DNA of 64,000 nucleotides from Helcococcus kunzii ATCC 51366. GTDB lineage: Bacteria; Bacillota; Clostridia; Tissierellales; Peptoniphilaceae. Position numbers and translations under genes: made by a program. Location of the stretch: contig NZ_JH601088.1 of the NCBI RefSeq assembly GCF_000245755.1, forward strand, positions 488,391 through 552,390. Direction: 5' to 3'. The notes under the pieces were generated by a model. That model was not told the DNA's origin. It did no database searches and saw only the letters and a list, made by a program, of their open reading frames with translations. This document shows, piece after piece, positions 1 to 64,000 of the stretch (position 1 is its first letter; each line of letters opens with the position of its first letter).

Positions 1-390
1 ATCATTTATATCTGCATGTGCATCAACCCAAACTATTGCAAAATCATCTCCTAAAATACTTGAAACTCCAGCTAATGACCCGATTGCAAGAGCGTGATCT
101 CCACCAATTACAAATGGCATATTACCTTTTGAAAGTGAGTCGTGGACTTTATCAGCTAGATCTTCAACGGCATTCGTTACAGGAGATAAATATTTGATAC
201 TTTCATGGTCTCTATATTTCTCTTTTTCTGATATAATTTCTACTTTAGTATCTTCTTTTACTTCTGTGATGATTCCATTTTTATTAAAAATGTCTTCAAT
301 TCCTTCTTGTATTATTTTATCTGGTCCAAATTCCACGCCAGGTCTATCAGAACCATAGTACATGGGAACCTTTATAAAATCAATTTTCAA
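1..390 (-). CDS. rocF: Arginase, N-terminal part (3' end outside window)
   Basis: Arginase hydrolyses L-arginine to ornithine and urea in the cytoplasm with a binuclear manganese centre. Only the first 130 codons are present; the gene runs off the left edge. The start is TTG at 390-388, preceded by GGAGA with about 5 nt spacing, giving MKIDFIKVPMYYG. Two metal-binding motifs of the ureohydrolase family are visible: GGDHALAIGS (residues 96-105) and VDAHADIN (residues 122-129). The wording of both fits arginase better than agmatinase or formimidoylglutamase, but the C-terminal metal motif lies outside the window, so substrate specificity is inferred. It is transcribed divergently from the murE-like gene. 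Confidence 0.82.
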   Translation of the reverse strand, partial: MKIDFIKVPMYYGSDRPGVEFGPDKIIQEGIEDIFNKNGIITEVKEDTKVEIISEKEKYRDHESIKYLSPVTNAVEDLADKVHDSLSKGNMPFVIGGDHALAIGSLAGVSSILGDDFAIVWVDAHADIND

Positions 391-428
391 TTTGTTCTCC
401 TAACAATTTATATTATTAATTTGATTTG

Positions 429-457
429 TTGAAAATGTAAATCTCTAGTTATATAAT
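429..457 (+). promoter_or_regulatory. Sigma-A-type promoter for murE-like gene
   Basis: TTGAAA (429-434) and TATAAT (452-457) are separated by exactly 17 bp. The ATG of the downstream gene is about 60 bp further on. This is a near-consensus housekeeping promoter. Confidence 0.75.
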
Positions 458-519
458 TAATAGAGTATTTATTTAGAACAACTATATTATATAACAATAA
501 AAGTAAAAATGGGGAAAAT

Positions 520-2010
520 ATGAAAAAGTTACAAGAGTTTATTAATTTATTAAAAGAAACAGATAATTTTGTGGAAAGTCAAGGAGATAACTTAGCAATT
601 GAAAATATTTCTTATGACTCTAGAGATGTACAAGAAAATACTTTATTTTTCTGTAAAGGATTAAATTTTAAGGATGAATATCTAGTGGATGCAAAAGAAA
701 AAGGCGCGAATTCATACATTTCAGAAAAGAAGATGAATGTAGATCTGCCTTATATTATTGTAAAAGATGTTAGAAAAGCGATGATGGAAATATCGAGATT
801 CTTTTATGATTTTCCAGACACAAAAATAAAAACTATAGGTGTTACAGGTACAAAAGGAAAATCCTCAACAGTTAAATATGTAAAAAGCATATTAGACAGC
901 TATTTAATAAAAAATGGAAAGAAACCAGCAGGAATTATTTCTACTATTAATACTTTTGATGGTATTGAAGATATATCTTCATCATTAACAACACCTGAGG
1001 CAATAATGTTATACAGATACTTAAATAACGCCGTAAACGCGGGTTTAGAGTATATGGTAATAGAATCATCCTCTCAGGCGTTTAAATACGATAGAATGAA
1101 TAATATTGACTTAGATGTGGCAGTATTTCTAAATATAGGAGAAGATCATGTAAGTGATATTGAGCATCCTACATTTGAAGATTATTTTAATTCTAAATTA
1201 AAAATATTCGAAAGAACACAATTTGCAATTTATAATAAAGATGCGGACCATATTGAAAAGATTGAACATTCTATTCAAAAAAATAAAGCTGAATCTGAAT
1301 CATTTTCTACTAAAGTAAATGCAGAAGCTAAATTAATTGATTATAGTTTCTTAGAATCAGGACTTAAAATTAAATTAGATTATAAAGGTGAAGAAATTGA
1401 AGTTAAAATACATCAATTAGGGACATACAATATTGAAAATGTACTAGCTGCAGTGATGATTGCAAAACATTTTGGCGTGGATAATGAATCAATTAAAGAA
1501 GGTCTTGATAATACAGAAATTAGCGGTAGAGAAGAAGTTTTCGAATCAAACGATAAAAAATATATAATGTTTGTTTCTTACGCTCATAACGAACTTAGTT
1601 TTGATAAAGCATACGAATTTATTGAAATAAAATACCCAGAATACAAGATAGTTTCTATTTTTGGTAATAGTGGAAAAATGGCGAAAAATAGGATTGAAGG
1701 TAATTCTAGATCAGCTGCAAAACATTCTGACCATATAATTATCGTGCCAGAAGATTCAGAATATACGGAATATGACGTTGTATATGAAAGATTGGCGCAA
1801 GAAATAGGTAAATATACTGATAATTTTGAAAGAGCAGATTCAAGAGAAAATGGTATTAAAAAAGCTTTTAATGATGCAAAAGATAAAACGGTATTTTTCG
1901 TAGCTGGAAAAGGCTCAGAAGACTATCAAAAAGAATATGGAAAATATATACCAATAAAAAGTGATACAGATGTAGCACGTGACATCATTGAAGAATATAA
2001 CAATAAATAG
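520..2010 (+). CDS. murE: MurE-family UDP-MurNAc-tripeptide ligase
   Basis: This is an ATP-dependent Mur ligase, which adds the third amino acid to UDP-MurNAc-L-Ala-D-Glu in peptidoglycan precursor synthesis. At 496 residues it has the usual family length. Visible features are the N-terminal substrate-binding region (SYDSRDV, ~31-37), the P-loop GVTGTKGKSS (~107-116) and the central-domain block NIGEDHVSDIEHPTFEDYF. A C-terminal YAHNELSFDK block (~353) and VPEDSEYTEYD (~409) follow. The P-loop has TKGKSS in place of the common TNGKTT, a variant known in Lys-type enzymes. The DNPR motif of diaminopimelate-adding MurE is absent and VPEDSEYTE stands in its place, so the amino acid added is probably not diaminopimelate (inference). 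ATG is preceded by GGGGAA. The gene is monocistronic, with its own promoter and terminator. Confidence 0.85.
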   Translation: MKKLQEFINLLKETDNFVESQGDNLAIENISYDSRDVQENTLFFCKGLNFKDEYLVDAKEKGANSYISEKKMNVDLPYIIVKDVRKAMMEISRFFYDFPDTKIKTIGVTGTKGKSSTVKYVKSILDSYLIKNGKKPAGIISTINTFDGIEDISSSLTTPEAIMLYRYLNNAVNAGLEYMVIESSSQAFKYDRMNNIDLDVAVFLNIGEDHVSDIEHPTFEDYFNSKLKIFERTQFAIYNKDADHIEKIEHSIQKNKAESESFSTKVNAEAKLIDYSFLESGLKIKLDYKGEEIEVKIHQLGTYNIENVLAAVMIAKHFGVDNESIKEGLDNTEISGREEVFESNDKKYIMFVSYAHNELSFDKAYEFIEIKYPEYKIVSIFGNSGKMAKNRIEGNSRSAAKHSDHIIIVPEDSEYTEYDVVYERLAQEIGKYTDNFERADSRENGIKKAFNDAKDKTVFFVAGKGSEDYQKEYGKYIPIKSDTDVARDIIEEYNNK

Positions 2011-2016
2011 AAAAGT

Positions 2017-2063
2017 AAACTATGATTTATCTTTGATAAAATAAGATAAGTCATAGTTTTTTT
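2017..2063 (+). terminator. Rho-independent terminator after murE
   Basis: Inverted repeat with an AAACTATGA...TCATAGTTT stem followed by a run of T, starting 7 bp after the murE stop codon. Confidence 0.8.
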
Positions 2064-2098
2064 ATACAAATTTAAATTGTTAAATCCAGTTAACAATT

Positions 2099-2132
2099 TT
2101 GACAGTTTTTATTTTTCAAATTCTGCTAATAT
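2099..2132 (+). promoter_or_regulatory. Possible promoter of Tad pilus operon
   Basis: TTGACA at 2099-2104 and an extended -10 (TG-C-TAATAT, -10 at 2127-2132) precede the AGGAGG of the first pilus gene. The spacing of 22 bp is too long for a classical -35/-10 pair, so the -10 may act as an extended -10 alone. Confidence 0.35.
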
Positions 2133-2149
2133 ATATTTAGGAGGTAAAT

Positions 2150-3001
2150 TTGAAAAATATAGAAATACTGATGCAAGATAACTTCTATGCAAATAATTTA
2201 AATACACTATTAAATACAATGTTTGAAGATATTAATTCTAGATTGATTTCTAATTTAGAAGAGAGAAGTAAAAAATCATTATTAATTGTTGACGAAGAAA
2301 TACAAAATAATATTTCAATTTTTTTATATCTAAATGAAGAGAGAAAATATAAAAACATTGATTATATCTATAAATTGATAGTAGACAAATATAAGGATAT
2401 TGAACTTGAGACAACAAAACAGGAAATTATAACATTTGTAAATCTAAGCCAAATGAACTCTATAAATGAAGAAGCTACAGAATTTGCAAAGTATTATAGT
2501 AAAAAACATAATACATTATTAATAAATTTTAATAGTTTTGGAAAGTATAAACCTGTTGAAAATGAAATTAGTTTAGATTCTTTATTGTTTATTATCGATA
2601 ATAAGAAAGATATTTCTGTAAATAAACTTGAAAATCTCTCATATATAAGTTCTTCTAATATGCCATTTGAAACAGAGAAATTAGAATATATAAAATACAT
2701 TTTAGATATATTAAAATATCAACATTATAAAAAAATATTAATCGATCTTTCTTTTAATATTTCTTCAAGAAATATTGAAATTCTAAAAAACTCAGACTTA
2801 ATTATTTTCTATAACAACGACTCTAGTGAAAGAAAATTTATTGAATCATCAAAATCATTTATTAAAAATCAACTAAACCACAAATATAAAGAAGTTAATA
2901 TAACAAAAACACAGGAAGAATATATTTTAGAGATAAATAATTTATATTTTAATCTAAAAAATATTGATGAAGTGGTAAAAATTTATGATCAATATAAATG
3001 A
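2150..3001 (+). CDS. TadZ/CpaE-like pilus localisation protein, P-loop lost
   Basis: First gene of the pilus operon, 283 residues, TTG start with AGGAGG at 2139-2144. The C-terminal two thirds follow the layout of the MinD/ParA-like proteins that accompany Tad pili (TadZ/CpaE). There is a strand-helix-strand region ending in NTLLINFN, a switch-like YKKILIDLSFNIS segment and a following SDLIIFYNND strand. Where a Walker A loop (KGGxGKT) should precede the NTLLINFN strand, the sequence reads FVNLSQMNSINEE, so nucleotide binding by the classical loop looks lost. TadZ proteins are known to tolerate atypical Walker A motifs. The assignment rests on position (immediately before the TadA ATPase, overlapping it by 17 bp) and on the fold pattern, not on strong sequence identity. 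Confidence 0.5.
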   Translation: MKNIEILMQDNFYANNLNTLLNTMFEDINSRLISNLEERSKKSLLIVDEEIQNNISIFLYLNEERKYKNIDYIYKLIVDKYKDIELETTKQEIITFVNLSQMNSINEEATEFAKYYSKKHNTLLINFNSFGKYKPVENEISLDSLLFIIDNKKDISVNKLENLSYISSSNMPFETEKLEYIKYILDILKYQHYKKILIDLSFNISSRNIEILKNSDLIIFYNNDSSERKFIESSKSFIKNQLNHKYKEVNITKTQEEYILEINNLYFNLKNIDEVVKIYDQYK

Positions 3002-4172
3002 GATAAAAAAAGGAATTTCACCGGATGAGTTTATTTTATTAAATGATAATCAGATATTTCAAAGACTTAATATTATCGTTTTAGAATATATCAATGATAA
3101 AAGCTATAAGTACAATCTTGATGAGATAAAGCAAATCGTAAATGATTTATATAGTGAATATAGAGGTCTAGGGATATTAGACAAATTTCTAGCTGATGAT
3201 AGCATTAACGAAATAATGATAAATTCATATAAGGAGATTTATTTAGAAAAAGATGGGAAAATTATAAAAAGTAGGTATTCTTTTTCAGATAATGATGATT
3301 ATATGAGAATTATTCAGAAGATGGTTAGTGAATCTGGTAGAGAAGTTAATATTTCTAATCCAATAGTAGACATAAATCTCAAAGATGGTTCAAGAGTAAA
3401 TATTGTATTAAATCCTATTTCAAAGGATAATCCTGTTGTTACAATTAGAAAATTTGCAGAAAAAACAATTACCCTAAACCAATTAATAGAATTTAATACA
3501 ATAGATGAAAAAACTGCCGAATTCATCTCAGATTTAGTACAGTCTCGATACAATATTATGATTGGAGGCGGGACATCATCAGGAAAAACAACGTTCTTAA
3601 ATGCATTATCAGAATACATTTCTAAAGATGAAAGGATAATCACTATCGAAGATTCTAGAGAATTAAAGATCTTAGATAATGATAATTGGATAAGCTTAGA
3701 ATCTAGACAACCAAATAGTTCAAATAAAGGCGCTATCACTATAAAAGATTTGATTAAAAATTCTTTAAGAATGCGTCCAGATAGAATTATTGTTGGTGAG
3801 GTTAGATCTGATGAAACTTTAGACATGCTTCAAGCGATGAATACTGGCCATGATGGTTCATTATCTACTGCTCACGCAAATTCATCAAAAGACATGATTT
3901 CTAGATTAGAAACTATGGTGTTGCGATCAAGCGAAAACATTCCTATAGAAGCAGTAAAGAGAATGATAAATTCCTCAATTGAAATAATCATTCAACTTAA
4001 GAGAGTTAGTTTATCAAAAAGAAGAGTTATAGAGATTTCTGAAGTTTTACAGGATGAGAATGGAAAGACGGTTATTAATATTATATTTAAATATGATTAT
4101 AAATCAGATAAATTAAAGAAAGTTGGCAATTTAATAAATGAGGAGAAATTATTGAGGCGTAAGAATGTTTAA
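2985..4172 (+). CDS. tadA: TadA/CpaF-type pilus assembly ATPase
   Basis: Secretion ATPase of the Tad (type IVb) pilus system, a cytoplasmic hexamer that powers pilin polymerisation. At 395 residues it has the typical CpaF length. Motifs are Walker A GGGTSSGKTT (~193-202), the Walker B/Asp-box region IITIEDSREL (~217), RPDRIIVGEVR (~263) and the His-box-like HDGSLSTAHANS (~289). The N-terminal GILDKFLADDSINEIMIN block is the usual CpaF N-domain signature. The start ATG at 2985 lies inside the preceding gene, and the stop overlaps the next gene by 8 bp, so translation of the operon is probably coupled. Confidence 0.92.
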   Translation: MININEIKKGISPDEFILLNDNQIFQRLNIIVLEYINDKSYKYNLDEIKQIVNDLYSEYRGLGILDKFLADDSINEIMINSYKEIYLEKDGKIIKSRYSFSDNDDYMRIIQKMVSESGREVNISNPIVDINLKDGSRVNIVLNPISKDNPVVTIRKFAEKTITLNQLIEFNTIDEKTAEFISDLVQSRYNIMIGGGTSSGKTTFLNALSEYISKDERIITIEDSRELKILDNDNWISLESRQPNSSNKGAITIKDLIKNSLRMRPDRIIVGEVRSDETLDMLQAMNTGHDGSLSTAHANSSKDMISRLETMVLRSSENIPIEAVKRMINSSIEIIIQLKRVSLSKRRVIEISEVLQDENGKTVINIIFKYDYKSDKLKKVGNLINEEKLLRRKNV

Positions 4173-4869
4173 CAATAAAAAAATTATTTCATTTCTGATT
4201 TCTACTTCTATTATATTTTTATATTCTATTACATTTTTCCATAATTTTATTATTTCAATATTAATATCGATAATCTTAAGTGTTAGAGCTCATAAATTAT
4301 TTGAAACGATCTTAGAAAAGAAAGATATCAAACAAAAGAGAATTATGTTTAGAGAATTTCTTGATATCTTCCATACTAATATTATTTCTGGGCAAAACTT
4401 CTATAATTCATTAATTTTGACATCAAGAGAAATCAAATATATATTTCAGGAAAATATTTATATAATTAAATATTTAGATGAAATGATTTATGATATTGAA
4501 AATGGGAAGAAAATTGAAACATCTTTAATAGAATTCAAGAAAAAATCAAATTTAGAAGAAATTAGTATATTTGTAGATAGTATTATTATTTCTATAAAAT
4601 CTGGGATAGATATTTCAAAAGTTGTTGAAAATAGTAAAAACATGTTAACGAATAATATTAGTTTGGAGCTAGAAATGACCACGATAGTAGAAAATTCAAA
4701 AAGAGATTTTATTATAATGTGCTTATTACCCCTAATAGTTCTACTTACTATAAGCTTTACGTCAACTATGAATCTTACATTAATAGATTACATAATTAGA
4801 GGTATAGTGTTCGTTATGTTTATCATTGCTTTTTATATCGGAAATAAAATTGTAAATTTGGAGTTCTAA
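4165..4869 (+). CDS. tadB: TadB-like inner-membrane pilus assembly protein
   Basis: Type II secretion F-domain-like membrane protein, 234 residues, the platform on which the TadA ATPase acts. There is a hydrophobic hairpin at the N terminus (~8-40) and two membrane segments near the C terminus (~185-230). Between them is a helical cytoplasmic region with the FREFLDIFHTNIISGQNFYNS signature typical of T2SSF domains. It is somewhat shorter than many TadB proteins because the N-terminal extension is missing. The overlap with tadA and the shared TAATG junction with the next gene support one operon. Confidence 0.75.
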   Translation: MFNNKKIISFLISTSIIFLYSITFFHNFIISILISIILSVRAHKLFETILEKKDIKQKRIMFREFLDIFHTNIISGQNFYNSLILTSREIKYIFQENIYIIKYLDEMIYDIENGKKIETSLIEFKKKSNLEEISIFVDSIIISIKSGIDISKVVENSKNMLTNNISLELEMTTIVENSKRDFIIMCLLPLIVLLTISFTSTMNLTLIDYIIRGIVFVMFIIAFYIGNKIVNLEF

Positions 4870-5729
4870 TGACAAAATACATTTCACTAACAATAGCGAC
4901 CATCATGCTTATAATTTATATTTTTACCACAGTTATTTATTTTAAAAATATAAAAATATATGAGAAAGAAAAATACTTTAATAATATTTATATCAATCAA
5001 TTATATTCAACTATAGGTTTTATTGTTGAAAAATACCAAAATAATATTATTAAATTCATAAACACTAAATTGATAATCTCTATAAAAAATATGTATGGAG
5101 AGAAAAATCTTTCAAATAAAATTAAAATACATTCCACAAAAAAACTCAATCAAATATTTTTTATCTCTATTATATTTTTTATTGTCAATTCTTTTATAAA
5201 TAAGTCTTTGGTCTTATTGCTCACAATTATTTTCATTTTCTTATATTCTAAATTATTAGATAATAAAGAAATAAAAAAATATAAAAACTATCAAGATAAT
5301 TTTAAAAAAGATCTTCCAGCTTTTATTTCAAGACTATATCTTTTAATACAATCAGGACTAAATTTAAGAAATTCAATAAAATACATCATTGAAAATACAG
5401 AAGGGGAGGTGTCAAAAGATTTTAGCACTGTACAAAATTTAATTGAAAATGGCATGTCGGAAATAGAAGCATATAATCAAATACTGCTAAAAAGTGATGA
5501 TATCTTAATTAGAAAATTTATCTCCAATATTATTCAAAACTTGCAAAAAGGAGGTGATGATTTAGAAGATTTATTACAAATGATAAAAAAAGAAAGTGAT
5601 GAATTTAGAAGATCACAAATAATTCTAAAAACTCAGGAAGCAAATAGTAAATTACTAATTCCAAATTTAATGATTTTTTCTGGGATATTAATTATTGTTA
5701 TGGTTCCAATATTACTAAATATCTTATAA
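4869..5729 (+). CDS. tadC: TadC-like inner-membrane pilus assembly protein
   Basis: Second T2SSF-type platform protein of 286 residues. There is an N-terminal membrane segment (~5-27) and a hydrophobic pair at ~94-125. The F domain contains DLPAFISRLYLLIQSGLNLR and GGDDLEDLLQMIKKESDEFRR, and a C-terminal membrane helix (~258-285) follows. Tad systems usually carry two such paralogues (TadB and TadC) side by side, as here. The start overlaps the previous stop in TAATG. Confidence 0.78.
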   Translation: MTKYISLTIATIMLIIYIFTTVIYFKNIKIYEKEKYFNNIYINQLYSTIGFIVEKYQNNIIKFINTKLIISIKNMYGEKNLSNKIKIHSTKKLNQIFFISIIFFIVNSFINKSLVLLLTIIFIFLYSKLLDNKEIKKYKNYQDNFKKDLPAFISRLYLLIQSGLNLRNSIKYIIENTEGEVSKDFSTVQNLIENGMSEIEAYNQILLKSDDILIRKFISNIIQNLQKGGDDLEDLLQMIKKESDEFRRSQIILKTQEANSKLLIPNLMIFSGILIIVMVPILLNIL

Positions 5730-5738
5730 GGAGGATTT

Positions 5739-5927
5739 ATGATAAGAAATCATTTTATTAATATCATCAATAATGTGATATCTAATAAAAAAGGCGAAAT
5801 AAACATGATTGCAATAGTTTTAATTTTAATAGTAGTAATAATTCTAGCTGTAATCTTTAAGGAGGGAATGGAATCTTTATTAAAAACTATGCTTCAAAGA
5901 GTAGAAAATGATATCAATACTTTTTAA
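5739..5927 (+). CDS. Small Flp-like pilin candidate
   Basis: A 62-residue protein with AAGGAGG upstream. It has a short basic leader ending in SNKKG, then a continuous hydrophobic helix (INMIAIVLILIVVIILAVIF) and a short amphipathic tail. Size, the KKG junction followed at once by the helix, and position between the platform genes and TadE-like genes fit the major Flp1-type pilin processed by the prepilin peptidase encoded at 10793. The Glu normally found at +5 of the mature pilin is not there; a Glu is at +1 instead. It may therefore be a divergent pilin or a small accessory membrane protein. Confidence 0.55.
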   Translation: MIRNHFINIINNVISNKKGEINMIAIVLILIVVIILAVIFKEGMESLLKTMLQRVENDINTF

Positions 5928-6414
5928 GAAAATAATAAAAAATGAGAAAGGAGGTGCAGAATTCGTCGAATCATCCTTTGTATTTCCAACTATTCAAATT
6001 TTTATTTTATTATTGATAGTACTTTCCCTTAACACTATTGAAAAAATTTATACTTTTGAAAAAGTATATAAAGAAAGTAGAGATGAATTTTACAGTAAGC
6101 ATAAAAAGACAATTTCCACTTCAGAAGATTTGTTTGAGCAATATAAAAATTCGTCAGATGTAAAAGTAAAAGACAGAAAATTTAATTTAGATAAAAAGAA
6201 TTCTTTGTTTAATACGATGGTACATTCATATGAAAAAGACAAAATGTATTTATCAACAAACAAGATGGATACCGACGATATAATAAGGAAATTAGATTTT
6301 ATGAAAGAAGTATATCTTGATATCAAAGACTTAGATAGTTTTAAGAAATTAGGGAATTTTACAACGACAATAAATAATATGAAAGATAATTTGATGAAGA
6401 AATTGAAGAAATGA
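5908..6414 (+). CDS. tadE: TadE-like minor pseudopilin
   Basis: A 168-residue protein with the NEKGGAEFVESSFVFPTIQ signature near the N terminus. This is a prepilin-type cleavage site (G followed by a hydrophobic helix with Glu at the start of the helix) of the TadE/TadF family. The rest is polar and helix-rich. It overlaps the preceding gene by 20 bp and the next gene by 4 bp (ATGA). Its likely role is a minor pilin or initiation pseudopilin. Confidence 0.7.
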   Translation: MISILFKKIIKNEKGGAEFVESSFVFPTIQIFILLLIVLSLNTIEKIYTFEKVYKESRDEFYSKHKKTISTSEDLFEQYKNSSDVKVKDRKFNLDKKNSLFNTMVHSYEKDKMYLSTNKMDTDDIIRKLDFMKEVYLDIKDLDSFKKLGNFTTTINNMKDNLMKKLKK

Positions 6415-9323
6415 TAAAAAGTTCAAAAGGTACAATTTCAGTGTTTTTAGCTTTAATTCTTTTGCCGATATATAGCTTTGCGTTAGTTTCAATGGATATA
6501 GCAAAAATATTTGTTGCAAATAATCATTTAAATATGGCGAATGAAATAGCTAGTTATTCTGTTGAATCATCGTTTAATGATAAATTATATGAAAAATATG
6601 GAATATTTGGAATCGACAAAGATAAAGAATTTATCAATCAATATGTGAACTATTTATTAAAAGAAAATATTGAAAAAGAAGAAAGTGATATTTACCATGC
6701 AATGGTTGATGATTCGAATGTTAATATTGAAAATTCTGATTTATTGATTGCAAATGACAATTTAGAAAGTCAAATCCTTGAATATATGAAATTGGTTGGA
6801 CCGTATAAAATAACGAATGGAGTACTTAATTTATTTAATATTTCTATGAGTTCAAGACAATATACTGAGATATTAAATAATAAAATGGATTATGAGGAGG
6901 AGTATTCCAAAGCAGTAAAAAGTATAGATAATTTAGTTAATAATTTTATATTATATGATAACAATTTTTCAAATATAAATAATGATGTATCTAATTTAAA
7001 TACAAATTTAGAAAATTTACGAAAAAACACAAAAGATATAAAAACAAAATTTTCTAAAATTGAAACAAAAACTTTAGATAAAGATATGGACATTAATAAG
7101 ATAAATGAAAAATCAAAAATGTTATTAGATAAAAAACATGAAGATATAATTATTAAAATTTACAAATTAACTAATACTGATAAGAAACATACTGAAAACA
7201 ATGAATTCATTGAATTGATAAAGAAAAATAAGGACTTTTTAGAAGAGATTTATACCTATTCTAAATTGTGGAATATAGATGATAAATTAATTGTTGATGA
7301 TAAGGATTTTGATATTTCTATTGCATTAGATAAGATTGTTAAATATAATTCTGAAATTGTAAAAACATATGATAAACAGATAAGTATCGCTATTTCAGAA
7401 TATAATTCAAATAATAATTCTCTAAAAGAAAAGTTAAAAACTTTTGAAATAACATATAAAAATATAATATCTGAACTTGAAAATTTTAGCAATAGCTCGG
7501 TAGAGTTGCAGGAAAAACTGGATAAATGGGGCGAATCCATCAAATCAATGGAACAAAGTGATATAAAGAATAATTTTAATTCTGAATATAAATCTACAAA
7601 AATTAGTTTCACAAAAGAAAATATTGATAAACTGTTGGAAAAATTAAAAAATAATGAAAAAACTTTGCATGATATTAATGAGGAATTAGATAGAAATACA
7701 GATATTTTTAAAATTGATCCATTGAAATATAATTCGGATAATGATAAAAAGTTTAACTTAAATAATTTAGGTAAATTACCTTCATTAAACAATTTTAAGA
7801 TTTACAAATTCGCAATGGAAAGAAATAAAAGTGATACCATAGAACATTCCCAAAAAAAGGTTGCAAAAGAAAATAAAAAGAATATAGAAAAATTTAGTGA
7901 AAAAGCTAAAAAAGACTCAATAGAAAAATCTAAAGGCTCAATTTACGACTATATAGATAAAGAAAATATTGATAAAATTTCTGAAATATCAAATGAGAAA
8001 AGCCCTTTGTTTGATAATAATACTGATATTAAAAACTATAAGAAAATTATTAATTTTTCTTCAGAAATAATTCCTTCTAATGATACCAATATAATTGATA
8101 ATTTATATTTATCTCAATATATTATCGATAAATTTTATAATAAATTGAGCAAAAATGAAGAATTTGGAAGTCAAATAGAATATATTCTTTTTGGTAAAGA
8201 CGATTTATCAAAAAATAATAATACAGTAAATAATTACATTTTTGGTTTAAGATTTTTACTAAATTCTCTATATGCATTTACAAATACAAATTTAAAACTG
8301 GAGGCTAATGCGATCGCTATTTCCATTGCTGGCTGGACTGGATTCGCCGTTCCATTGATAAGAACTTTAGTATTATCTGCGATGAGTTTTGGAGAGAGTG
8401 TTATAGACTTAGAAACTATAAACGATGATAAAGCCATCGAAACTTTTAAAAATAAAGCTTCATGGAAAGTTAGCGTAACGTCCTTACCATCTATATTAGG
8501 TAAAAAAGCTAAAGAAATTGTAGATACTGGATTAGATAATATTTACGATTCAATTATTAATTATAGTAATGAAGGAATCGACGTATTAGAGAAAAATGTG
8601 GATGAATTTACACATCAAACAATTGATGGGATTTCACAATCCATAATCTCAGAAATAGTTTCACCGGTTCAAAATGTAATGTTTAATAATATAAATCAAG
8701 AAGGTGCTAATTTAAAACAGGAAATTGAAGAGACTCTAAATGAAGTAAATTCAAACATACAAAATGAGAAAGGGGAACTATACAGCATTAAATCTAATAT
8801 GTTCAACTTTGTAAAAGAAAATATTATGTCAAATATTGACAATTTTAAGCAAATAAATTTAGAAGAATATTTTGGCAAGTTGTCAAAAAATATTGAAGAT
8901 AAAGTGAAAGGTGTTACTTCAAAATATTCTAATATATTAAAGGATAAAATAAATTCTTCAATTTCAAAAAATAAAATAAAACAAAAAGAATTGTTTAATA
9001 AATATGTTGATGATTACTTAGATAAATTAGGATTAAATAAAAAAATTACTAATATGGGATCTACAAGCGGTTTAAGTTTCAAATATAAAGATTATTTAAC
9101 ACTTGTAACATTATTTAGATTGATGTCAGGAAACAAATCGAAAATAATGGAAAGACTAGCTATCGTGATTGATTATGAAATGAAAAAAGAGTTTTCTGAA
9201 TTTGATATTACAAAGGTTTTTGTATCATTTACGATAGATTCAAAATTAAGAATTAACACTGTTTTATTAAATAAATATATTTTCAAAGATTCAGTCGAAA
9301 ATACAATAATTGGAGGTTATTAA
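6411..9323 (+). CDS. DUF5702/TadG-like large pilus-locus protein
   Basis: A 970-residue protein. The N terminus (KGTISVFLALILLPIYSFAL) is a TadG-like membrane anchor, in the form seen in the DUF5702 proteins that accompany Tad loci in Firmicutes. The centre is very rich in Lys, Asn and Glu with long predicted coiled coil. At ~640-680 a hydrophobic block, GWTGFAVPLIRTLVLSAMSF followed by ESVIDL, matches the conserved membrane-proximal part of that family. It may be an extracellular tip or a periplasm-like stalk of the machine. The function of the family is not established. It shares ATGA with the upstream TadE-like gene. Confidence 0.65.
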   Translation: MIKSSKGTISVFLALILLPIYSFALVSMDIAKIFVANNHLNMANEIASYSVESSFNDKLYEKYGIFGIDKDKEFINQYVNYLLKENIEKEESDIYHAMVDDSNVNIENSDLLIANDNLESQILEYMKLVGPYKITNGVLNLFNISMSSRQYTEILNNKMDYEEEYSKAVKSIDNLVNNFILYDNNFSNINNDVSNLNTNLENLRKNTKDIKTKFSKIETKTLDKDMDINKINEKSKMLLDKKHEDIIIKIYKLTNTDKKHTENNEFIELIKKNKDFLEEIYTYSKLWNIDDKLIVDDKDFDISIALDKIVKYNSEIVKTYDKQISIAISEYNSNNNSLKEKLKTFEITYKNIISELENFSNSSVELQEKLDKWGESIKSMEQSDIKNNFNSEYKSTKISFTKENIDKLLEKLKNNEKTLHDINEELDRNTDIFKIDPLKYNSDNDKKFNLNNLGKLPSLNNFKIYKFAMERNKSDTIEHSQKKVAKENKKNIEKFSEKAKKDSIEKSKGSIYDYIDKENIDKISEISNEKSPLFDNNTDIKNYKKIINFSSEIIPSNDTNIIDNLYLSQYIIDKFYNKLSKNEEFGSQIEYILFGKDDLSKNNNTVNNYIFGLRFLLNSLYAFTNTNLKLEANAIAISIAGWTGFAVPLIRTLVLSAMSFGESVIDLETINDDKAIETFKNKASWKVSVTSLPSILGKKAKEIVDTGLDNIYDSIINYSNEGIDVLEKNVDEFTHQTIDGISQSIISEIVSPVQNVMFNNINQEGANLKQEIEETLNEVNSNIQNEKGELYSIKSNMFNFVKENIMSNIDNFKQINLEEYFGKLSKNIEDKVKGVTSKYSNILKDKINSSISKNKIKQKELFNKYVDDYLDKLGLNKKITNMGSTSGLSFKYKDYLTLVTLFRLMSGNKSKIMERLAIVIDYEMKKEFSEFDITKVFVSFTIDSKLRINTVLLNKYIFKDSVENTIIGGY

Positions 9324-9770
9324 TTGAAGAAAGTAATTTTAATTGTTTTGAGTTTGATATTTATAACCGCATGTTCAAAACAAAATGAAGAAAATGTTAA
9401 AGATGGTTTTAAGAAAACGGATAAATATAATCAAACCATATATCTGCCTACAAATTGGGGAGTAAAATCTGGGATTTATGGAGATCATTATACTAATTTT
9501 GAAGATATAATTCTTATTCAAGATATTAAATCGGATATGACTGAAGAGCTAAAAACTTCATTAAATTTTTACCATCCTGGTTTAATTAAATTATTTGATG
9601 AACTGATTTTAGAACAAAAAGATGATCATTATGTAAGTATAATTACAAGAGAAAAAGTAAAATATCTTATTTCTAAAAAAATCAAAAATGAAGGTAAAGA
9701 TGCTTTGCTTTCTATAGTATCCGATACTCAGGAAAGAGCATATGAATTATACAAACAAATCTTTAGATAA
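9324..9770 (+). CDS. Lipoprotein of the pilus locus
   Basis: A 148-residue protein with TTG start and GGAGG at 9312-9316. The signal peptide ends in a lipobox (IFITAC, Cys at ~17), so it should be anchored to the outer face of the membrane. The remainder shows no motif I recognise. It overlaps the next gene by 29 bp and is embedded in the pilus operon, so a role in pilus assembly or anchoring is plausible but unproven. Confidence 0.6.
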   Translation: MKKVILIVLSLIFITACSKQNEENVKDGFKKTDKYNQTIYLPTNWGVKSGIYGDHYTNFEDIILIQDIKSDMTEELKTSLNFYHPGLIKLFDELILEQKDDHYVSIITREKVKYLISKKIKNEGKDALLSIVSDTQERAYELYKQIFR

Positions 9771-10803
9771 AAACAGTGGTTCAGCTACAATTGAAGCAAG
9801 TTTAGTATTTATTGTTTTCGTAGTTGGTTATTTGGTTTTACATAGTCTATCAATAAACCTTTTAGTAGAATCCATTACTAGAAAAGCCTTATTTGAAACG
9901 GGTATGGATATCTCTAGTTATATACAATTCATTGACTCCTTTGAAAAAATAGACAATATTAAAACTGAATCTATCAACTACGAAGACTATAAAGATATAA
10001 TTATTGAAAACATCAATAATGAAAATAAGCTGATTAAAGATTTAATAAAACTTGCGAAGAAAGATATTTCAAATGAAACAAAAAGAGTAACTTATAGCAA
10101 TATCACAAAAAAGATTTTAGAAAAGAAAATGGATTCAATTAAAAATGATGTAAATTTTGAAAATTTAGGTATAGTAAATGGAAAATCTGGCATTAAAGTG
10201 TCTGATATAAATGTATTAGAAAATTCTAACGCATTAGAAATAGCCATAAATTATACTTTTAATTTAGATAAATTTGGAATGTTTTCTTTAAAGAACAATG
10301 TTAAGCAATGCATTAACATTGGAACGTGGGCAAGAAAAGGTGGAAATGGTAATGATGCAAATTCGACTATTTGGAATGAATCTAATTTTATTAGAGGGAG
10401 ATATTTTGCAGATCATTTAAGGAAAGAGCACCCTGGAATCGTTATAAAAAAGGGCAGTGGTGTAGATTTATTTGATGTAGAGAATAATACAATTATTCAA
10501 GTATATTCCTTAAATATTTTCAATAAGACATATAGTGAGAAAAAAGAAGAAAAACATTTTTTGAAAGAAGAGTTTTTTAAAACTGTTAAATCATACTATA
10601 AAAAACTATTACTAAATATAAAAAATATGAACAATAATTTTATTTCTAATGATGGAAAAAGTTATGAGATTTCAAACCCTAAAGAGAAATTAGTAATAGT
10701 ATTACCAGAGGAGGCAAAGGAATTGTTTGATTTAAAAAATATTAAAAAAGAAATTGGAAATGTAGAGTTTCTATATATGGAAAAGGCATTAAATGATAAT
10801 TAG
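9742..10803 (+). CDS. Large TadE-like pseudopilin
   Basis: A 353-residue protein with SGSATIEASLVFIVFVVGYL near the N terminus. This is the TadE-type class III signal with Glu five residues after the cleavage Gly, followed by a hydrophobic helix. A long extracellular region follows, much larger than in a standard TadE. The C-terminal part (~210-353) has a mixed alpha/beta character with no motif I recognise. It could be a tip adhesin or a minor pilin carrying an extra domain. It is translationally coupled to both neighbours by overlap. Confidence 0.62.
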   Translation: MNYTNKSLDKNSGSATIEASLVFIVFVVGYLVLHSLSINLLVESITRKALFETGMDISSYIQFIDSFEKIDNIKTESINYEDYKDIIIENINNENKLIKDLIKLAKKDISNETKRVTYSNITKKILEKKMDSIKNDVNFENLGIVNGKSGIKVSDINVLENSNALEIAINYTFNLDKFGMFSLKNNVKQCINIGTWARKGGNGNDANSTIWNESNFIRGRYFADHLRKEHPGIVIKKGSGVDLFDVENNTIIQVYSLNIFNKTYSEKKEEKHFLKEEFFKTVKSYYKKLLLNIKNMNNNFISNDGKSYEISNPKEKLVIVLPEEAKELFDLKNIKKEIGNVEFLYMEKALNDN

Positions 10804-11293
10804 CATTCTTACATATAACAAATTTAAAGAGGAAATGGAAAAAAGAAATTTATATTTACTCCTAATCATAAGTTTACTCTTTTACATTTTTTATAACAAA
10901 ATAGAATACTTTATTTTATCAGTGATGTTAAATATCTCGATAATTGATATTAAAAAGAAAATAATTCCAAATGAATTTCTTATAATTCTTCTGCCATTCA
11001 CTTTGCTTAATATAGACTTTTCTTTTAATGTATTTAAGCTTCTAAGCATCATATTTATTATTATTCTGATTCTTATTTCACATTTTACTCAGATTATAGG
11101 GATGGGAGATGTGAAATTACTGTCGATATTATATCTAATTAAAGGCGTTTATTTTATGCACGCATTTTTTATTAATATTTCGATAGTACTTTTCATATTC
11201 TCCTTAATTCTTGTAATCAAATCGAAATCAACAAAAAAAAGTTTTGCTTTGGCTCCAATAATTCTATTATCTTATATATTAACAATAAACTAG
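10793..11293 (+). CDS. tadV: Prepilin peptidase, A24 family (TadV/CpaA-like)
   Basis: Membrane aspartyl protease that cleaves Flp/TadE class III signals. At 166 residues it is the short form without the N-methyltransferase domain, as in TadV. Both catalytic aspartates are visible: IIDIKKKIIPN (Asp ~52) and the GMGDVK motif (~103-108). It has several membrane segments. It supplies the processing activity for the three prepilin-like proteins upstream. The start overlaps the preceding stop by 11 bp. Confidence 0.85.
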   Translation: MIISILTYNKFKEEMEKRNLYLLLIISLLFYIFYNKIEYFILSVMLNISIIDIKKKIIPNEFLIILLPFTLLNIDFSFNVFKLLSIIFIIILILISHFTQIIGMGDVKLLSILYLIKGVYFMHAFFINISIVLFIFSLILVIKSKSTKKSFALAPIILLSYILTIN

Positions 11294-11301
11294 AGGTAAA
11301 A

Positions 11302-12549
11302 ATGAAAAAGATATTTATATTCTTCTGTTCCATTCTTATAGCTGTTTCATGGTATTTAAATATAAATAGCGAGGTTACTATTATTAATAAGAGTAAAAAC
11401 TATCTGCAAATAGCTAATAATTACTTTGATAAGGGCCTATATATTGATGCGATAGACTATTACAATTTGTCTTATGAAATAAAGCAAGAGAATGAAACTA
11501 AAGAAAAAATCTATGAAACATATTTGAAATTAAATGAATTCGATAAGGCATTTAATTATTTAAAAATGTTGAAAGACAAGAAAACAAAAAAGCAAAAAGA
11601 ATTTTTAAATCATCTCCTTTCGATTGAAGAATATAGCAAATACAATTATTTCTTAAATCTTGTAGACAAAGAAACACAAAAAGAATTTGAAAGAAATAAC
11701 TATTTTCTATATAAAGATTTAGAAATAAGTTTTGATGATATAAAATTTAATCCAAATAATGATATTATTTTTGCCAAACTTGGGGATAACTGGAATGTTA
11801 TCAATAATCGTGGAAAATCTACAACTCCGAAGTATCTTGACATTTTATATAAAGATGGAGGAATGTTAACCGTTAATGATAAAAATTCAATTAAAGTAAT
11901 CGATAAGGCTAATAATATAAGATCAAATATTACGGTTAATAATGTTATGGGATTTAAAGATGGATTTATGGTACAAATTAATGATAGTAAACAATCATAT
12001 ATCGATAGAACAAATAAAGAAGTCTCTCAAAGATATACAAAAGCGTCTAATTTTTCTAATAATACAGCAGTAGTCTTTGATGATAAAAATTATTTGATCA
12101 ATAAAAATTTTGAGAAGAAGAAAGAATTAGAGGGCGGAGGATTTAAAGTTAATAAATTTAATGACGCAATTATTGACAATAAACTAATAGTAAAAATTGA
12201 TAAGAAATTTAAAATTTATGATTTAATAAATGACAAATATTCAGCCTCATATGACGATATAGATTTTAGTTATGGTGAATGTATAGCAGTAAAGAAAAAA
12301 TCGAAATGGGGTTATATCAATCAAGAATTTGAAGAGATTATTTCACCTAAATATGACTATGCTGAATCGTTTAGTGCTGGAATAGCAATTGTAAAAAATA
12401 AAAGAAAATATTTTGTGATAGATGAAAATGGAAATGAGCATAAAATAGGGAATAAACCATTAAAAACATTTAATAATGAAGGCATTAGCTTTATAAAGAA
12501 AGATAAAAAATGGAATATGATAAAATTAGTGAGGTATATAAATGATTGA
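11302..12549 (+). CDS. Exported TPR and WG-repeat protein
   Basis: A 415-residue protein with an N-terminal membrane anchor or uncleaved signal (KKIFIFFCSILIAVSWYL). TPR-like helical pairs follow at ~30-110 (ANNYFDKGLYIDAIDYYNLS, YLKLNEFDKAFNYLKML). Then come WG-type beta repeats (DNWNVINNRGKSTTPKYLD; KSKWGYINQEFEEIISPKYD; KYFVIDENGN). WG repeats are of unknown function, possibly protein binding. It lies at the end of the pilus operon and overlaps the next gene by 8 bp. Confidence 0.6.
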   Translation: MKKIFIFFCSILIAVSWYLNINSEVTIINKSKNYLQIANNYFDKGLYIDAIDYYNLSYEIKQENETKEKIYETYLKLNEFDKAFNYLKMLKDKKTKKQKEFLNHLLSIEEYSKYNYFLNLVDKETQKEFERNNYFLYKDLEISFDDIKFNPNNDIIFAKLGDNWNVINNRGKSTTPKYLDILYKDGGMLTVNDKNSIKVIDKANNIRSNITVNNVMGFKDGFMVQINDSKQSYIDRTNKEVSQRYTKASNFSNNTAVVFDDKNYLINKNFEKKKELEGGGFKVNKFNDAIIDNKLIVKIDKKFKIYDLINDKYSASYDDIDFSYGECIAVKKKSKWGYINQEFEEIISPKYDYAESFSAGIAIVKNKRKYFVIDENGNEHKIGNKPLKTFNNEGISFIKKDKKWNMIKLVRYIND

Positions 12550-13171
12550 AAAAAATTATAAAAAAGAAAATTCTAACACCATAGTGTTAAATATGATAAA
12601 AAATAATAAAATTGATAACATTTTAGACTATAAAATAAATGAAAACAAAATAATCTATAACATAGATGGAAAAATTTCATTAAAAGAAGTAATAGGGAAT
12701 CAAATAAATTCCATTGAATTTATAAAGTTAATAGATTTAATATCAAAAATATTAATTACTTTAGAATCCTATATGATTTCAAGTAGTAACATATATCTGA
12801 ATTTAGAGGATATATATATGACACAGTCAAGAGAATTATATTTAATGGTTAATCCATCATTAAATACAAATAATGATATAAAATCAATGTTTCAAAATAT
12901 ATACTTAAATAAAATAATCGAAACAAAACCAGATTCAATTAACTTAATCAAAATAAATAACTATTTCAATTCAAATGATTATTCTGTTTCTGGTTTAAGA
13001 AAAATGATTCTAAATATATCGAACGAAAAAAAAGATGTAGAAGAGGAAAAAAATTTTAAAAATTTAAATTCCACACCACAAAAAGCCAATAACAATAATT
13101 TAAAACCGCTTAAAAAAACCACTATATTTAGTCGTTTCTTTCAAACACAAAAACAAAATATAGTAAAATAA
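12542..13171 (+). CDS. DUF6382-like protein without FHA domain
   Basis: A 209-residue protein. The N-terminal ~165 residues resemble the DUF6382 domain found next to Tad loci in Firmicutes: NTIVLNMIKNNKIDNILDY, then a YNIDGKISLKE segment, then LISKILITLESYMISSSNIYLNLEDIYM. In relatives this is usually followed by a phosphothreonine-binding FHA domain. Here it ends in a basic, Asn-rich tail (KKTTIFSRFFQTQKQ), so the FHA part is missing. It is the last gene of the operon. There is no obvious terminator between it and the tRNA promoters. Confidence 0.45.
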   Translation: MIEKNYKKENSNTIVLNMIKNNKIDNILDYKINENKIIYNIDGKISLKEVIGNQINSIEFIKLIDLISKILITLESYMISSSNIYLNLEDIYMTQSRELYLMVNPSLNTNNDIKSMFQNIYLNKIIETKPDSINLIKINNYFNSNDYSVSGLRKMILNISNEKKDVEEEKNFKNLNSTPQKANNNNLKPLKKTTIFSRFFQTQKQNIVK

Positions 13172-13188
13172 AAAAATTTAAAAAAAAT

Positions 13189-13217
13189 TTGACAAAAATA
13201 ATTTATTTATGTATTAT
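13189..13217 (+). promoter_or_regulatory. Upstream tandem promoter P1 of tRNA operon
   Basis: TTGACA (13189-13194), 17-bp spacer, TATTAT (13212-13217). It has the same -35, -10 and spacer as the second promoter 84 bp downstream. Confidence 0.75.
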
Positions 13218-13272
13218 ATAAAAGTACTCTAAATGAACGAGTTACTTAAATAACGATTATAATAAAATAAAT

Positions 13273-13301
13273 TTGACAAAAGTTTCGATTTGTTATATTA
13301 T
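13273..13301 (+). promoter_or_regulatory. Downstream tandem promoter P2 of tRNA operon
   Basis: TTGACA (13273-13278), 17-bp spacer, TATTAT (13296-13301). The first tRNA begins 18 bp after the -10. Confidence 0.82.
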
Positions 13302-13318
13302 AATGTAGTCACATTAGT

Positions 13319-13393
13319 GGCCCTATGGTCAAGCGGTTAAGACATCACCCTTTCACGGTGGTATCCCGGGTTCGAGTCCCGGTAGGGTCACCA
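13319..13393 (+). tRNA. tRNA-Glu (TTC)
   Basis: Cloverleaf with GGCCCTA/TAGGGTC acceptor stem, anticodon TTC in loop CTTTCAC, T-loop TTCGAGT and encoded CCA. First gene of a 15-tRNA operon. Confidence 0.95.
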
Positions 13394-13399
13394 ATATAT

Positions 13400-13475
13400 G
13401 GGCGTTTAGCTCAGTTGGGAGAGCATCTGCCTTACAAGCAGGGGGTCATAGGTTCAAGTCCTATAACGCCCACCA
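13400..13475 (+). tRNA. tRNA-Val (TAC)
   Basis: GGGCGTT/AACGCCC acceptor stem, anticodon TAC in loop CTTACAA, CCA encoded. Confidence 0.95.
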
Positions 13476-13488
13476 TATATTTTTTAGT

Positions 13489-13565
13489 GGCCCGGTAGTT
13501 CAGTTGGTTAGAATGCCAGCCTGTCACGCTGGAGGTCAGGGGTTCGAGCCCCCTTCGGGTCGCCA
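13489..13565 (+). tRNA. tRNA-Asp (GTC)
   Basis: GGCCCGG/TCGGGTC acceptor stem, discriminator G as expected for Asp, anticodon GTC in loop CTGTCAC, CCA encoded. Confidence 0.95.
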
Positions 13566-13610
13566 ATAAATTAATCAATTAAATAATAACAGAAATATTT
13601 TGAATAGCAT

Positions 13611-13686
13611 GCTGGTGTAGCTCAATAGGTAGAGCAATTGATTTGTAATCAATAGGTTGGGGGTTCAAGTCCTCTCACCAGCTCCA
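13611..13686 (+). tRNA. tRNA-Thr (TGT)
   Basis: GCTGGTG/CACCAGC acceptor stem, anticodon TGT in loop TTTGTAA, CCA encoded. Confidence 0.94.
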
Positions 13687-13693
13687 ATTAAAT

Positions 13694-13779
13694 GGAGGAG
13701 TTCCCGAGTCGGCCAAAGGGGACGGACTGTAAATCCGTTAGCTCAGCTTTCAGTGGTTCAAATCCACTCTCCTCCACCA
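13694..13779 (+). tRNA. tRNA-Tyr (GTA)
   Basis: GGAGGAG/CTCCTCC acceptor stem, anticodon GTA, long variable arm as in bacterial tRNA-Tyr, CCA encoded. Confidence 0.94.
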
Positions 13780-13811
13780 ATTTTATATTAGGGGTTCCTA
13801 TTTAAGAATAT

Positions 13812-13885
13812 GCGGGTGTAGCTCAGTGGTAGAGCCCCAGCCTTCCAAGCTGGTTGCGAGGGTTCGACTCCCTTCACCCGCTCCA
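13812..13885 (+). tRNA. tRNA-Gly (TCC)
   Basis: GCGGGTG/CACCCGC acceptor stem, anticodon TCC in loop CTTCCAA, CCA encoded. Confidence 0.94.
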
Positions 13886-13888
13886 CTA

Positions 13889-13965
13889 GGACCTATAGCT
13901 CAGCAGGATAGAGCAACGGCCTTCTAAGCCGTGTGTCGGAGGTTCGAATCCTCCTAGGTTCGCCA
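13889..13965 (+). tRNA. tRNA-Arg (TCT)
   Basis: GGACCTA/TAGGTTC acceptor stem, anticodon TCT in loop CTTCTAA, discriminator G, CCA encoded. Only 3 bp separate it from the preceding tRNA. Confidence 0.94.
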
Positions 13966-13972
13966 CAAATTT

Positions 13973-14048
13973 TGGGGTATAGCCAAGTCGGTAAGGCACA
14001 AGACTTTGACTCTTGCATTCCTAGGTTCGAGTCCTAGTACCCCAGCCA
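13973..14048 (+). tRNA. tRNA-Gln (TTG)
   Basis: TGGGGTA/TACCCCA acceptor stem beginning with U as is usual for Gln, anticodon TTG in loop CTTTGAC, CCA encoded. Confidence 0.95.
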
Positions 14049-14053
14049 TATAT

Positions 14054-14129
14054 GACCCGTTAGCTCAGTAGGTAGAGCACTTGGCTTTTAACCAAGGTGT
14101 CCGGAGTTCGAGCCTCCGACGGGTCACCA
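14054..14129 (+). tRNA. tRNA-Lys (TTT)
   Basis: GACCCGT/ACGGGTC acceptor stem, anticodon TTT in loop CTTTTAA, CCA encoded. Confidence 0.95.
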
Positions 14130-14152
14130 TTTTTTAATATTATGTTTAGTAC

Positions 14153-14241
14153 GGAGGGGTACCGAAGTGGCCATAACGGGGCGGTCTTGAAAACCGTTAG
14201 CGTGAAAGCGCACGTGGGTTCGAATCCCACCTCCTCCGCCA
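14153..14241 (+). tRNA. tRNA-Ser (TGA)
   Basis: GGAGGGG/CTCCTCC acceptor stem, anticodon TGA, long class II variable arm, discriminator G, CCA encoded. Confidence 0.94.
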
Positions 14242-14248
14242 ATGTTTT

Positions 14249-14339
14249 GGAGAAGTACTCAAGAGGCCGAAGAGGACGCACTGCTAACGCGTTAGGCGGG
14301 TGAAACCGTGCGAGGGTTCGACTCCCTCCTTCTCCGCCA
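14249..14339 (+). tRNA. tRNA-Ser (GCT)
   Basis: Acceptor stem beginning GGAGAAG, anticodon GCT in loop CTGCTAA, long class II variable arm, discriminator G, CCA encoded. Confidence 0.94.
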
Positions 14340-14373
14340 TTTAAGTACTTCTTTTTTATAGATTTTGAGATTA

Positions 14374-14449
14374 GCCTGGATAGCTCAGTAGGTAGAGCAA
14401 CGGATTGAAGCTCCGTGTGTCGCTGGTTCAATTCCGGCTCCAGGCACCA
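14374..14449 (+). tRNA. tRNA-Phe (GAA)
   Basis: GCCTGGA/TCCAGGC acceptor stem, anticodon GAA in loop TTGAAGC, T-stem GCTGG/CCGGC with one G-T pair, CCA encoded. Confidence 0.93.
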
Positions 14450-14473
14450 ATAAATGGCCAACTTAATAGCCTT

Positions 14474-14549
14474 AGGGGTATAGTTCAGTTGGCAGAACGT
14501 TGGTCTCCAAAACCAAATGTCGAGGGTTCGAGTCCTTCTACCCCTGCCA
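14474..14549 (+). tRNA. tRNA-Trp (CCA)
   Basis: AGGGGTA/TACCCCT acceptor stem beginning with A, anticodon CCA in loop CTCCAAA, discriminator G, 3' CCA encoded. Confidence 0.95.
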
Positions 14550-14554
14550 AGTAT

Positions 14555-14631
<77 letters not shown>

Positions 14632-14647
14632 CATTTTTTAAATATTT

Positions 14648-14724
14648 GGGCCATTAGCTCAGTTGGTTAGAGCGCACGGCTCATAACCGTTAGGTCCCGG
14701 GTTCAAGTCCCTGATGGCCCACCA
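14648..14724 (+). tRNA. tRNA-Met, elongator type (CAT)
   Basis: GGGCCAT/ATGGCCC acceptor stem with a paired first base, so not the initiator tRNA. Anticodon CAT in loop CTCATAA, CCA encoded. A lysidine-modified tRNA-Ile (CAT) cannot be excluded from sequence alone. Last gene of the operon. Confidence 0.85.
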
Positions 14725-14740
14725 AATATGACGAATTGCG

Positions 14741-14767
14741 AAACAGCTAGAAATAGCTGTTTTTTTG
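14741..14767 (+). terminator. Terminator of tRNA operon
   Basis: AAACAGCTA/TAGCTGTTT hairpin with a GAAA loop followed by seven T, 16 bp after the last tRNA. Confidence 0.85.
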
Positions 14768-14810
14768 ATGCTTTCAACATTTGTGAGCATTTAGAGTTTT
14801 TACCGTTATT

Positions 14811-14958
14811 ACCTATTTGTACCTATAAATACCCCCTTGTACCTGATTTACTGGAATATTTACTGGAACATTTACTGGAACGTTTTATAACGTTTACTGG
14901 AACGGTCCAAATTCTCTGTGATTAAGTTATTATCAGGTACACATAGGTGCAAATAGGT
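14811..14958. repeat. Four TTTACTGGAA direct repeats inside an inverted repeat
   Basis: TTTACTGGAA occurs at 14847, 14859, 14871 and 14893 (spacing 12, 12, 22 bp). The block is flanked by inverted arms. ACCTATTTG-ACCTAT...GTACCTG at 14811-14845 pairs with the segment 14934-14958, the left arm carrying about 10 extra bases. It lies just behind the tRNA operon terminator. No gene is visible here. It could be a protein-binding or attachment region left by an element, but no integrase is nearby. Confidence 0.6.
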
Positions 14959-15046
14959 GTTTTATCAAGGTTCCTCAATCTCAGTTAGTGGAATTCTATC
15001 AGATATTGATTAACCCATTTATTGGAAATTGTTGGATCATTCCATC

Positions 15047-15087
15047 TTTACATGTGTATTTTGAAATACTTTATTTACACATGTAAA
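15047..15087. repeat. Single 41-bp palindrome
   Basis: Perfect 11-bp arms TTTACATGTGT/ACACATGTAAA around a 19-bp AT-rich centre, in non-coding DNA. The length is close to that of the units of the palindromic arrays elsewhere in the window, but there is only one copy. Confidence 0.6.
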
Positions 15088-15313
15088 TTGTGTAAAAATC
15101 AAACAAAAAATGACACGCAATAATAATTGAAAAATGGTCCATATATATTAGTAATAGTAAAATTTTAATTCAGTTTTATTTTGTCTTTTTATTATTCTTC
15201 GAGCTTATAAATATTGATATTAGAGGTTATACCTCAGCAGGTATAGATAAAATATCATTTTATTAATCAACACTATTTTTTAAAGAACCATATTAAAGCT
15301 TACTTTTATTTTT

Positions 15314-15567
15314 ACTTGGTTATTTCTTATTATTTAAATTTACCAAGTATTAATTTTGACCAAATTACTTGGTAAATTCATATATTTAAAATTACCAAGT
15401 AGTTTTTTCGATCAATTTACTTGGTTATTTTTAAATCCTCAAATTCCCAAGTAATTTTTTCTCAATATTTGTAAAAAAAATACTTTGTAAAATTAGTATT
15501 TTAAAATAACCAAGTAATTTTAACAAATTTACTACTTGGTAAAATAAATATTTTAAAATAACCAAGT
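15314..15567. repeat. Palindromic array A (ACTTGGT...ACCAAGT, 5 units)
   Basis: Five imperfect palindromes of 34-35 bp, at 15314-15348, 15367-15400, 15419-15452, 15482-15515 and 15534-15567. Each opens with ACTTGGT and closes with ACCAAGT, with single changes in units 3 and 4. The centres are AT-rich and not conserved. Start-to-start pitch is 53, 52, 63 and 52 bp, all close to whole multiples of the 10.5-bp helical turn. The rest of the roughly 1-kb gap 14768-15790 holds no gene that I can see. Confidence 0.85.
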
Positions 15568-15712
15568 AAATTGTTAATGATTTTTTTCTGATATAGATAA
15601 AAGTAGGGATATGGAAGATATTTTTAATATTGTTTAAAGAAGTATTTTACATCGATATTATTTTCATTTTAATAAACTGTTTAACATTAATACTGTAAAA
15701 AAGCTAAATTAA

Positions 15713-15749
15713 AAATAGTGTTAATGAGTTTTAATCATTAACACTATTT
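15713..15749 (-). terminator. Terminator of the minus-strand lipoprotein gene
   Basis: Perfect 15-bp stem AAATAGTGTTAATGA/TCATTAACACTATTT with a 7-nt loop. On the minus strand it is followed by a run of T, and it lies 43 bp past the stop codon of the gene at 15793. Confidence 0.75.
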
Positions 15750-15792
15750 AGTGAAGAATTAAGATATTTTATAAATAATTCTTTAGCTAAAA

Positions 15793-16472
15793 TTATTTAA
15801 TTTTAAACCATAAGCTATCTTTGTAAACAAGATAACCATTATCATCTTTAGGGATTACTAGTCCAACTTTTCCTGTAGTTTCTCCACCTTCATAAACTTT
15901 AGCATGAAGATTATTATCAATAGATAAATAATTATTTGAACGATATTCAGAGAAATCACTCTTAAAGTATTTAAAGTCAGAATCGGATACTAAATAAGGT
16001 CTGTCATCTTCTGGTTCATATTTTACTAATTTATAATCAACATCAAAAATCAATGCTTCTTCATTTTTATCAAATTCATTAAATTGATTAGATTCTAAAG
16101 TTTTTTTCTTACCTTTTTCACCTCGTGTTAAATTTTTTAATTTTAAGTTAAAATCTATTCTATTTCCTAAATATTCTCCAGACAATTCTGCTAATTCATC
16201 GATATTATATGGATTTTTTCTTGTGTTTTTTTATGTTCTTTTTCTGGTGAATCATTGTTATTTACGGTCGAAGTATCATCTGTATTATTTGTTTCCTCGT
16301 TTAATAAATAATTTATTTGATCTTTTAATCCTTCAACTTGTTTTTTAAGTTCTTCATTTTCTGCTTCTAATTTTTTATAATCATTATTATTTTTTATATC
16401 AGCAGAAGCATTATTGTTACATCCTGTAGCTAATAATAAGCATACTAGTATAAGTGCGAATATTTTTTTCAT
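15793..16472 (-). pseudogene. Lipoprotein gene with frameshift at a poly-A tract
   Basis: The 5' part (16472-16191) encodes a signal peptide with lipobox LLATGC (Cys ~18), a coiled coil (~32-60) and a Thr/Asn-rich linker, then runs into a stop. The 3' part (from 16185) is in another frame and encodes ~130 residues ending in a beta-rich segment (VGLVIPKDDNGYLVYKDSLWFKIK). Adding one A in either of two adjacent A-runs joins the frames into one lipoprotein of about 228 residues, through NPYNIDELAELSGEYLG. The runs are 16226-16232 (seven) and 16214-16219 (six), read as T on the plus strand. The pieces have no independent Shine-Dalgarno, so this is one gene. It is broken, mis-sequenced or switched by slippage. 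The function is unknown; the C-terminal part is extracellular. The upstream piece starts with ATG behind GGAGGAATA. Confidence 0.7.
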
Positions 16473-16805
16473 ATTATTCCTCCGAAAAAAATTATAATTT
16501 ATTCTATTTTTTGTTTAATAGATATTGTGATTATATGTAAGTAAAGTAAAATATTATATTCATTAATAATTCTAATCATTTTACTTATTATTAAATTAAT
16601 ATTTATAAAATTCATTAATCCTTTTTTTTACGTTTTATAGGGGATTTATTATTTTTAAGCAAATAATTATAAATGAGCACATTTACAGTATAAACATTAT
16701 TTAATAATAATGTATTAATTTTGAGCTATTAAATTCTTACATAATATGGGATAATAGAAGTGAATAGTAGAATGAAAGTTATTATTGCAATTAGTATTTA
16801 ACACC

Positions 16806-18728
16806 ATGAACATAAGACAAATAAAAATTTTAGAAAAATTAAATAATAGTGATAAAGAAACATATGAAGATTTTGCGTCTATTTTTAATGTTAGTTCAAG
16901 AACTATCAGAAATGATATAAATGATCTTAATGAATTGATGAGAAAACATTCATCAAAAATAATAAGAGATAATGATGGATATCTAAAAATACAAACAGAG
17001 AATGTAAGAGCATTTCAATCTTTTCTAAGAGAAATAAATAGTGATAATTTATTTGATTATTCTATTCCGAGTCATAGAATGGTATATATTTCGCTTTCAT
17101 TATTAATGGCTAATGATTATATTAAAATGGATTCATTTCTTGATAAGTTATTTATTAGTAAAACTACTTTAAATAAGGATTTTGCTAGTGTAAAGAAAAT
17201 ATTTAAGAGATTTAAAGTTGGACTTAAAACAAAACCTGGATATGGGATAAAGGTTGTTGCAAATGAAAAGAGTATAAGGAAAGCAATATATTATTCGATT
17301 CAATTATTAAATGAAGAAACTTTGGTAATGGATTATTCAACAAATACGCCAATTATTAATAAAGAATATAATGAAATTATTGAGAATATTATAAAAGAAA
17401 AGATAAAGAATAAAAATATTAATATGTCTGATCTGGCATTTAATAATTTAGTTTTACATTTAGTCATTACTGTTGTTAGGATTAAAAATAAAAAATATAT
17501 TGAATTGAATATATTAAAAGAAAATGATTTGATACAGTCCATTAGGAAAAATGAACATTTTAAAATATCAAAAGATATAGTTGTAGAAATTGAAAAAGTG
17601 ATGGATATTAATTTCCCAGTAAATGAAATAATATATATTACTAGTCACTTAATGGGGATAAATATATTGAAAGATTTTTATATTGATAATAAGGAAATTG
17701 ATTTTGATATATTAATTGAAAAAGTGATAGGAGGTATTTCACAATTAACTGGATTAGAATTTACAAAAGATGATGATTTATATTATGGCTTACTAATGCA
17801 TTTAAAACCAGCTATTTATAGATATAAAAATAATATTTATTTGAAAAATCCTTTACTTGATTCTATAAAAATAAATTATGCACAATCTTTTGAATTAGCC
17901 GTACAAGCCGCGCAAATTATAAAAAACAATATTGATATTCAATTAAATGAAGATGAGATAGGATATTTGGCCATTCATATTGGTACTAGTCTAGAAAAGA
18001 ATATAAATAATATTTCGATGGAAAAGTTAAGATGTCTAGTGGTATGCGCTACTGGTTTTGGGACATCAAGATTGATGAGATTAAAACTTGAAAGTCTATT
18101 TAATGATAAAATAGAAATTATTGATGTTGTTCAGGTTTATTCAATTTCTAATTATAGTTTATCTTCTTATGATTTCATAGTTTCAAATATTAAAATAGAA
18201 AATAATTTTAATAAAGATATAATTGTGATAAAAAATATTTTAGATAATGATGAGTATAAACGAGTAAGTAGATATATTGAATATAAGACAAACATTCTAA
18301 ATTATATAAGTGAAGAAAATATATATCCATTATTAGATTTTAATAAACCTAAAGAATTATTGAAGTTTATATGTAATGATTTAGTATTAAGGTCACAGGT
18401 TAATAAAGGAATATATGAATCTATAATTGAAAGGGAGAAAATTTCAAGTTCAAGTATAGGAAATTTAATAGCTATTCCTCATCCATTAAATAAAATGTCT
18501 GAAAAAACTTTTTGGACAATTATTACATTAAAAGATGAAATAAGATGGGGCGATAACAATGTTAGATTTGTTATTTTATTAAATGTAGTAAACGAAGATA
18601 AAATGTATCTGGATACAATGTATGAAAATCTTTTGAAATTAATAAATAATAAAACTTATATTGATGAACTGCTAGAAATTAATGATTCAAAAATATTTTA
18701 TAATAGAATAAAAGAAATGTTGGAATAG
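16806..18728 (+). CDS. PRD-containing transcriptional activator with PTS IIB and IIA domains
   Basis: MtlR/LicR-class regulator, 640 residues from the ATG at 16806. An in-frame TTG at 16785 would add seven residues, and neither start has a clear Shine-Dalgarno. Domain order is N-terminal HTH (NVSSRTIRNDINDLN), a second HTH-like region, PRD1 (~180-285, NLVLHLVITVVR and SHLMG) and PRD2 (~300-400, MHLKP and IHIGTS). An EIIB-like domain with VVCATGFGTS (Cys ~413) and an EIIA-like domain with IAIPHPLN (His ~559) complete it. Such proteins are controlled by PTS phosphorylation of the PRD His residues and activate the adjacent PTS operon. Here the target is presumably the PTS genes 100 bp downstream. 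Confidence 0.88.
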   Translation: MNIRQIKILEKLNNSDKETYEDFASIFNVSSRTIRNDINDLNELMRKHSSKIIRDNDGYLKIQTENVRAFQSFLREINSDNLFDYSIPSHRMVYISLSLLMANDYIKMDSFLDKLFISKTTLNKDFASVKKIFKRFKVGLKTKPGYGIKVVANEKSIRKAIYYSIQLLNEETLVMDYSTNTPIINKEYNEIIENIIKEKIKNKNINMSDLAFNNLVLHLVITVVRIKNKKYIELNILKENDLIQSIRKNEHFKISKDIVVEIEKVMDINFPVNEIIYITSHLMGINILKDFYIDNKEIDFDILIEKVIGGISQLTGLEFTKDDDLYYGLLMHLKPAIYRYKNNIYLKNPLLDSIKINYAQSFELAVQAAQIIKNNIDIQLNEDEIGYLAIHIGTSLEKNINNISMEKLRCLVVCATGFGTSRLMRLKLESLFNDKIEIIDVVQVYSISNYSLSSYDFIVSNIKIENNFNKDIIVIKNILDNDEYKRVSRYIEYKTNILNYISEENIYPLLDFNKPKELLKFICNDLVLRSQVNKGIYESIIEREKISSSSIGNLIAIPHPLNKMSEKTFWTIITLKDEIRWGDNNVRFVILLNVVNEDKMYLDTMYENLLKLINNKTYIDELLEINDSKIFYNRIKEMLE

Positions 18729-18731
18729 GAG

Positions 18732-18782
18732 TGTTTACTTCTATTCTTTTTTTTTTTTCAAAAAATATTGAAAAAGTAAACA
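18732..18782. promoter_or_regulatory. Candidate operator upstream of PTS operon
   Basis: Perfect 9-bp inverted arms TGTTTACTT (18732-18740) and AAGTAAACA (18774-18782), 33 bp apart. The right arm lies in the spacer just after a TTGAAA -35 (18768-18773). A TATTAT at 18794-18799 gives a 20-bp spacer, poor enough to require an activator. This fits a binding site for the PRD regulator, though a terminator role for the left arm plus the T-run is an alternative. Confidence 0.4.
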
Positions 18783-18829
18783 TTTAAGTATTTTATTATA
18801 TCTATTACTATATAACTGTGGAGGTGAAG

Positions 18830-19264
18830 ATGATCAAAGAAATTATAAATGAAAATTTAGTGGAAGTAAATATAAATGTTAAAAATAGAGAAGAAGCAAT
18901 AAGAAAAGGTGGTGAATTACTCGAAAAAAATGGATTTATTGAAAAAAGCTATGTTGAGGCTATGATTGAAAATTTGAAAGAAAATGGAGCGTACATTGTT
19001 TTAGCTCCTGGTATAGCTTTTCCACATGCGCGACCAGAATATGGTGCAAAAAAAATAGGATTCAGCATTATCACTTTGGAGAATGCGATAGAATTTGGAA
19101 ATAAAACAAATGACCCAGTTAAATTAGTTGTTTGTATAAGTGCAGTAGATCATGATACTCATTTAGAAGCATTTGCTGAGCTTGTTGATATTATGGCTGA
19201 TGAAGAAAAACTAAATAATATTATGAATGCAAAAAATAAAAATGATATATTAAAAAATTTTTAA
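18830..19264 (+). CDS. PTS EIIA, ascorbate/galactitol-like (UlaC type)
   Basis: Phosphocarrier domain, 144 residues from the ATG at 18830. An upstream in-frame GTG at 18818 is rejected because the Shine-Dalgarno GGAGGTGA would then lie inside the coding region. The phosphorylated His is in GIAFPHARPE (~66). The EIIA-2 fold pattern (VLAPGIAFPHARP and KLVVCISAVDHDTHLEAFAEL) is that of the UlaC group. It passes phosphate from HPr to the EIIB encoded next. Confidence 0.87.
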   Translation: MIKEIINENLVEVNINVKNREEAIRKGGELLEKNGFIEKSYVEAMIENLKENGAYIVLAPGIAFPHARPEYGAKKIGFSIITLENAIEFGNKTNDPVKLVVCISAVDHDTHLEAFAELVDIMADEEKLNNIMNAKNKNDILKNF

Positions 19265-19274
19265 GGAGGTATAA

Positions 19275-19556
19275 ATGTTGAAATTTGTTACTGTTTGTGG
19301 TGCTGGAGTTGGAAGTAGTATGATGTTAAGACTTTATACACAACAAATTTTAGATAGTGAACAAATTGATGGTACAGTAGAAGCATCAGACATTTCTTCT
19401 GTTAGCCCAAATGATTATGATGTAATCATAACAACTTCAGATTTTGCGGAAAGATTAAGAACTAACAATAATCATATTATTAGAATAGATAATATGATGG
19501 ACAAAGAGTTTTTAAAGTCTGAAATTTTACGTGTTAAAAACGAATTAGGAGAATAG
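19275..19556 (+). CDS. PTS EIIB, ascorbate-like (UlaB type)
   Basis: A 93-residue EIIB with the phosphorylated Cys in VCGAGVGSSMMLR (Cys ~8) and the usual NDYDVIITTSDFA segment. AAGGAGG lies just upstream. The stop is two bases before the EIIC start, so the three PTS genes form one transcript. Confidence 0.88.
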   Translation: MLKFVTVCGAGVGSSMMLRLYTQQILDSEQIDGTVEASDISSVSPNDYDVIITTSDFAERLRTNNNHIIRIDNMMDKEFLKSEILRVKNELGE

Positions 19557-19557
19557 A

Positions 19558-20832
19558 ATGAATATTATTTTATATTTGATTAATAATGTGTTTTCACAAG
19601 CGGTATTTATTATTGGCTTTGTGGCACTAATTGGATTAATTCTTCAGAAAAAAGAATTTCATCAAGTAGTTCCTAGTGTTATAAAAACTATGATTGGGTT
19701 TATGCTAATTGATACTGGTGGAAAATCTCTTGGAATGGCTCTTTTACCATTACAACCAATCTTAAGTAAAGTATTTAACTTAAATGTAAATGTTGAATCA
19801 ATTGGTGAAGCTATGGGCGGTGTTTCAGAAATTGGCTTTGAAATGTCATTGATTTTTGCTCTAGGTTTCTTAATAAATATTTTAATTGCAAGATTTACGA
19901 AATGGAAGTTCATACATCTTAGTGCTCATGTTTCATTTTTCTTCTCTGGATTAATTGCAGCCTTATTAAAATATAATACTTCATTGTCCACGTTAGCGAT
20001 AATAATAATTGGAGGAATATTATTGGGAATATATATGACATTTACATGTGCTTATGTATATCCTCTAATGAAAAACATTAAAGGTGGAGAAGGGTTTACT
20101 TTAGCGCATTCGAGTTCTATAGGGCTGTTAATAGGAGCTGGTGTAGGTAAATTAGTAGGAAACAAAGAAAAAGATATGGAAGACTTAAAACTTCCAAAAT
20201 CATTAGGGTTTTTTAGAGAAATGACTATTGCATTAGCATTAGTAATGACTTTTCTATTTTTAATAGCATCCATAGCAGCTGGACCATCTTGGGTGATGGA
20301 AAATGTATCAAATGGTCAGGATATTTTAGTCTTTAGTATAATGAATGGATTGACTTTTGGAGTATGGATAACAGTTATCATTACAGGAGTAAGAATGTTG
20401 CTTGGAGAAATTGTACCTGCGTTCCATGGTATATCCTCAAAATTAATACCAAATTCAATACCTGGTTTGGATATTCCATTATTATTTCCAAATTATCCTA
20501 CAACAGTAATCGTTGGTTTTATTTCAAGTTTAGTTGCGGGATTTGTAGGAGTAGTAATATTAGGTTTGATAAAATATCCAATAGCTGTGTTTCCAGCTCT
20601 AATACCAACATTCTTTACAGGTGCTATAACAGGTATTTTTGGTAATAGTACAGGTGGAAGAAGAGGAGCTATTGTAGCTTCTTTTGTGAATGGTTTAATT
20701 TTAATTTTTGGTCAAGCGTTATTACTACCTATGGTAGGTTCATATGATCAAATTATGAGAATTTTAGCTGAAACTGACTATGCTTTCTATGGACCACTGT
20801 TAGGTTTTATATTAAAAATGATAGGAATATAA
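19558..20832 (+). CDS. PTS EIIC permease, UlaA type
   Basis: A 424-residue membrane transporter with about ten to twelve hydrophobic segments. Conserved UlaA-family blocks include VVPSVIKTMIGFMLIDTGG near the N terminus and FGNSTGGRRGAIVASFVNGL near the C terminus. The family imports L-ascorbate or related sugar acids with phosphorylation. No ascorbate catabolic gene (ulaD, ulaE, ulaF, ulaG) is present next to it, so the substrate here is open. Confidence 0.88.
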   Translation: MNIILYLINNVFSQAVFIIGFVALIGLILQKKEFHQVVPSVIKTMIGFMLIDTGGKSLGMALLPLQPILSKVFNLNVNVESIGEAMGGVSEIGFEMSLIFALGFLINILIARFTKWKFIHLSAHVSFFFSGLIAALLKYNTSLSTLAIIIIGGILLGIYMTFTCAYVYPLMKNIKGGEGFTLAHSSSIGLLIGAGVGKLVGNKEKDMEDLKLPKSLGFFREMTIALALVMTFLFLIASIAAGPSWVMENVSNGQDILVFSIMNGLTFGVWITVIITGVRMLLGEIVPAFHGISSKLIPNSIPGLDIPLLFPNYPTTVIVGFISSLVAGFVGVVILGLIKYPIAVFPALIPTFFTGAITGIFGNSTGGRRGAIVASFVNGLILIFGQALLLPMVGSYDQIMRILAETDYAFYGPLLGFILKMIGI

Positions 20833-20833
20833 T

Positions 20834-21505
20834 ATGAATAAAATAATACTATTTTTAACTTACGCTTATCCTAATAGGGAAAAATTTTTCAAAATATTAG
20901 ACATGCTTGATAAAAACAATGTTTATGGTGTAGAAATAGGAATACCTTCAAGAAATCCGTATTTAGATGGAGAAATCATAAAAAAAGCTACAGAGAAAGT
21001 TTATATTAATGGTTTTAATGAAGATGAATTTATTTCAGATATAAAAAGAATATATAATAGATATAATTTTAAAAAATATCTAATGGGATATGACACTGAA
21101 ATAAAAGAATACAGAATTAAAAAAATTTCTAAATACTATGATGGGATAATTGTGGTAGATAGTTTAAATAATATTAAACAAATACCTTTAGTAAAGCCTA
21201 ATGAAAAAGTAAATATTGAAAAAATAAAAAATGGTAATCCCGATTTTATATATTTAATAAGTGGGGAAGGTAAAACTGGTTCTTTCCAAAAAACTCCAAA
21301 TCAATATCTTGAGAATTTACGAACTATAAAAGAACATTTAGATATCCCTTGTTTCATAGGTTTCGGCATAACAACCAAATCAGATGTTGAAAACATTATT
21401 TCATCGGGCGCGGATGGTGCGATTATTGGATCAAAATTTGTTTCATTGGTAGATGATTTGGGGAAAGTTAGAGAATATATTATTGAATTAAAAGGCTCAA
21501 AGTAG
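20834..21505 (+). CDS. TrpA-like TIM-barrel enzyme in PTS operon
   Basis: A 223-residue protein related to tryptophan synthase alpha chain, somewhat shorter than the usual ~265. VEIGIPSRNPYLDGE corresponds to the TrpA block ELG(I/V)PFSDPLADG. The two catalytic acids (Glu of VEIG, Asp of LDG) are kept while the FSDP loop is changed to SRNP. IGFGITTKSDVENIISSGADGAIIGS is the phosphate-binding end of the barrel. No trpB or other trp gene is present. It starts 2 bp after the EIIC gene and is last in the operon. A retro-aldol or isomerase role on the phosphorylated PTS product is inferred, not shown. Confidence 0.65.
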   Translation: MNKIILFLTYAYPNREKFFKILDMLDKNNVYGVEIGIPSRNPYLDGEIIKKATEKVYINGFNEDEFISDIKRIYNRYNFKKYLMGYDTEIKEYRIKKISKYYDGIIVVDSLNNIKQIPLVKPNEKVNIEKIKNGNPDFIYLISGEGKTGSFQKTPNQYLENLRTIKEHLDIPCFIGFGITTKSDVENIISSGADGAIIGSKFVSLVDDLGKVREYIIELKGSK

Positions 21506-21510
21506 CTATT

Positions 21511-21543
21511 AGAACTCTATGGTTAAATAGGGTTCTTTTTAGT
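21511..21543 (+). terminator. Terminator of PTS operon
   Basis: AGAACTCTAT/ATAGGGTTCT hairpin followed by five T, 6 bp past the stop codon. Confidence 0.78.
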
Positions 21544-21582
21544 TTATTTTGTAGAAATAAAATTTCAAAGTGGTGCAGAAAG

Positions 21583-21611
21583 TTGAAAACGTAAACCACG
21601 ACATGTATAAT
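21583..21611 (+). promoter_or_regulatory. Promoter of nagZ-like gene
   Basis: TTGAAA (21583-21588), 17-bp spacer, TATAAT (21606-21611) with TG directly before it. The block AAGTTGAAAATAA follows 2 bp after the -10, exactly as at the promoter of the amiE-like gene (25370-25398). The TTGAAAACG around the -35 is shared too. Confidence 0.85.
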
Positions 21612-21633
21612 AAAGTTGAAAATAATATAAAAA

Positions 21634-21702
21634 GGGGGTATTACTTAGTGAAATAGAAAGTGAATTTATGTATTCGATTTGATATTTTACTAAAAAACAT
21701 AT
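21634..21702 (+). promoter_or_regulatory. Leader with SD, hairpin and start codon (nagZ-like)
   Basis: The only SD-like sequence, GGGGG, is at 21634-21638, 65 nt before the ATG. Between them TTAGTGAAATA (21645-21655) can pair with TATTTTACTAA (21683-21693), with further inner pairing (GAAT 21662-21665 with ATTC 21672-21675). Folding would leave 6 nt plus 9 nt between GGGGG and ATG. The leader of the gene at 25491 has the same design with other bases. Confidence 0.5.
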
Positions 21703-24165
21703 ATGAAAAGAAAATTATTGTCTATTTTGTTAGCGTTCGTTCTTATATTTCAATTTATACCTTTAGGAACGGCAGAAGCTGCAAATACTTCAGGAAAGAG
21801 TGTTGACGAAATTGTGGCAGGCATGACATTGGATGAAAAAATCGGTCAGATGCTTATGGTGGAATTTAGAAACTGGAAAACAGCTGATCAAACAGAACTA
21901 AAACCTGTAACAGAATTGAATAGTGAAATAAAAGAGGCTATTCAAAAATATAAATTTGGTGGAATTATTTTGTTTGCTGAAAATGTAGTTGAAACAGAAC
22001 AAACACGAAGATTAACCCACTATATTCAAGAAGCAGCAATTGAAGCTAAAATGCCTCCATTGTTACTTTCAATAGACCAAGAGGGTGGTAAAGTTGTAAG
22101 ACTTGGTACAGGTACAAATATGCCTGGTAATATGGCTTTGGGAGCAACAGCAGATGAGGATCTTGCATATATTTATGGTAAAACTATAGGTGAAGAAGTT
22201 AAATCATTAGGTATAAATGTTAACTTAGCACCAGTAATGGACGTAAATAATAATCCTAATAACCCAGTTATTGGTGAGAGATCAATTTCAAGTGATCCTA
22301 ATTTAGTTGCTAAACTTGGTACAAAAGTACTTTATGGTATTCAAGATACTGGAGTAAGTGCTGCTATAAAACATTTCCCAGGTCATGGTGATACTGCAAC
22401 AGATAGCCACGTAGGATTACCAGAAGTGGATAAATCTTATGATGAAGTTTCTCAAATGGAACTAGTACCATTTTTCAAAGCTGCCGAACAAGGCGTAGAT
22501 ATGATAATGACAGCTCATATTTCTTATCCACAATTAGAGAAAGATAAGGCAATATCTAAAAAAGATGGTACAGAAATATCCATTCCAGCGACACTTTCAG
22601 ATGACATTTTGACAGGTGTTATTAGAGATAAGATGAATTACGATGGAATTATCATTACAGACGCTATGAATATGAAGGCTATTTCAAGCCACTTTGGTGA
22701 AGAAGAAGCTATTCTTATGACTATAAAAGCTGGTACTGATATTCCTTTAATGCCTACATTATTACAATCTAAAGCTGATTTAGAAAAATTAGATGGCATT
22801 ATTGCTGCTATAAAAACAGCAGTTGAAAATAATGAAATAACTGAAGAAAGAATAGATGAATCAGTTAAAAGAATTTTAGAGCTAAAAGAAAGAAGGGGAA
22901 TATTAGATCTTGATCAATATAATATTCCATTAGAAGAAAAATTAACTACTGCATTGGAAACAGTTGGTTCAAGAGAACATTTTGAAAATCAAAGAATGAT
23001 AACTCAAAGAGCTTTAACAGTTACAAAAAACAACGATAATACTCTTCCATTGAAACCAAAGGCAGGAGAAAAAGTTTTAATACTTACTCCATATGAAAAT
23101 GAACTACCAGGATTTACTTATGGTTTTACTAATTTACAAAAAGAAGGAATTATCGATAAAGCTGTTAAATATGAAGTTAAACAATTTACAGATAAAACTA
23201 CTTCAGAAGAAATAAGTGCACTTGTAGATAAATTTGATTATGTGATTGTGACAAGTGAAATTAGTGCTGAATCAAGATTAGCAAGCACTCACTGGTTATC
23301 CAATATACCTGATCAATTGACAACATTAGCTAAAAAAGCAGGAAAACCATCTGTCGTAATTAGTATCGGTAAACCATACGACGCTGATAGATATGACATG
23401 GCTGATGCTATGGTTTTAGCTTATGGAGCGAAGGGAATGGATCCTACAGAAGCTGGTAAAGATCCAGTTAAAGCTTTTGGACCAAATATTCCTTATTCAT
23501 TAGATGTTGTATTTGGTAAAGTTGGTTCTACAGGTAAACTTCCAGTAGATGTTCCTGCATTAGATGATAACAATAAATATTCTGATGAAATAGCATACCC
23601 ATTAGGTTTTGGTTTGAAAACTGATGCTAAAGATGATGAAGAACCAGAAAAACACGGATGGGAACAAGTCGGTGGTAAATGGTTTTACTACGATCATGGA
23701 AAACAAGCTAAGTCTGAATGGAAATGGATTGATAATACATGGAAATTCTTCAATTCAAAAGGTGAATCAATGACACAAACATATCACGAAAATGGCATGA
23801 TTTGGTTATCCTTAGAAGGACCTCAAACTAGATATCAAAAAGGCTGGTGGACAAATCCAGACAATGGATATAGATACTTCTTTAGATTATCCTCAGGCAC
23901 AATGGTTAAGGGAAGACAATGGATTGACGGAAATTGGAGATTCTTTAGAAAATCCGGTACATTAGCAACAGGCTGGCAAAAACTTCCATTAGGCTGGATG
24001 TACTTTAGACCAGGTACTGGTACTCAAGCATTTGGATGGCAATGGATTGACGGTGTTTGGAGATACTTAAGACCATCAACAGGTACAAGAGTATCTGGAA
24101 AACAATGGATTGATGGAAGATGGTACAACTTTACTGGCGACGGTAAATTAATAGGCAGAAGATAA
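21703..24165 (+). CDS. nagZ: Wall-bound GH3 beta-N-acetylglucosaminidase (NagZ-like)
   Basis: Secreted enzyme of 820 residues that should remove GlcNAc from muropeptides outside the cell. It has a signal peptide (1-27, ending AEAA) and a glycoside hydrolase family 3 domain (~35-400). Visible are [21 protein letters not shown] and the NagZ-type loop [14 protein letters not shown] (~223-236, carrying the catalytic His/Asp pair). [11 protein letters not shown] holds the nucleophile Asp (~320). A second GH3 domain (~420-640) follows. The C terminus (~650-820) has about six Trp/Tyr/Gly-rich wall-binding repeats of the choline-binding type ([40 protein letters not shown]). B. subtilis NagZ is also secreted and acts in muropeptide rescue with AmiE. 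The repeats are nearly the same as in the protein at 25491. Confidence 0.88.
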
Positions 24166-24170
24166 TTAGA

Positions 24171-24219
24171 AAAACTAAAAGGCTATTGGAGCAAAATTCC
24201 AATAGCCTTTAGTTTTTTT
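24171..24219. terminator. Bidirectional terminator between convergent genes
   Basis: Long stem AACTAAAAGGCTATTGGA pairing with TCCAATAGCC-TTTAGTT, flanked by A-run and T-run. It serves the GH3 gene and the two minus-strand genes beyond it. Confidence 0.88.
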
Positions 24220-24222
24220 GGT

Positions 24223-24459
24223 TTATTTATCAGCTTTTTTTAACTTTTTGTAAAAACGGATAGTATAATATATCGAAACTATAGTTAAAATAATTGATAT
24301 ATAGAAAACACCTACAGCTCTACCATATTTATAAAAGGTTTTATCTCCCCATGTTTGAGCATAATAGAATCTTATTGCAAGAGTAAATATTAGAAATAGT
24401 ATAGAAGAGATATAGTTAAGTTTGAACATTGTATTATTTAAGTTATTATTTGTACACAC
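24223..24459 (-). CDS. Small membrane protein, unknown
   Basis: A 78-residue protein starting at GTG (24459) with GGAGG eight bases upstream. It has two predicted membrane helices (FKLNYISSILFLIFTLAI and FYISIILTIVSIYYTI) separated by a short polar loop and a Lys-rich tail. It overlaps the end of the exported-protein gene by 14 bp, so the two are co-translated. No family is recognised. An ATG further in (24429) is a weaker alternative start. Confidence 0.5.
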   Translation of the reverse strand: MCTNNNLNNTMFKLNYISSILFLIFTLAIRFYYAQTWGDKTFYKYGRAVGVFYISIILTIVSIYYTIRFYKKLKKADK

Positions 24460-25084
24460 CTATAAAACCTCCTTCAATAAATTTTGTTACTTTATATTTA
24501 TAGAATCCTGTTTTAGATCCGTCTTTTCTTATAGAATATCCTTCACGTGTTTCAATTCTCCATTTAGCTTGGTACTTTATATTACCTCTTGTATGTGGTG
24601 GAACCTTAAAGCTTTGACTTTTTGTTACTTTATGAGTAAGAGAAAGACCATTATATGAAAAAGTTAATTCTTTAGTGTTACTGAACTGCATTGTTGCACC
24701 ATAAGTTCCACCAAATACCCATCCATCATTACCTAAAAGTAACTCATTAGATTTAATAAAACCTGTGTTATAATAACTTATTAATCTACTACCTGTAGAA
24801 ACTATTGGATTATCTTGACAATATGGATATCCAGGCATACCTGGAGTGCATACTCTTCTAACGGAAATTTTGTTTCTGTTATTCATAGAATTAATAAAAT
24901 TATATAAGTGTGCACTTTCTTCAAAAAAATATATATCATTATTTTCTTTATCTAACAATGTAGTATCATCAATAATCTCAAATCTATTAATTGTTAATTC
25001 TTCGTTTGAGTACGCGTAAACATTAGTATTAATTAAGAAAAATATCAATGCTAATGAAAAAAAAGTTTTAATTGTTTTATTCAT
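24446..25084 (-). CDS. Exported protein, unknown
   Basis: A 212-residue protein with a clear signal peptide (1-24, ending VYAYS) behind AAAGGAGA. The mature part has two close cysteines in a Pro/Gly-rich loop (CTPGMPGYPYC, ~99-109). A beta-rich C-terminal half follows, with GNDGWVFGGTYGATMQF and repeated Ser/Thr/Lys strands. I do not recognise the family. It sits with the small membrane protein on the strand opposite to the flanking muropeptide genes, as an insertion into that cluster. Both of its neighbours are wall-bound hydrolases, but no functional link is shown. Confidence 0.55.
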   Translation of the reverse strand: MNKTIKTFFSLALIFFLINTNVYAYSNEELTINRFEIIDDTTLLDKENNDIYFFEESAHLYNFINSMNNRNKISVRRVCTPGMPGYPYCQDNPIVSTGSRLISYYNTGFIKSNELLLGNDGWVFGGTYGATMQFSNTKELTFSYNGLSLTHKVTKSQSFKVPPHTRGNIKYQAKWRIETREGYSIRKDGSKTGFYKYKVTKFIEGGFIGVYK

Positions 25085-25369
25085 ATTTTCTCCTTTATTA
25101 TTAAATTTTTCAATTTCTATACTTTTATATTTAAATTTTTAATTAATCATTTGATTTTCCTCCCTTCGTATTTCAAATAATAGTTAAAATATACAAAATG
25201 ATATATAAATTAAATATATTAATTATTTTTATGATATTATTTTAACATTTTATTTTTGTTTTTTCAATTGATATATTAAATAATAAATTACAAAAAACTT
25301 TAATATATTTTATCTAAAATTTAACTTATTCCATTTCAAGAAATAATATTTCAAAATATCGATTTACTC

Positions 25370-25398
25370 TTGAAAACGATATGCCTTACTAATATAAT
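25370..25398 (+). promoter_or_regulatory. Promoter of amiE-like gene
   Basis: TTGAAA (25370-25375), 17-bp spacer, TATAAT (25393-25398), then AAGTTGAAAATAA (25400-25412) at the same offset as in the nagZ-like promoter. The rest of the gap 25085-25490 is plain AT-rich upstream sequence of the two divergent genes. Confidence 0.85.
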
Positions 25399-25418
25399 CA
25401 AGTTGAAAATAAAATAAA

Positions 25419-25490
25419 AGGAGGAATTAGGGCTAAGTCTAAATTAAATACTTTTTATTTATTAATTTAGAATTTACCTAAAAAAATCAT
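25419..25490 (+). promoter_or_regulatory. Leader with SD, hairpin and start codon (amiE-like)
   Basis: AGGAGG (25419-25424) is 66 nt from the ATG. TTAGG (25427-25431) can pair with CCTAA (25477-25481), and TCTAAATTAA (25438-25447) with TTAATTTAGA (25462-25471). Folding would leave 2 plus 9 nt between AGGAGG and ATG, a functional SD distance. No SD lies directly before the ATG. Confidence 0.55.
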
Positions 25491-27614
25491 ATGTTAAAAA
25501 GAACGTTATCACTATTATTAGCTTTTGCTTTAGCTATACAAGCCTTTTTTATTGCTGATGTGAAAGCGGAAGAAACTGATTTTAAAAATCCTGAGTTTAT
25601 TGAATTACTTGATGAACTAATCTCATCAGAAAATAATTATGGATTATCAGGTGCACAGTTAGCTGTATATAAAGACGGAAATTTGATAAAAAATAGTGCT
25701 TATGGTTATATCAATAACTATAAAAACAAATTTGATGAAAATGGAGATGTTATTTTTGGTGACTTTGATATTCTTCCTAAAAATGAAAGAGTAAAAGTAA
25801 CAGAAAATACTCTATTCGACCTTGCAAGTAATACAAAAATGTATGCAACAGTCTATGCAATGCAAAAATTAGCTTCTGAAGGAAAAGTTTCTTTAGATAC
25901 TAAGATTTCAGAAATATTTCCTGAATTTTTAGAATTTGCTAATGAAAATGGCTGGAAAGATAAAATTGATGTAAGAATGGTTTTAAGTCATAGAGCAGGT
26001 TTTGCTCCAGATCCTCAATACCATAACGAAAAATTTGATGCGGTTGATCAAATAAAAAACGGGAAAAATGATTTATATTCTCAAGATAGAGAAAAGACAT
26101 TTGAAATGGTAATGAAGACTCCGCTTAATACAGAACCAGACACTGATTGGGCATATTCAGATGCTGATATGATGTTAGCTGGTTTTATAGTTGAAAAATT
26201 GAGCGGAATGCCTTTAGAGGAATATGTTTCAAAAAATTTCTATAAACCATTGGGATTAGACAGGATAACATTTAATCCTCAAGAAGCTGGATTTAAAGTA
26301 AATGAATTATCTGCTTCAGAATTAAACGGAAATACAAGAGACGGAAAAAACTTCTTTAATAATGTGAGAACTACCATTGTAGAAGGTGAAGTACATGATG
26401 AAAAGGCCTATTATTCAATGGGTGGAGTTTCCGGTCATGCAGGATTATTTGGATCTGCGCAACAAATAGCATATTTAGCACAAGCTATGATTTATGATGG
26501 CGAATTAAATGGTGTTAAATTATTCGATAAGGAAACAATTGATAAATTTACAGAAGTTTCTCCATGGCATACTCAAGCAAATGGAGGATGGAGAAGAAAA
26601 AGCGAATCAGGTGGTGCAGCTGCATGGTATTCTGAATTTGCTCCTGCAGGTACAATCGGTCATACTGGTTGGACAGGTACAAATACAATGATTGATAAAG
26701 AAAATAAACTGACACTATCATTAAATACAAACTCAAGAAACACACCATTAATGCACCCTGGAACTAATGACTTCTATAACTATAATAGTAATATTAGTTC
26801 ATATGGTCTAGTTTCAGAACTTATCTATAGAGCATTAGGATTAGCTGATGGGAAAGATGTAGATGAAGTGCTTATAAAAATCATTGAAGCAGACTATGTT
26901 GAAGATGTATCAAAAGAACTACCATCAAAGAGAAATACAATAAGATCTTTAATGGATGTACTAAAAGATAGAGCTAAAGGAAATAAAGTTTTAACAAATT
27001 ACCTTGAATATGATAAAATTCAAAAACTAATTTCAGATTTAGAGCTTACAAAATATGAAGACTTAAAGAGAATCTCACTAATTGAAAAACCTGTAGAAAA
27101 ACATGGCTGGAAACAAATTGGAAACAAATGGACATATTATGACCATGGTAAACAAGCTAAGTCAGAATGGAAATGGATCAATAAAACTTGGGAATATTTC
27201 AACTCCAAAGGTGAATCAATTGACCAAATCTATAAAGAAAATGGAATGCACTGGCTTTCTATCGCTGGACCAAATACAAGATACTACAAAGGTTGGTGGT
27301 TAAATCCTCAAAATGGTTCAAAATACTATTTCAGACAAAGCTCAGGTACAATGGTGAAAGGAAAACAATTCATCGATGGTAATTGGAGATACTTCAGAAA
27401 CTCCGGAACAATGGCAACAGGATGGCAAAAACTTCCATTAGGTTGGATGTACTTTAGACCTGCGACAGGTACACAAGCCTACGGTTGGCAATATATAGAT
27501 GGAGTATGGAGATATTTAAGACCATCAACAGGTACAAGAGTATCAGGTAAACAATGGATTGATGGAAGATGGTACAATTTTACATGGGACGGTAAGTTAA
27601 TAGGAAAAAGATAA
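25491..27614 (+). CDS. Wall-bound serine hydrolase, AmiE/beta-lactamase fold
   Basis: Secreted 707-residue protein with signal peptide (1-26), a class C beta-lactamase-like domain (~30-450) and C-terminal wall-binding repeats (~537-707). Active-site motifs are SxxK as ASNTKMY (Ser ~112, Lys ~115), a YxN-like YSD (~222) and HTG (~390) in place of KTG. In B. subtilis the muropeptide-rescue amidase AmiE (YbbE) is a protein of this fold encoded beside nagZ, murR, murQ and murP, as here. Removal of the peptide from MurNAc-peptides is therefore the best guess. A D-Ala-D-Ala carboxypeptidase or esterase is possible. It is co-regulated with the GH3 enzyme through a shared promoter and leader design. 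Confidence 0.72.
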
Positions 27615-27629
27615 AAGTAATAGAAATGA

Positions 27630-27656
27630 GAAAAGAGGCTTCGGCCTCTTTTTTCT
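27630..27656 (+). terminator. Terminator after amiE-like gene
   Basis: AAAAGAGGC-TTCG-GCCTCTTTTTT hairpin with a UUCG tetraloop and T-run. Confidence 0.9.
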
Positions 27657-27789
27657 GATGAAATGGAATGAAATCTTTTTAAGTTATTATATAAAAAATT
27701 TCTATTCTAGTAAAATAGGGATAATAATTGTTTTGTGAAAATAAACTATTGTAGAATGATTAATTCAAGCTATACTTTTTTAAAAAATT

Positions 27790-28085
27790 ATGGTCCGTAA
27801 ATACCCTAGGGGGGTATTTAAAAGAGTATAAATTAAAAAATTATGGTCTTGATATACCCCTAGGGGGTATAATACGGACCATGTTTTTCAAATATTCCTT
27901 TTATATTAACATATAAAACTATAGATATATGGTCTTAAATATACTGGGGTTGGGTATTTTGGGATCATAGTCCTTAAGATTTTCTAGAATTTTATGGTCC
28001 TAAATATACCTAGGAGGGGTATCTAGAGACCATAAAAAATTGAGTATGGTCTAAAAAATACGGTAGGGGGGTATTTACGGAGCAT
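27790..28085. repeat. Palindromic array B (ATGGTC...GACCAT, 5 units of 40 bp)
   Basis: Five imperfect palindromes, each exactly 40 bp: 27790-27829, 27843-27882, 27929-27968, 27994-28033 and 28046-28085. The outer arms are ATGGTC/GACCAT and the inner arms ATACC/GGTAT around a CCTAGG-like GC-rich centre. Pitch is 53, 86, 65 and 52 bp. Unit 2 is the most symmetrical; units 1, 3 and 5 have one to three changes in the right arm. The array is in the 0.9-kb gap between the amiE-like gene and murR, and no open frame uses it. Confidence 0.85.
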
Positions 28086-28440
28086 AACATACGTCATAAA
28101 ATACAATATTATATCATAAAAATTCAAAAATCGTAAAAACGCACCATAATAAAAACGCATTTTCGTAAAAACTCACCATTATAAAATCCCATAACAATAC
28201 GTTCCAACAACTCTCATATCAAAAATTCTACAATTTTGCATTTCTACATATTTATATAACTATTACAACATCTCCAAACCAAAAAAATATACATTCCTCC
28301 GCTCTATAGTTTTCTATTCCTGCACATCTACATTCCAACATCTCCACACATCCTAAATCCATTCAATCAATAATCCCAGACTCTCCACCCACATATCTCC
28401 AAATCCCACTACATAACATTCCCACATCTCAATACTAAAC
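28086..28440. other. Gene-free stretch with C-rich, G-poor plus strand
   Basis: About 350 bp in which the plus strand is made mostly of A, T and C, with scattered CATCTCC/CCACA-like words and very few G. No ORF, RNA gene or clear repeat is visible. The opposite bias (G-rich, C-poor plus strand) is seen at about 45890-46020 and 46480-46560. Confidence 0.5.
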
Positions 28441-28472
28441 TTTCCAATTTCTATAAAAACATTTTCATTTGT

Positions 28473-28500
28473 TTTAAACTATGTAATAATGTTATATAAT
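28473..28500 (+). promoter_or_regulatory. Possible promoter of murR-like gene
   Basis: TTTAAA (28473-28478), 16-bp spacer, TATAAT (28495-28500), 38 bp before the ATG with a GAGGGAG ribosome-binding site. Confidence 0.45.
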
Positions 28501-28537
28501 ATATTTAAGAAATAAAATTTACTAGTGAGGGAGAATA

Positions 28538-29383
28538 ATGAAAAAAGTTATTTATAGATTGCAGACGTATTATAATAATCAAGCTACAGAGGTGGAGAAG
28601 CCTGTGATTAGATATATTTTGGATAACCCAAGAGAGGTTATATCTACAGATATTCATAAGCTGGCTCGTTTGGGTTTTTGTAGTGCTGCAACAATCGTGA
28701 GAATTTGCAAGAAGAATGGGATTTCAGGATATAAAGATCTTAAATTAGCTTTGATGAATGAATTAAATTTTAATGATAATTTAATAAAAGACAGTGTAAA
28801 AGCTAAAAATGCAACCGGGGCTCCTGAAATTGTAAATGAAATTTTTAATGAAAATATTAAGGCGATTAACAATACCTATAATTTGATTGATTATGAGGTG
28901 ATAGATAAAGTTGTAAATCTAATGAAGAAGGCAAAAGTAATTAGATTGTTTGCAATTGGAGCAAGCTATTTGGTCGCGAAAGATTTACAACAAAAATTTG
29001 AAAGGATTAATAAATTTTCCGTATTGTATGAGGATACACATTTACAAATAGTGAATTCAAATAATGCCACTAAGGATGATTTAGCAATTATTATTTCATA
29101 TTCTGGTGAGACAAAGGAATTGACTTCAATGGCAAAAAATATAAAGTCAAATGGATGTAAGATTGTCTCCATTACACAGTATTCTAATAATAAATTGATG
29201 AGTATGGCAGATTACAATCTATTTGTACCTCAGATTGAAAAGTCTTTAAGGATAGGCGCAGGTTCAAGTAGGATTTCTCAATTATCTGTTGTGGACTATT
29301 TGTATCATCTATATCTTGAAATTGAAGATAAGAAATATATGGAGAAGATAATTCAAACAAATAAGCTATTACAAAAGAATTAG
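28538..29383 (+). CDS. murR: RpiR-family regulator, MurR-like
   Basis: A 281-residue transcription factor with an N-terminal RpiR-type HTH (~1-75, LARLGFCSAATIVRICKKNGISGYKDLK) and a C-terminal SIS domain (~110-250). The SIS domain shows VIRLFAIGASYLVAKDL, the phosphosugar-binding IIISYSGETKELTSM, and VVDYLYHL. RpiR regulators with this layout sense a phosphosugar. Next to murQ and murP the ligand is expected to be MurNAc-6-phosphate. It precedes murQ by 91 bp, which hold a further promoter candidate. Confidence 0.83.
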   Translation: MKKVIYRLQTYYNNQATEVEKPVIRYILDNPREVISTDIHKLARLGFCSAATIVRICKKNGISGYKDLKLALMNELNFNDNLIKDSVKAKNATGAPEIVNEIFNENIKAINNTYNLIDYEVIDKVVNLMKKAKVIRLFAIGASYLVAKDLQQKFERINKFSVLYEDTHLQIVNSNNATKDDLAIIISYSGETKELTSMAKNIKSNGCKIVSITQYSNNKLMSMADYNLFVPQIEKSLRIGAGSSRISQLSVVDYLYHLYLEIEDKKYMEKIIQTNKLLQKN

Positions 29384-29424
29384 TTACAAAACATGAAACT
29401 TTATTTATAAACAACTTTAAGGTA

Positions 29425-29453
29425 TTGTAAATGACTTCGATTTCATATATATT
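29425..29453 (+). promoter_or_regulatory. Possible promoter of murQ-murP
   Basis: TTGTAA (29425-29430), 17-bp spacer, TATATT (29448-29453), followed by AAGGAGG and the murQ ATG at 29475. The very short leader makes this tentative. Confidence 0.4.
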
Positions 29454-29474
29454 AAAGTTGAAAAGGAGGTGTAA

Positions 29475-30380
29475 ATGTTAGATTTAACTAAAATAAAAAC
29501 AGAGAGAAGTAATCCTAATTCTGAAAACTTTAGTAAAATGTCTATTAGAGATGCTATTGAGCTAATGAATGCTGAAGATTTCAATACTGTTGAATGTATT
29601 AAAGACCAATTTAGCAATATTGAAAAATTAATAGAGCAAACAAGTAATGCATTGAAAAATGGCGGAAGAATCATCTATATGGGCGCAGGCACTAGTGGAA
29701 GATTAGGATTATTGGATGCTGTTGAATGCCCACCAACTTTCGGGGTAGATTATGAAATTGTTACTGGACTTATCGCTGGAGGTGAAAACGCATTTATTAA
29801 GGCAGCAGAAGGAGCTGAGGATAAAACATCTGAGGGAAAAGCAGATTTAGAGAAAATTAATCTGACAAAAAAAGATGTAGTTATTGGTATAGCTGCAAGT
29901 GGTAGAACACCTTATGTTATTGGAGGAATAGAGTACGCAAACTCCATAGGAGCAATTACAGGATCAATTGCATGTACTACTGAAAGTGAGATTGGGAAAA
30001 TTAGTAAATTTCCAATTGAGGTAGTGCCTGGACCTGAAGTACTGACAGGGTCTACAAGACTAAAAGCTGGCACTTCGACTAAACTCATACTAAATATGAT
30101 AAGTACAATTAGTATGAAAGAAATAGGTAAGATTTACAAAAATTATATGGTTGATTTGAAATTATCAAATAACAAACTTTCCGTTAGAGGGTTAAATATA
30201 ATTAAAGAAGTGACAGGATGTACTGAAGAGATTGCTAAAGAAAAATTGGAATTAGCTAATGGACATGTAAAACTAGCTATTGTAATGATATTGTTTAATA
30301 TGAATAGAGAAGAAGCAGAAAAATCATTACAAGAAGCACAGGGTAATATCCATAATATAAATCAAGAGGGGGATTTATGA
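29475..30380 (+). CDS. murQ: N-acetylmuramic acid 6-phosphate etherase
   Basis: Cytoplasmic enzyme that cleaves the lactyl ether of MurNAc-6-P to give GlcNAc-6-P and D-lactate. It is 301 residues, the usual length. The SIS fold is clear: GGRIIYMGAGTSGRLGLLDAVECPPTFG (~65-92), AAEGAEDK with a conserved Glu, GIAASGRTPYVIGG, and GSTRLKAGTSTKLILNM. A C-terminal helical part ends in EEAEKSLQEAQGN. AAGGAGG precedes the ATG, and the stop overlaps the murP start as ATGA. Confidence 0.95.
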   Translation: MLDLTKIKTERSNPNSENFSKMSIRDAIELMNAEDFNTVECIKDQFSNIEKLIEQTSNALKNGGRIIYMGAGTSGRLGLLDAVECPPTFGVDYEIVTGLIAGGENAFIKAAEGAEDKTSEGKADLEKINLTKKDVVIGIAASGRTPYVIGGIEYANSIGAITGSIACTTESEIGKISKFPIEVVPGPEVLTGSTRLKAGTSTKLILNMISTISMKEIGKIYKNYMVDLKLSNNKLSVRGLNIIKEVTGCTEEIAKEKLELANGHVKLAIVMILFNMNREEAEKSLQEAQGNIHNINQEGDL

Positions 30381-31810
30381 GTAATTTAGATATAGCTAAG
30401 AGCATTGTTGAATCACTAGGTGGTAAAGACAATATAAATAATACATTTAATTGTATGACAAGAATGCGTGCAAATATAAAAGATACATCAAAAGTTAATG
30501 AAGATGAGTTGAAAAATATTGATGGGGTTCTAGGATTAATGAAAGAAGGTAAAACTTATCAAGTAGTATTAGGACCTGGAAAAGCTAAAAAAGTGACAGA
30601 TGAAGCTATAGAATATTTTAAGATACCTAGAGATGCTGTAGGGCAAGCTAGGGAAGAAAATACATGGGAAGAAAATAAGGCTGAAGTAAAAGCTGGGCAA
30701 AAAGATAATGCACTGAAGAAAGGATTAAAATTAATTGCTGATATATTTATTCCTTTAATTCCAGCTATCATTGCAGGTGGATTATTCTTTGGATTTGGTC
30801 AATTAGTTGGACAATTGATAGAATCAAAAACACTTCCAGAATCATGGAATGTTGTTCAATTAACTCTTGGTCTATTTGGTGGAGCATTCCTTGGATATTT
30901 CGCAATCTTTACAGGTATAAGATCTGCTGAAGTATTTGGTGCAACACCTGCACTTGGTGGTATGATTGGTGCTATCAGTATTGGTGCAAACATTGTTGAA
31001 ATTTCTAAAATCATAGGATTATTTAACGAAGCAGTTCCACTAGAATCAGTACTAACAACTGGTAAAGGTGGTATCATCGGTGTAATTTTTGGTGTTTGGA
31101 TTCTTTCAAAAATAGAAAAAGGAATAAGAAAAGCCGTACCAGATGTATTGGATTTGATAATTACTCCATTCGTATCAATTTTAATTACTGGTTTACTAAT
31201 GGTATTCGCAATAATGCCAGTGGCTGGATTTATCAGTGATGGTTTAGTTTCAGTTTTATCTGTAATTATAGGATCAGAAAATCCAGTGATAAGAGTAATA
31301 AGCGGATTCGTATTAGCGGCAGTATTCTTACCAATGGTATTGATGGGACTACATCATGGTTTAATCGCAATCTATGCAGTTCAATTAGAACAATTAGGTG
31401 GAGTTTCATTATTCCCAGTTTTAGCTATGGCAGGTGCTGGACAAGTTGGTGCGGCATTAGCAATTTACTTAAAAGCTAAAAAAGTTAATAATGAAAAAAT
31501 GGTTAAAGTTATAAATGGTGCTTTACCTGCAGGATTCTTAGGAGTAGGGGAACCATTAATCTATGGTGTTACATTACCAATGTTTAAGCCATTTATCACA
31601 GCTGGACTAGGTTCTGGTTTTGGTGGAGCATTTGTAATGCTAATGCAAGTTACCGCAGCAGCTTGGGGACCATCAGGTCTTGTTGCTATCCCATTAATGC
31701 AAGGTACAGACAAGATGCTTTATTACTTCATAGGTTTAGTAATTTCATACATTATGGGATTCATAATTACAAACTTTGCTATTAAAAATGAAGATGTAAG
31801 AAACGCATAG
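30377..31810 (+). CDS. murP: PTS EIIBC for N-acetylmuramic acid (MurP-like)
   Basis: Membrane transporter of 477 residues in the sucrose/glucose PTS superfamily. An N-terminal EIIB domain has the phosphorylated Cys in NCMTRMRANI (~26). A linker and a ten-helix EIIC domain follow, with GLHHGLIAIYA and GFLGVGEPLIYGVTLPMFKP, the latter carrying the substrate-binding GEP. No EIIA domain is fused, as in other MurP proteins, which borrow a glucose-type EIIA. Location after murQ and before mupG supports MurNAc or MurNAc-GlcNAc as substrate. Confidence 0.9.
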   Translation: MSNLDIAKSIVESLGGKDNINNTFNCMTRMRANIKDTSKVNEDELKNIDGVLGLMKEGKTYQVVLGPGKAKKVTDEAIEYFKIPRDAVGQAREENTWEENKAEVKAGQKDNALKKGLKLIADIFIPLIPAIIAGGLFFGFGQLVGQLIESKTLPESWNVVQLTLGLFGGAFLGYFAIFTGIRSAEVFGATPALGGMIGAISIGANIVEISKIIGLFNEAVPLESVLTTGKGGIIGVIFGVWILSKIEKGIRKAVPDVLDLIITPFVSILITGLLMVFAIMPVAGFISDGLVSVLSVIIGSENPVIRVISGFVLAAVFLPMVLMGLHHGLIAIYAVQLEQLGGVSLFPVLAMAGAGQVGAALAIYLKAKKVNNEKMVKVINGALPAGFLGVGEPLIYGVTLPMFKPFITAGLGSGFGGAFVMLMQVTAAAWGPSGLVAIPLMQGTDKMLYYFIGLVISYIMGFIITNFAIKNEDVRNA

Positions 31811-31830
31811 TATAGTAAAAAAAAATATGT

Positions 31831-31858
31831 AAAAGGGCAGAAAGTTTTCTGCCTTTTT
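31831..31858 (+). terminator. Terminator after murP
   Basis: GGCAGAAA/TTTCTGCC stem followed by five T, about 20 bp past the stop codon. Confidence 0.75.
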
Positions 31859-31895
31859 ATATAATTTCAATATGAAAATTTACGAAAGGAAAATT

Positions 31896-32810
31896 ATGAA
31901 AAAAACTATCTTACCAATATTATTATCAATTTTAGTATTATTGTCAGCCTGTACGCCAACAGATAAAGATAATCAAACAAAAGAAGAAACTGACGTAAAG
32001 ACTGAAACAAATATGGAAACAGAATCTGAGAAAGAAAGTGTTGAAGAAACCGAAGCGGTTGGTAAATTTGGTACAACTACAATTTGGTCAGAACAATTAA
32101 AATTAGATTGGAATGTTTCAAGCTACATTCCTGATGAATTTGATCCTAATAATGTTAAAGTAATGTATATGCTTCATGGAGCGTTTGGAAATCATACTAA
32201 TTTTAACGAAAGAACAAAAACTGTAGAATATTTGAATCAATACAATAAAAAACATGATCAAAAATTAATTGCTGTATTTGTAGATGGTTTTAATTCATTT
32301 TATATCGATAAAAATATCAATATGGAATCAGCGATTGTGAAGGATCTTATCCCTACTTTTGAAAAAATTAATGAAATTAAAATTGATAGAAATAATAGAT
32401 TTGTTTCTGGTATTTCAATGGGTGGCTATGGAACATTAAACTTCATGTTTAAGCATAGTGATTTATTCTCAAAAGGATATGCAATATCTCCTGTTGTCGC
32501 AGAAGAGCTTGATACCTCTGTAGGTATTGGAACATGGAATATCTTCTACAAAGATGGTAAATTTGATAAAGAAGCATATAAAAATTATCATCCTTTGACA
32601 AATCTTGAAAACAATAAAGATAAACTAAAAGATATAGAAGTTTACTTATATGCAGGTAAGCAAGATCAAGTTGTTCTTTTAGAAGATGTTAATTCATTTT
32701 TAGAAAAGGCAAAAGATAAGGTTAAAATTAAAGAAAAAATAATAGATGGTGAACATAGTTGGGATTTTTGGGATCAAGAAATAAAAGCTATTTTAGAGAA
32801 TGATATTTAA
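31896..32810 (+). CDS. Lipoprotein esterase, alpha/beta hydrolase (EstD-like)
   Basis: A 304-residue lipoprotein. The ATG at 31896 is preferred to the one at 31872 because GAAAGGA lies 5 nt before it and the signal (MKKTILPILLSILVLLSAC, Cys ~19) then has normal length. After a Glu/Thr-rich linker the catalytic domain follows, of the esterase D/tributyrin-esterase group. Its motifs are MYMLHGAFGNHTNF (oxyanion region), nucleophile Ser in GISMGGYG (~174) and His in GEHSWDFWD (~288). Its place between murP and mupG suggests it may remove acyl groups, for example O-acetyl from MurNAc, before import. This is inference. Confidence 0.75.
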   Translation: MKKTILPILLSILVLLSACTPTDKDNQTKEETDVKTETNMETESEKESVEETEAVGKFGTTTIWSEQLKLDWNVSSYIPDEFDPNNVKVMYMLHGAFGNHTNFNERTKTVEYLNQYNKKHDQKLIAVFVDGFNSFYIDKNINMESAIVKDLIPTFEKINEIKIDRNNRFVSGISMGGYGTLNFMFKHSDLFSKGYAISPVVAEELDTSVGIGTWNIFYKDGKFDKEAYKNYHPLTNLENNKDKLKDIEVYLYAGKQDQVVLLEDVNSFLEKAKDKVKIKEKIIDGEHSWDFWDQEIKAILENDI

Positions 32811-32855
32811 TGATAAAATAGTAAATATTTTTAGATGAAATTGTAAGGAATGGAA

Positions 32856-33917
32856 ATGTTAGGTGCATCAGTTTATTTATCACAAGAAAATGAAGACATA
32901 ATAAAATATTTAGAGAAAATGCAAAAGTATGGGGTAAAGACAATATTTACTTCAATGCATATCATAGAAGATGATAATGATGAAGCGGTTGATAGGATTA
33001 AAATGGTTTCACAAAAAATTAATTCATTAAAAATGGAATTAATGGTCGATATTTCAGATAATACTATGAAAAAATTTAATATGACTTTTGATGAAATAAT
33101 TAAATTTTTTGAATACATTAATGTTAAAAGTTTGAGAATTGACTTTGGTTTTAATTTTGATCAAATAAAAAAATTGAGTGAACATTTTAATATTGTATTA
33201 AATGCAAGTACTATCAATGATGATTATTGTAATAAACTTATTTCCGCTGGAATGGATTTACATGATATCAATGCTTGTCATAATTTTTATCCACGTGTTG
33301 AAACAGGTCTTTCAGAAAAATTTTTATTAGAGAAAAATAAATATTTGAAAGAAAAAGGATTTAAGATTCAGGCATTTATTCCAGGAGACGAGATAAAAAG
33401 AGGACCTCTAGAGGAAGGTTTGCCTACCTTAGAAAAGCATAGGCATTCTGCTCCTTTGATTTCATATATAGAATTGAAAAAAGATTTTATGGTTGATGAA
33501 GTTTTAATTGGTGACATTTCTATAAAAGAAGAAAGTTTGAAACCAATTCTTTTGTACGAAAAAGATAAATTAATAGAACTTCATGTTGAAAATTTACTAG
33601 ATTTAACAGATGCAATTTCTGAAGTATTTTGGATAACACATAAAAATAGATTGGATTATTCGGAATATGTTATTAGAAGTACTATGCCGAGAGTTCAGAT
33701 TAAAGAAAAAGTAAAAGCTGAAAATACGATTGAAAGAAAAGTTGGAAGTATAACTATAGATAATGAAAAGTATTTAAGATACAATGGTGAAATTCAAATA
33801 GCGTTAAAGGAATTAAATGCAGATGAACGAGTAAATGTATTAGGAAAAGTAGTAGATGAAGATATACCATTGTTAAAATATATAATTGATGAAGTTAAAT
33901 TTAGATTTGTAAAATAA
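32856..33917 (+). CDS. mupG: 6-phospho-N-acetylmuramidase MupG (DUF871)
   Basis: Cytoplasmic glycosidase of 353 residues. In S. aureus the homologue splits MurNAc-6-P-GlcNAc after uptake by MurP. The start at 32856 is chosen because AAGGAA (32845-32850) lies 5 nt before it; the ATG at 32850 is part of that site. Family blocks are LGASVYLSQE at the N terminus, a TIM barrel with VDISDNTMKKF and NASTIND, then NACHNFYPRVETGL and QAFIPGDEIKRGPLEEGLPT. A C-terminal cyclophilin-like domain begins around residue 240. With murQ and murP it completes a disaccharide route. Confidence 0.9.
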   Translation: MLGASVYLSQENEDIIKYLEKMQKYGVKTIFTSMHIIEDDNDEAVDRIKMVSQKINSLKMELMVDISDNTMKKFNMTFDEIIKFFEYINVKSLRIDFGFNFDQIKKLSEHFNIVLNASTINDDYCNKLISAGMDLHDINACHNFYPRVETGLSEKFLLEKNKYLKEKGFKIQAFIPGDEIKRGPLEEGLPTLEKHRHSAPLISYIELKKDFMVDEVLIGDISIKEESLKPILLYEKDKLIELHVENLLDLTDAISEVFWITHKNRLDYSEYVIRSTMPRVQIKEKVKAENTIERKVGSITIDNEKYLRYNGEIQIALKELNADERVNVLGKVVDEDIPLLKYIIDEVKFRFVK

Positions 33918-33920
33918 TTT

Positions 33921-33966
33921 AAAAGGAAACTGTATGAAATTTAAGTAATACAGTTTCCCTTTTTTA
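33921..33966. terminator. Bidirectional terminator mupG / cysE
   Basis: GGAAACTGTAT/ATACAGTTTCC stem with flanking A-run and T-run between convergent genes. Confidence 0.88.
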
Positions 33967-33977
33967 ATATATTAAAT

Positions 33978-34502
33978 TTATTTATTTTCTATTATCCTAG
34001 CTGGTATGCCGACAGCGGTAGCATTTGCTGGTACATCTCTTAATACGACAGCTCCAGCACCAATTTTAGCATTTTTACCAATGGTGTGCGGACCAAGAAT
34101 TAAAGCTCCAGCACCCAATAAGACATCATCTCCGATGATCGGATGCCTTCTACCATCAACTTCATAATCATCAGCAGCTAAAGAAACACCTTGAAACATT
34201 TTCACTCTATTACCAACAATGGGTGTTTCACCAATAACTATACCACTTCCGTGATCAATCATGACATTTTTTCCAATGACAGCACCAGGGTGAATTTCAA
34301 TCCCAGTGAGTTTCTTTGTTCGCTCTGAAATTAATCTCGCTTTAAAAAACTTACCTTTTTTATATAATCTATGAGCTCTTTCGTGTCTTCTTAAGGCCCT
34401 TATGCCAGGATATAGTAGAAAAACTTCTAAAACTGATTTAGCCGCATTGTCATTTTCATATACATATTTTGACTCTTCCCACCATTTCCTAAAGTTGAAC
34501 AT
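33978..34502 (-). CDS. cysE: Serine O-acetyltransferase
   Basis: Makes O-acetylserine from serine and acetyl-CoA for cysteine synthesis. The 174 residues correspond to the short Gram-positive form. The left-handed beta-helix hexapeptide repeats are obvious (GIEIHPGAVIGKNVMIDHGSG, GAGALILGPHTIGKNAKIGAG). The active-site His of the IDHGSG block and the DGRRHPIIGDD loop are both present. The C-terminal tail ends ARIIENK and lacks a terminal Ile. The ATG directly follows the cysK stop (TAGATG), so cysK and cysE are coupled. Confidence 0.93.
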   Translation of the reverse strand: MFNFRKWWEESKYVYENDNAAKSVLEVFLLYPGIRALRRHERAHRLYKKGKFFKARLISERTKKLTGIEIHPGAVIGKNVMIDHGSGIVIGETPIVGNRVKMFQGVSLAADDYEVDGRRHPIIGDDVLLGAGALILGPHTIGKNAKIGAGAVVLRDVPANATAVGIPARIIENK

Positions 34503-35405
34503 CTAGTCGAATAGTCCTTGCTTCAAATATCTTTCACCAGTGTCAGGTAATACAGTCACAACTTTTTTACCTTTACCTAGTTTTTTTGCTAAAGCTTTAG
34601 CAGCCACAACATTTGCACCAGAAGATATACCACATAATATACCTTCTTCTCTTGCTAATCTCACAGATTCTTCCATGGATTCTTCATTTCCAACTAAGAA
34701 ATATTCATCAATATTATCTCCTGAGAAAATTTCAGGAACAAAGTTTGCACCAATCCCTTGAATCTTGTGAGAACCTGCTTTACCTTCAGATAATAGTGGG
34801 GAATCTTTAGGTTCAACAGCCCAAATTGTGACATTATCAAGTTTATTTTTTAATACTTTTGAAACACCAGTAACTGTTCCACCTGTACCAACACCAGCAA
34901 CAAAACCATCAACTTCAGGTAAATCTTCTAAAATTTCTATTGCTGTTGTTTCTTCATGAGATTTTACATTTGCTGGATTTGTAAATTGCCCAAATACTAT
35001 AGCATTTCTTTCTTTTGCTATTTCATTAGCCTTATCTTTAGCGCCTTGCATTCCTAATGATTTATCAGTAAGTACAAGTTCTGCTCCGTATGCTTTCATT
35101 AATTGTCTTCTTTCCATAGACATACTTTCTGGCATTACAATAACTATATTTAAGCCAAGAGCTGCACCCGCCATAGATAATCCAATACCAGTATTTCCTG
35201 ATGTTTGTTCAACAACGGTATCACCTTTTTTTAGTTTTCTTTCATCCATTAAATTTTTAAGAATATATTTTACAGGTCTATCTTTAATACTAGCACTTGG
35301 ATTGAAAGATTCTACTTTTACATATATTTCCGCTTCATCATCGTTTGTTTTAAGTTGTACCAATGGTGTATTTCCAATAGTTTCAATTATATTTTTATAA
35401 ATCAT
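34503..35405 (-). CDS. cysK: Cysteine synthase (O-acetylserine sulfhydrylase)
   Basis: PLP enzyme of 300 residues that forms cysteine from O-acetylserine and sulfide. The PLP Lys is in ASIKDRPVKYIL (~42). The substrate loop EQTSGNTGIGLSM, the phosphate loop GVGTGGTVTGV and the C-terminal DTGERYLKQGLFD are all present. GGAGA lies before the ATG. It forms a two-gene operon with cysE. The 125-bp upstream gap shows no T-box or other riboswitch that I can recognise. Confidence 0.95.
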   Translation of the reverse strand: MIYKNIIETIGNTPLVQLKTNDDEAEIYVKVESFNPSASIKDRPVKYILKNLMDERKLKKGDTVVEQTSGNTGIGLSMAGAALGLNIVIVMPESMSMERRQLMKAYGAELVLTDKSLGMQGAKDKANEIAKERNAIVFGQFTNPANVKSHEETTAIEILEDLPEVDGFVAGVGTGGTVTGVSKVLKNKLDNVTIWAVEPKDSPLLSEGKAGSHKIQGIGANFVPEIFSGDNIDEYFLVGNEESMEESVRLAREEGILCGISSGANVVAAKALAKKLGKGKKVVTVLPDTGERYLKQGLFD

Positions 35406-35531
35406 AATTTCTCCTTTTTCTTCTTCGATATCGTAATGAAATATATCCTTATATAGTATATCAAAACTTTAAATATACTTTTTATTGTTGTTGATATAAG
35501 GTATAATCACTATATATAAAAGGGAGATATT

Positions 35532-36158
35532 ATGAAGAGAATATATTTGTTATTAATCTTAATTTTTTTGTTATCTGCATGTGATCGTAAAAATGATGAA
35601 GCAGATTTAACATCAGGGCCTACATCAAAATATGATAAAGTACAAGTTGGTACAACTAAAGCGGATGAACAGTTCGCAAAATTAAAAAAGAAGAATGGTA
35701 AAGGTGAAAATAAAATAATCAAAACAGTGAGACCTGAGGTTGCAAGATTTGTAGAAGAGCAATTTAAACAAGAAAATATTATAGATAAAGATTTGGATAA
35801 ATTGCAATATAAGATAAATAAAAAGGCGATTTCAACGAGTTTTGATGATGATGCCAAACATATTTTTAGAAATATTGGATTTGATTATGATATAAATGTA
35901 AAAAAATTAGAAAAATCTTACTCTTTAGATGACTTTATAAATGAAAATAAAAAGAAAGATGATAAACTTAAAATTGTCGAAATGAAAGCTTATGACAAAG
36001 TATTAGTAGAAAATATTGGAAATGATTCATTTTCAGCAAAACTTATTGCTTTGTATAAAAAAGGAGAAAGTTCATATTCATTAACATTCTCATCTGAAAA
36101 AATGAGCATTGCAGAGATTATTATGTTATCCGAAAAATTTTCTGAATTTATTAAATAG
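35532..36158 (+). CDS. Lipoprotein, unknown
   Basis: A 208-residue protein with signal peptide and lipobox FLLSAC (Cys ~17), behind GGGAGA. A charged linker is followed by a Lys-rich folded domain (~60-208) ending in a helix (SIAEIIMLSEKFSEFIK). No family is recognised. The layout is that of a small membrane-anchored extracytoplasmic protein. It is convergent with the acidic protein at 36239. Confidence 0.6.
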   Translation: MKRIYLLLILIFLLSACDRKNDEADLTSGPTSKYDKVQVGTTKADEQFAKLKKKNGKGENKIIKTVRPEVARFVEEQFKQENIIDKDLDKLQYKINKKAISTSFDDDAKHIFRNIGFDYDINVKKLEKSYSLDDFINENKKKDDKLKIVEMKAYDKVLVENIGNDSFSAKLIALYKKGESSYSLTFSSEKMSIAEIIMLSEKFSEFIK

Positions 36159-36171
36159 AATATATTTAAAG

Positions 36172-36214
36172 AAAAATCCCTCAAAAGTTGAGATTCCACT
36201 AACTCTTGAGGGAT
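36172..36214. terminator. Bidirectional terminator
   Basis: CCCTCAAAAGTT/AACTCTTGAGGG hairpin between convergent genes. The T-run is better on the minus strand. Confidence 0.75.
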
Positions 36215-36238
36215 ATGTTATTTATTTGAAATATCTAG

Positions 36239-36505
36239 TTATTTAATGCCATTTTCTTGTTTAAATTCTGTAGAATATCCTGCAGGTCTGTCGTTTTGTG
36301 CAAAATCATTTTTATCTTGATCTTTTAAGCCGTCAGTTATTTCATCTTCTTCTGGATTTTCAAAGTCTTCATATGAAAGTACGAAGCTTCTTTCTTCTAA
36401 AGTATTAATTATTTCGTATTCAAGTTCACCAAAGTTTTTATTTTTAAGTTCTTCAATTCTATCTTGAAGTTCTTTTTCGTTATTGAACGTTTCGTGTTTT
36501 TTCAT
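36239..36505 (-). CDS. Small acidic protein, unknown
   Basis: An 88-residue cytoplasmic protein with AGGGAGG before the ATG. The N-terminal half is helical and charged (EKELQDRIEELKNKNFGELEYEIINTLEERSF). The C-terminal half is Asp/Glu-rich and likely disordered. No known motif is visible. It has its own terminator downstream. Confidence 0.55.
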   Translation of the reverse strand: MKKHETFNNEKELQDRIEELKNKNFGELEYEIINTLEERSFVLSYEDFENPEEDEITDGLKDQDKNDFAQNDRPAGYSTEFKQENGIK

Positions 36506-36702
36506 TATTTCCTCCCTGCTAATTTATTATCATCACTATTAATATACCACATTATATGGGAAACTATTCAAAAAAATAATCGATAAAAATATTACTTAAA
36601 ATTTTAACAATATTTTTAAAAAAAAGTTTAGTAATCCTTTTTAGTGGTATACATGTATTGTAGGAAATTATTAATGTGAATGGTCAAAAATAGGAGGATA
36701 TA

Positions 36703-37128
36703 ATGGCTTTTGATTATAAAGATCATGGAAAAGAACCTTATGTAGTAAATATAGAAGATTATACAATAGAAAATGAAAATTTCAGAACAACTATCTGGAC
36801 TGGTAGTCAACTTCAAGTTACAGTGATGACTATCCAACCTGGTGATGATATTGGATTAGAAATACATCACGGTATCGACCAATTCTTAAGAATTGAAGAA
36901 GGTAGTGGGTTATGTCAAATGGGAGATAGCGAAGATAATTTAACATTTGAAAAAGAAGTTAAAGATGATGATGCTATTTTCGTACCAGCAGATACTTGGC
37001 ACAATGTTACAAATAACAGTGACAAACCACTAAAACTTTATACAATCTATGCAGGACCAGATCACGTACCTGGCACAATTCATGAAACTCATGAAGATGC
37101 TAAAAATGATCCAAATGAACAAGACTAG
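36703..37128 (+). CDS. Cupin domain protein
   Basis: A 141-residue single-domain cupin. Metal-binding motif 1 is GLEIHHGIDQFLRIEEGSG (His, His, Glu) and motif 2 is IFVPADTWHNVTN (His). The fold is typical of small mannose-6-phosphate-isomerase-like cupins of unknown substrate. AGGAGG precedes the ATG. It stands alone, followed by a terminator. The C terminus is acidic. Confidence 0.85.
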   Translation: MAFDYKDHGKEPYVVNIEDYTIENENFRTTIWTGSQLQVTVMTIQPGDDIGLEIHHGIDQFLRIEEGSGLCQMGDSEDNLTFEKEVKDDDAIFVPADTWHNVTNNSDKPLKLYTIYAGPDHVPGTIHETHEDAKNDPNEQD

Positions 37129-37142
37129 TATATAAATATTTT

Positions 37143-37172
37143 AAGGGGCTATATTCTATAGCCTCTTTTTTA
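37143..37172 (+). terminator. Terminator after cupin gene
   Basis: GGGGCTATA/TATAGCCTC stem followed by six T. Confidence 0.85.
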
Positions 37173-37253
37173 ATGTCTTTTTTTAGATTAATGCCTTTTT
37201 TTTCATAAAAGAAAAATAAATATATGAAAATATAATGATAAAAACTTATTTTG

Positions 37254-37282
37254 TTGAAAAATTAACGGGGTTATTATATAAT
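37254..37282 (+). promoter_or_regulatory. Promoter of ABC exporter pair
   Basis: TTGAAA (37254-37259), 17-bp spacer, TATAAT (37277-37282), 31 bp before the ATG. Confidence 0.82.
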
Positions 37283-37312
37283 ATTAAAAATTAGAATATT
37301 CGAGGGAAAACT

Positions 37313-39139
37313 ATGGAAGAAAAAGCAAAGCTAACAAAGAAAGAAAAATTGAATTTTTATTTTAATAGGATTGTCTCTGAGCTATTTAAAGGAAAGATGA
37401 AATTCATTACTTTAACTAAAGTAATTTCAGGTGCTGTTCATCCAGCGATGTCTGTTTTAGTATTGAAATACATTTTAGAGATGGCAACTAATCAAAAGTC
37501 AAATCCAAGAAGTATTATTATTTTTTCTCTAATCTATTTTGTATTTTATATTATTTTTAATATCCTTGACAATGTTATGTCCAATTGGGCTCTATGGACT
37601 TTTATTGATAAGCGAATTAATTATGTTTCACTTTTACTAAATAAGCTAACAACTATGGATCATGAACTTTATGAAAATCCTGAATACATGTTGAAGTCTC
37701 AAAAAGCATTAAATGGATTTGGTGGTGACAATGTAGGTTATCAAAGATGTTTGACGGATAGCTTTGAAGTATTACCTAAAGTTTTATTAGCTTTGATATT
37801 TACAGCCATCATTATTCAACAATCTTTTATTGTAGTTATTGTTTCTATTTTAACCGTTCTATTGAATTTCTTTATTTCAACAAAATATACAGATTTTGTT
37901 CAGAAAAATAGAGATAGTCGTGAAAATGCAGGTAGAAAGATGAATACCTATATTAATGTAACTAAAGACTTCTCTTATGGCAAAGATATTCGAGTATATA
38001 ATCTTAAAGATAGATTAATGAAAAATATTAAAAAACATGTTATAGGATTCATGAATGCTTGGGAAAAAGAGCTTAGATACAAATTTAAGCTTTCTTTTTT
38101 AGAAAATATTAGCATATCAATTTCTGATTTTATTTCTCTTTCCATTTTTATATATCTAACGATAAATGGAAAAATGAAAATTGAAGATTTTGTAATGATC
38201 ATAAGCTTAATTGTGCTATTCTCAAATACTATACATAATCTTAAGGATTCTGCTACTTCTATTAATACAAATTTAATGTACACAATCTATGGAATTGAGT
38301 TTATTGAAGAAAATATGAATTTAAATAAAGATGGCAAAGATATTAAGTTAGACGGACCTATAACTATTAAATTTGATAATGTATCATATAAATATCCTGG
38401 TTCTGAAAAATTTGTATTTGAAGATTTATCATTTGAAATTGATAAAGGTAAGAGAATGGCTTTAGTTGGGGTGAATGGTGCAGGTAAGACTACAATTGTA
38501 AAATTACTTACAGGCCTTGCGAGACCTACAGCAGGAAATATTTATTTAAATGGGATTGACTCAAAAGAATTTTCAGATAAATCTATATTCGACTTATTTA
38601 GCGTAGTTTTTCAAGAAACACAACCATTAGCGCTTACAATCGCTGAAAATATTGCTTGTACTGAAGAAAATATTGATTATGATCGTGTTGAATATTCCTT
38701 AAAAAAAGTAGGACTTTGGGAAAAAGTATCATCTTTTGAAAAAGGCATGGATTCAAATGTATTAAAAGCTCTATATGATGATGGGGTAATTTTATCAGGT
38801 GGAGAAAATCAAAAATTAATGATAGCCAGAGCGCTATATAAAGAAGATAGCTCTGTAATGATTATGGATGAGCCAACATCAGCATTGGACGCTTTTGCAG
38901 AGGAAAAAATTTATCAAGAATTTGATTCGTACATGGGGGAAAAAACAGCAATATTTATTTCCCATAGATTGGCTTCTACTAGATTCTGTGATGAAATAAT
39001 GTTTTTAGATGGTGGACAAATCATTGATAAAGGTACACATGAAGATTTACTTGTAAGATGTGACAAGTATAGAGATATGTTTGAAACACAAGGTAAATAC
39101 TATAAGGAAGCCAAGGAGGAAAACAATGAAACAATATAA
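37313..39139 (+). CDS. ABC exporter half-transporter, subunit 1
   Basis: A 608-residue protein with an N-terminal six-helix membrane domain (~30-310) fused to an ATPase domain (~345-600). The ATPase has Walker A GVNGAGKTT (~384), signature LSGGENQK (~493), Walker B MIMDEPTSALD with the catalytic Glu kept, and an H-loop ISHRLAS. The next gene encodes a second half-transporter that overlaps by 14 bp, so the pair should form a heterodimer. The substrate is unknown; the LSGGENQK variant is shared by exporters of peptides and other amphiphiles. Confidence 0.85.
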   Translation: MEEKAKLTKKEKLNFYFNRIVSELFKGKMKFITLTKVISGAVHPAMSVLVLKYILEMATNQKSNPRSIIIFSLIYFVFYIIFNILDNVMSNWALWTFIDKRINYVSLLLNKLTTMDHELYENPEYMLKSQKALNGFGGDNVGYQRCLTDSFEVLPKVLLALIFTAIIIQQSFIVVIVSILTVLLNFFISTKYTDFVQKNRDSRENAGRKMNTYINVTKDFSYGKDIRVYNLKDRLMKNIKKHVIGFMNAWEKELRYKFKLSFLENISISISDFISLSIFIYLTINGKMKIEDFVMIISLIVLFSNTIHNLKDSATSINTNLMYTIYGIEFIEENMNLNKDGKDIKLDGPITIKFDNVSYKYPGSEKFVFEDLSFEIDKGKRMALVGVNGAGKTTIVKLLTGLARPTAGNIYLNGIDSKEFSDKSIFDLFSVVFQETQPLALTIAENIACTEENIDYDRVEYSLKKVGLWEKVSSFEKGMDSNVLKALYDDGVILSGGENQKLMIARALYKEDSSVMIMDEPTSALDAFAEEKIYQEFDSYMGEKTAIFISHRLASTRFCDEIMFLDGGQIIDKGTHEDLLVRCDKYRDMFETQGKYYKEAKEENNETI

Positions 39140-40886
39140 AGTTATTTTTAATATACTAAAAGAATCTTGGAATATTGATAAAAAATTCTTCCTTTATCTA
39201 TTTTTAGGTGCGATATTACAGGCTGCCATTTCAATTGTTTCTATGTATATACCGGCAACTTTAGTAGACATGGTTCAAACAGGCAATAAGTTTATTGATA
39301 TTGTCTATATGATAGTTATCTTTGTAATTTCAACATATTTATTAAAGCAAATATTAGGATATGTCAATGTTTTAATTGATAAAAATGCTACTTATCAAGC
39401 TGAAATGCTTAAAGCAAAACTTTCCGAAAAATCAATGTCACTAAAATATAAAGAGCTAGAAGATACTGAGACTTTAGATCTTATACAAAGGGCGGAGATG
39501 CCTATTTCATGGGGATATTTCTATTGGGCATTGAATGTTGTGCAACAAATAATAATAGCTTTAGTAACTATTTTAGGGGTAGTGTCTATACTCTTTGCTT
39601 ATAATATCATTTACACTATTGTTATACTTCTTATACTTATAATATCATCTGTAATTAGAGTAAAAGTACAAATGAATCTTGAGAGAGTGATGCAAGAAAG
39701 TGTACCAGTAAATAGAAAATATGGTTATCTTTTCGGTATTTCTTTTAATCCAGAATATCAAAAAGAAATGAGGGTGTTTAATTTATCCGACATAATAAAT
39801 AAAAAAGTAAAAACTTTTAATAAGGGAATACTTAAATGGACTAAAGAAATTACAATTCAAGATTCTAATATTAGGATTTTTGAAACGATTTCGTCAACAT
39901 TGATAATGTTCATAGCCATTTCATATAATTCACTAAGAGTATTAACAGATAAATTTGGAGATAGAATTAGTGTAGGTAAGTTTACATTAATTTATAGTTC
40001 TACAAACACTATTATGCAAAATGTACAAATTATCTCTGAAAATATTTCTAAGTTAAATACATTAAGAGTACATTTGACTCCATGGGATGATTTTATAAAT
40101 CTTGAAGAAGAAAAATACCAAGGAAATTTAATAGCTGATGAATTTAATTCATTAGAGTTTAGAAATGTTTCCTTTACATATCCAAATTCTGACAAAATCA
40201 TTTTAGATGATGTATCTTTCAAGATAAATAAAGGAGAAAAGATTTCAATCGTTGGATTAAATAATGCTGGTAAATCAACAATAGTTAAACTGATTTCAAG
40301 ATTTTATTTTCCTCAAAGCGGAGAAATACTTTGGAATGGCAAGAATATTGAAGAATATGAGATAAACTCATATATTGATCAAATTTCAGTAGTGTTCCAA
40401 GATTTTAAGCTAATGCCATATACAATTTACGAAAATATTCTACCAGATATGAATGATAAGGAAAAAGCAGAGGATTCACTAAAAGAAGTTAATATATTTG
40501 ATGAAGTTTCAAAACTTGAAAAAGGGATGGATACTTATTTAGATAAAAGTTTAGAAGAATCAGCAACTAAGTTTTCTGGTGGTCAAAATCAAAAACTTGC
40601 AATTGCAAGAGCATTAAATAAGGGTGGATCATTAATGATTTTAGATGAGCCAACTGCAGCTCTTGATCCAATTGCTGAAAGTGAAATATTCGAAAACTTT
40701 GCAACTTTAACTAAAGGTAAAACATCTATATTCATCTCTCATAGAATGAGTTCTTCAACATTTTCTGATAAAGTACTATTACTTGATGGTGGTAAAATAG
40801 TTGGATATGATAGTCATAAAAACTTAATGAAATCACATAATCTATATCGAGATTTATTTGAAACACAAGCGAAGAATTATATATAG
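39126..40886 (+). CDS. ABC exporter half-transporter, subunit 2
   Basis: A 586-residue protein. The ATG at 39126 with GGAGG upstream is chosen; the frame stays open further up but only inside the previous gene. The membrane domain is at ~15-300 and the ATPase at ~340-586. Walker A is GLNNAGKST (~376), signature FSGGQNQK (~483), Walker B LMILDEPTAALD and H-loop ISHRMSS. Both halves of the pair keep the catalytic Glu, unlike the exporter pair at 52597-56110. Confidence 0.85.
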   Translation: MKQYKVIFNILKESWNIDKKFFLYLFLGAILQAAISIVSMYIPATLVDMVQTGNKFIDIVYMIVIFVISTYLLKQILGYVNVLIDKNATYQAEMLKAKLSEKSMSLKYKELEDTETLDLIQRAEMPISWGYFYWALNVVQQIIIALVTILGVVSILFAYNIIYTIVILLILIISSVIRVKVQMNLERVMQESVPVNRKYGYLFGISFNPEYQKEMRVFNLSDIINKKVKTFNKGILKWTKEITIQDSNIRIFETISSTLIMFIAISYNSLRVLTDKFGDRISVGKFTLIYSSTNTIMQNVQIISENISKLNTLRVHLTPWDDFINLEEEKYQGNLIADEFNSLEFRNVSFTYPNSDKIILDDVSFKINKGEKISIVGLNNAGKSTIVKLISRFYFPQSGEILWNGKNIEEYEINSYIDQISVVFQDFKLMPYTIYENILPDMNDKEKAEDSLKEVNIFDEVSKLEKGMDTYLDKSLEESATKFSGGQNQKLAIARALNKGGSLMILDEPTAALDPIAESEIFENFATLTKGKTSIFISHRMSSSTFSDKVLLLDGGKIVGYDSHKNLMKSHNLYRDLFETQAKNYI

Positions 40887-40914
40887 AAAATTTATTTAAT
40901 AAAATAATATTGTA

Positions 40915-40955
40915 AAACGCTAGGGGGAAAAATATTTTTGTACCTAGCGTTTTTA
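40915..40955 (+). terminator. Terminator of ABC exporter operon
   Basis: AAACGCTAGG/CCTAGCGTTT stem with an 18-nt loop and a run of T. Confidence 0.85.
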
Positions 40956-41072
40956 TATTTTTCCACTAGAATTTTTTTCTAAATTATTTCCCAATAGATG
41001 TATTCATTTAGATTTATCTATTATATATGATAAAATCAAGATAAGTAGAGATATGAAAAGGGGGATTTTATA

Positions 41073-41804
41073 ATGAACGTTGATGATATTGTAGATATTA
41101 TTTTAGAATCAAATAATATTGTATTTTTCGGTGGAGCTGGAGTTTCTACTGAGAGTGGTATTCCTGATTTTAGATCTTCAACTGGTTTATATAATCGGAA
41201 ACATGAAACAGGATATAGTCCCGAATATATGTTAAGTCATGATTTTTTAGTTGAAGACGTTGTAGGATTTACTAAATATTATAAAGAGAATCTTATTGTA
41301 GAAGATGCAAAGCCAAATATTACCCATAAAGTTTTGGCAAAGTTAGAAAAAATGGGGAAAGTTAAAGCGGTAGTTACGCAAAATATTGACAGTTTACATC
41401 ATATGGCGGGAAGTAAAAATGTATATGAAATTCATGGAAATTTAAGAGATTATTATTGTGTTAAATGTGGAAAAACTTATGATTCGGACTATGTTTTACA
41501 AACAGTAGAACCTAATTATTGCGACTGTGGGGGTTATATCAGACCGGATGTTACATTATATGGAGAAGGGCTTCCAGAAGAAGCGGTTAGAAACGCTATT
41601 AATGCCATTGCGCATGCCGATGTTTTAATAATTGGTGGTACATCTCTGGTTGTTTATCCAGCAGCAAGTTTTATTGATTTTTATAGAGGAAATAAATGTA
41701 TTTTAATTAATAAAGAACAAGTTGGCAGAAATACTTCTGCGAATTACGTGATAATGTCAAGTTTAGGTGAAGTATTTAGAAAAATCGACGAAAAAATTAA
41801 GTAA
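41073..41804 (+). CDS. cobB: Sirtuin NAD-dependent protein deacylase
   Basis: A 243-residue Sir2-family enzyme. The NAD-binding FFGGAGVSTESGIPDFRS (~18-35), TQNIDSLHH and catalytic His in EIHGNLRDYYC (~121) are present. A zinc site CVKC...CDC and the terminal GTSLVVYPAASF follow. All catalytic residues are kept. AAGGGGGA lies before the ATG. It is likely a housekeeping deacetylase of acyl-lysines. It is monocistronic. Confidence 0.93.
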   Translation: MNVDDIVDIILESNNIVFFGGAGVSTESGIPDFRSSTGLYNRKHETGYSPEYMLSHDFLVEDVVGFTKYYKENLIVEDAKPNITHKVLAKLEKMGKVKAVVTQNIDSLHHMAGSKNVYEIHGNLRDYYCVKCGKTYDSDYVLQTVEPNYCDCGGYIRPDVTLYGEGLPEEAVRNAINAIAHADVLIIGGTSLVVYPAASFIDFYRGNKCILINKEQVGRNTSANYVIMSSLGEVFRKIDEKIK

Positions 41805-41811
41805 AAAATTA

Positions 41812-41852
41812 TTAAAAATTTATGCTATACTTTATTTAATAAATTTTTTTTT
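41812..41852 (+). terminator. Weak AT-only terminator after sirtuin gene
   Basis: AAAAATTTAT/ATAAATTTTT stem followed by T-run. A TGCTATACT (extended -10, 41823-41831) inside it may be the promoter for the pot operon. A small hairpin AGCCT-TGGTT-AGGCT (41866-41880) lies in the leader that would follow. Confidence 0.45.
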
Positions 41853-41908
41853 ATTAAAAGCCCTTAGCCTTGGTTAGGCTACAAAATAATTATTTACAGG
41901 AGAAAAAT

Positions 41909-43021
41909 ATGGAAATAAATATCCAAGTCTATAATGTCGTACTTGAGTCAGTTTCAAAGACTTTTGACGAAAATCAAGTTTTAAAAAATGTTGATCTAGA
42001 ACTTGAAAAGGGAAAATTTTACACATTACTCGGACCTTCAGGATGCGGTAAAACTACGATACTTAATATAATTGCGGGTTTTACAGATGTTTCAAGTGGT
42101 AATGTTTATATTAATGGAGAAAATGTAAATCACGTCTCTGCAAACAAACGTAAAGTAAATACCGTATTTCAAAACTATTCACTATTTCCACATATGAATG
42201 TTTTTGATAATGTTGCATTTGGCTTGGACATAAAAGGTGTAGATAAAAAAACGATAAAAGAAGAAGTTAAAAATGTATTGAAAATGGTTCAACTAGAAGG
42301 ATTTGAAAATAGAAGAATTGATGAAATGTCTGGTGGACAACAGCAACGTGTTGCTATTGCTAGAGCAATTGTCAACAAACCGGATGTGCTTTTACTTGAT
42401 GAACCACTATCAGCGTTAGATATGAAACTTAGAAAAGCGATGCAAGTCGAATTAAGAGAATTACAAGAAGATTTGGGCATCACTTTTGTGTTTGTAACAC
42501 ATGATCAAGAAGAAGCTTTAGCTATGAGTGATTGGATTTTTGTCATGAGTGAAGGTGAAATAGTTCAATCAGGACCACCAACAGATATTTATGATGAACC
42601 TATTAATAGATATGTTGCACAATTTATCGGGGAATCTAATATACTTAAAGCTACAATGAAGGCGGATTATTTAGTTGAATTTTCTAATCAAGAGTTTAAA
42701 TGTTCAGACGCGGGTATCCCTGCTGGAGAATTAGTAGAAGTTGTTATTCGTCCAGAAGATATTGATTTAGTCAATCTTGAGGAATGTGATATAGAAGCAG
42801 AAATTGAGACAATACTATTTAGAGGAGTATTTAATGAATTAATCTGCCACGATAATTCTGGATTTATCTGGAAAATACACACAACTAGAAGATTTGAAGC
42901 TGGTGATAAAGTCGGTATTTCGATTAAACCTGATGACATTCATGTTATGAGATTTAACGAAAGTGAAGACGACTTTGACGCGAGAATTGAAAAATATAGT
43001 GGAGGTGAAACTGATGCCTAA
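41909..43021 (+). CDS. potA: Polyamine ABC transporter ATPase, copy 1
   Basis: A 370-residue ATPase of the spermidine/putrescine importer. The ATG at 41909 behind AGGAGA is preferred to an upstream in-frame TTG at 41870. Walker A is GPSGCGKTT, the Q-loop [19 protein letters not shown], signature [14 protein letters not shown] and Walker [12 protein letters not shown], with H-loop [11 protein letters not shown]. The C-terminal TOBE regulatory domain (~250-370) contains [11 protein letters not shown]. It overlaps potB by 8 bp. Confidence 0.92.
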
Positions 43022-43808
43022 AAAATATAAGGCTTTGGGTAGCATTTATTATGTATGGATTGCATTATTCATCATTGCTCCTATAATCTTACTATTTTAT
43101 CAATCTTTCTTAGACATTCATGGAAACTTTACATTTGACAATTATAGAAATTATTTTACTTCATCAAATTATATGTTGATGACGGCAAATTCTTTTCTAT
43201 CAGCGTTTTTAATAACAGCAGCAACATTGATAATAGCTTATCCGTTTGCATATTTCTTAAATACTTCAAAGCATAAGAATTTTTGGTTACTTTTAGTAAT
43301 TTTGCCAACATGGATAAATTTATTGCTAAAAGCATATGCTTTTATGGGATTATTAAATAGAAATGGTTCAATAGCGCGATTATTTGGTCTGGCATCAGAA
43401 GGTATATTATTTACAAATGCAGCATTCATATTAGTTGCCGCATATATTGAATTACCTTTTATGATACTTCCAATTTTTAGATCATTAGAATCCATTCCAA
43501 ATAACTTCATTATTGCTAGTACAGATTTAGGTGCGAATAAATGGCAAACATTTAGAAGAGTTATTTTACCACTTTCTATGAATGGTGTAATGGCTGGAGT
43601 TCAAGCTGTTTTCATTCCTTCACTTTCTCTATTCCTAATAACTAGAATTATTGGAGGAAACAAGGTAATAACTTTAGGTACTGCAGTTGAGCAACATTAT
43701 CTAATCACACAAAACTGGGGAATGGGTTCAATCATTGGTATTGTACTTATTTGCTTAATGTTTATCGTGATGGCTTTGCTAAATATAAAGAATAGAGGTG
43801 CCAAATGA
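43014..43808 (+). CDS. potB: Polyamine ABC transporter permease PotB, copy 1
   Basis: A 264-residue permease with six membrane segments. The EAA loop contacting the ATPase is at [20 protein letters not shown] (~163-182). The ATG at 43014 has GGAGGTGA 7 nt upstream; an in-frame start further up would lie inside potA. The stop overlaps potC as ATGA. Confidence 0.9.
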
Positions 43809-44620
43809 TAGATAAAAAGAAATTTAAATGGGCCAATTTATTTTTAATTGCGATTTTTATTCTATTGTATGCGCCTATTATCTATTTGATAGTATATTCA
43901 TTTAATGAAGGTGGTACGATGAATGCATTCACCGGATTTACAACACAACATTACAATTCTGTTTTTGAAGATACTAGATTAATCACAATAGTTATAAACA
44001 CCATAATTATTGCACTACTATCTGCTGCAATTGCAACCGTTATAGGAGTTTTAGGCGCTTTATTAATTTACTATTTAAGAAATAAAAAATTAAAAGAAAG
44101 AGTTTTATCACTTAATAATATTTTACTTGTTATGCCAGATGTTATGATAGGTGCATCATTCCTAATACTATTTACCTATTTGATTCCATTGCCAATGGGA
44201 TTTTGGACAGTATTACTTGCTCACGTTGCTTTTAATATACCAATCGTGGTATTAATGGTCTTACCAAAGATCTATTCTCTAAACGAGCAAATGATACTTG
44301 CTGCGGAGGATTTAGGTGCAAGTGACTGGCAAATATTAAATAAAATAATTTTGCCCAATATTGCAAGTGGTGCATTCACAGGATTTTTCATGGCTTTAAC
44401 ATATTCCTTAGATGATTTTGCGGTAACATTTTTCGTAACTGGTTCAGGATTTTCTACTCTTTCCGTAGAAATTTATTCTAGAGTGCGTGCGGGAGTATCA
44501 CTTGAAATCAATGCTCTTTCAACACTTATGTTTATCGCATCACTAATATTAGTTGTAATTTATTATTTTGTACAAATGAAAGAAGTAAAACAAGCAAAGA
44601 GAGGTAAGATATATGAATAG
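43805..44620 (+). CDS. potC: Polyamine ABC transporter permease PotC, copy 1
   Basis: A 271-residue permease with six membrane segments. The EAA loop is AEDLGASDWQILNKIILPNI, and the conserved PotC block SLDDFAVTFFVTG follows. It forms the membrane channel with PotB. It overlaps both neighbours. Confidence 0.9.
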   Translation: MIDKKKFKWANLFLIAIFILLYAPIIYLIVYSFNEGGTMNAFTGFTTQHYNSVFEDTRLITIVINTIIIALLSAAIATVIGVLGALLIYYLRNKKLKERVLSLNNILLVMPDVMIGASFLILFTYLIPLPMGFWTVLLAHVAFNIPIVVLMVLPKIYSLNEQMILAAEDLGASDWQILNKIILPNIASGAFTGFFMALTYSLDDFAVTFFVTGSGFSTLSVEIYSRVRAGVSLEINALSTLMFIASLILVVIYYFVQMKEVKQAKRGKIYE

Positions 44621-45692
44621 TTTCTATAAGTTTTTGTTAGGTATCTTATCAGTAGTTTGTATATTATTTGGCATAAGATTTGCAATAAATAGGACATCAA
44701 ATTCAAGTGACAACAACACAATATATTTCTACAATTGGGGTGACTATATAGATCCTGAACTTTTATCTCAATTTGAAGAAGAGACAGGTTACAAAGTAGT
44801 TTATGAAACCTTTGATTCAAATGAAGCAATGATGGCTAAAATTGAACAAGGCTCAACATCTTACGATATCACTGTTCCTTCAGAATATACTGTGGAAATG
44901 ATGAGAGATAAGGGGCTACTGATACCTCTTGATCATTCAAAAATAAAGGGATTAGAAAATATTGATAAAAGATTTTTAGACCAAGAATTCGACCCAGGCA
45001 ACAAATATTCCATCCCTTATTTTTGGGGTACTTTAGGCATCCTATACAATACTAAAGTTTATACAGAAGAAGATGTTTCCAATTGGAGAAATCTATGGGA
45101 TAAAAAATTCAACAATGAAATTCTTATCTACGATGGTGCTAGAGAAACATTAGGAATAGGGCTTTTAGCTAACGGCTACTCTTTAAACACTACAGATGAA
45201 AAAATCTTAAGAAAAGTTAGAGATGACTTAAAAGGATTTATGAATAATGTTAAAGGTATTCTAGCGGATGAAATAAAAATGTATTTAGCACAAGAAGAAG
45301 CAAATATCGGTATAACATTCTCAGGAGATGCTGCACTTGCTATGGAAGACAATGAAAACCTAGCATATCATATCCCTGAATCAGGTGCCAACATCTGGTT
45401 TGACACAATAGTTATCCCAAAAACAGCAAAAAACATTGAAGGTGCATACGCCCTAATGAACTTCCTACTTCGTCCAGAAATCGCAGCAAAAAATGCAGAA
45501 TATATCTACTATTCTTCACCAAACAAAGCTGCCAAAGAATTTATGGATAAGGAAATGCTAGAAGATGAAATTCTTTATCCATCAGATAAAGTAATCAATC
45601 ATCTTGAAGTCTTTAGAGACCTAGGTCAAGATATGACAATTTTATACAACGACCTATTTCTAGAACTAAAATTGGCCCCACAACCTAAGTAG
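44613..45692 (+). CDS. potD: Polyamine-binding protein PotD, copy 1
   Basis: A 359-residue extracytoplasmic binding protein. The N-terminal hydrophobic segment (~5-25) contains Cys in SVVC, which is a poor lipobox, so it may be held by an uncleaved anchor. The ligand-binding fold shows IYFYNWGDYIDPELL, DITVPSEYTVEMM, the YFWGTLGILYNT block and INMFLLRPEIAAK-like C-terminal helices. Spermidine versus putrescine cannot be decided by eye. It is the last gene of the operon and is followed by a large palindrome. Confidence 0.9.
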   Translation: MNSFYKFLLGILSVVCILFGIRFAINRTSNSSDNNTIYFYNWGDYIDPELLSQFEEETGYKVVYETFDSNEAMMAKIEQGSTSYDITVPSEYTVEMMRDKGLLIPLDHSKIKGLENIDKRFLDQEFDPGNKYSIPYFWGTLGILYNTKVYTEEDVSNWRNLWDKKFNNEILIYDGARETLGIGLLANGYSLNTTDEKILRKVRDDLKGFMNNVKGILADEIKMYLAQEEANIGITFSGDAALAMEDNENLAYHIPESGANIWFDTIVIPKTAKNIEGAYALMNFLLRPEIAAKNAEYIYYSSPNKAAKEFMDKEMLEDEILYPSDKVINHLEVFRDLGQDMTILYNDLFLELKLAPQPK

Positions 45693-45699
45693 CTTATGT

Positions 45700-45862
45700 G
45701 GCGCTCGCCTGCATCAGTGTGCATTCAAAAAGAAATTACTTCGGTAAATTGACGAAAAGCTGCGGAACTCGATTGCTACGCAATCTTCGGACATCCTCGC
45801 TTTTCTAATTTACTCTAGTAATTTCTTTTTTCATTTGCGCACAATGATGCAATGCTCGCGCC
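45700..45862. repeat. Large imperfect palindrome after potD copy 1
   Basis: About 60-bp arms (45700-45760 and 45799-45862) sharing GGCGC...GCGCC ends, TGCATCA...TGATGCA, AGAAATTACT...AGTAATTTCT and GTAAATT...AATTTAC. The centre GATTGC-TAC-GCAATC is itself a palindrome. It is richer in G and C than its surroundings. It begins 8 bp after the potD stop and could act as a terminator-like hairpin, or be a small non-autonomous element. Confidence 0.7.
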
Positions 45863-45890
45863 AATGACGCGAAGGGGGTGTGGGTATAGG
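45852..45890 (+). repeat. Direct repeat copy 1 flanking array C
   Basis: A 39-bp segment (ATGCTCGCGCCAATGA... to ...GTGTGGGTATAGG) that matches 46449-46487 at 32 of 39 positions in the same orientation. Its first 11 bp are also the end of the palindrome at 45700-45862. Confidence 0.65.
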
Positions 45891-46025
45891 CTTTAGAGTG
45901 GGAGAATAATAGGATGGTCGGTATGGTAGTAAGAGGTGCAAGCAAGGGCGAAGGACCTTTATAGTTGAAGAATAAGAGAATGGTCAGTATGTGGAAGTAG
46001 TATGAATAAGGAATTAAGTATTTGG

Positions 46026-46324
46026 ACGATGATAAATGCAAAAAACGAAGAAATCCTCGTTTAAGAAATGGGTTGTGGACGATGATAAATGTAGAAATTA
46101 AAAAAATCCTCGTTCAAACGCCAACATTTTTACGATGATAAATGCAAAAAAAGAAGAAATCCTCGTCTGAAAAGTGAGAAATATACAATGATAAACACAA
46201 AAAAAGAAAAAATCATCGTCTGAAAGGCGGAAAATGTGCGATGATAAATGTAAAAATCGAAAAAGTCCTCGTAAAATAAATGAAAATAGTACGATGATAA
46301 ATGCGAGAAAAGAAAAATCATCGT
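46026..46324. repeat. Palindromic array C (ACGATGAT...ATCNTCGT, 6 units)
   Basis: Six units start at 46026, 46079, 46132, 46185, 46238 and 46291, an exact 53-bp pitch. Each is a 35-bp imperfect palindrome (the last 34), ACGATGAT-AAATGC... closing with AATCCTCGT or AATCATCGT, followed by an 18-bp spacer. Spacers differ: for example TTAAGAAATGGGTTGTGG, TCAAACGCCAACATTTTT and CTGAAAAGTGAGAAATAT. Minus-strand frames through it are low-complexity and are not genes. Confidence 0.92.
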
Positions 46325-46448
46325 CCAAATGCCAATATTATAACAAGGATGTTACAATTATAAGATGATAATTCTTTTGGCATTCTATCTATGCTGCGTA
46401 AAGTAGTTGGGGTGTGATTCTTTGAATTTCTCTTCATTCCTTCCATTT

Positions 46449-46487
46449 ATGCTCACGCCAATGAAGTAAAGGTTGTGTGGGTATGGG
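46449..46487 (+). repeat. Direct repeat copy 2 flanking array C
   Basis: Second copy of the 39-bp segment seen at 45852-45890, 597 bp further on. The two copies bracket array C. Confidence 0.6.
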
Positions 46488-46604
46488 AGTTGTAGGCAGA
46501 GATGAGAGAGATAGTGGAGTTGGTAGTTATGAGATGTGAGGTTGGGATTTGAGAATTTTTTGAAGAGTAAAATATTAATTATTTTCGTTAATATAAGGGA
46601 GGAT

Positions 46605-46640
46605 ACCCTAGTGGATTGGAAAAACTAAAAAAATTAGGGT
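46605..46640. repeat. Single 36-bp palindrome between arrays C and D
   Basis: ACCCTA (46605-46610) and TAGGGT (46635-46640) around an AT-rich centre. It has the size of an array unit but a different arm sequence and is not in the 53-bp register of array D. Confidence 0.4.
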
Positions 46641-46673
46641 CAGCAGGATATATAATTAAATTTATAAGAATCT

Positions 46674-47079
46674 ACGGAGCAAAATAGACTTTATTGAATT
46701 AGCACTGTTTAAATTAACAGGAATCTACGTAGCAAAATAGCTTTTATAGAATTAGCACTGTTTAAATTAACAGGAATCTACGGAGCAAAATAAGGTTTAT
46801 TAAATTAGCACCGTTTAAAAGGACGAAATTCTACAGAGCAAAATAAACTTTATTAGATTAGCACCGTTTAAAAGGACGAAATTCTACAGAGCAAAATAAA
46901 CTTTATTAGATTAGCACCGTTTAAAAGGACGAAATTCTACAGAGCAAAATAAACTTTATTAGATTAACACCGTTTAAAAGGACGAAATTATACAGAGCAA
47001 AATAAACTTTATTAGATTAACACCGTTTAAATGGTGATTTTTAAACAGAGCAAATTTAGATTTCTTAATTTTGCTCTGT
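46674..47079. repeat. Palindromic array D (ACAGAGC...GCACCGT, 8 units)
   Basis: Eight 35-bp units start at 46674, 46727, 46780, 46833, 46886, 46939, 46992 and 47045, an exact 53-bp pitch, with 18-bp spacers. The left arm is AC(A/G)GAGC (ACGTAGC in unit 2), the right arm GCAC(C/T)GT. Units 3 to 7 are nearly identical, so recent tandem duplication is likely. The last unit is a perfect hairpin (AACAGAGCAAA/TTTGCTCTGTT). Spacers are partly shared (TTAAATTAACAGGAATCT twice, TTAAAAGGACGAAATTCT three times). Confidence 0.93.
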
Positions 47080-47358
47080 TCTCTTATTTATAAACATCAT
47101 AGTAATTATTTAATGTGAGTTTCTAAGTAGTTAATTAAACTTTATTCAATAGTTGGTTGCTTTGCAATCTTCCCAGTTAATATTTATATTATCTATCACT
47201 AAAATAGTTGTTCCAACCATTAACTTTCAATCAACTTTCAAAGTCTATAGATGTCAGTCGAAAAAAGGTCCATGATAATAATCAAAAAATGGTCCAGTTA
47301 AAAAATAATTTATGAAAATTTCGGTTGTATAAAGGCAAGGAGTAAGGCCTTATTACAT

Positions 47359-47718
47359 ATGAACAAAGTAAAATATTTTCTAATTGATTTATTATTTACA
47401 TTTGTATAGTCTTTAACGAGTGCATATGCGTTTAGAGAATATCAAATATTAAAACAACTTAACAAAAAACTATTTATAAAGATAAGATAATTATATATTT
47501 TTGTATATTCATTTTTTTTATTTATAGTATCATTGAGAAAAGGAAATGCATCAAGAGGACTATAAAAAATGTATTATTTAATTTATTGTTTTGTAAATTG
47601 TGAATAATGAGTTTTGTCAATGCGGATGTTTCCAAGAGATTCAGGAACAAGTACTTGTCATTATTTTGTAAATAATAGATTTGAGCATGAAAGTACTGCT
47701 CCATATAGATTTAAATAA
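47359..47718 (+). pseudogene. Possible decayed secreted peptide (lactococcin 972-like?)
   Basis: A signal-peptide-like stretch starts at ATG 47359 (MNKVKYFLIDLLFTFV, a TAG, then SLTSAYAFREYQ). About 260 bp later another frame (47620-47718) gives MRMFPRDSGTSTCHYFVNNR followed by FEHESTAPYRFK. The HYFVNNRFEHESTA part recalls the C-terminal HxxxxxHxSTA pattern of lactococcin 972-type bacteriocins, and an ABC ATPase plus broken permease follow, as in such loci. It contains a stop codon and frame changes. This is a weak inference. The remainder of 47083-47784 shows nothing else. Confidence 0.25.
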
Positions 47719-47784
47719 CAATTTTTTAATAACATAAATTGATAATGTATTCCCTTTTCTTTTTTCTATTGGAGGAAATTAAAT

Positions 47785-48450
47785 ATGATAGTTTTAAATA
47801 ATATTAATTTAAGTTTTGGTAATAAAGAAGTTAAACAAAAAGTCTTAAAAGATCTAAATGTTAAGTTTGTAAAAGATGATTTAGTGACAATAATGGGAAA
47901 AAGTGGTTCTGGGAAATCAAGTTTACTTAAGATATTGGCTGGGTTTTTACTTGAAGATAGTGGAGAGATTATGATTGACTCTAGAGATCTTAAAGAATTA
48001 TCAGTAGAAGACAGAGTTAATTATTTAAGTAGGTTCATTTCTTTTGTTTGGCAAGATTTTAAATTAATCGATGAAATCAATATAAAAAATAATATTTTAT
48101 TGCCATTAAATATTCATAAATTAAAATTTGATGAAGAATATTTTGAATATTTGATAAATGAATTAGAGATTAGTAATTTGATGAAAAAATTCCCTAATCA
48201 ATTATCAGGTGGAGAAAAACAAAGATGTGCAATAGCTAGAGCTCTTATTACTAAGCCTAAGGTGCTACTTGCCGATGAGCCAACTGGCGCATTAGATGAA
48301 AAAACTGGAAATAAATTAGTAGATATCATAAAAAATGTATTGTCAAATTTTGTAGATTTAGTGATTATTGTTACGCATGATAAAAATATTGCTGCGATTG
48401 GAAATAAAAAATATAATTTGATAGATGGGAGATTAGAACAATATGAGTAA
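47785..48450 (+). CDS. ABC transporter ATPase, MacB/Bce type
   Basis: A 221-residue stand-alone ATPase with GGAGG before the ATG. Walker A is MGKSGSGKSSLLKILAG (~38), the Q-loop VWQDFKLIDEINI, signature LSGGEKQRCAIARAL (~139) and Walker B VLLADEPTGALDEKTG, with H-loop VTHDKNIAA. This group pairs with FtsX-like permeases in export of, or resistance to, peptides. Its partner permease directly downstream is broken, so the transporter is probably not functional unless another permease serves it. Confidence 0.85.
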   Translation: MIVLNNINLSFGNKEVKQKVLKDLNVKFVKDDLVTIMGKSGSGKSSLLKILAGFLLEDSGEIMIDSRDLKELSVEDRVNYLSRFISFVWQDFKLIDEINIKNNILLPLNIHKLKFDEEYFEYLINELEISNLMKKFPNQLSGGEKQRCAIARALITKPKVLLADEPTGALDEKTGNKLVDIIKNVLSNFVDLVIIVTHDKNIAAIGNKKYNLIDGRLEQYE

Positions 48451-49185
48451 TAATTTAATCTTTCAACTTTTTAATAAAAAAATAAATTTATTTATGTTTT
48501 TATTGTTTCTTTTACGTTAATTTTTTCAATAATGAGTTCAATTTCTTCTTTTTCTAATATTTATATGAATAGATTATATAAAGAAAAAAAATTCTTTGTA
48601 TGGAAAATTTATTCAGATAAAATATTTGGATGATTCTAAAAATATAGGAAAGGAATAAATAATACTATTAGTAGAATTAGAATAAACATTAAAGATGATT
48701 ATTTAAATACAAAAAATTTAATAACATCCTTATTGACTAATTATGACCAAATTATTTTAAACGATAATTATGAAATACAACAACAAATAAAAGATTTTAA
48801 AATATTGACGATTGGGTTTAATATATTACTTTTAGTCTCAATTATTATTTCAATGATATTCATTTTATATACTTTTCTATCATCATATTATAAGTTAAAT
48901 AAAAATACTTACGAAATCTATCTATTATTAGGAATGAAGAAGAGAAAATTATTAATTGTTGTAATATTTCCGTTTATTATAAGTTGTGTAATAAGTACTA
49001 TTATTAATTTAATAATTTCATTTAAACAATCAGGAGATGCATTCTTTATGACCAAATCAGAAATGATAAGTGTTTTAAGAATTTCCTTGTTACCAAGTTT
49101 GATATATTTAACTATTTTATTAGTAATAAATATATTGATAAATAGAGAATTTGTAAAAAATACTTATAATAACTATATACTATAA
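48444..49185 (+). pseudogene. FtsX-like ABC permease, frameshifted and truncated
   Basis: The start ATG at 48444 overlaps the ATPase gene (MSNNLIFQLFNKKINLFMFL). The first frame stops near 48520. A second frame carries FIVSFTLIFSIMSSISSFSN, continues to DKIFG and stops at about 48632. A third, from about 48660, continues through RINIKDDYLNTKN into the intact C-terminal part (~150 residues, 48733-49185). That part has three membrane helices and the YEIYLLLGMKKRKL loop typical of these permeases. At least two frameshifts are needed to join the parts. The total length (~247 codons) is well below a full-length FtsX-like permease. Confidence 0.7.
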
Positions 49186-49202
49186 TTATATATTTAAAAT
49201 GC

Positions 49203-49244
49203 AGAAAGACTCTAGATTTCAAGCAATAATCTAGAGTCTTTTAT
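49203..49244. terminator. Bidirectional terminator
   Basis: AAAGACTCTAGATT/AATCTAGAGTCTTT perfect stem between convergent genes, with T-run on the plus strand. Confidence 0.85.
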
Positions 49245-49245
49245 C

Positions 49246-50160
49246 CTAATTCATATATCTATCAAATATATCTATAACAATGTTTTTTATATTTTCTAAA
49301 TAATATCTTTTACAAAATATTGGAACGATATTTTTTGGCAAATTAAATGTTGACTCATCTAGAAAGTATACATCTTTGTTTAGTATATGTGCGTATCCGA
49401 TGTTTTTATCATCTAGATAGCCTTCGATTACTTTTAGTCTGATTGTTAGCGTGTTTTTTGACCAATCTAGGAAGTATGTGCCATCTTCGAATCTATAGGG
49501 AATGTCAACATTTTTAAGAGTAGATTTTATTTGTAAAATATTTTTATCAAGATCAATATGTTCAATTTTAGCAGTATGTATATGGTCCTTAAATAAAATC
49601 TCAAATTTCTTTCTATTATTTATTTCTTTTACTATAGAAAGTATTGATTCAGTATTTATTACATCGTATTTGTTGTGAATCATGATCTTACTTATATCCA
49701 TGTCACTTATTTTGTTATAGAGTAAAATGTCATCTTTTATCTCAAAGTTTTCATTTCTTTCTAAATTATTTATTTTTTCAATATCTTGTAAAGCAAAATT
49801 TTCAAAATCAGTTATTAGTCTATTAGAAATTAAAAATCTATAGATGTCGAATTGCGATTGTTCTGAAAATGCCTCCATTCCGTAATGTTTATATCTGTCT
49901 TTTAGAAAGGGAATATCGAAGTTTTGTCCATTAAATGTGATGATGTGCTTGTTATTTAGATATGGTATGATTTCTTCTAACAAGGTCATTTCTTCGGATT
50001 CATCTTTAATTGCAAATTGTGTAAAATTGCCTAAATGGTCTAATAAGCCTACAACGACTACTTTCGAATGTATTCGAGATACACCTGTAGTTTCAATATC
50101 AAGTACTATTGAATTTTCCTTTAAATATTTAGTTTTTATTGAATTTTCAAGCGTATACAT
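49246..50160 (-). CDS. YprB-like ribonuclease H-fold exonuclease
   Basis: A 304-residue protein. The ATG at 50160 behind GGAGAAAA is chosen; the open frame extends 110 codons further, but that part is antisense to the next gene and unlike any protein. DEDD-type nuclease motifs are SIVLDIETTG (~17-26), ITFNGQNFDIPFL (~90) and MIHNKYDVINTESIL (~195), as in the YprB family of predicted 3'-5' exonucleases. It is divergent from the cysteine desulfurase gene. Confidence 0.75.
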   Translation of the reverse strand: MYTLENSIKTKYLKENSIVLDIETTGVSRIHSKVVVVGLLDHLGNFTQFAIKDESEEMTLLEEIIPYLNNKHIITFNGQNFDIPFLKDRYKHYGMEAFSEQSQFDIYRFLISNRLITDFENFALQDIEKINNLERNENFEIKDDILLYNKISDMDISKIMIHNKYDVINTESILSIVKEINNRKKFEILFKDHIHTAKIEHIDLDKNILQIKSTLKNVDIPYRFEDGTYFLDWSKNTLTIRLKVIEGYLDDKNIGYAHILNKDVYFLDESTFNLPKNIVPIFCKRYYLENIKNIVIDIFDRYMN

Positions 50161-50227
50161 CTTTTTTCTCCAATTAATTATGCTATAATGTTTTATAGAT
50201 TTATGATAACACAAAAGAAAGGTAATT

Positions 50228-51325
50228 ATGATATATTTTGATAATGCTGCTACAACAAAGATAGCAAAAGAAGTTAAAGAAAAATTGAATAATGCATATG
50301 ATAGTTTTTGGGGAAATCCATCTTCGTTGCATAGACTTGGGTTTAGCGCAGAAAAAGAGATAAAAGAAGCGAGAAATGTTATTTCTAAAGAGTTAAAAAT
50401 AAATTCTAAGAATTTGTTTTTTGTACCAAGTGGCACTATTGCAAACAATTCTGTTTTACATTCATATGATAAAAAAGGGAAAAATATCATATTATCAGAA
50501 GTGGAGCATTCCTCCTCATACTATGCGGCTGAAAAGTTAGCATCAGAGGTTAGATTTGTAAAAGTAGATAAATATGGATTTGTAGATCAAGATGATTTGG
50601 TTTCAAAGATTGATGAAAAAACAGTTTTAGTTTCAATTTTACATGTAAACAATGAACTGGGAACAATAAATGATATAAATAAATTGTCTAGAATCTCTAA
50701 AGAAAAAAATCCTAATACTGTCTTTCATTCTGATGGTGTTCAAGCTTTTCAAAAAATAGATATTGACTTATCAAATATTGATATGTATACTATTTCTTCA
50801 CATAAGATTAATGGTCCAAAAGGTATCGCAGCTTTATATATAAAAAATATAAATAATTTTAATAGCCTATATCAAGGCGGTGGACAAGAGTCCAATTTGT
50901 TTTCAGGTACAGAAAATGTTCCTGCTATATTAGGATTTGCAGAAGCTGTGAAATTAGAAAAAAATCATGAAGATATAAAAAATATAAATAGATTTTTGAG
51001 AAACGAAATTTTTAAAATAAAGGATAGTATCATTAATTCTCCAGAGGACAATGTATCTCCATATATCTTGAACGTGTGTTTTAAGGGGATTGGAGCAGAG
51101 ATTTTGTTACATTATTTAGAAATGGAAGAGATTTATATTTCTACTGGATCAGCATGCAGTAAAGATAAAGATAGCAGAGTTATCGCTGCGATTGATGTAG
51201 ATAATGAGTATAAAAGTGGATGTGTTAGGATATCTTTGAGTAGATATTCAACAATAGAAGAAGCTAAAATTTTTGTAGAAATATTAAAAGAAAAAGTTGA
51301 AACGATTAGAGGTATATTAGGATGA
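50228..51325 (+). CDS. Cysteine desulfurase, IscS/NifS-like
   Basis: PLP enzyme of 365 residues that moves sulfur from cysteine to an active-site Cys. It has the N-terminal YFDNAATTK motif, EVEHSSSYYAAEKLA, the PLP Lys in SSHKINGPKGIAAL (~193) and the active Cys in STGSACSKDKDSR (~313). GGSE-type IscU-binding C-terminal features are not obvious. It overlaps thiI by ATGA. In this arrangement it most likely feeds persulfide sulfur to ThiI for tRNA 4-thiouridine. Confidence 0.92.
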   Translation: MIYFDNAATTKIAKEVKEKLNNAYDSFWGNPSSLHRLGFSAEKEIKEARNVISKELKINSKNLFFVPSGTIANNSVLHSYDKKGKNIILSEVEHSSSYYAAEKLASEVRFVKVDKYGFVDQDDLVSKIDEKTVLVSILHVNNELGTINDINKLSRISKEKNPNTVFHSDGVQAFQKIDIDLSNIDMYTISSHKINGPKGIAALYIKNINNFNSLYQGGGQESNLFSGTENVPAILGFAEAVKLEKNHEDIKNINRFLRNEIFKIKDSIINSPEDNVSPYILNVCFKGIGAEILLHYLEMEEIYISTGSACSKDKDSRVIAAIDVDNEYKSGCVRISLSRYSTIEEAKIFVEILKEKVETIRGILG

Positions 51326-52488
51326 GATGGTTATTGGGAATAAGTTTTGGCGAGCTTATGTTAAAAGGAAAAAATAGAAAAAAATTTATAAATGATTCAA
51401 TTAAACAAGTATTAAAAGCACTTGAAAATTTTGAGATAAAAGACCATTTTTTAGATAATGAAAAATTATTTGTTGAGGTTAATAAAGAAGAGTTTGATGA
51501 GATTGTAGAAAAGGCGAGAATGGTTTTTGGGCTTTCATATGTGTATCCTTGTCTACAAGTTGAGAAAGATTTAGAGTCCATTGAAAAAGGTATAATTGAA
51601 TATATTAATTTCAAGGATATTAAGGATAATGTAACTTTTAAGGCATATGGAACCAGAGCGGATAAGTCATTTGAAATGAATTCTATGGAAATTGCTAGAG
51701 AAGTAGGTGCTTTTGTTTTAAGAAACTTTAGCAATTTCAAAGTTGACATAAAAAATCCTGAGAAAAAAGTCTATGTTGATATTAGGCAAAAAGCTTATAT
51801 TTATATGGATAAAATCCCTACAATTGGTGGTTTGCCAATGGGGACAGGTGGAAAAGCCATTTTATTACTTTCAGGTGGAATAGATTCACCAGTTGCAGGA
51901 TTTGAAATGGCTAGAAGAGGTGTAGAAATAGCTGCAGTACATTTCCATTCATATCCATTCACAAGTGAAAGAGCGCAAGATAAGGTGAAGAGATTAGCTG
52001 AAAAAATGTCAATATATTTGGGAACAATTAAACTATTCCAAATAAATTTATTGCCTATTTACACAGCTATAAATAAAAATTGTAAAGCGAGATTTACAAC
52101 AATTCTTTCAAGAAGATTTATGATGAGAATCTCTGAAATTTTAGCGGAGAAATACAGATATGATGGTTTTGTCACAGGTGAAGCCTTAGGACAAGTTGCT
52201 AGTCAAACCATTCAGTCAATATCTGTGGTAAATGATGCAACAAGATTACCTATTTTTAGACCACTAATCAATATGGATAAATCAGAAATTATTGAAAAAG
52301 CTAAATGGATTGAAACATATGATATTTCAATAGAACCATATGATGATTGTTGTTCATTTTTTGCACCAGATAGACCAGCAACAAAACCAAGACTGTATGA
52401 CATTTTAAGAGAAGAAGAAAAATTAAATGTCGAAGCGTTGATTGAAGAGGCTTTAGAATCACTTGAAATAATTGAAGTAAGTATATAA
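51322..52488 (+). CDS. thiI: tRNA 4-thiouridine synthetase ThiI
   Basis: A 388-residue enzyme that adenylates tRNA U8 for thiolation. It has an N-terminal ferredoxin-like/THUMP region (~1-165, FGELMLKGKNRKKF) and a PP-loop ATPase domain with LLSGGIDSPVAGFEMARRG (~181-199). CCSFFAPDRPATKP lies near the C terminus. The rhodanese domain of the E. coli enzyme is absent, as in other Firmicutes. It is coupled to the desulfurase gene. Confidence 0.95.
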   Translation: MRWLLGISFGELMLKGKNRKKFINDSIKQVLKALENFEIKDHFLDNEKLFVEVNKEEFDEIVEKARMVFGLSYVYPCLQVEKDLESIEKGIIEYINFKDIKDNVTFKAYGTRADKSFEMNSMEIAREVGAFVLRNFSNFKVDIKNPEKKVYVDIRQKAYIYMDKIPTIGGLPMGTGGKAILLLSGGIDSPVAGFEMARRGVEIAAVHFHSYPFTSERAQDKVKRLAEKMSIYLGTIKLFQINLLPIYTAINKNCKARFTTILSRRFMMRISEILAEKYRYDGFVTGEALGQVASQTIQSISVVNDATRLPIFRPLINMDKSEIIEKAKWIETYDISIEPYDDCCSFFAPDRPATKPRLYDILREEEKLNVEALIEEALESLEIIEVSI

Positions 52489-52596
52489 TAAAATAAAAAA
52501 GGAAATTCCAATGTAAAATTAGAATAGATATATCAAATTATATATCTTTAAATCAAAATGGTAAGAAATCACACAATTAAATAACTAGGAGACATT

Positions 52597-54336
52597 ATGA
52601 AAAATTTAAAATACATTTTTTGGTATTTTAAGAAATACAAGAAAAGATATATTATCGGTATTACTGCCTTGTTACTTGTGTATGTAGTTATTCCTATTCC
52701 AAATAAATTGATTGGGGAGTTTGTAGATAGAGTAAGTAATAAAACTCTAGATATGAATACTTTGATTTTCTATTCAATAATTTTGATAGGATCTATTGCA
52801 TTGCAGTATGTTCTACAATATATATGGCATTACTTTATTTTTGGACATTCATTTCAATCGTCAAGGGATAGTAGAAGAAAATTAGTGGCAAAGATTTTAC
52901 AGCAAACACCACCATTTTTCTACAAAAATTCCACTGGTTCCCTTATGAATAAGGCAACACAAGATGTAGGGACAATTGAGATGCTTACTGGATATGGTAT
53001 ATTAGCTTTTTCGGATGCTACCATTTATCCGATTTCAATCATCTTAATAATGGGATTTACTATTTCATGGCCAATGACACTAATTTCAATAATATTATTG
53101 CCATTATTAATTATTATTACTAAAATATTAGGACAAAAACTTCATGTAGGATATCTAAAATTACAAAAGTCATATGAGATTATGAATGAATCTGTTATGG
53201 AAAATATCTCATCTGTGAGAGTGATTAAAGGATTTTCTACTCAAGAAGTTTCATCAAAAAGATTTGAAAAAGCTGCAGATGATTTATATGAAGATCAATT
53301 TAAACAGGATAAATTGCATTCATTATTTATTCCATCTGGTAGATTAATACCTTCATTGACATTTATTATCGCCTTGATTTTTGGACAACATTTGATGAGT
53401 ACTGGAAATCTAACTTTAGGACAGTTGACATCATTTTTCCTATACTTAAACATGTTGGTTTGGCCAATGTTTGCTTTTGGTGATTTGGTAAATGTTATAC
53501 AAGAATCAAGTGCATCTTTAGTTAGATTGCAAGAAATTTATGATTACAAGGAAGATTTGGTGGATATTGAAAATCCAGAAGAATATCAAGCTAAAGACTC
53601 CATTACATTCCAAAACTTCAGTTTTAAGTATCCAGGAGATGAGAAATATTCCTTAAAAGATATAAATCTGAAAATTAATAAAGGTGAAACATTGGGCATT
53701 GTTGGTAAAATTGGCTCTGGAAAGACAACTTTGTTAAAACAACTTTTAAGATTTTATGATATTGCAGAAGGAGAAATACTATTTGATGGTAAGCCTGCTG
53801 AAATGTATTCCATTAAGAGTATTAGAGACAAAACGGGATATGTACCACAGCAACATCTTCTATTTTCAAAATCTGTATATGACAATATAGCCTTTGGTAA
53901 GGAGAATGCAACTGAAGAAGAAGTAATGGATGCCATTGAGTTTGCAGACTTTACAAAAGATTTAGATACATTGCCAAATAGCTTGGAAACAATGATCGGT
54001 GAAAAAGGTATATCTATTTCTGGTGGTCAAAAGCAAAGAGTTTCTATCTCTAGAGCGATAATAAAAGACCCGGAAATATTAATACTTGATGATTCTCTTT
54101 CAGCGGTTGACTCAATTACAGAAAAGAGAATCATAGAAAACATTGTTACAAATAGACAAGGAAAGACAACTATAATTGTAGCTCACAGACTTTCTGGACT
54201 GAAACATGCGGAAAATATTATTGTACTTGATAGAGGAGAAATTGTTGAATCAGGTACACATGAAGAGCTAATCAAAAACAGGGGATGGTATTATAGTCAA
54301 TATGAATCTCAAAAGTCAGGAGGTTCAGATGAATAA
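52597..54336 (+). CDS. Heterodimeric ABC exporter, degenerate half (BmrC/YheI-like)
   Basis: A 579-residue half-transporter with a six-helix membrane domain and an ATPase domain. The ATPase has Walker A GKIGSGKTT (~369), signature ISGGQKQRVSISRAI (~473) and Walker B ILILDDSLSAVD (~495). The catalytic Glu after Walker B is Asp, the mark of the degenerate site in heterodimeric exporters such as BmrCD. H-loop VAHRLSG is present. GGAGA lies before the ATG. An AGATATA/TATATCT inverted repeat (52526-52547) upstream may be an operator. Likely a multidrug exporter. Confidence 0.87.
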   Translation: MKNLKYIFWYFKKYKKRYIIGITALLLVYVVIPIPNKLIGEFVDRVSNKTLDMNTLIFYSIILIGSIALQYVLQYIWHYFIFGHSFQSSRDSRRKLVAKILQQTPPFFYKNSTGSLMNKATQDVGTIEMLTGYGILAFSDATIYPISIILIMGFTISWPMTLISIILLPLLIIITKILGQKLHVGYLKLQKSYEIMNESVMENISSVRVIKGFSTQEVSSKRFEKAADDLYEDQFKQDKLHSLFIPSGRLIPSLTFIIALIFGQHLMSTGNLTLGQLTSFFLYLNMLVWPMFAFGDLVNVIQESSASLVRLQEIYDYKEDLVDIENPEEYQAKDSITFQNFSFKYPGDEKYSLKDINLKINKGETLGIVGKIGSGKTTLLKQLLRFYDIAEGEILFDGKPAEMYSIKSIRDKTGYVPQQHLLFSKSVYDNIAFGKENATEEEVMDAIEFADFTKDLDTLPNSLETMIGEKGISISGGQKQRVSISRAIIKDPEILILDDSLSAVDSITEKRIIENIVTNRQGKTTIIVAHRLSGLKHAENIIVLDRGEIVESGTHEELIKNRGWYYSQYESQKSGGSDE

Positions 54337-56110
54337 AAAAGATGAAATACAAGGTAGCTTTATAAAAGAAAACTACAAGCAAAAAGCAAGATTTAGAAAT
54401 AAAAAATTATTTCAATATTTAATGCAGTTAAAGGGCTTATTTGCAATTAGTATGGGCTTGACAATTTTTGCTACCCTTGCAGAACTTATTGGTCCATATA
54501 TTTTAGGGCAAATACTTGATGGTCAGTTAGTTGAAGGTGTAGGCGCAAAAGATTTAGGACAATTCTACAAATTAGTTGGAATGTATTTTGGTTCGATACT
54601 AATTACAACTTTAGCAGCATATTTTGGTGCGCTGGCATATTCAAAATTAGCAAATAGCCTATCACAAATTATTAGAAAAGACACATTTAGACATGTGCTT
54701 TCTTTACCGGTGCAATTTTTTGATAAATACGCAATTGGTAAAATAGTAAATAGGATAACAAATGATACAAAAGATATCAGAATGTTATTTAATCTAGTTT
54801 TTACACAAATTTTAACAACCGTTGTAAAAACTATTGGCCTAGTAATTGCGTTATTTATTATTGATTGGAAACTGGGATTAATGACACTAATTGTAGCTCC
54901 GTTAACATATATAATATTTAAGGATTATTTCAAAAAATCTACAGAATATCAACGTAAGCTTAAATATTATAGATCAGAATTAAATGGTAATTTAGCTGAA
55001 AATATTACTACAATGGAAGTTATCCAAGCATTTAATAAAGAAGATGAAATTTATGATGAATTCTCTGAAATTAATAATAAGATAAATGAACAAGGTTGGA
55101 ACTTAGCCACTCTTTGGGCTTATTCAGGATTTAATGCAACTAACACATTGGGAAATCTTACAGTTTCAATAATTGTTATCTTATTCGGATATTATTTCCT
55201 ACAAGGACAACCATTCATCTCTGTTGGTAGTTTATTTATTTTCATAGACTACAATAGAAGAATTTATCAAAATGTAAACATGCTAATGGATCAAGCAGGT
55301 AATTTAGAAGGATCCAAATCCGCTGCTGATCAACTATTTGAGTTACTAAGAGTTGAACCATTTAAGGAAGGTACACAAAACATTGAAAATATGCAAGGAA
55401 ATATTCAATTTGAAGATGTTTCATTCGCATACAACAATGATGAGTATGTAATTCACGACTTAAATTTAGAAATACCTAAAGGTAGCTCTGCAGCGTTTGT
55501 AGGGCACACAGGTTCTGGAAAATCAACAGTTATGAACTTAATCTATAAATTTTACAATATCAATAAGGGAAAAATTTTAATTGATGGCAAAGATATCAAT
55601 GAATTGGATATGGTTAAGATTCGTAAAAATATGGCGATAGTATTTCAAAATCCATATATTTTTGAAGGAACAATCTTCGAAAATATTGCCTTATTTGATG
55701 ATTCCATTTCTAAAAATGAAGCAGAATTGGCGCTTATTTCCGTAGGAGGAGAAAACATCCTTATGAGAGAAGGCGGCATTGATGCGGTTGTAAGAGAATC
55801 TGGTGCAGGCTATTCTTCAGGAGAAAGGCAAATTATTTCTTTCGCAAGAGCCATGGTTAGAGATCCTAAAATCTTAGTTCTTGATGAGGCTACAGCAAAT
55901 GTTGACTCAGAAACAGAAGAAAGAATCCAATTCGGTTTAGAAAGACTTAAAAAAGGACGTACAACCTTAATCATTGCACATAGATTATCAACAATCAAAA
56001 ATGTAGATAAAATCTACTTGCTAGAAAAAGGTCACTTGATCGAATCAGGCTCACATGATGAATTGTTAAGACAAAATGGAAAATATGCAGAAATGTATAG
56101 AAATAATTAG
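54329..56110 (+). CDS. Heterodimeric ABC exporter, canonical half (BmrD/YheH-like)
   Basis: A 593-residue half-transporter from the ATG at 54329. AGGAGG at 54318-54323 excludes the in-frame ATG at 54302. Walker A is GHTGSGKST (~391), signature YSSGERQIISFARAM (~495) and Walker B LVLDEATANVDSETEE with catalytic Glu. H-loop IAHRLSTIK is present. The SSGERQ wording is usual for YheH-type subunits. It overlaps its partner by 8 bp; together they form one canonical and one degenerate ATP site. Confidence 0.88.
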   Translation: MNKKDEIQGSFIKENYKQKARFRNKKLFQYLMQLKGLFAISMGLTIFATLAELIGPYILGQILDGQLVEGVGAKDLGQFYKLVGMYFGSILITTLAAYFGALAYSKLANSLSQIIRKDTFRHVLSLPVQFFDKYAIGKIVNRITNDTKDIRMLFNLVFTQILTTVVKTIGLVIALFIIDWKLGLMTLIVAPLTYIIFKDYFKKSTEYQRKLKYYRSELNGNLAENITTMEVIQAFNKEDEIYDEFSEINNKINEQGWNLATLWAYSGFNATNTLGNLTVSIIVILFGYYFLQGQPFISVGSLFIFIDYNRRIYQNVNMLMDQAGNLEGSKSAADQLFELLRVEPFKEGTQNIENMQGNIQFEDVSFAYNNDEYVIHDLNLEIPKGSSAAFVGHTGSGKSTVMNLIYKFYNINKGKILIDGKDINELDMVKIRKNMAIVFQNPYIFEGTIFENIALFDDSISKNEAELALISVGGENILMREGGIDAVVRESGAGYSSGERQIISFARAMVRDPKILVLDEATANVDSETEERIQFGLERLKKGRTTLIIAHRLSTIKNVDKIYLLEKGHLIESGSHDELLRQNGKYAEMYRNN

Positions 56111-56112
56111 AG

Positions 56113-56152
56113 AAAAAATCACAGAGGCAATTAGCCATCTGTGATTTTTTTT
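56113..56152 (+). terminator. Terminator of exporter operon
   Basis: AAAATCACAGA/TCTGTGATTTT stem followed by eight T, 3 bp after the stop codon. Confidence 0.9.
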
Positions 56153-56256
56153 AGATTGTATAGGACATAATTTATAATATAAATGTAAGTTATGTTCTGA
56201 ACCTTCAGGAATGAATTGGGTATAATAAAATAAAATACAACATTTTAGGAGGAAAA

Positions 56257-56601
56257 ATGGAAAAAGATATTATTGATGAATATATTCAAAATCAAGATGA
56301 AAATGTTCAAGAAATATTAGTTAATGTAAGAAAAATAATAGAAACTGCACTTCCAGAATTTACTATTTCACTTGCATATGGAATGCCAACTTATAAATCA
56401 AAGAGAAATTTGATACATTTTGCTGCAAACAAAAATCATTTAGGCGTTTATCCAACTCCAAAAGTAATAGAAGCTTTTTCTGATGAACTTAAAGAATACA
56501 AAACTTCAAAAGGTGCAGTGCAATTTCCATATAATAAGCCTATTCCATATGAGTTAATAGGGAAAATGGCGAAATATAGTTATGATTTGTATACCAGGTA
56601 A
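56257..56601 (+). CDS. DUF1801 (YdhG-like) protein
   Basis: A 114-residue cytoplasmic protein with AGGAGG before the ATG. It has an N-terminal helical part (VQEILVNVRKIIETALPEF), the DUF1801 signature ISLAYGMPTYK, then LIHFAANKNHLGVYPTPKVIE and KGAVQFPYNKPIPYELIGKM. Members are small, of unknown or possibly metal-related function. TATAAT at 56221-56226 is a likely -10. Confidence 0.85.
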   Translation: MEKDIIDEYIQNQDENVQEILVNVRKIIETALPEFTISLAYGMPTYKSKRNLIHFAANKNHLGVYPTPKVIEAFSDELKEYKTSKGAVQFPYNKPIPYELIGKMAKYSYDLYTR

Positions 56602-56722
56602 ATAAAAATCAAGATTATAAAATAAATATTATAAAATAAATATTTTCAATATGTTAAAATCTAATTAGAAATCGATTTCAATTTGAAATTGTATTTAATT
56701 CTACAAAAGGAGGAGCAATAAC

Positions 56723-57337
56723 ATGAAAAAAAGTTTTAAATATATAGTTTCAATTTTAGCGATTGTATTTATCACCTTATCAGCAATATTTTTTATAACC
56801 AAAAATAAAATGAACGCTGTAAATTTATCATATAAAGGTATAGAAGGAAAAAAATTTGTTTACTCCATCAAAGATAATAATTTGAATTGTAAGTTAGATA
56901 AAGATACTGGATTAAAAAATTTAGATAAGGTAAAACTTGAATGTTCTGATCCTACTTTTAATTTTATAAAATTTGATAAAGAGTATACCATAACTGGATT
57001 ATATAGTGATAACTTAGATACAAATAAGAAGTTTATTGCTGTAGAAAATCTTATTTTCCCTTTTGAAAATTATCTATATAAAAAAACGGATGAAGGTATT
57101 GAAGTAATTAAAATTGCATCAGAAGATAACAAATATTTTACAGATACATATTTCAATTTATTTTTTGATGATGAAAACTTAGTAAAATTAGACGATTTTA
57201 GTAAACTGAAAATAACCAGTAAAGATAAACATATTACTCCAGGAGCTAAAGTGAGTAATATTGAAAGAAAATATATTGATGAAATCATTCAAAAATATAT
57301 AGATTCAGGTTATACTCTAAAATTTGAAAAAGAATAA
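56723..57337 (+). CDS. Membrane-anchored extracytoplasmic protein, unknown
   Basis: A 204-residue protein with AAAAGGAGGAG upstream. It has an N-terminal signal anchor (~5-28) and a Lys/Asp-rich extracellular domain with two cysteines (NLNCKLDK and KLECSD). No family is recognised. The lipoprotein gene starts 21 bp after its stop, so the two are probably co-transcribed surface proteins. Confidence 0.6.
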   Translation: MKKSFKYIVSILAIVFITLSAIFFITKNKMNAVNLSYKGIEGKKFVYSIKDNNLNCKLDKDTGLKNLDKVKLECSDPTFNFIKFDKEYTITGLYSDNLDTNKKFIAVENLIFPFENYLYKKTDEGIEVIKIASEDNKYFTDTYFNLFFDDENLVKLDDFSKLKITSKDKHITPGAKVSNIERKYIDEIIQKYIDSGYTLKFEKE

Positions 57338-57358
57338 TAAAAAATTTAAGGAGTAATT

Positions 57359-57721
57359 TTGAAAACAAAAAAATTTATTATAATATCAGCGCTGTTAATA
57401 TTTATTTTAACAGCGTGCTCAACAAAGAAAATTGATTTATCTGGCATAGATATTAATTCATCAAGTATTACATTGAATGGAGAAAAATATGATAAATCAG
57501 ATAAACTTATTGAAGTTATAAAAAATAAAACAAAATTTGTAAGGAAATCATCCAATGATACACCTACAAATATATCTAAATACGACAAAATCAGTATTAG
57601 TAAAAAAGATAATGACACTGTATTGTATTTATTTGAAGATACAAATGAATATTATATAGAACAACCTTATGCAGGTGTGTGGAAAATAGAAAAAGAAGAC
57701 TATGAAAATTTAGTAAAATAG
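57359..57721 (+). CDS. Small lipoprotein, unknown
   Basis: A 120-residue protein starting at TTG with AAGGAG 5 nt upstream. The lipobox IFILTAC puts the lipidated Cys at ~20. The mature part is short, charged and beta-rich (TVLYLFEDTNEYYIEQPYAG, then VWKIEKEDYENLVK). No family is recognised. Confidence 0.65.
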   Translation: MKTKKFIIISALLIFILTACSTKKIDLSGIDINSSSITLNGEKYDKSDKLIEVIKNKTKFVRKSSNDTPTNISKYDKISISKKDNDTVLYLFEDTNEYYIEQPYAGVWKIEKEDYENLVK

Positions 57722-57731
57722 AAATGGAGGC

Positions 57732-57775
57732 TGTTAAAAATGACTGGAAAGTTATTTTTAAGCAGTTTCTTTTTT
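57732..57775 (+). terminator. Terminator after lipoprotein gene
   Basis: CTGTTAAAAAT/ATTTTTAAGCAG stem with one bulge, followed by a T-rich run. Confidence 0.6.
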
Positions 57776-57874
57776 ATTTTAATATTTTTCCGTGAGGCAT
57801 TTAAGTATATGATAATTTTGAGATAGGAGGTATAGTGAAATTTGAGATTAAAATTTTTGAAAATTGAGGGAAAA

Positions 57875-57961
57875 TGGTACTAAAATTTATATTTTCAAAT
57901 ATAGTACCAAATTTCAATAAAAAAATTGGTACTAAAAATTAAAATTTAAGATTTAGTACCA
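57875..57961. repeat. Palindromic array E (TGGTACT...AGTACCA, 2 units)
   Basis: Two 35-bp palindromes at 57875-57909 and 57927-57961, pitch 52 bp, with perfect 7-bp arms TGGTACT/AGTACCA and different AT-rich centres. The 17-bp spacer is AT-rich. They are in the 340-bp gap between convergent genes. The only other items in the gap are the terminator and an AGGAGG-GTG with a 10-codon frame at 57836, which I do not call. Confidence 0.8.
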
Positions 57962-58061
57962 AAATATCTTTCTGCTCTTAGTACATTGACCTGCTCTTAG
58001 AATAGGATGATTTTTACACCTAATCTAAGCTGTGCAGCAAGATTTATTGAATTATTCTATT

Positions 58062-58832
58062 TTATTCTTTTCTTTTAAGTCTACCATCTTCATAGAAATA
58101 TGGTGTTGCTTGATATACTGCTAATACTGCTGTAACCATTGCGGTTGCGATTAGCATGAAATATACCATTATTTGATATTTGATTGCCATTAGTGGATCT
58201 ACACCGGCAATCATCATACCGGACATCATTCCTGGTAAGGCAACTAAACCGACGGTTTTTGTTGTATCAACAGTTGGTTGAGTAGCTCCTTTGATTGCTT
58301 CTTTCATAATCTCTTTGGAAGCATCTTTGACGTTGGCGCCAAGAGCTAATTTTTCTTCTACCTTTTGTTTATTATCACTGAATGAAAGCTTCAGATTTCT
58401 AAAGCTTAGTCCAATGATATTCATTGCATTACCACCAAGCATTCCCGTGATAGGAATCATTTGTTGAGCAGTAAAGCTTATTGCACCAGTAAGTACTAAT
58501 AGGATAAGTGAGATTGCAACACCACCAATTATTGAAATGATTGATATCCTAAATGCATTTGGAATGTCTTTTCCCCTTAAACTAGCGTTGTAGGCTGCGT
58601 TTAATGACATAAATGACACAACTAATAGGGTAGCAAATTTGTTATCCAGTCCAAATATATAATTTAGTACAAAGCTGACTACAAATAATTGGACAATCAT
58701 TCTGACTATGCCTATGATAATATCTTTTCCAAGACCCAATTCTTCTTTATAGTTTATCGCAAGCCCTATTAAAACTAATGCAAATGAAAATACTAATGAA
58801 AGGGTCGACATATTTGCAGCGTTATTATTCAT
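58062..58832 (-). CDS. fetB: FetB-like ABC permease (UPF0014)
   Basis: A 256-residue membrane protein of the UPF0014/FetB family, with about seven helices. Characteristic blocks are FMSLNAAYNASLRGKDIP, ITGMLGGNAMNIIGLSFRNL and VALPGMMSGMMIAGVDPLMAIKYQIMV. In E. coli, FetAB exports iron and lowers oxidative stress. It overlaps its ATPase gene by 8 bp. Confidence 0.9.
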   Translation of the reverse strand: MNNNAANMSTLSLVFSFALVLIGLAINYKEELGLGKDIIIGIVRMIVQLFVVSFVLNYIFGLDNKFATLLVVSFMSLNAAYNASLRGKDIPNAFRISIISIIGGVAISLILLVLTGAISFTAQQMIPITGMLGGNAMNIIGLSFRNLKLSFSDNKQKVEEKLALGANVKDASKEIMKEAIKGATQPTVDTTKTVGLVALPGMMSGMMIAGVDPLMAIKYQIMVYFMLIATAMVTAVLAVYQATPYFYEDGRLKRKE

Positions 58833-59481
58833 TCATCTCTCCTTTCGCCATTTTACCTTTTTTCAAATAAATCTTTTGTTCAGCCATGTTTTGTTCGTGT
58901 TCATCATGACTTACCCAAACCAATGTAATTTCGGATTTTTTAGCTTCTTCAAAAAGAAAGTCCCACACCAATTCTGAACTGTCATCATCAAGACTTGAAG
59001 TAACCTCATCTAATAAAAGTACTTTTGGTGGATACATGAGATTTCTTATTAATCCTATTCTTTGTTTTTCTCCACCTGATAAACTATCGACACTTTTATC
59101 TAAATTCATATGACCAAGTCCTAGTCTATCTAGTAGTGATTTTGCTCGATTTTCATCAAATTCTTGATTTCTCACTTTGGCAGGAAAAGAAAGATTATCT
59201 CTGATTGTTTCTCCGAATAGTTGCGGATTTTGTATAACATAAGAAACTTCTTTTCTATAATCAGTGTACTCATATTGGTACATATCTTTATCTTCGAAAT
59301 AGATATTTCCTGAACTTTCCTTTGTTAACCTCGCCAATATCCTTAATATAGTTGATTTTCCACTACTGGAAGGACCATTTATACTGGTAAATTGCCCTTT
59401 ATGAATAGAAAAATTAATATCATCTAGAATTTTTTGCTTAGGAACTTCTAGTGATAAATTCTCTATTTTAATTAATTCCAT
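58825..59481 (-). CDS. fetA: FetA-like ABC ATPase
   Basis: A 218-residue ATPase. Walker A is NGPSSSGKSTILRILARL (~36), the Q-loop VIQNPQLFGETIRDNLSFPA, signature LSGGEKQRIGLIRNLM and Walker B VLLLDEVTSSLDDDS, with H-loop VSHDEHE. GGGGG precedes the ATG. It is the partner of the FetB permease encoded immediately downstream. Divergent from the polyamine regulator gene. Confidence 0.88.
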   Translation of the reverse strand: MELIKIENLSLEVPKQKILDDINFSIHKGQFTSINGPSSSGKSTILRILARLTKESSGNIYFEDKDMYQYEYTDYRKEVSYVIQNPQLFGETIRDNLSFPAKVRNQEFDENRAKSLLDRLGLGHMNLDKSVDSLSGGEKQRIGLIRNLMYPPKVLLLDEVTSSLDDDSSELVWDFLFEEAKKSEITLVWVSHDEHEQNMAEQKIYLKKGKMAKGEMNE

Positions 59482-59599
59482 TTGAACCCCCTTACTTTGT
59501 TAATCTATTCTAACAAGCTATATATACATACCACTAATTAGTTTTCTTAAACTTTAATTAGATTTAACATAAAATTCACAATAAACTAAACAAAAAGTA

Positions 59600-59627
59600 T
59601 TGTATTTTATGAAAATAATGCTATAAT
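59600..59627 (+). promoter_or_regulatory. Promoter of second pot operon
   Basis: TTGTAT (59600-59605), 16-bp spacer, TATAAT (59622-59627) with an extended TGC before it. Confidence 0.65.
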
Positions 59628-59636
59628 ATTTGTTGA

Positions 59637-59652
59637 GTTTAATATACTAAAC
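59637..59652. promoter_or_regulatory. Candidate operator for XRE-cupin regulator
   Basis: GTTTAATATACTAAAC is a near-perfect 16-bp palindrome (GTTTA/TAAAC arms) just downstream of the -10, at the expected transcription start of the regulator gene. Such a site would allow autorepression. Confidence 0.4.
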
Positions 59653-59674
59653 ATTTTATACGAAAGGAGTTTGT

Positions 59675-60217
59675 GTGGGGATCGGTGAAAAGATAAAAAG
59701 ATTAAGAAAGAAAATGAATCTAACTCAAGAGGAGTTAGCTGAAAGATCAGAGTTAACAAAAGGCTATATTTCACAGCTTGAAAGGGACTTAAATTCTCCT
59801 TCTGTTGATACATTATCAGATGTACTTGAAGCTTTAGGTACAAATTTAGGAGATTTCTTTTCTAATGAGGATACAGATGAACAAATAGTTTTCAAGCGAG
59901 ATGACTTTTTTGTAGGTATAAATGAAAAACTTGGGCATAAAATGGAATGGATAGTGCCTAATTCAGTAAAAAATAATATGGAGCCAGTTCTAATAACCTT
60001 GGAAAAAGATGGAGTGACAAAAACATATGCACCAAATGAGGGTGAGGAATTTGGTTATGTAATTAGAGGAGAAATAAAACTCTTCTATGGTGATAGAGAA
60101 ACTAGATTAAAAAAAGGTGAAACATTTTATATTGTTTCTGATAAGGATAGATATATTTTAAATGCGTCAAAAGGACAGTCGCAAGTTATGTGGGTTTCCA
60201 ATCCACCAAATTTTTAA
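59675..60217 (+). CDS. XRE-cupin regulator of polyamine uptake (PuuR-like)
   Basis: A 180-residue protein starting at GTG with AAGGAG 5 nt upstream. It has an N-terminal XRE helix-turn-helix (~5-60, LTQEELAERSELTKGYISQLERDLNSPS) and a C-terminal cupin (~110-178, ITLEKDGVTKTYAPNEGEEFGYVIRGEI). This layout is found in the first gene of many Firmicute potABCD operons, where the cupin is thought to sense polyamines. It is followed after 15 bp by potA. Confidence 0.87.
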   Translation: MGIGEKIKRLRKKMNLTQEELAERSELTKGYISQLERDLNSPSVDTLSDVLEALGTNLGDFFSNEDTDEQIVFKRDDFFVGINEKLGHKMEWIVPNSVKNNMEPVLITLEKDGVTKTYAPNEGEEFGYVIRGEIKLFYGDRETRLKKGETFYIVSDKDRYILNASKGQSQVMWVSNPPNF

Positions 60218-60232
60218 TTATGAGGAGTTATT

Positions 60233-61285
60233 ATGAATATCATTGAATTGAAGGGATTAAACAAAGCTTTTGGAGATACAAAAGTATTAGATAATATAAA
60301 TTTATATATTAAAGAAAACGAGTTTTTAACATTATTAGGACCATCCGGTTGTGGAAAGACAACAACTTTAAGAATTATAGGTGGTTTTGAGACGGCAGAT
60401 TCAGGGGAAGTATTATTTGATGGGAAAGACATTAAAGACATTCCTCCATATAAGAGAAATATTAATACAATATTTCAAAAGTATTCATTATTTAGACATT
60501 TAGACGTTTTTGATAATGTTGCTTTTGGATTAAATCTAAAAAAAGTAGATAAAAAGAAAATAAAAGAAGATGTAATGGAAATGTTGAATTTTGTTAATCT
60601 TGAAGGTTTTGAACATAGATCCATTGATTCATTATCTGGTGGACAACAACAAAGAGTAGCTATTGCAAGAGCTTTGGTAAATAAACCAAAAGTGTTATTA
60701 CTAGATGAACCTCTTGGTGCATTAGACTTAAAATTAAGAAAATCAATGCAAATTGAACTTAAAAAAATCCAAAGAAAAGTTGGTATCACATTTATCTTTG
60801 TTACACACGATCAAGAAGAAGCATTGACAATGAGCGATACTATTGTTGTTATGAATGGTGGACAAATCCAACAAATTGGTACACCTCTTGATATTTATAA
60901 TGAACCAAAAAATGAATTTGTTGCTAGATTTATCGGTGAAACAAATATTATAGAAGGTATTTTCATAGAAGATAATAAAGTAGAATTTTCAAATCATATT
61001 TTTGATTCCTTGGATAAAGGATTTAAAAAAGGTGAAAAAGTTGATGTTGTAGTAAGACCAGAAGATATCGAAATTGTAGATGCTGAAAAGGGCATGATTA
61101 AAGGTGTTGTAAAAGAACTAATCTTTAAAGGTGTTCATTGGGAAATGGCAATAGATGTTGATGGTTATATGTACAAAGTGGATTCTACAGTAGATAGAAA
61201 AGTTGGGGAAGAAGTAGGATTAGTAATTGTGCCTGACAATATGCACTTAATGAAAAAAGAGGAGGCTGTAATTGAAGAAAACTAG
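60233..61285 (+). CDS. potA: Polyamine ABC transporter ATPase, copy 2
   Basis: A 350-residue ATPase. Walker A is GPSGCGKTT, signature [15 protein letters not shown], Walker [12 protein letters not shown] and H-loop [13 protein letters not shown]-terminal TOBE domain contains [11 protein letters not shown]. The Q-loop reads [19 protein letters not shown]. It is clearly paralogous to copy 1 at 41909. The end overlaps potB by 14 bp. Confidence 0.93.
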
Positions 61286-62081
61286 ACAATTAGCATATCC
61301 TTATATATTTTATGTAGTTGTATTTATTGTAGTACCTCTATTTATGGTGCTATATTATTCATTTACAAAAAATGGAGGATTTACTTTTGAAAATTTTAGA
61401 AAAATTTCAGAGCCTTCTACAATTAAAACATTAGTTACATCTTTTAGAATAGCTCTAATAACTACAGTTGTCTCCTTAATTGTGGGTTATCCATTCGCAT
61501 ATTTTATGTCAAAAATGAATCTACGTTTTAGGACAGCTGCGATGATGTTGATAATGGTACCAATGTGGATGAACTTCCTTTTAAGATCTTATGCGTGGGT
61601 GACAATCCTTTCTCCAAATGGTGTATTGGATAAAGGTTTAGCTTTATTGGGGATAAAATACAATAGTTTTATGTATACAGAATCAGCAGTAGTCTTAGGA
61701 ATGGTTTACAATTTCTTACCATTCATGATTCTCCCAATTTATACTGCATTAGAAAAAATAGACTATGGTCTAATAGAAGCAGCGAGCGACTTAGGTGCAA
61801 ATGCAGGACAAACATTTAGAAAAGTAATATTTCCAATGTCTCTACCTGGAGTATTTTCAGGATTAACAATGGTGTTTGTACCGGTAATCTCAACATTTGA
61901 AGTATCAACACTTTTAGGTGGAGGTATGGTAAACATGGTTGGTAATGTAATTGAAAGACAATTTACAAAGACACAAAACTGGGGATATGGATCAGCATTA
62001 GCAGCCGTATTAATGGTAATCATTTTAATAAGTATGCTATTTGACAGAGAATCAATAGAAACAGGAGGTAAAAATGAATAA
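61272..62081 (+). CDS. potB: Polyamine ABC transporter permease PotB, copy 2
   Basis: A 269-residue permease with TTG start and GAGGAGG upstream. It has six membrane segments, with EAA loop [20 protein letters not shown]. The order potA-potB-potC-potD is as in copy 1, and gene overlaps show one transcript. Confidence 0.92.
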
Positions 62082-62862
62082 GCAAAAAAACAATTTCTTT
62101 GAAAAACTATACATGATATTAGTATATGTTTTCCTATATGCTCCAATTGTCGTATTAATAGTATATTCATTTAACTACTCTAGAATTTTTGGTTCTTGGG
62201 GAGGTTTTTCACTAAGATGGTACGAAAGACTATTCACACATAGACAAATACTTAGATCAGTACGTACAACATTTATTGTTGCTATTTCAGCAACATTTAT
62301 CTCAACAATCATTGGTACATTAGCTTCTGTTGGCATAATGGAGTACAAGAAAAAAACGAGAAGATTATTACTAAGTTTAAATGACTTGCCAGTATTAAAC
62401 CCAGACATTGTAATTGCGATCTCTCTAATGGTCCTATTTGGAATATTACAAATCCCTAAAGGCTATGCAACATTGATCCTTTCACATATCGCATTTACAA
62501 TTCCATATGTAATTTTATCCGTTTTACCAAAATTAAAAATGATGGATAAAAACCTTATTGATGCTGCACTTGACTTAGGAGCAACTCCATTACAAGCTAT
62601 GAGAATGGTAGTTATACCAGAAATAAAATCTGGGATCTTCGCTGGGGCAATGATGGCATTTACATTATCCCTTGATGACTTTGTTATTTCATTCTTCAAC
62701 GTGTCACCAGGAATAAATACAATCTCAACAACAGTTTATTCAATGACAAAAAGAGGAATCGAACCAACAATCAATGCACTATCTGCGATAATGTTCACAG
62801 TAGTTTTAATATTATTAATAGCAGCAAATATTAACCAATTTAGAACAAGAAAAGAAAAATAG
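62074..62862 (+). CDS. potC: Polyamine ABC transporter permease PotC, copy 2
   Basis: A 262-residue permease with six membrane segments. The EAA loop is ALDLGATPLQAMRMVVIPEI, and the PotC block LSLDDFVISFFNVSPG follows. It overlaps potB by 8 bp; AGGAGG precedes the ATG. Confidence 0.92.
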   Translation: MNKQKNNFFEKLYMILVYVFLYAPIVVLIVYSFNYSRIFGSWGGFSLRWYERLFTHRQILRSVRTTFIVAISATFISTIIGTLASVGIMEYKKKTRRLLLSLNDLPVLNPDIVIAISLMVLFGILQIPKGYATLILSHIAFTIPYVILSVLPKLKMMDKNLIDAALDLGATPLQAMRMVVIPEIKSGIFAGAMMAFTLSLDDFVISFFNVSPGINTISTTVYSMTKRGIEPTINALSAIMFTVVLILLIAANINQFRTRKEK

Positions 62863-62870
62863 GAGTAATT

Positions 62871-63902
62871 ATGAAAAAGAGAATAATAGCTTTGTTGCTG
62901 TCAATATCTGCAATCTTTTTAGTTTCATGTGGTGCTCCTCAAGAAGAAGTTGTATTTTTCAACTGGGGTGGAACAATTGATGAAGCAGTTCTAGATAAAT
63001 TTGAAAAAGAAACAAATATAAAAGTAACCTATGCAGAATTTGATGAAAATGAAAAAATGTACACACTTGTTAAAAGTGATATGGATTTATATGATGTAAT
63101 TGTCCCTTCAGAATACATGCTAGAAAAGATGGCAGCTGAGGGATTAGTTGAAGAACTAGACCATTCAAAACTTCCAAACATGAAATACATTAGTGATGTA
63201 TTTCTAAACAAAGAATTCGATCCAGGAAACAAATATTCAGTCCCAATGTATTTCGGTACATTAGGTATACTTTACAACAAAAACAAAGTTGCGCCTAAAG
63301 ACTTAAATGGCTGGAATGCAATCTTTAACGAAAAATATAAAGGTCAAATCTGGATGTTAGACTCATCAAGAGACACAATGGGACCAGGATTCTGGCACTT
63401 AGGCTACAGCTCAAATGCAAGAGATCCAAAACAATTAAAAGAAGTTAAAGAACTAATGCAAAAACAAAAATCCTTAGTTAAAGCCTACGTTGCTGACGAA
63501 CTAATCTCACACATGGTTAATGGGAATGGTGCAATGGCGGTAACCTACTCCGCTAAAGCCAACGATGCAATAAAACAAAATCCAAAAGAACTAGCATACT
63601 ATCTACCACAACACTCCAATGTGTGGATGGATAACTACGCAATCGTAAAAAATGCAACAAACAAAGAAAATGCATACAAACTAATTAACTTCTTATGCGA
63701 TCCTAAAAATTCCGCAATGTCCGGATACATTCAAGCTGTACCAATCGAAGACGCAAAGAAAATAGAACCAACAAAAGAAGCGAGCAAAGACAAAGTCCTT
63801 TACCCACCAATAACAGTTCTTACAGAACAAGAAACATACAAAGACCTTGGACCATTCGTAAACGACTTCGAACAAGCTTGGGAAGACGTCAAGAATTACT
63901 GA
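62871..63902 (+). CDS. potD: Polyamine-binding lipoprotein PotD, copy 2
   Basis: A 343-residue binding protein. A proper lipobox (IFLVSC, Cys ~20) anchors it to the membrane, unlike copy 1. Ligand-binding blocks are VVFFNWGGTIDEAVL, DVIVPSEYMLEKM, YFGTLGILYNKN and SNVWMDNYAIVKN. It completes the second operon and is followed directly by a strong hairpin. Confidence 0.93.
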   Translation: MKKRIIALLLSISAIFLVSCGAPQEEVVFFNWGGTIDEAVLDKFEKETNIKVTYAEFDENEKMYTLVKSDMDLYDVIVPSEYMLEKMAAEGLVEELDHSKLPNMKYISDVFLNKEFDPGNKYSVPMYFGTLGILYNKNKVAPKDLNGWNAIFNEKYKGQIWMLDSSRDTMGPGFWHLGYSSNARDPKQLKEVKELMQKQKSLVKAYVADELISHMVNGNGAMAVTYSAKANDAIKQNPKELAYYLPQHSNVWMDNYAIVKNATNKENAYKLINFLCDPKNSAMSGYIQAVPIEDAKKIEPTKEASKDKVLYPPITVLTEQETYKDLGPFVNDFEQAWEDVKNY

Positions 63903-63960
63903 TGACCTAACTTTGTCGCTCAGGCGTTGCGAAGCAACGTCTGAAGACAAAAGTAGGTCA
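63903..63960 (+). terminator. Strong two-part hairpin after potD copy 2
   Basis: Outer arms TGACCTAACTTTGTC and GACAAAAGTAGGTCA (one mismatch), inner arms AGGCGTTGC and GCAACGTCT with a GAA loop. It begins right after the potD stop and has no T-run. It may be a terminator or a repeat element; the G+C content is higher than the surroundings, as at 45700-45862 behind the other potD. Confidence 0.6.
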
Positions 63961-64000
63961 CATGCACTGCAACCCAACGATTAAACGAGCGAGTAGCGAG

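What the first reader, a model, noticed from the sequence alone, without database searches (positions are those of the whole stretch)
15314..57961. A class of geometry-conserved palindrome arrays at five places
Besides arrays C and D, array A (15314-15567: 34-35-bp units, pitch 53/52/63/52), array B (27790-28085: 40-bp units, pitch 53/86/65/52) and array E (57875-57961: two 35-bp units, pitch 52) have the same plan with other arm sequences (ACTTGGT, ATGGTC, TGGTACT). All are intergenic. The 52-53 bp register recurs in every array. This suggests one mechanism acting on many sequences: a family of binding sites each with its own protein, an array of RNA hairpins, or a replication or slippage process that makes and keeps palindromes.
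Basis: partly seen in the sequence, partly recalled or inferred. Interest (0 to 1): 0.95.

Follow-up and report, generated by a model that had tools for sequence, protein, structure and literature searches.

The report
Helix-phased palindrome arrays, many address families
This Helcococcus genome carries dozens of non-coding arrays of short inverted DNA sites, in about a dozen sequence families that repeat every 52-53 bases (about five turns of the double helix), and they likely act as docking strips for DNA-binding proteins that have not yet been found.

Summary
In 844 kb of this Helcococcus genome (window plus 39 stretches) exact half-site triads at pitch 51-54 number 445, against a mean of 0.8 (maximum 3) in 20 Markov controls. 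Arms are not locus-specific: about 12 arm families each recur at several loci. Half-site steps are rigid within a family and sum to 52-53 bp; most exceptions are about one helical turn longer or shorter. The two arms of a unit mutate independently (9 matched double changes, 6.8 expected), and in six of eight families the interiors of a unit match less than chance. Arrays avoid genes, favour gene 3' ends, and about half of the facing genes have a terminator before the array. Whole composites recur at unrelated sites. The same plan with other arms occurs in a second genus of the family and, with tighter palindromes, in Paenibacillus, but in only 1 of 24 sampled relatives. RNA hairpins and palindrome-making replication fit poorly. 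Best reading: dispersed duplex-DNA arrays bound by sequence-specific proteins, one specificity per arm family. No such protein was found. Closest known kinds, E. coli BIMEs and staphylococcal STAR elements, were measured here and differ in pitch.

The parts
15047..15087 (.). single unit of family G (TTACATGTGTA ... TACACATGTAA) upstream of array A
   Evidence: palindrome scan and unit catalogue
15313..15568 (.). array A, family TACTTGGT, five units, pitch 53/52/63/52
27789..28086 (.). array B, family TATGGTC(C) with a CCCC(TA)GGGG-like core, pitch 53/86/65/52
46026..46325 (.). array C, family ACGATGAT/ATCCTCGT, six units (one degenerate at 46238), pitch 53
46671..47031 (.). array D, family TACGGAGC/GCACTGTT, near-identical 53-bp units
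   Evidence: tandem repeat finder 6.8 copies
47044..47080 (.). terminal near-perfect palindrome AACAGAGCAAA ... TTTGCTCTGTT of array D
57875..57962 (.). array E, family TGGTACTA, two units, pitch 52

Best explanation
The arrays are dispersed intergenic DNA elements built of oppositely oriented half-sites whose pairs repeat every 52-53 bp, and they are likely bound as duplex DNA by sequence-specific proteins, predicted to be one specificity per arm family. Shown: the arm families, the pitch, the rigid steps, the arms being better kept than the rest, the lack of arm compensation, the intergenic and 3'-biased placement, recurrence of whole composites at unrelated sites, and the mirror symmetry of array A. 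Inferred: a dimer or larger assembly sits on each pair; a pitch of about five turns of B-DNA would put successive pairs on one face so that neighbours can touch; the assembly most likely has a structural role at gene ends (holding a DNA segment or separating neighbouring transcription units); whole arrays are copied to new sites by an unknown route. The proteins are unidentified and untested.
For: 445 triads at pitch 51-54 against 0-3 in controls. Rigid inner and outer steps in families A, B, C, E, F, G, H, I and K. Helical phase: 183 of 211 same-family steps are 51-54; 15 distinct family/step exceptions are enriched for whole turns (P = 0.005; missing-unit sums 105, 106, 151 and the masked 142 left out); 21 of 22 listed Paenibacillus sp. 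YN15 steps under 200 bp are within 2 bp of a whole number of 10.5-bp turns. In genus g6, 20 steps of 54-55 and 6 of 64-65, none other. Arms agree in 553 of 592 positions between related arrays, other positions in 992 of 1305. No arm compensation: 9 alike against 6.8 expected in 275 units, 2 of 63 in 17 degenerate units. Convergent gaps 15 of 45 with arrays against 10 of 89 array-free gaps (P = 0.004), divergent 3 of 45 against 19 of 89 (P = 0.046). Terminator-like hairpin between gene and array at 24 of 52 gene ends, wrong-strand control 9 of 52. Two species of genus g6 share the arm AGTGGTG.
Against: No binding protein found; 778 sampled ORFs show no large family of paralogous regulators. Clear phased arrays were seen in only 1 of 24 sampled relatives (G008; several relatives were sampled by less than 10 kb). 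Some steps do not fit whole turns (50, 100, 171 in Helcococcus; 184 in YN15), and G008 also has arrays of pitch 45. The best-fitting turn for the first set of exceptions was 10.75 bp. Arm conservation is not significant for the C and G pairs, and three of the eight pairs share one array. Arm conservation could also come from selection for copying.
Confidence: 0.55

Rival explanations
1. Selfish non-autonomous mobile elements (MITE- or foldback-like): the phased half-sites are recognition sites of a mobilising enzyme, and the arrays have no host role.
For: K-H composites of about 610 bp recur at four loci with homology ending near the outermost half-sites and no match in the outer flanks. Array A is mirror-symmetric, like two inverted ends. 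In genus g6 the loci of two species match only inside arrays in the 60 rows shown.
Against: The genome is poor in the transposases searched: 0 Y1_Tnp, 0 DDE_Tnp_1, 1 rve, 3 tyrosine recombinases; other families were not searched. No gene flanked by two arrays of one family was seen in the catalogue of the sample. No target duplication was recognised by eye.
Confidence: 0.25
2. RNA hairpins: arrays are transcribed as chains of stem-loops (3' untranslated regions, small RNAs or sponges).
For: Inverted arms; STAR elements, a related kind, are reported as transcribed (PMC5294841, passages).
Against: No compensation between arms; interiors of one unit match less than those of different units in six of eight families; conserved T/C mismatch in many C units; terminator-like hairpins before 24 of 52 arrays.
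Confidence: 0.07
3. Replication slippage or template switching makes and keeps palindromes in place.
For: Near-identical tandem units in array D and parts of F.
Against: The same arms recur at unrelated loci; array plans such as A 53,53,62,52,52 and B 53,86,65,52 repeat between loci; arms do not become perfectly complementary.
Confidence: 0.04
4. CRISPR-like or other guide-RNA arrays with short spacers.
For: Short conserved repeats separated by variable stretches of even length.
Against: Repeats alternate in orientation; the variable stretches keep a family consensus; no CRISPR family reached the Rfam threshold in the window. cas genes were not searched.
Confidence: 0.02

Closest known systems
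REP / BIME elements of Escherichia coli (REPs in PMC3733652, passages read; REPINs in PMC3116915, search listing only)
   Same: Dispersed, intergenic, palindromic units in alternating orientation, singly or in short arrays.
   Different: Two MG1655 loci in 89 kb repeat a REP pair every 98-99 bp (steps 22 and 76-77) instead of 52-53; known REPs come with a Y1 transposase, absent here; one genome here has about 12 arm families on one lattice.
STAR elements of Staphylococcus aureus and S. lugdunensis (PMC3532100, abstract and passages)
   Same: Conserved short motif, variable stretches, arrays of tens of bases pitch, intergenic, several loci, function and dispersal unknown; the motif in fetched contigs is a palindrome (GTTGGGG ... 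CCCCAAC).
   Different: Pitch 57 or 59 bp in six contigs that look like one locus; one motif family described; described as direct repeats.
Miniature inverted-repeat transposable elements (general; recalled)
   Same: Short non-coding elements that recur whole at unrelated sites, with symmetric ends.
   Different: No parent transposon and no target duplication recognised; the body consists of phased binding-like units.

Membership tests
REP/BIME | REP-associated Y1 transposase in the genome | tested here: not met
   PF01797: 0 matches in G000; the search rings in 5 of 14 controls
REP/BIME | 20-40 bp palindromes, intergenic, many copies | tested here: met
   308 units in 844 kb; 0 of 63 arrays inside ORFs
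REP/BIME | BIME pair period as in E. coli (98-99 bp) | tested here: not met
   52-53 here against 98-99 at two MG1655 loci
REP/BIME | GTAG or CGTC tag at the foot of the stem | not tested
   feature named in PMC3733652; not scored across families
STAR | motif T(G/A/T)TGTTG(G/T)GGCCC(C/A) | not tested
   none of the arm families is this motif; the genome was not searched for it
STAR | array period | tested here: not met
   57 or 59 in STAR contigs, 52-53 here
MITE | terminal inverted repeats | tested here: met
   array A is mirror-symmetric about its 62-63 bp gap; other families not scored for this
MITE | target-site duplication | tested here: inconclusive
   none recognised by eye in the flanks of 11 A arrays
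MITE | related autonomous transposon | tested here: inconclusive
   none seen in the 40% sample; four enzyme families searched
CRISPR | direct repeats with unique spacers | tested here: not met
   repeats alternate in orientation

The most novel reading that the evidence does not exclude
A widespread, undescribed DNA-architecture system of Bacillota: one nucleoprotein scaffold with a fixed five-turn repeat and interchangeable 7-9-bp address codes, so that all arrays bearing one code can be gathered or kept apart by one protein, giving a bacterium about a dozen independent chromosome-folding or insulation addresses.
Probability: 0.2. Interest if true: 0.92.

Novelty: new variant of a known kind. 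Interest (0 to 1): 0.72.

Why it matters
Dispersed bacterial palindromes are usually described family by family. Here many unrelated arm sequences obey one DNA-helix geometry in one genome, and the geometry recurs in another genus and in Paenibacillus. That makes an open question (what intergenic repeats such as STAR and BIME are for) directly testable: one pull-down with one array could name the protein.

Tried and rejected
Rfam on the window: tRNAs only. Y1_Tnp, rve, tyrosine recombinases and DDE_Tnp_1 in the own genome. Paralogue clustering of 778 sampled ORFs for a family of regulators: the large groups are ABC transporter ATPases and permeases (group identity partly recalled from sequence). 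Pfam of ten array-adjacent genes: HAD hydrolases, ROK, TraX-like, choline-binding, glyoxalase, KdpD, ABC permease, one without a match; no shared DNA-binding protein. Arrays C-D against plasmids, A against plasmids and phages, the second-genus array against plasmids: six plasmid records match A over 19-23%; the Aerococcus record that I read holds no ACTTGGT half-site and is taken as chance, the other five were not read. Pattern for A in viral contigs: none. One protein in viral contigs: none. Orientation of arrays by replichore: family C seemed to flip, F does not, so it was dropped. My first phase statistics left out some steps (50, 85, 105, 106, 151 in Helcococcus, 184 in YN15); one search replaces them. 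I first read the A pair 236197/1421956 as a copy at an unrelated site; both arrays lie behind paralogous gene ends, so the K-H composites are now the main case. Literature: nine searches listed no paper on such arrays in Helcococcus, Peptoniphilaceae or Paenibacillus; most subscription papers are not held.
Full report
WHERE. The window is G000:C1:488391-552390; the genome has 2.096 Mb in two contigs and the window is 28.5% G+C. It is a Helcococcus by inference: its RuvB is 83% identical to that of H. sueciensis and 82% to that of H. massiliensis, and G001, given as the same genus, has a first contig of the same length (127,622) as the H. sueciensis record. The species is not told.

OBSERVATION. 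I took 39 further stretches of 20 kb: 17 picked around hits of the ACTTGGT or ACGATGAT families, 22 not picked by hits. In 844 kb, triads of an exact 7-mer, its reverse complement and the 7-mer again number 143 at pitch 52 and 277 at 53, 8 at 51, 17 at 54, and none at 50 or 55-58. Twenty order-2 Markov sets of equal size give 0-3 at 51-54 against 445 observed; the 22 unpicked stretches alone give 254. Those 22 stretches hold 24 array loci, and 17 of 22 have at least one; this extrapolates to roughly 110 loci in the genome (estimate). The whole sample has 53 loci with two or more units.

FAMILIES. Arms are not locus-specific. Eleven arm words, with two mismatches or fewer per unit, give 308 units against 22 in the reversed-arm control: A TACTTGGT 61, G TACATGTG 45, C ACGATGAT 41, F TCAGGAAA 32, H CAACACAT 31, E TGGTACTA 31, B TATGGTCC 20, I ACCCTAGC 14, D TACGGAGC 13, L TGGTGCTA 12, J TATACTGT 8. 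J is weak: its control count is also 8. E and L words overlap, so some units are counted under both. A twelfth family, K TTTATACAT, lies beside H arrays, with steps 30-32 and 20-21. In A, C, E, F, G, H and I the main inner and outer steps sum to 52-53, in B to 52-54.

ARCHITECTURE. Same-family arrays repeat the same plan at different loci: A 53,53,62,52,52 and close variants; B 53,86,65,52; F followed by G about 81 bp on; K followed by H. The two halves of a unit are often of different types. C pairs ACGATGAT with ACGAGGAT, and where the halves differ the direction is constant in 8 of the 9 C arrays listed. A has GGTTATTT-type and GGTAAAAT-type halves whose order tends to reverse across the 62-bp gap, so the array is mirror-symmetric. 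Interiors of one unit match each other less than interiors of different units in six of eight families (z -1.9 to -4.2; E -0.1, H +0.4).

HELIX PHASE. 183 of 211 same-family steps are 51-54. The other 28 are 42, 50, 62-65 (ten), 82, 85, 86, 95, 100, 105-106 (five), 115 (two), 142 (across masked bases), 151 (two) and 171. Taking 15 distinct family/step values, without sums that reflect a missing unit (105, 106, 151) and without 142, the whole-turn component has P = 0.005; 50, 100 and 171 do not fit. P. phytorum has 51, 62 and 113-114, P. paeoniae multiples of about 51. Paenibacillus units are tighter (about 20-24 bp), so common descent of the two systems is not shown. G008 also has arrays of pitch 43, 45 and 64; 45 is not a whole number of turns.

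DISTRIBUTION. Of 24 relatives sampled by stretches, only G008 shows clear phased arrays; G003 has one array of pitch about 107 and G001 one weak cluster. Samples of several relatives were under 10 kb. A scan of 80 RuvB loci from named genomes gave clusters of five or more triads in eight loci, all Paenibacillus or Brevibacillus; one of them is CRISPR-like and others look coding.

CONSTRAINT. In eight pairs of related arrays, arm positions agree in 553 of 592 and other positions in 992 of 1305. Five pairs are significant below 0.003, one at 0.027; C and G are not, and three pairs share one array. In genus g6 the arm AGTGGTG is shared by two species (2 of 61 genomes in the family), while in the 60 BLAST rows shown the fetched loci match only inside arrays. 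The Helcococcus arms were not found in the relatives searched: ACTTGGT arrays in 1 of 41 genomes, the own one, and ACGATGAT in 1 of 4 of the genus.

NOT RNA STEMS. In 275 units of eight families (33 units of D, J and L left out) 104 left and 133 right arm cells differ from consensus; 9 are changed alike on both sides, 6.8 expected. In 17 further degenerate units found by register, 2 positions are changed alike among 63 changes. Of 45 gaps with arrays 15 are convergent and 3 divergent, against 10 and 19 of 89 array-free gaps of 300 bp or more (P = 0.004 and 0.046). Of 52 gene ends facing an array within 700 bp, 24 have a terminator-like hairpin before the array (9 of 52 on the wrong strand) and 3 only after it. 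So many arrays are probably outside the upstream transcript.

DISPERSAL. K-H composites of about 610 bp occur at four loci; BLAST homology covers the composite and ends near the outermost half-sites, in either orientation, with no match in the outer flanks. The A arrays at 236197 and 1421956 agree at 286 of 307 positions in opposite orientation. Both lie behind paralogous choline-binding gene ends that are about 83-87% alike, the bases between terminator and array are dissimilar, and the far flank is unrelated, so this pair is compatible with copying of the array or with duplication of the region. Other paralogous gene ends of this group carry arrays B or C instead. The genome is poor in the four transposase or recombinase families searched.

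MECHANISM. I commit to protein-bound duplex arrays. A half-site of 7-9 bp followed by A/T, repeated in alternating orientation about every 26 bp (2.5 turns), gives pairs on a five-turn lattice. Sequence-specific recognition explains arm constancy across loci; rigid steps and whole-turn exceptions fit contacts along one face of the helix. The role at gene ends and the cognate proteins are inferred. The strongest rival is that the half-sites serve only the copying of the element.

COMPARISON. E. coli BIMEs at two loci in 89 kb of MG1655 repeat a REP pair every 98-99 bp, and STAR arrays step by 57 or 59 bp in six contigs that look like one locus. Both are related in kind; no paper that I saw describes a dozen arm families on one lattice.

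Noticed in passing
window about 45710-45850; L010; L063: A stretch with a long imperfect inverted repeat near the C array of the window recurs near the C array of L010 and the H array of L063 (144 bp, 88% identical); possibly another dispersed element.
   Followed up: no
window about 47250-47310; L010 about 10690-10750; L067: A repeat with GGTCCA motifs recurs at three loci near arrays (49-65 bp, 82-93% identical).
   Followed up: no
window 25491-27614; L067; L018; L065: Paralogous choline-binding gene ends are followed by different array families (A, B or C).
   Followed up: partly
L043 2103-2760 (G003, same genus): A congener has an array of pitch about 107 (about twice 53) with GCCCCATC arms.
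   Followed up: partly
window 2985-5927 and L019 8617-12022: Two copies of a gene cluster that looks like a Tad-type pilus (recalled from sequence; paralogy).
   Followed up: no
L218-L223: STAR arrays carry a second, locus-variable palindrome that differs between units yet stays self-complementary, unlike the arrays here.
   Followed up: no
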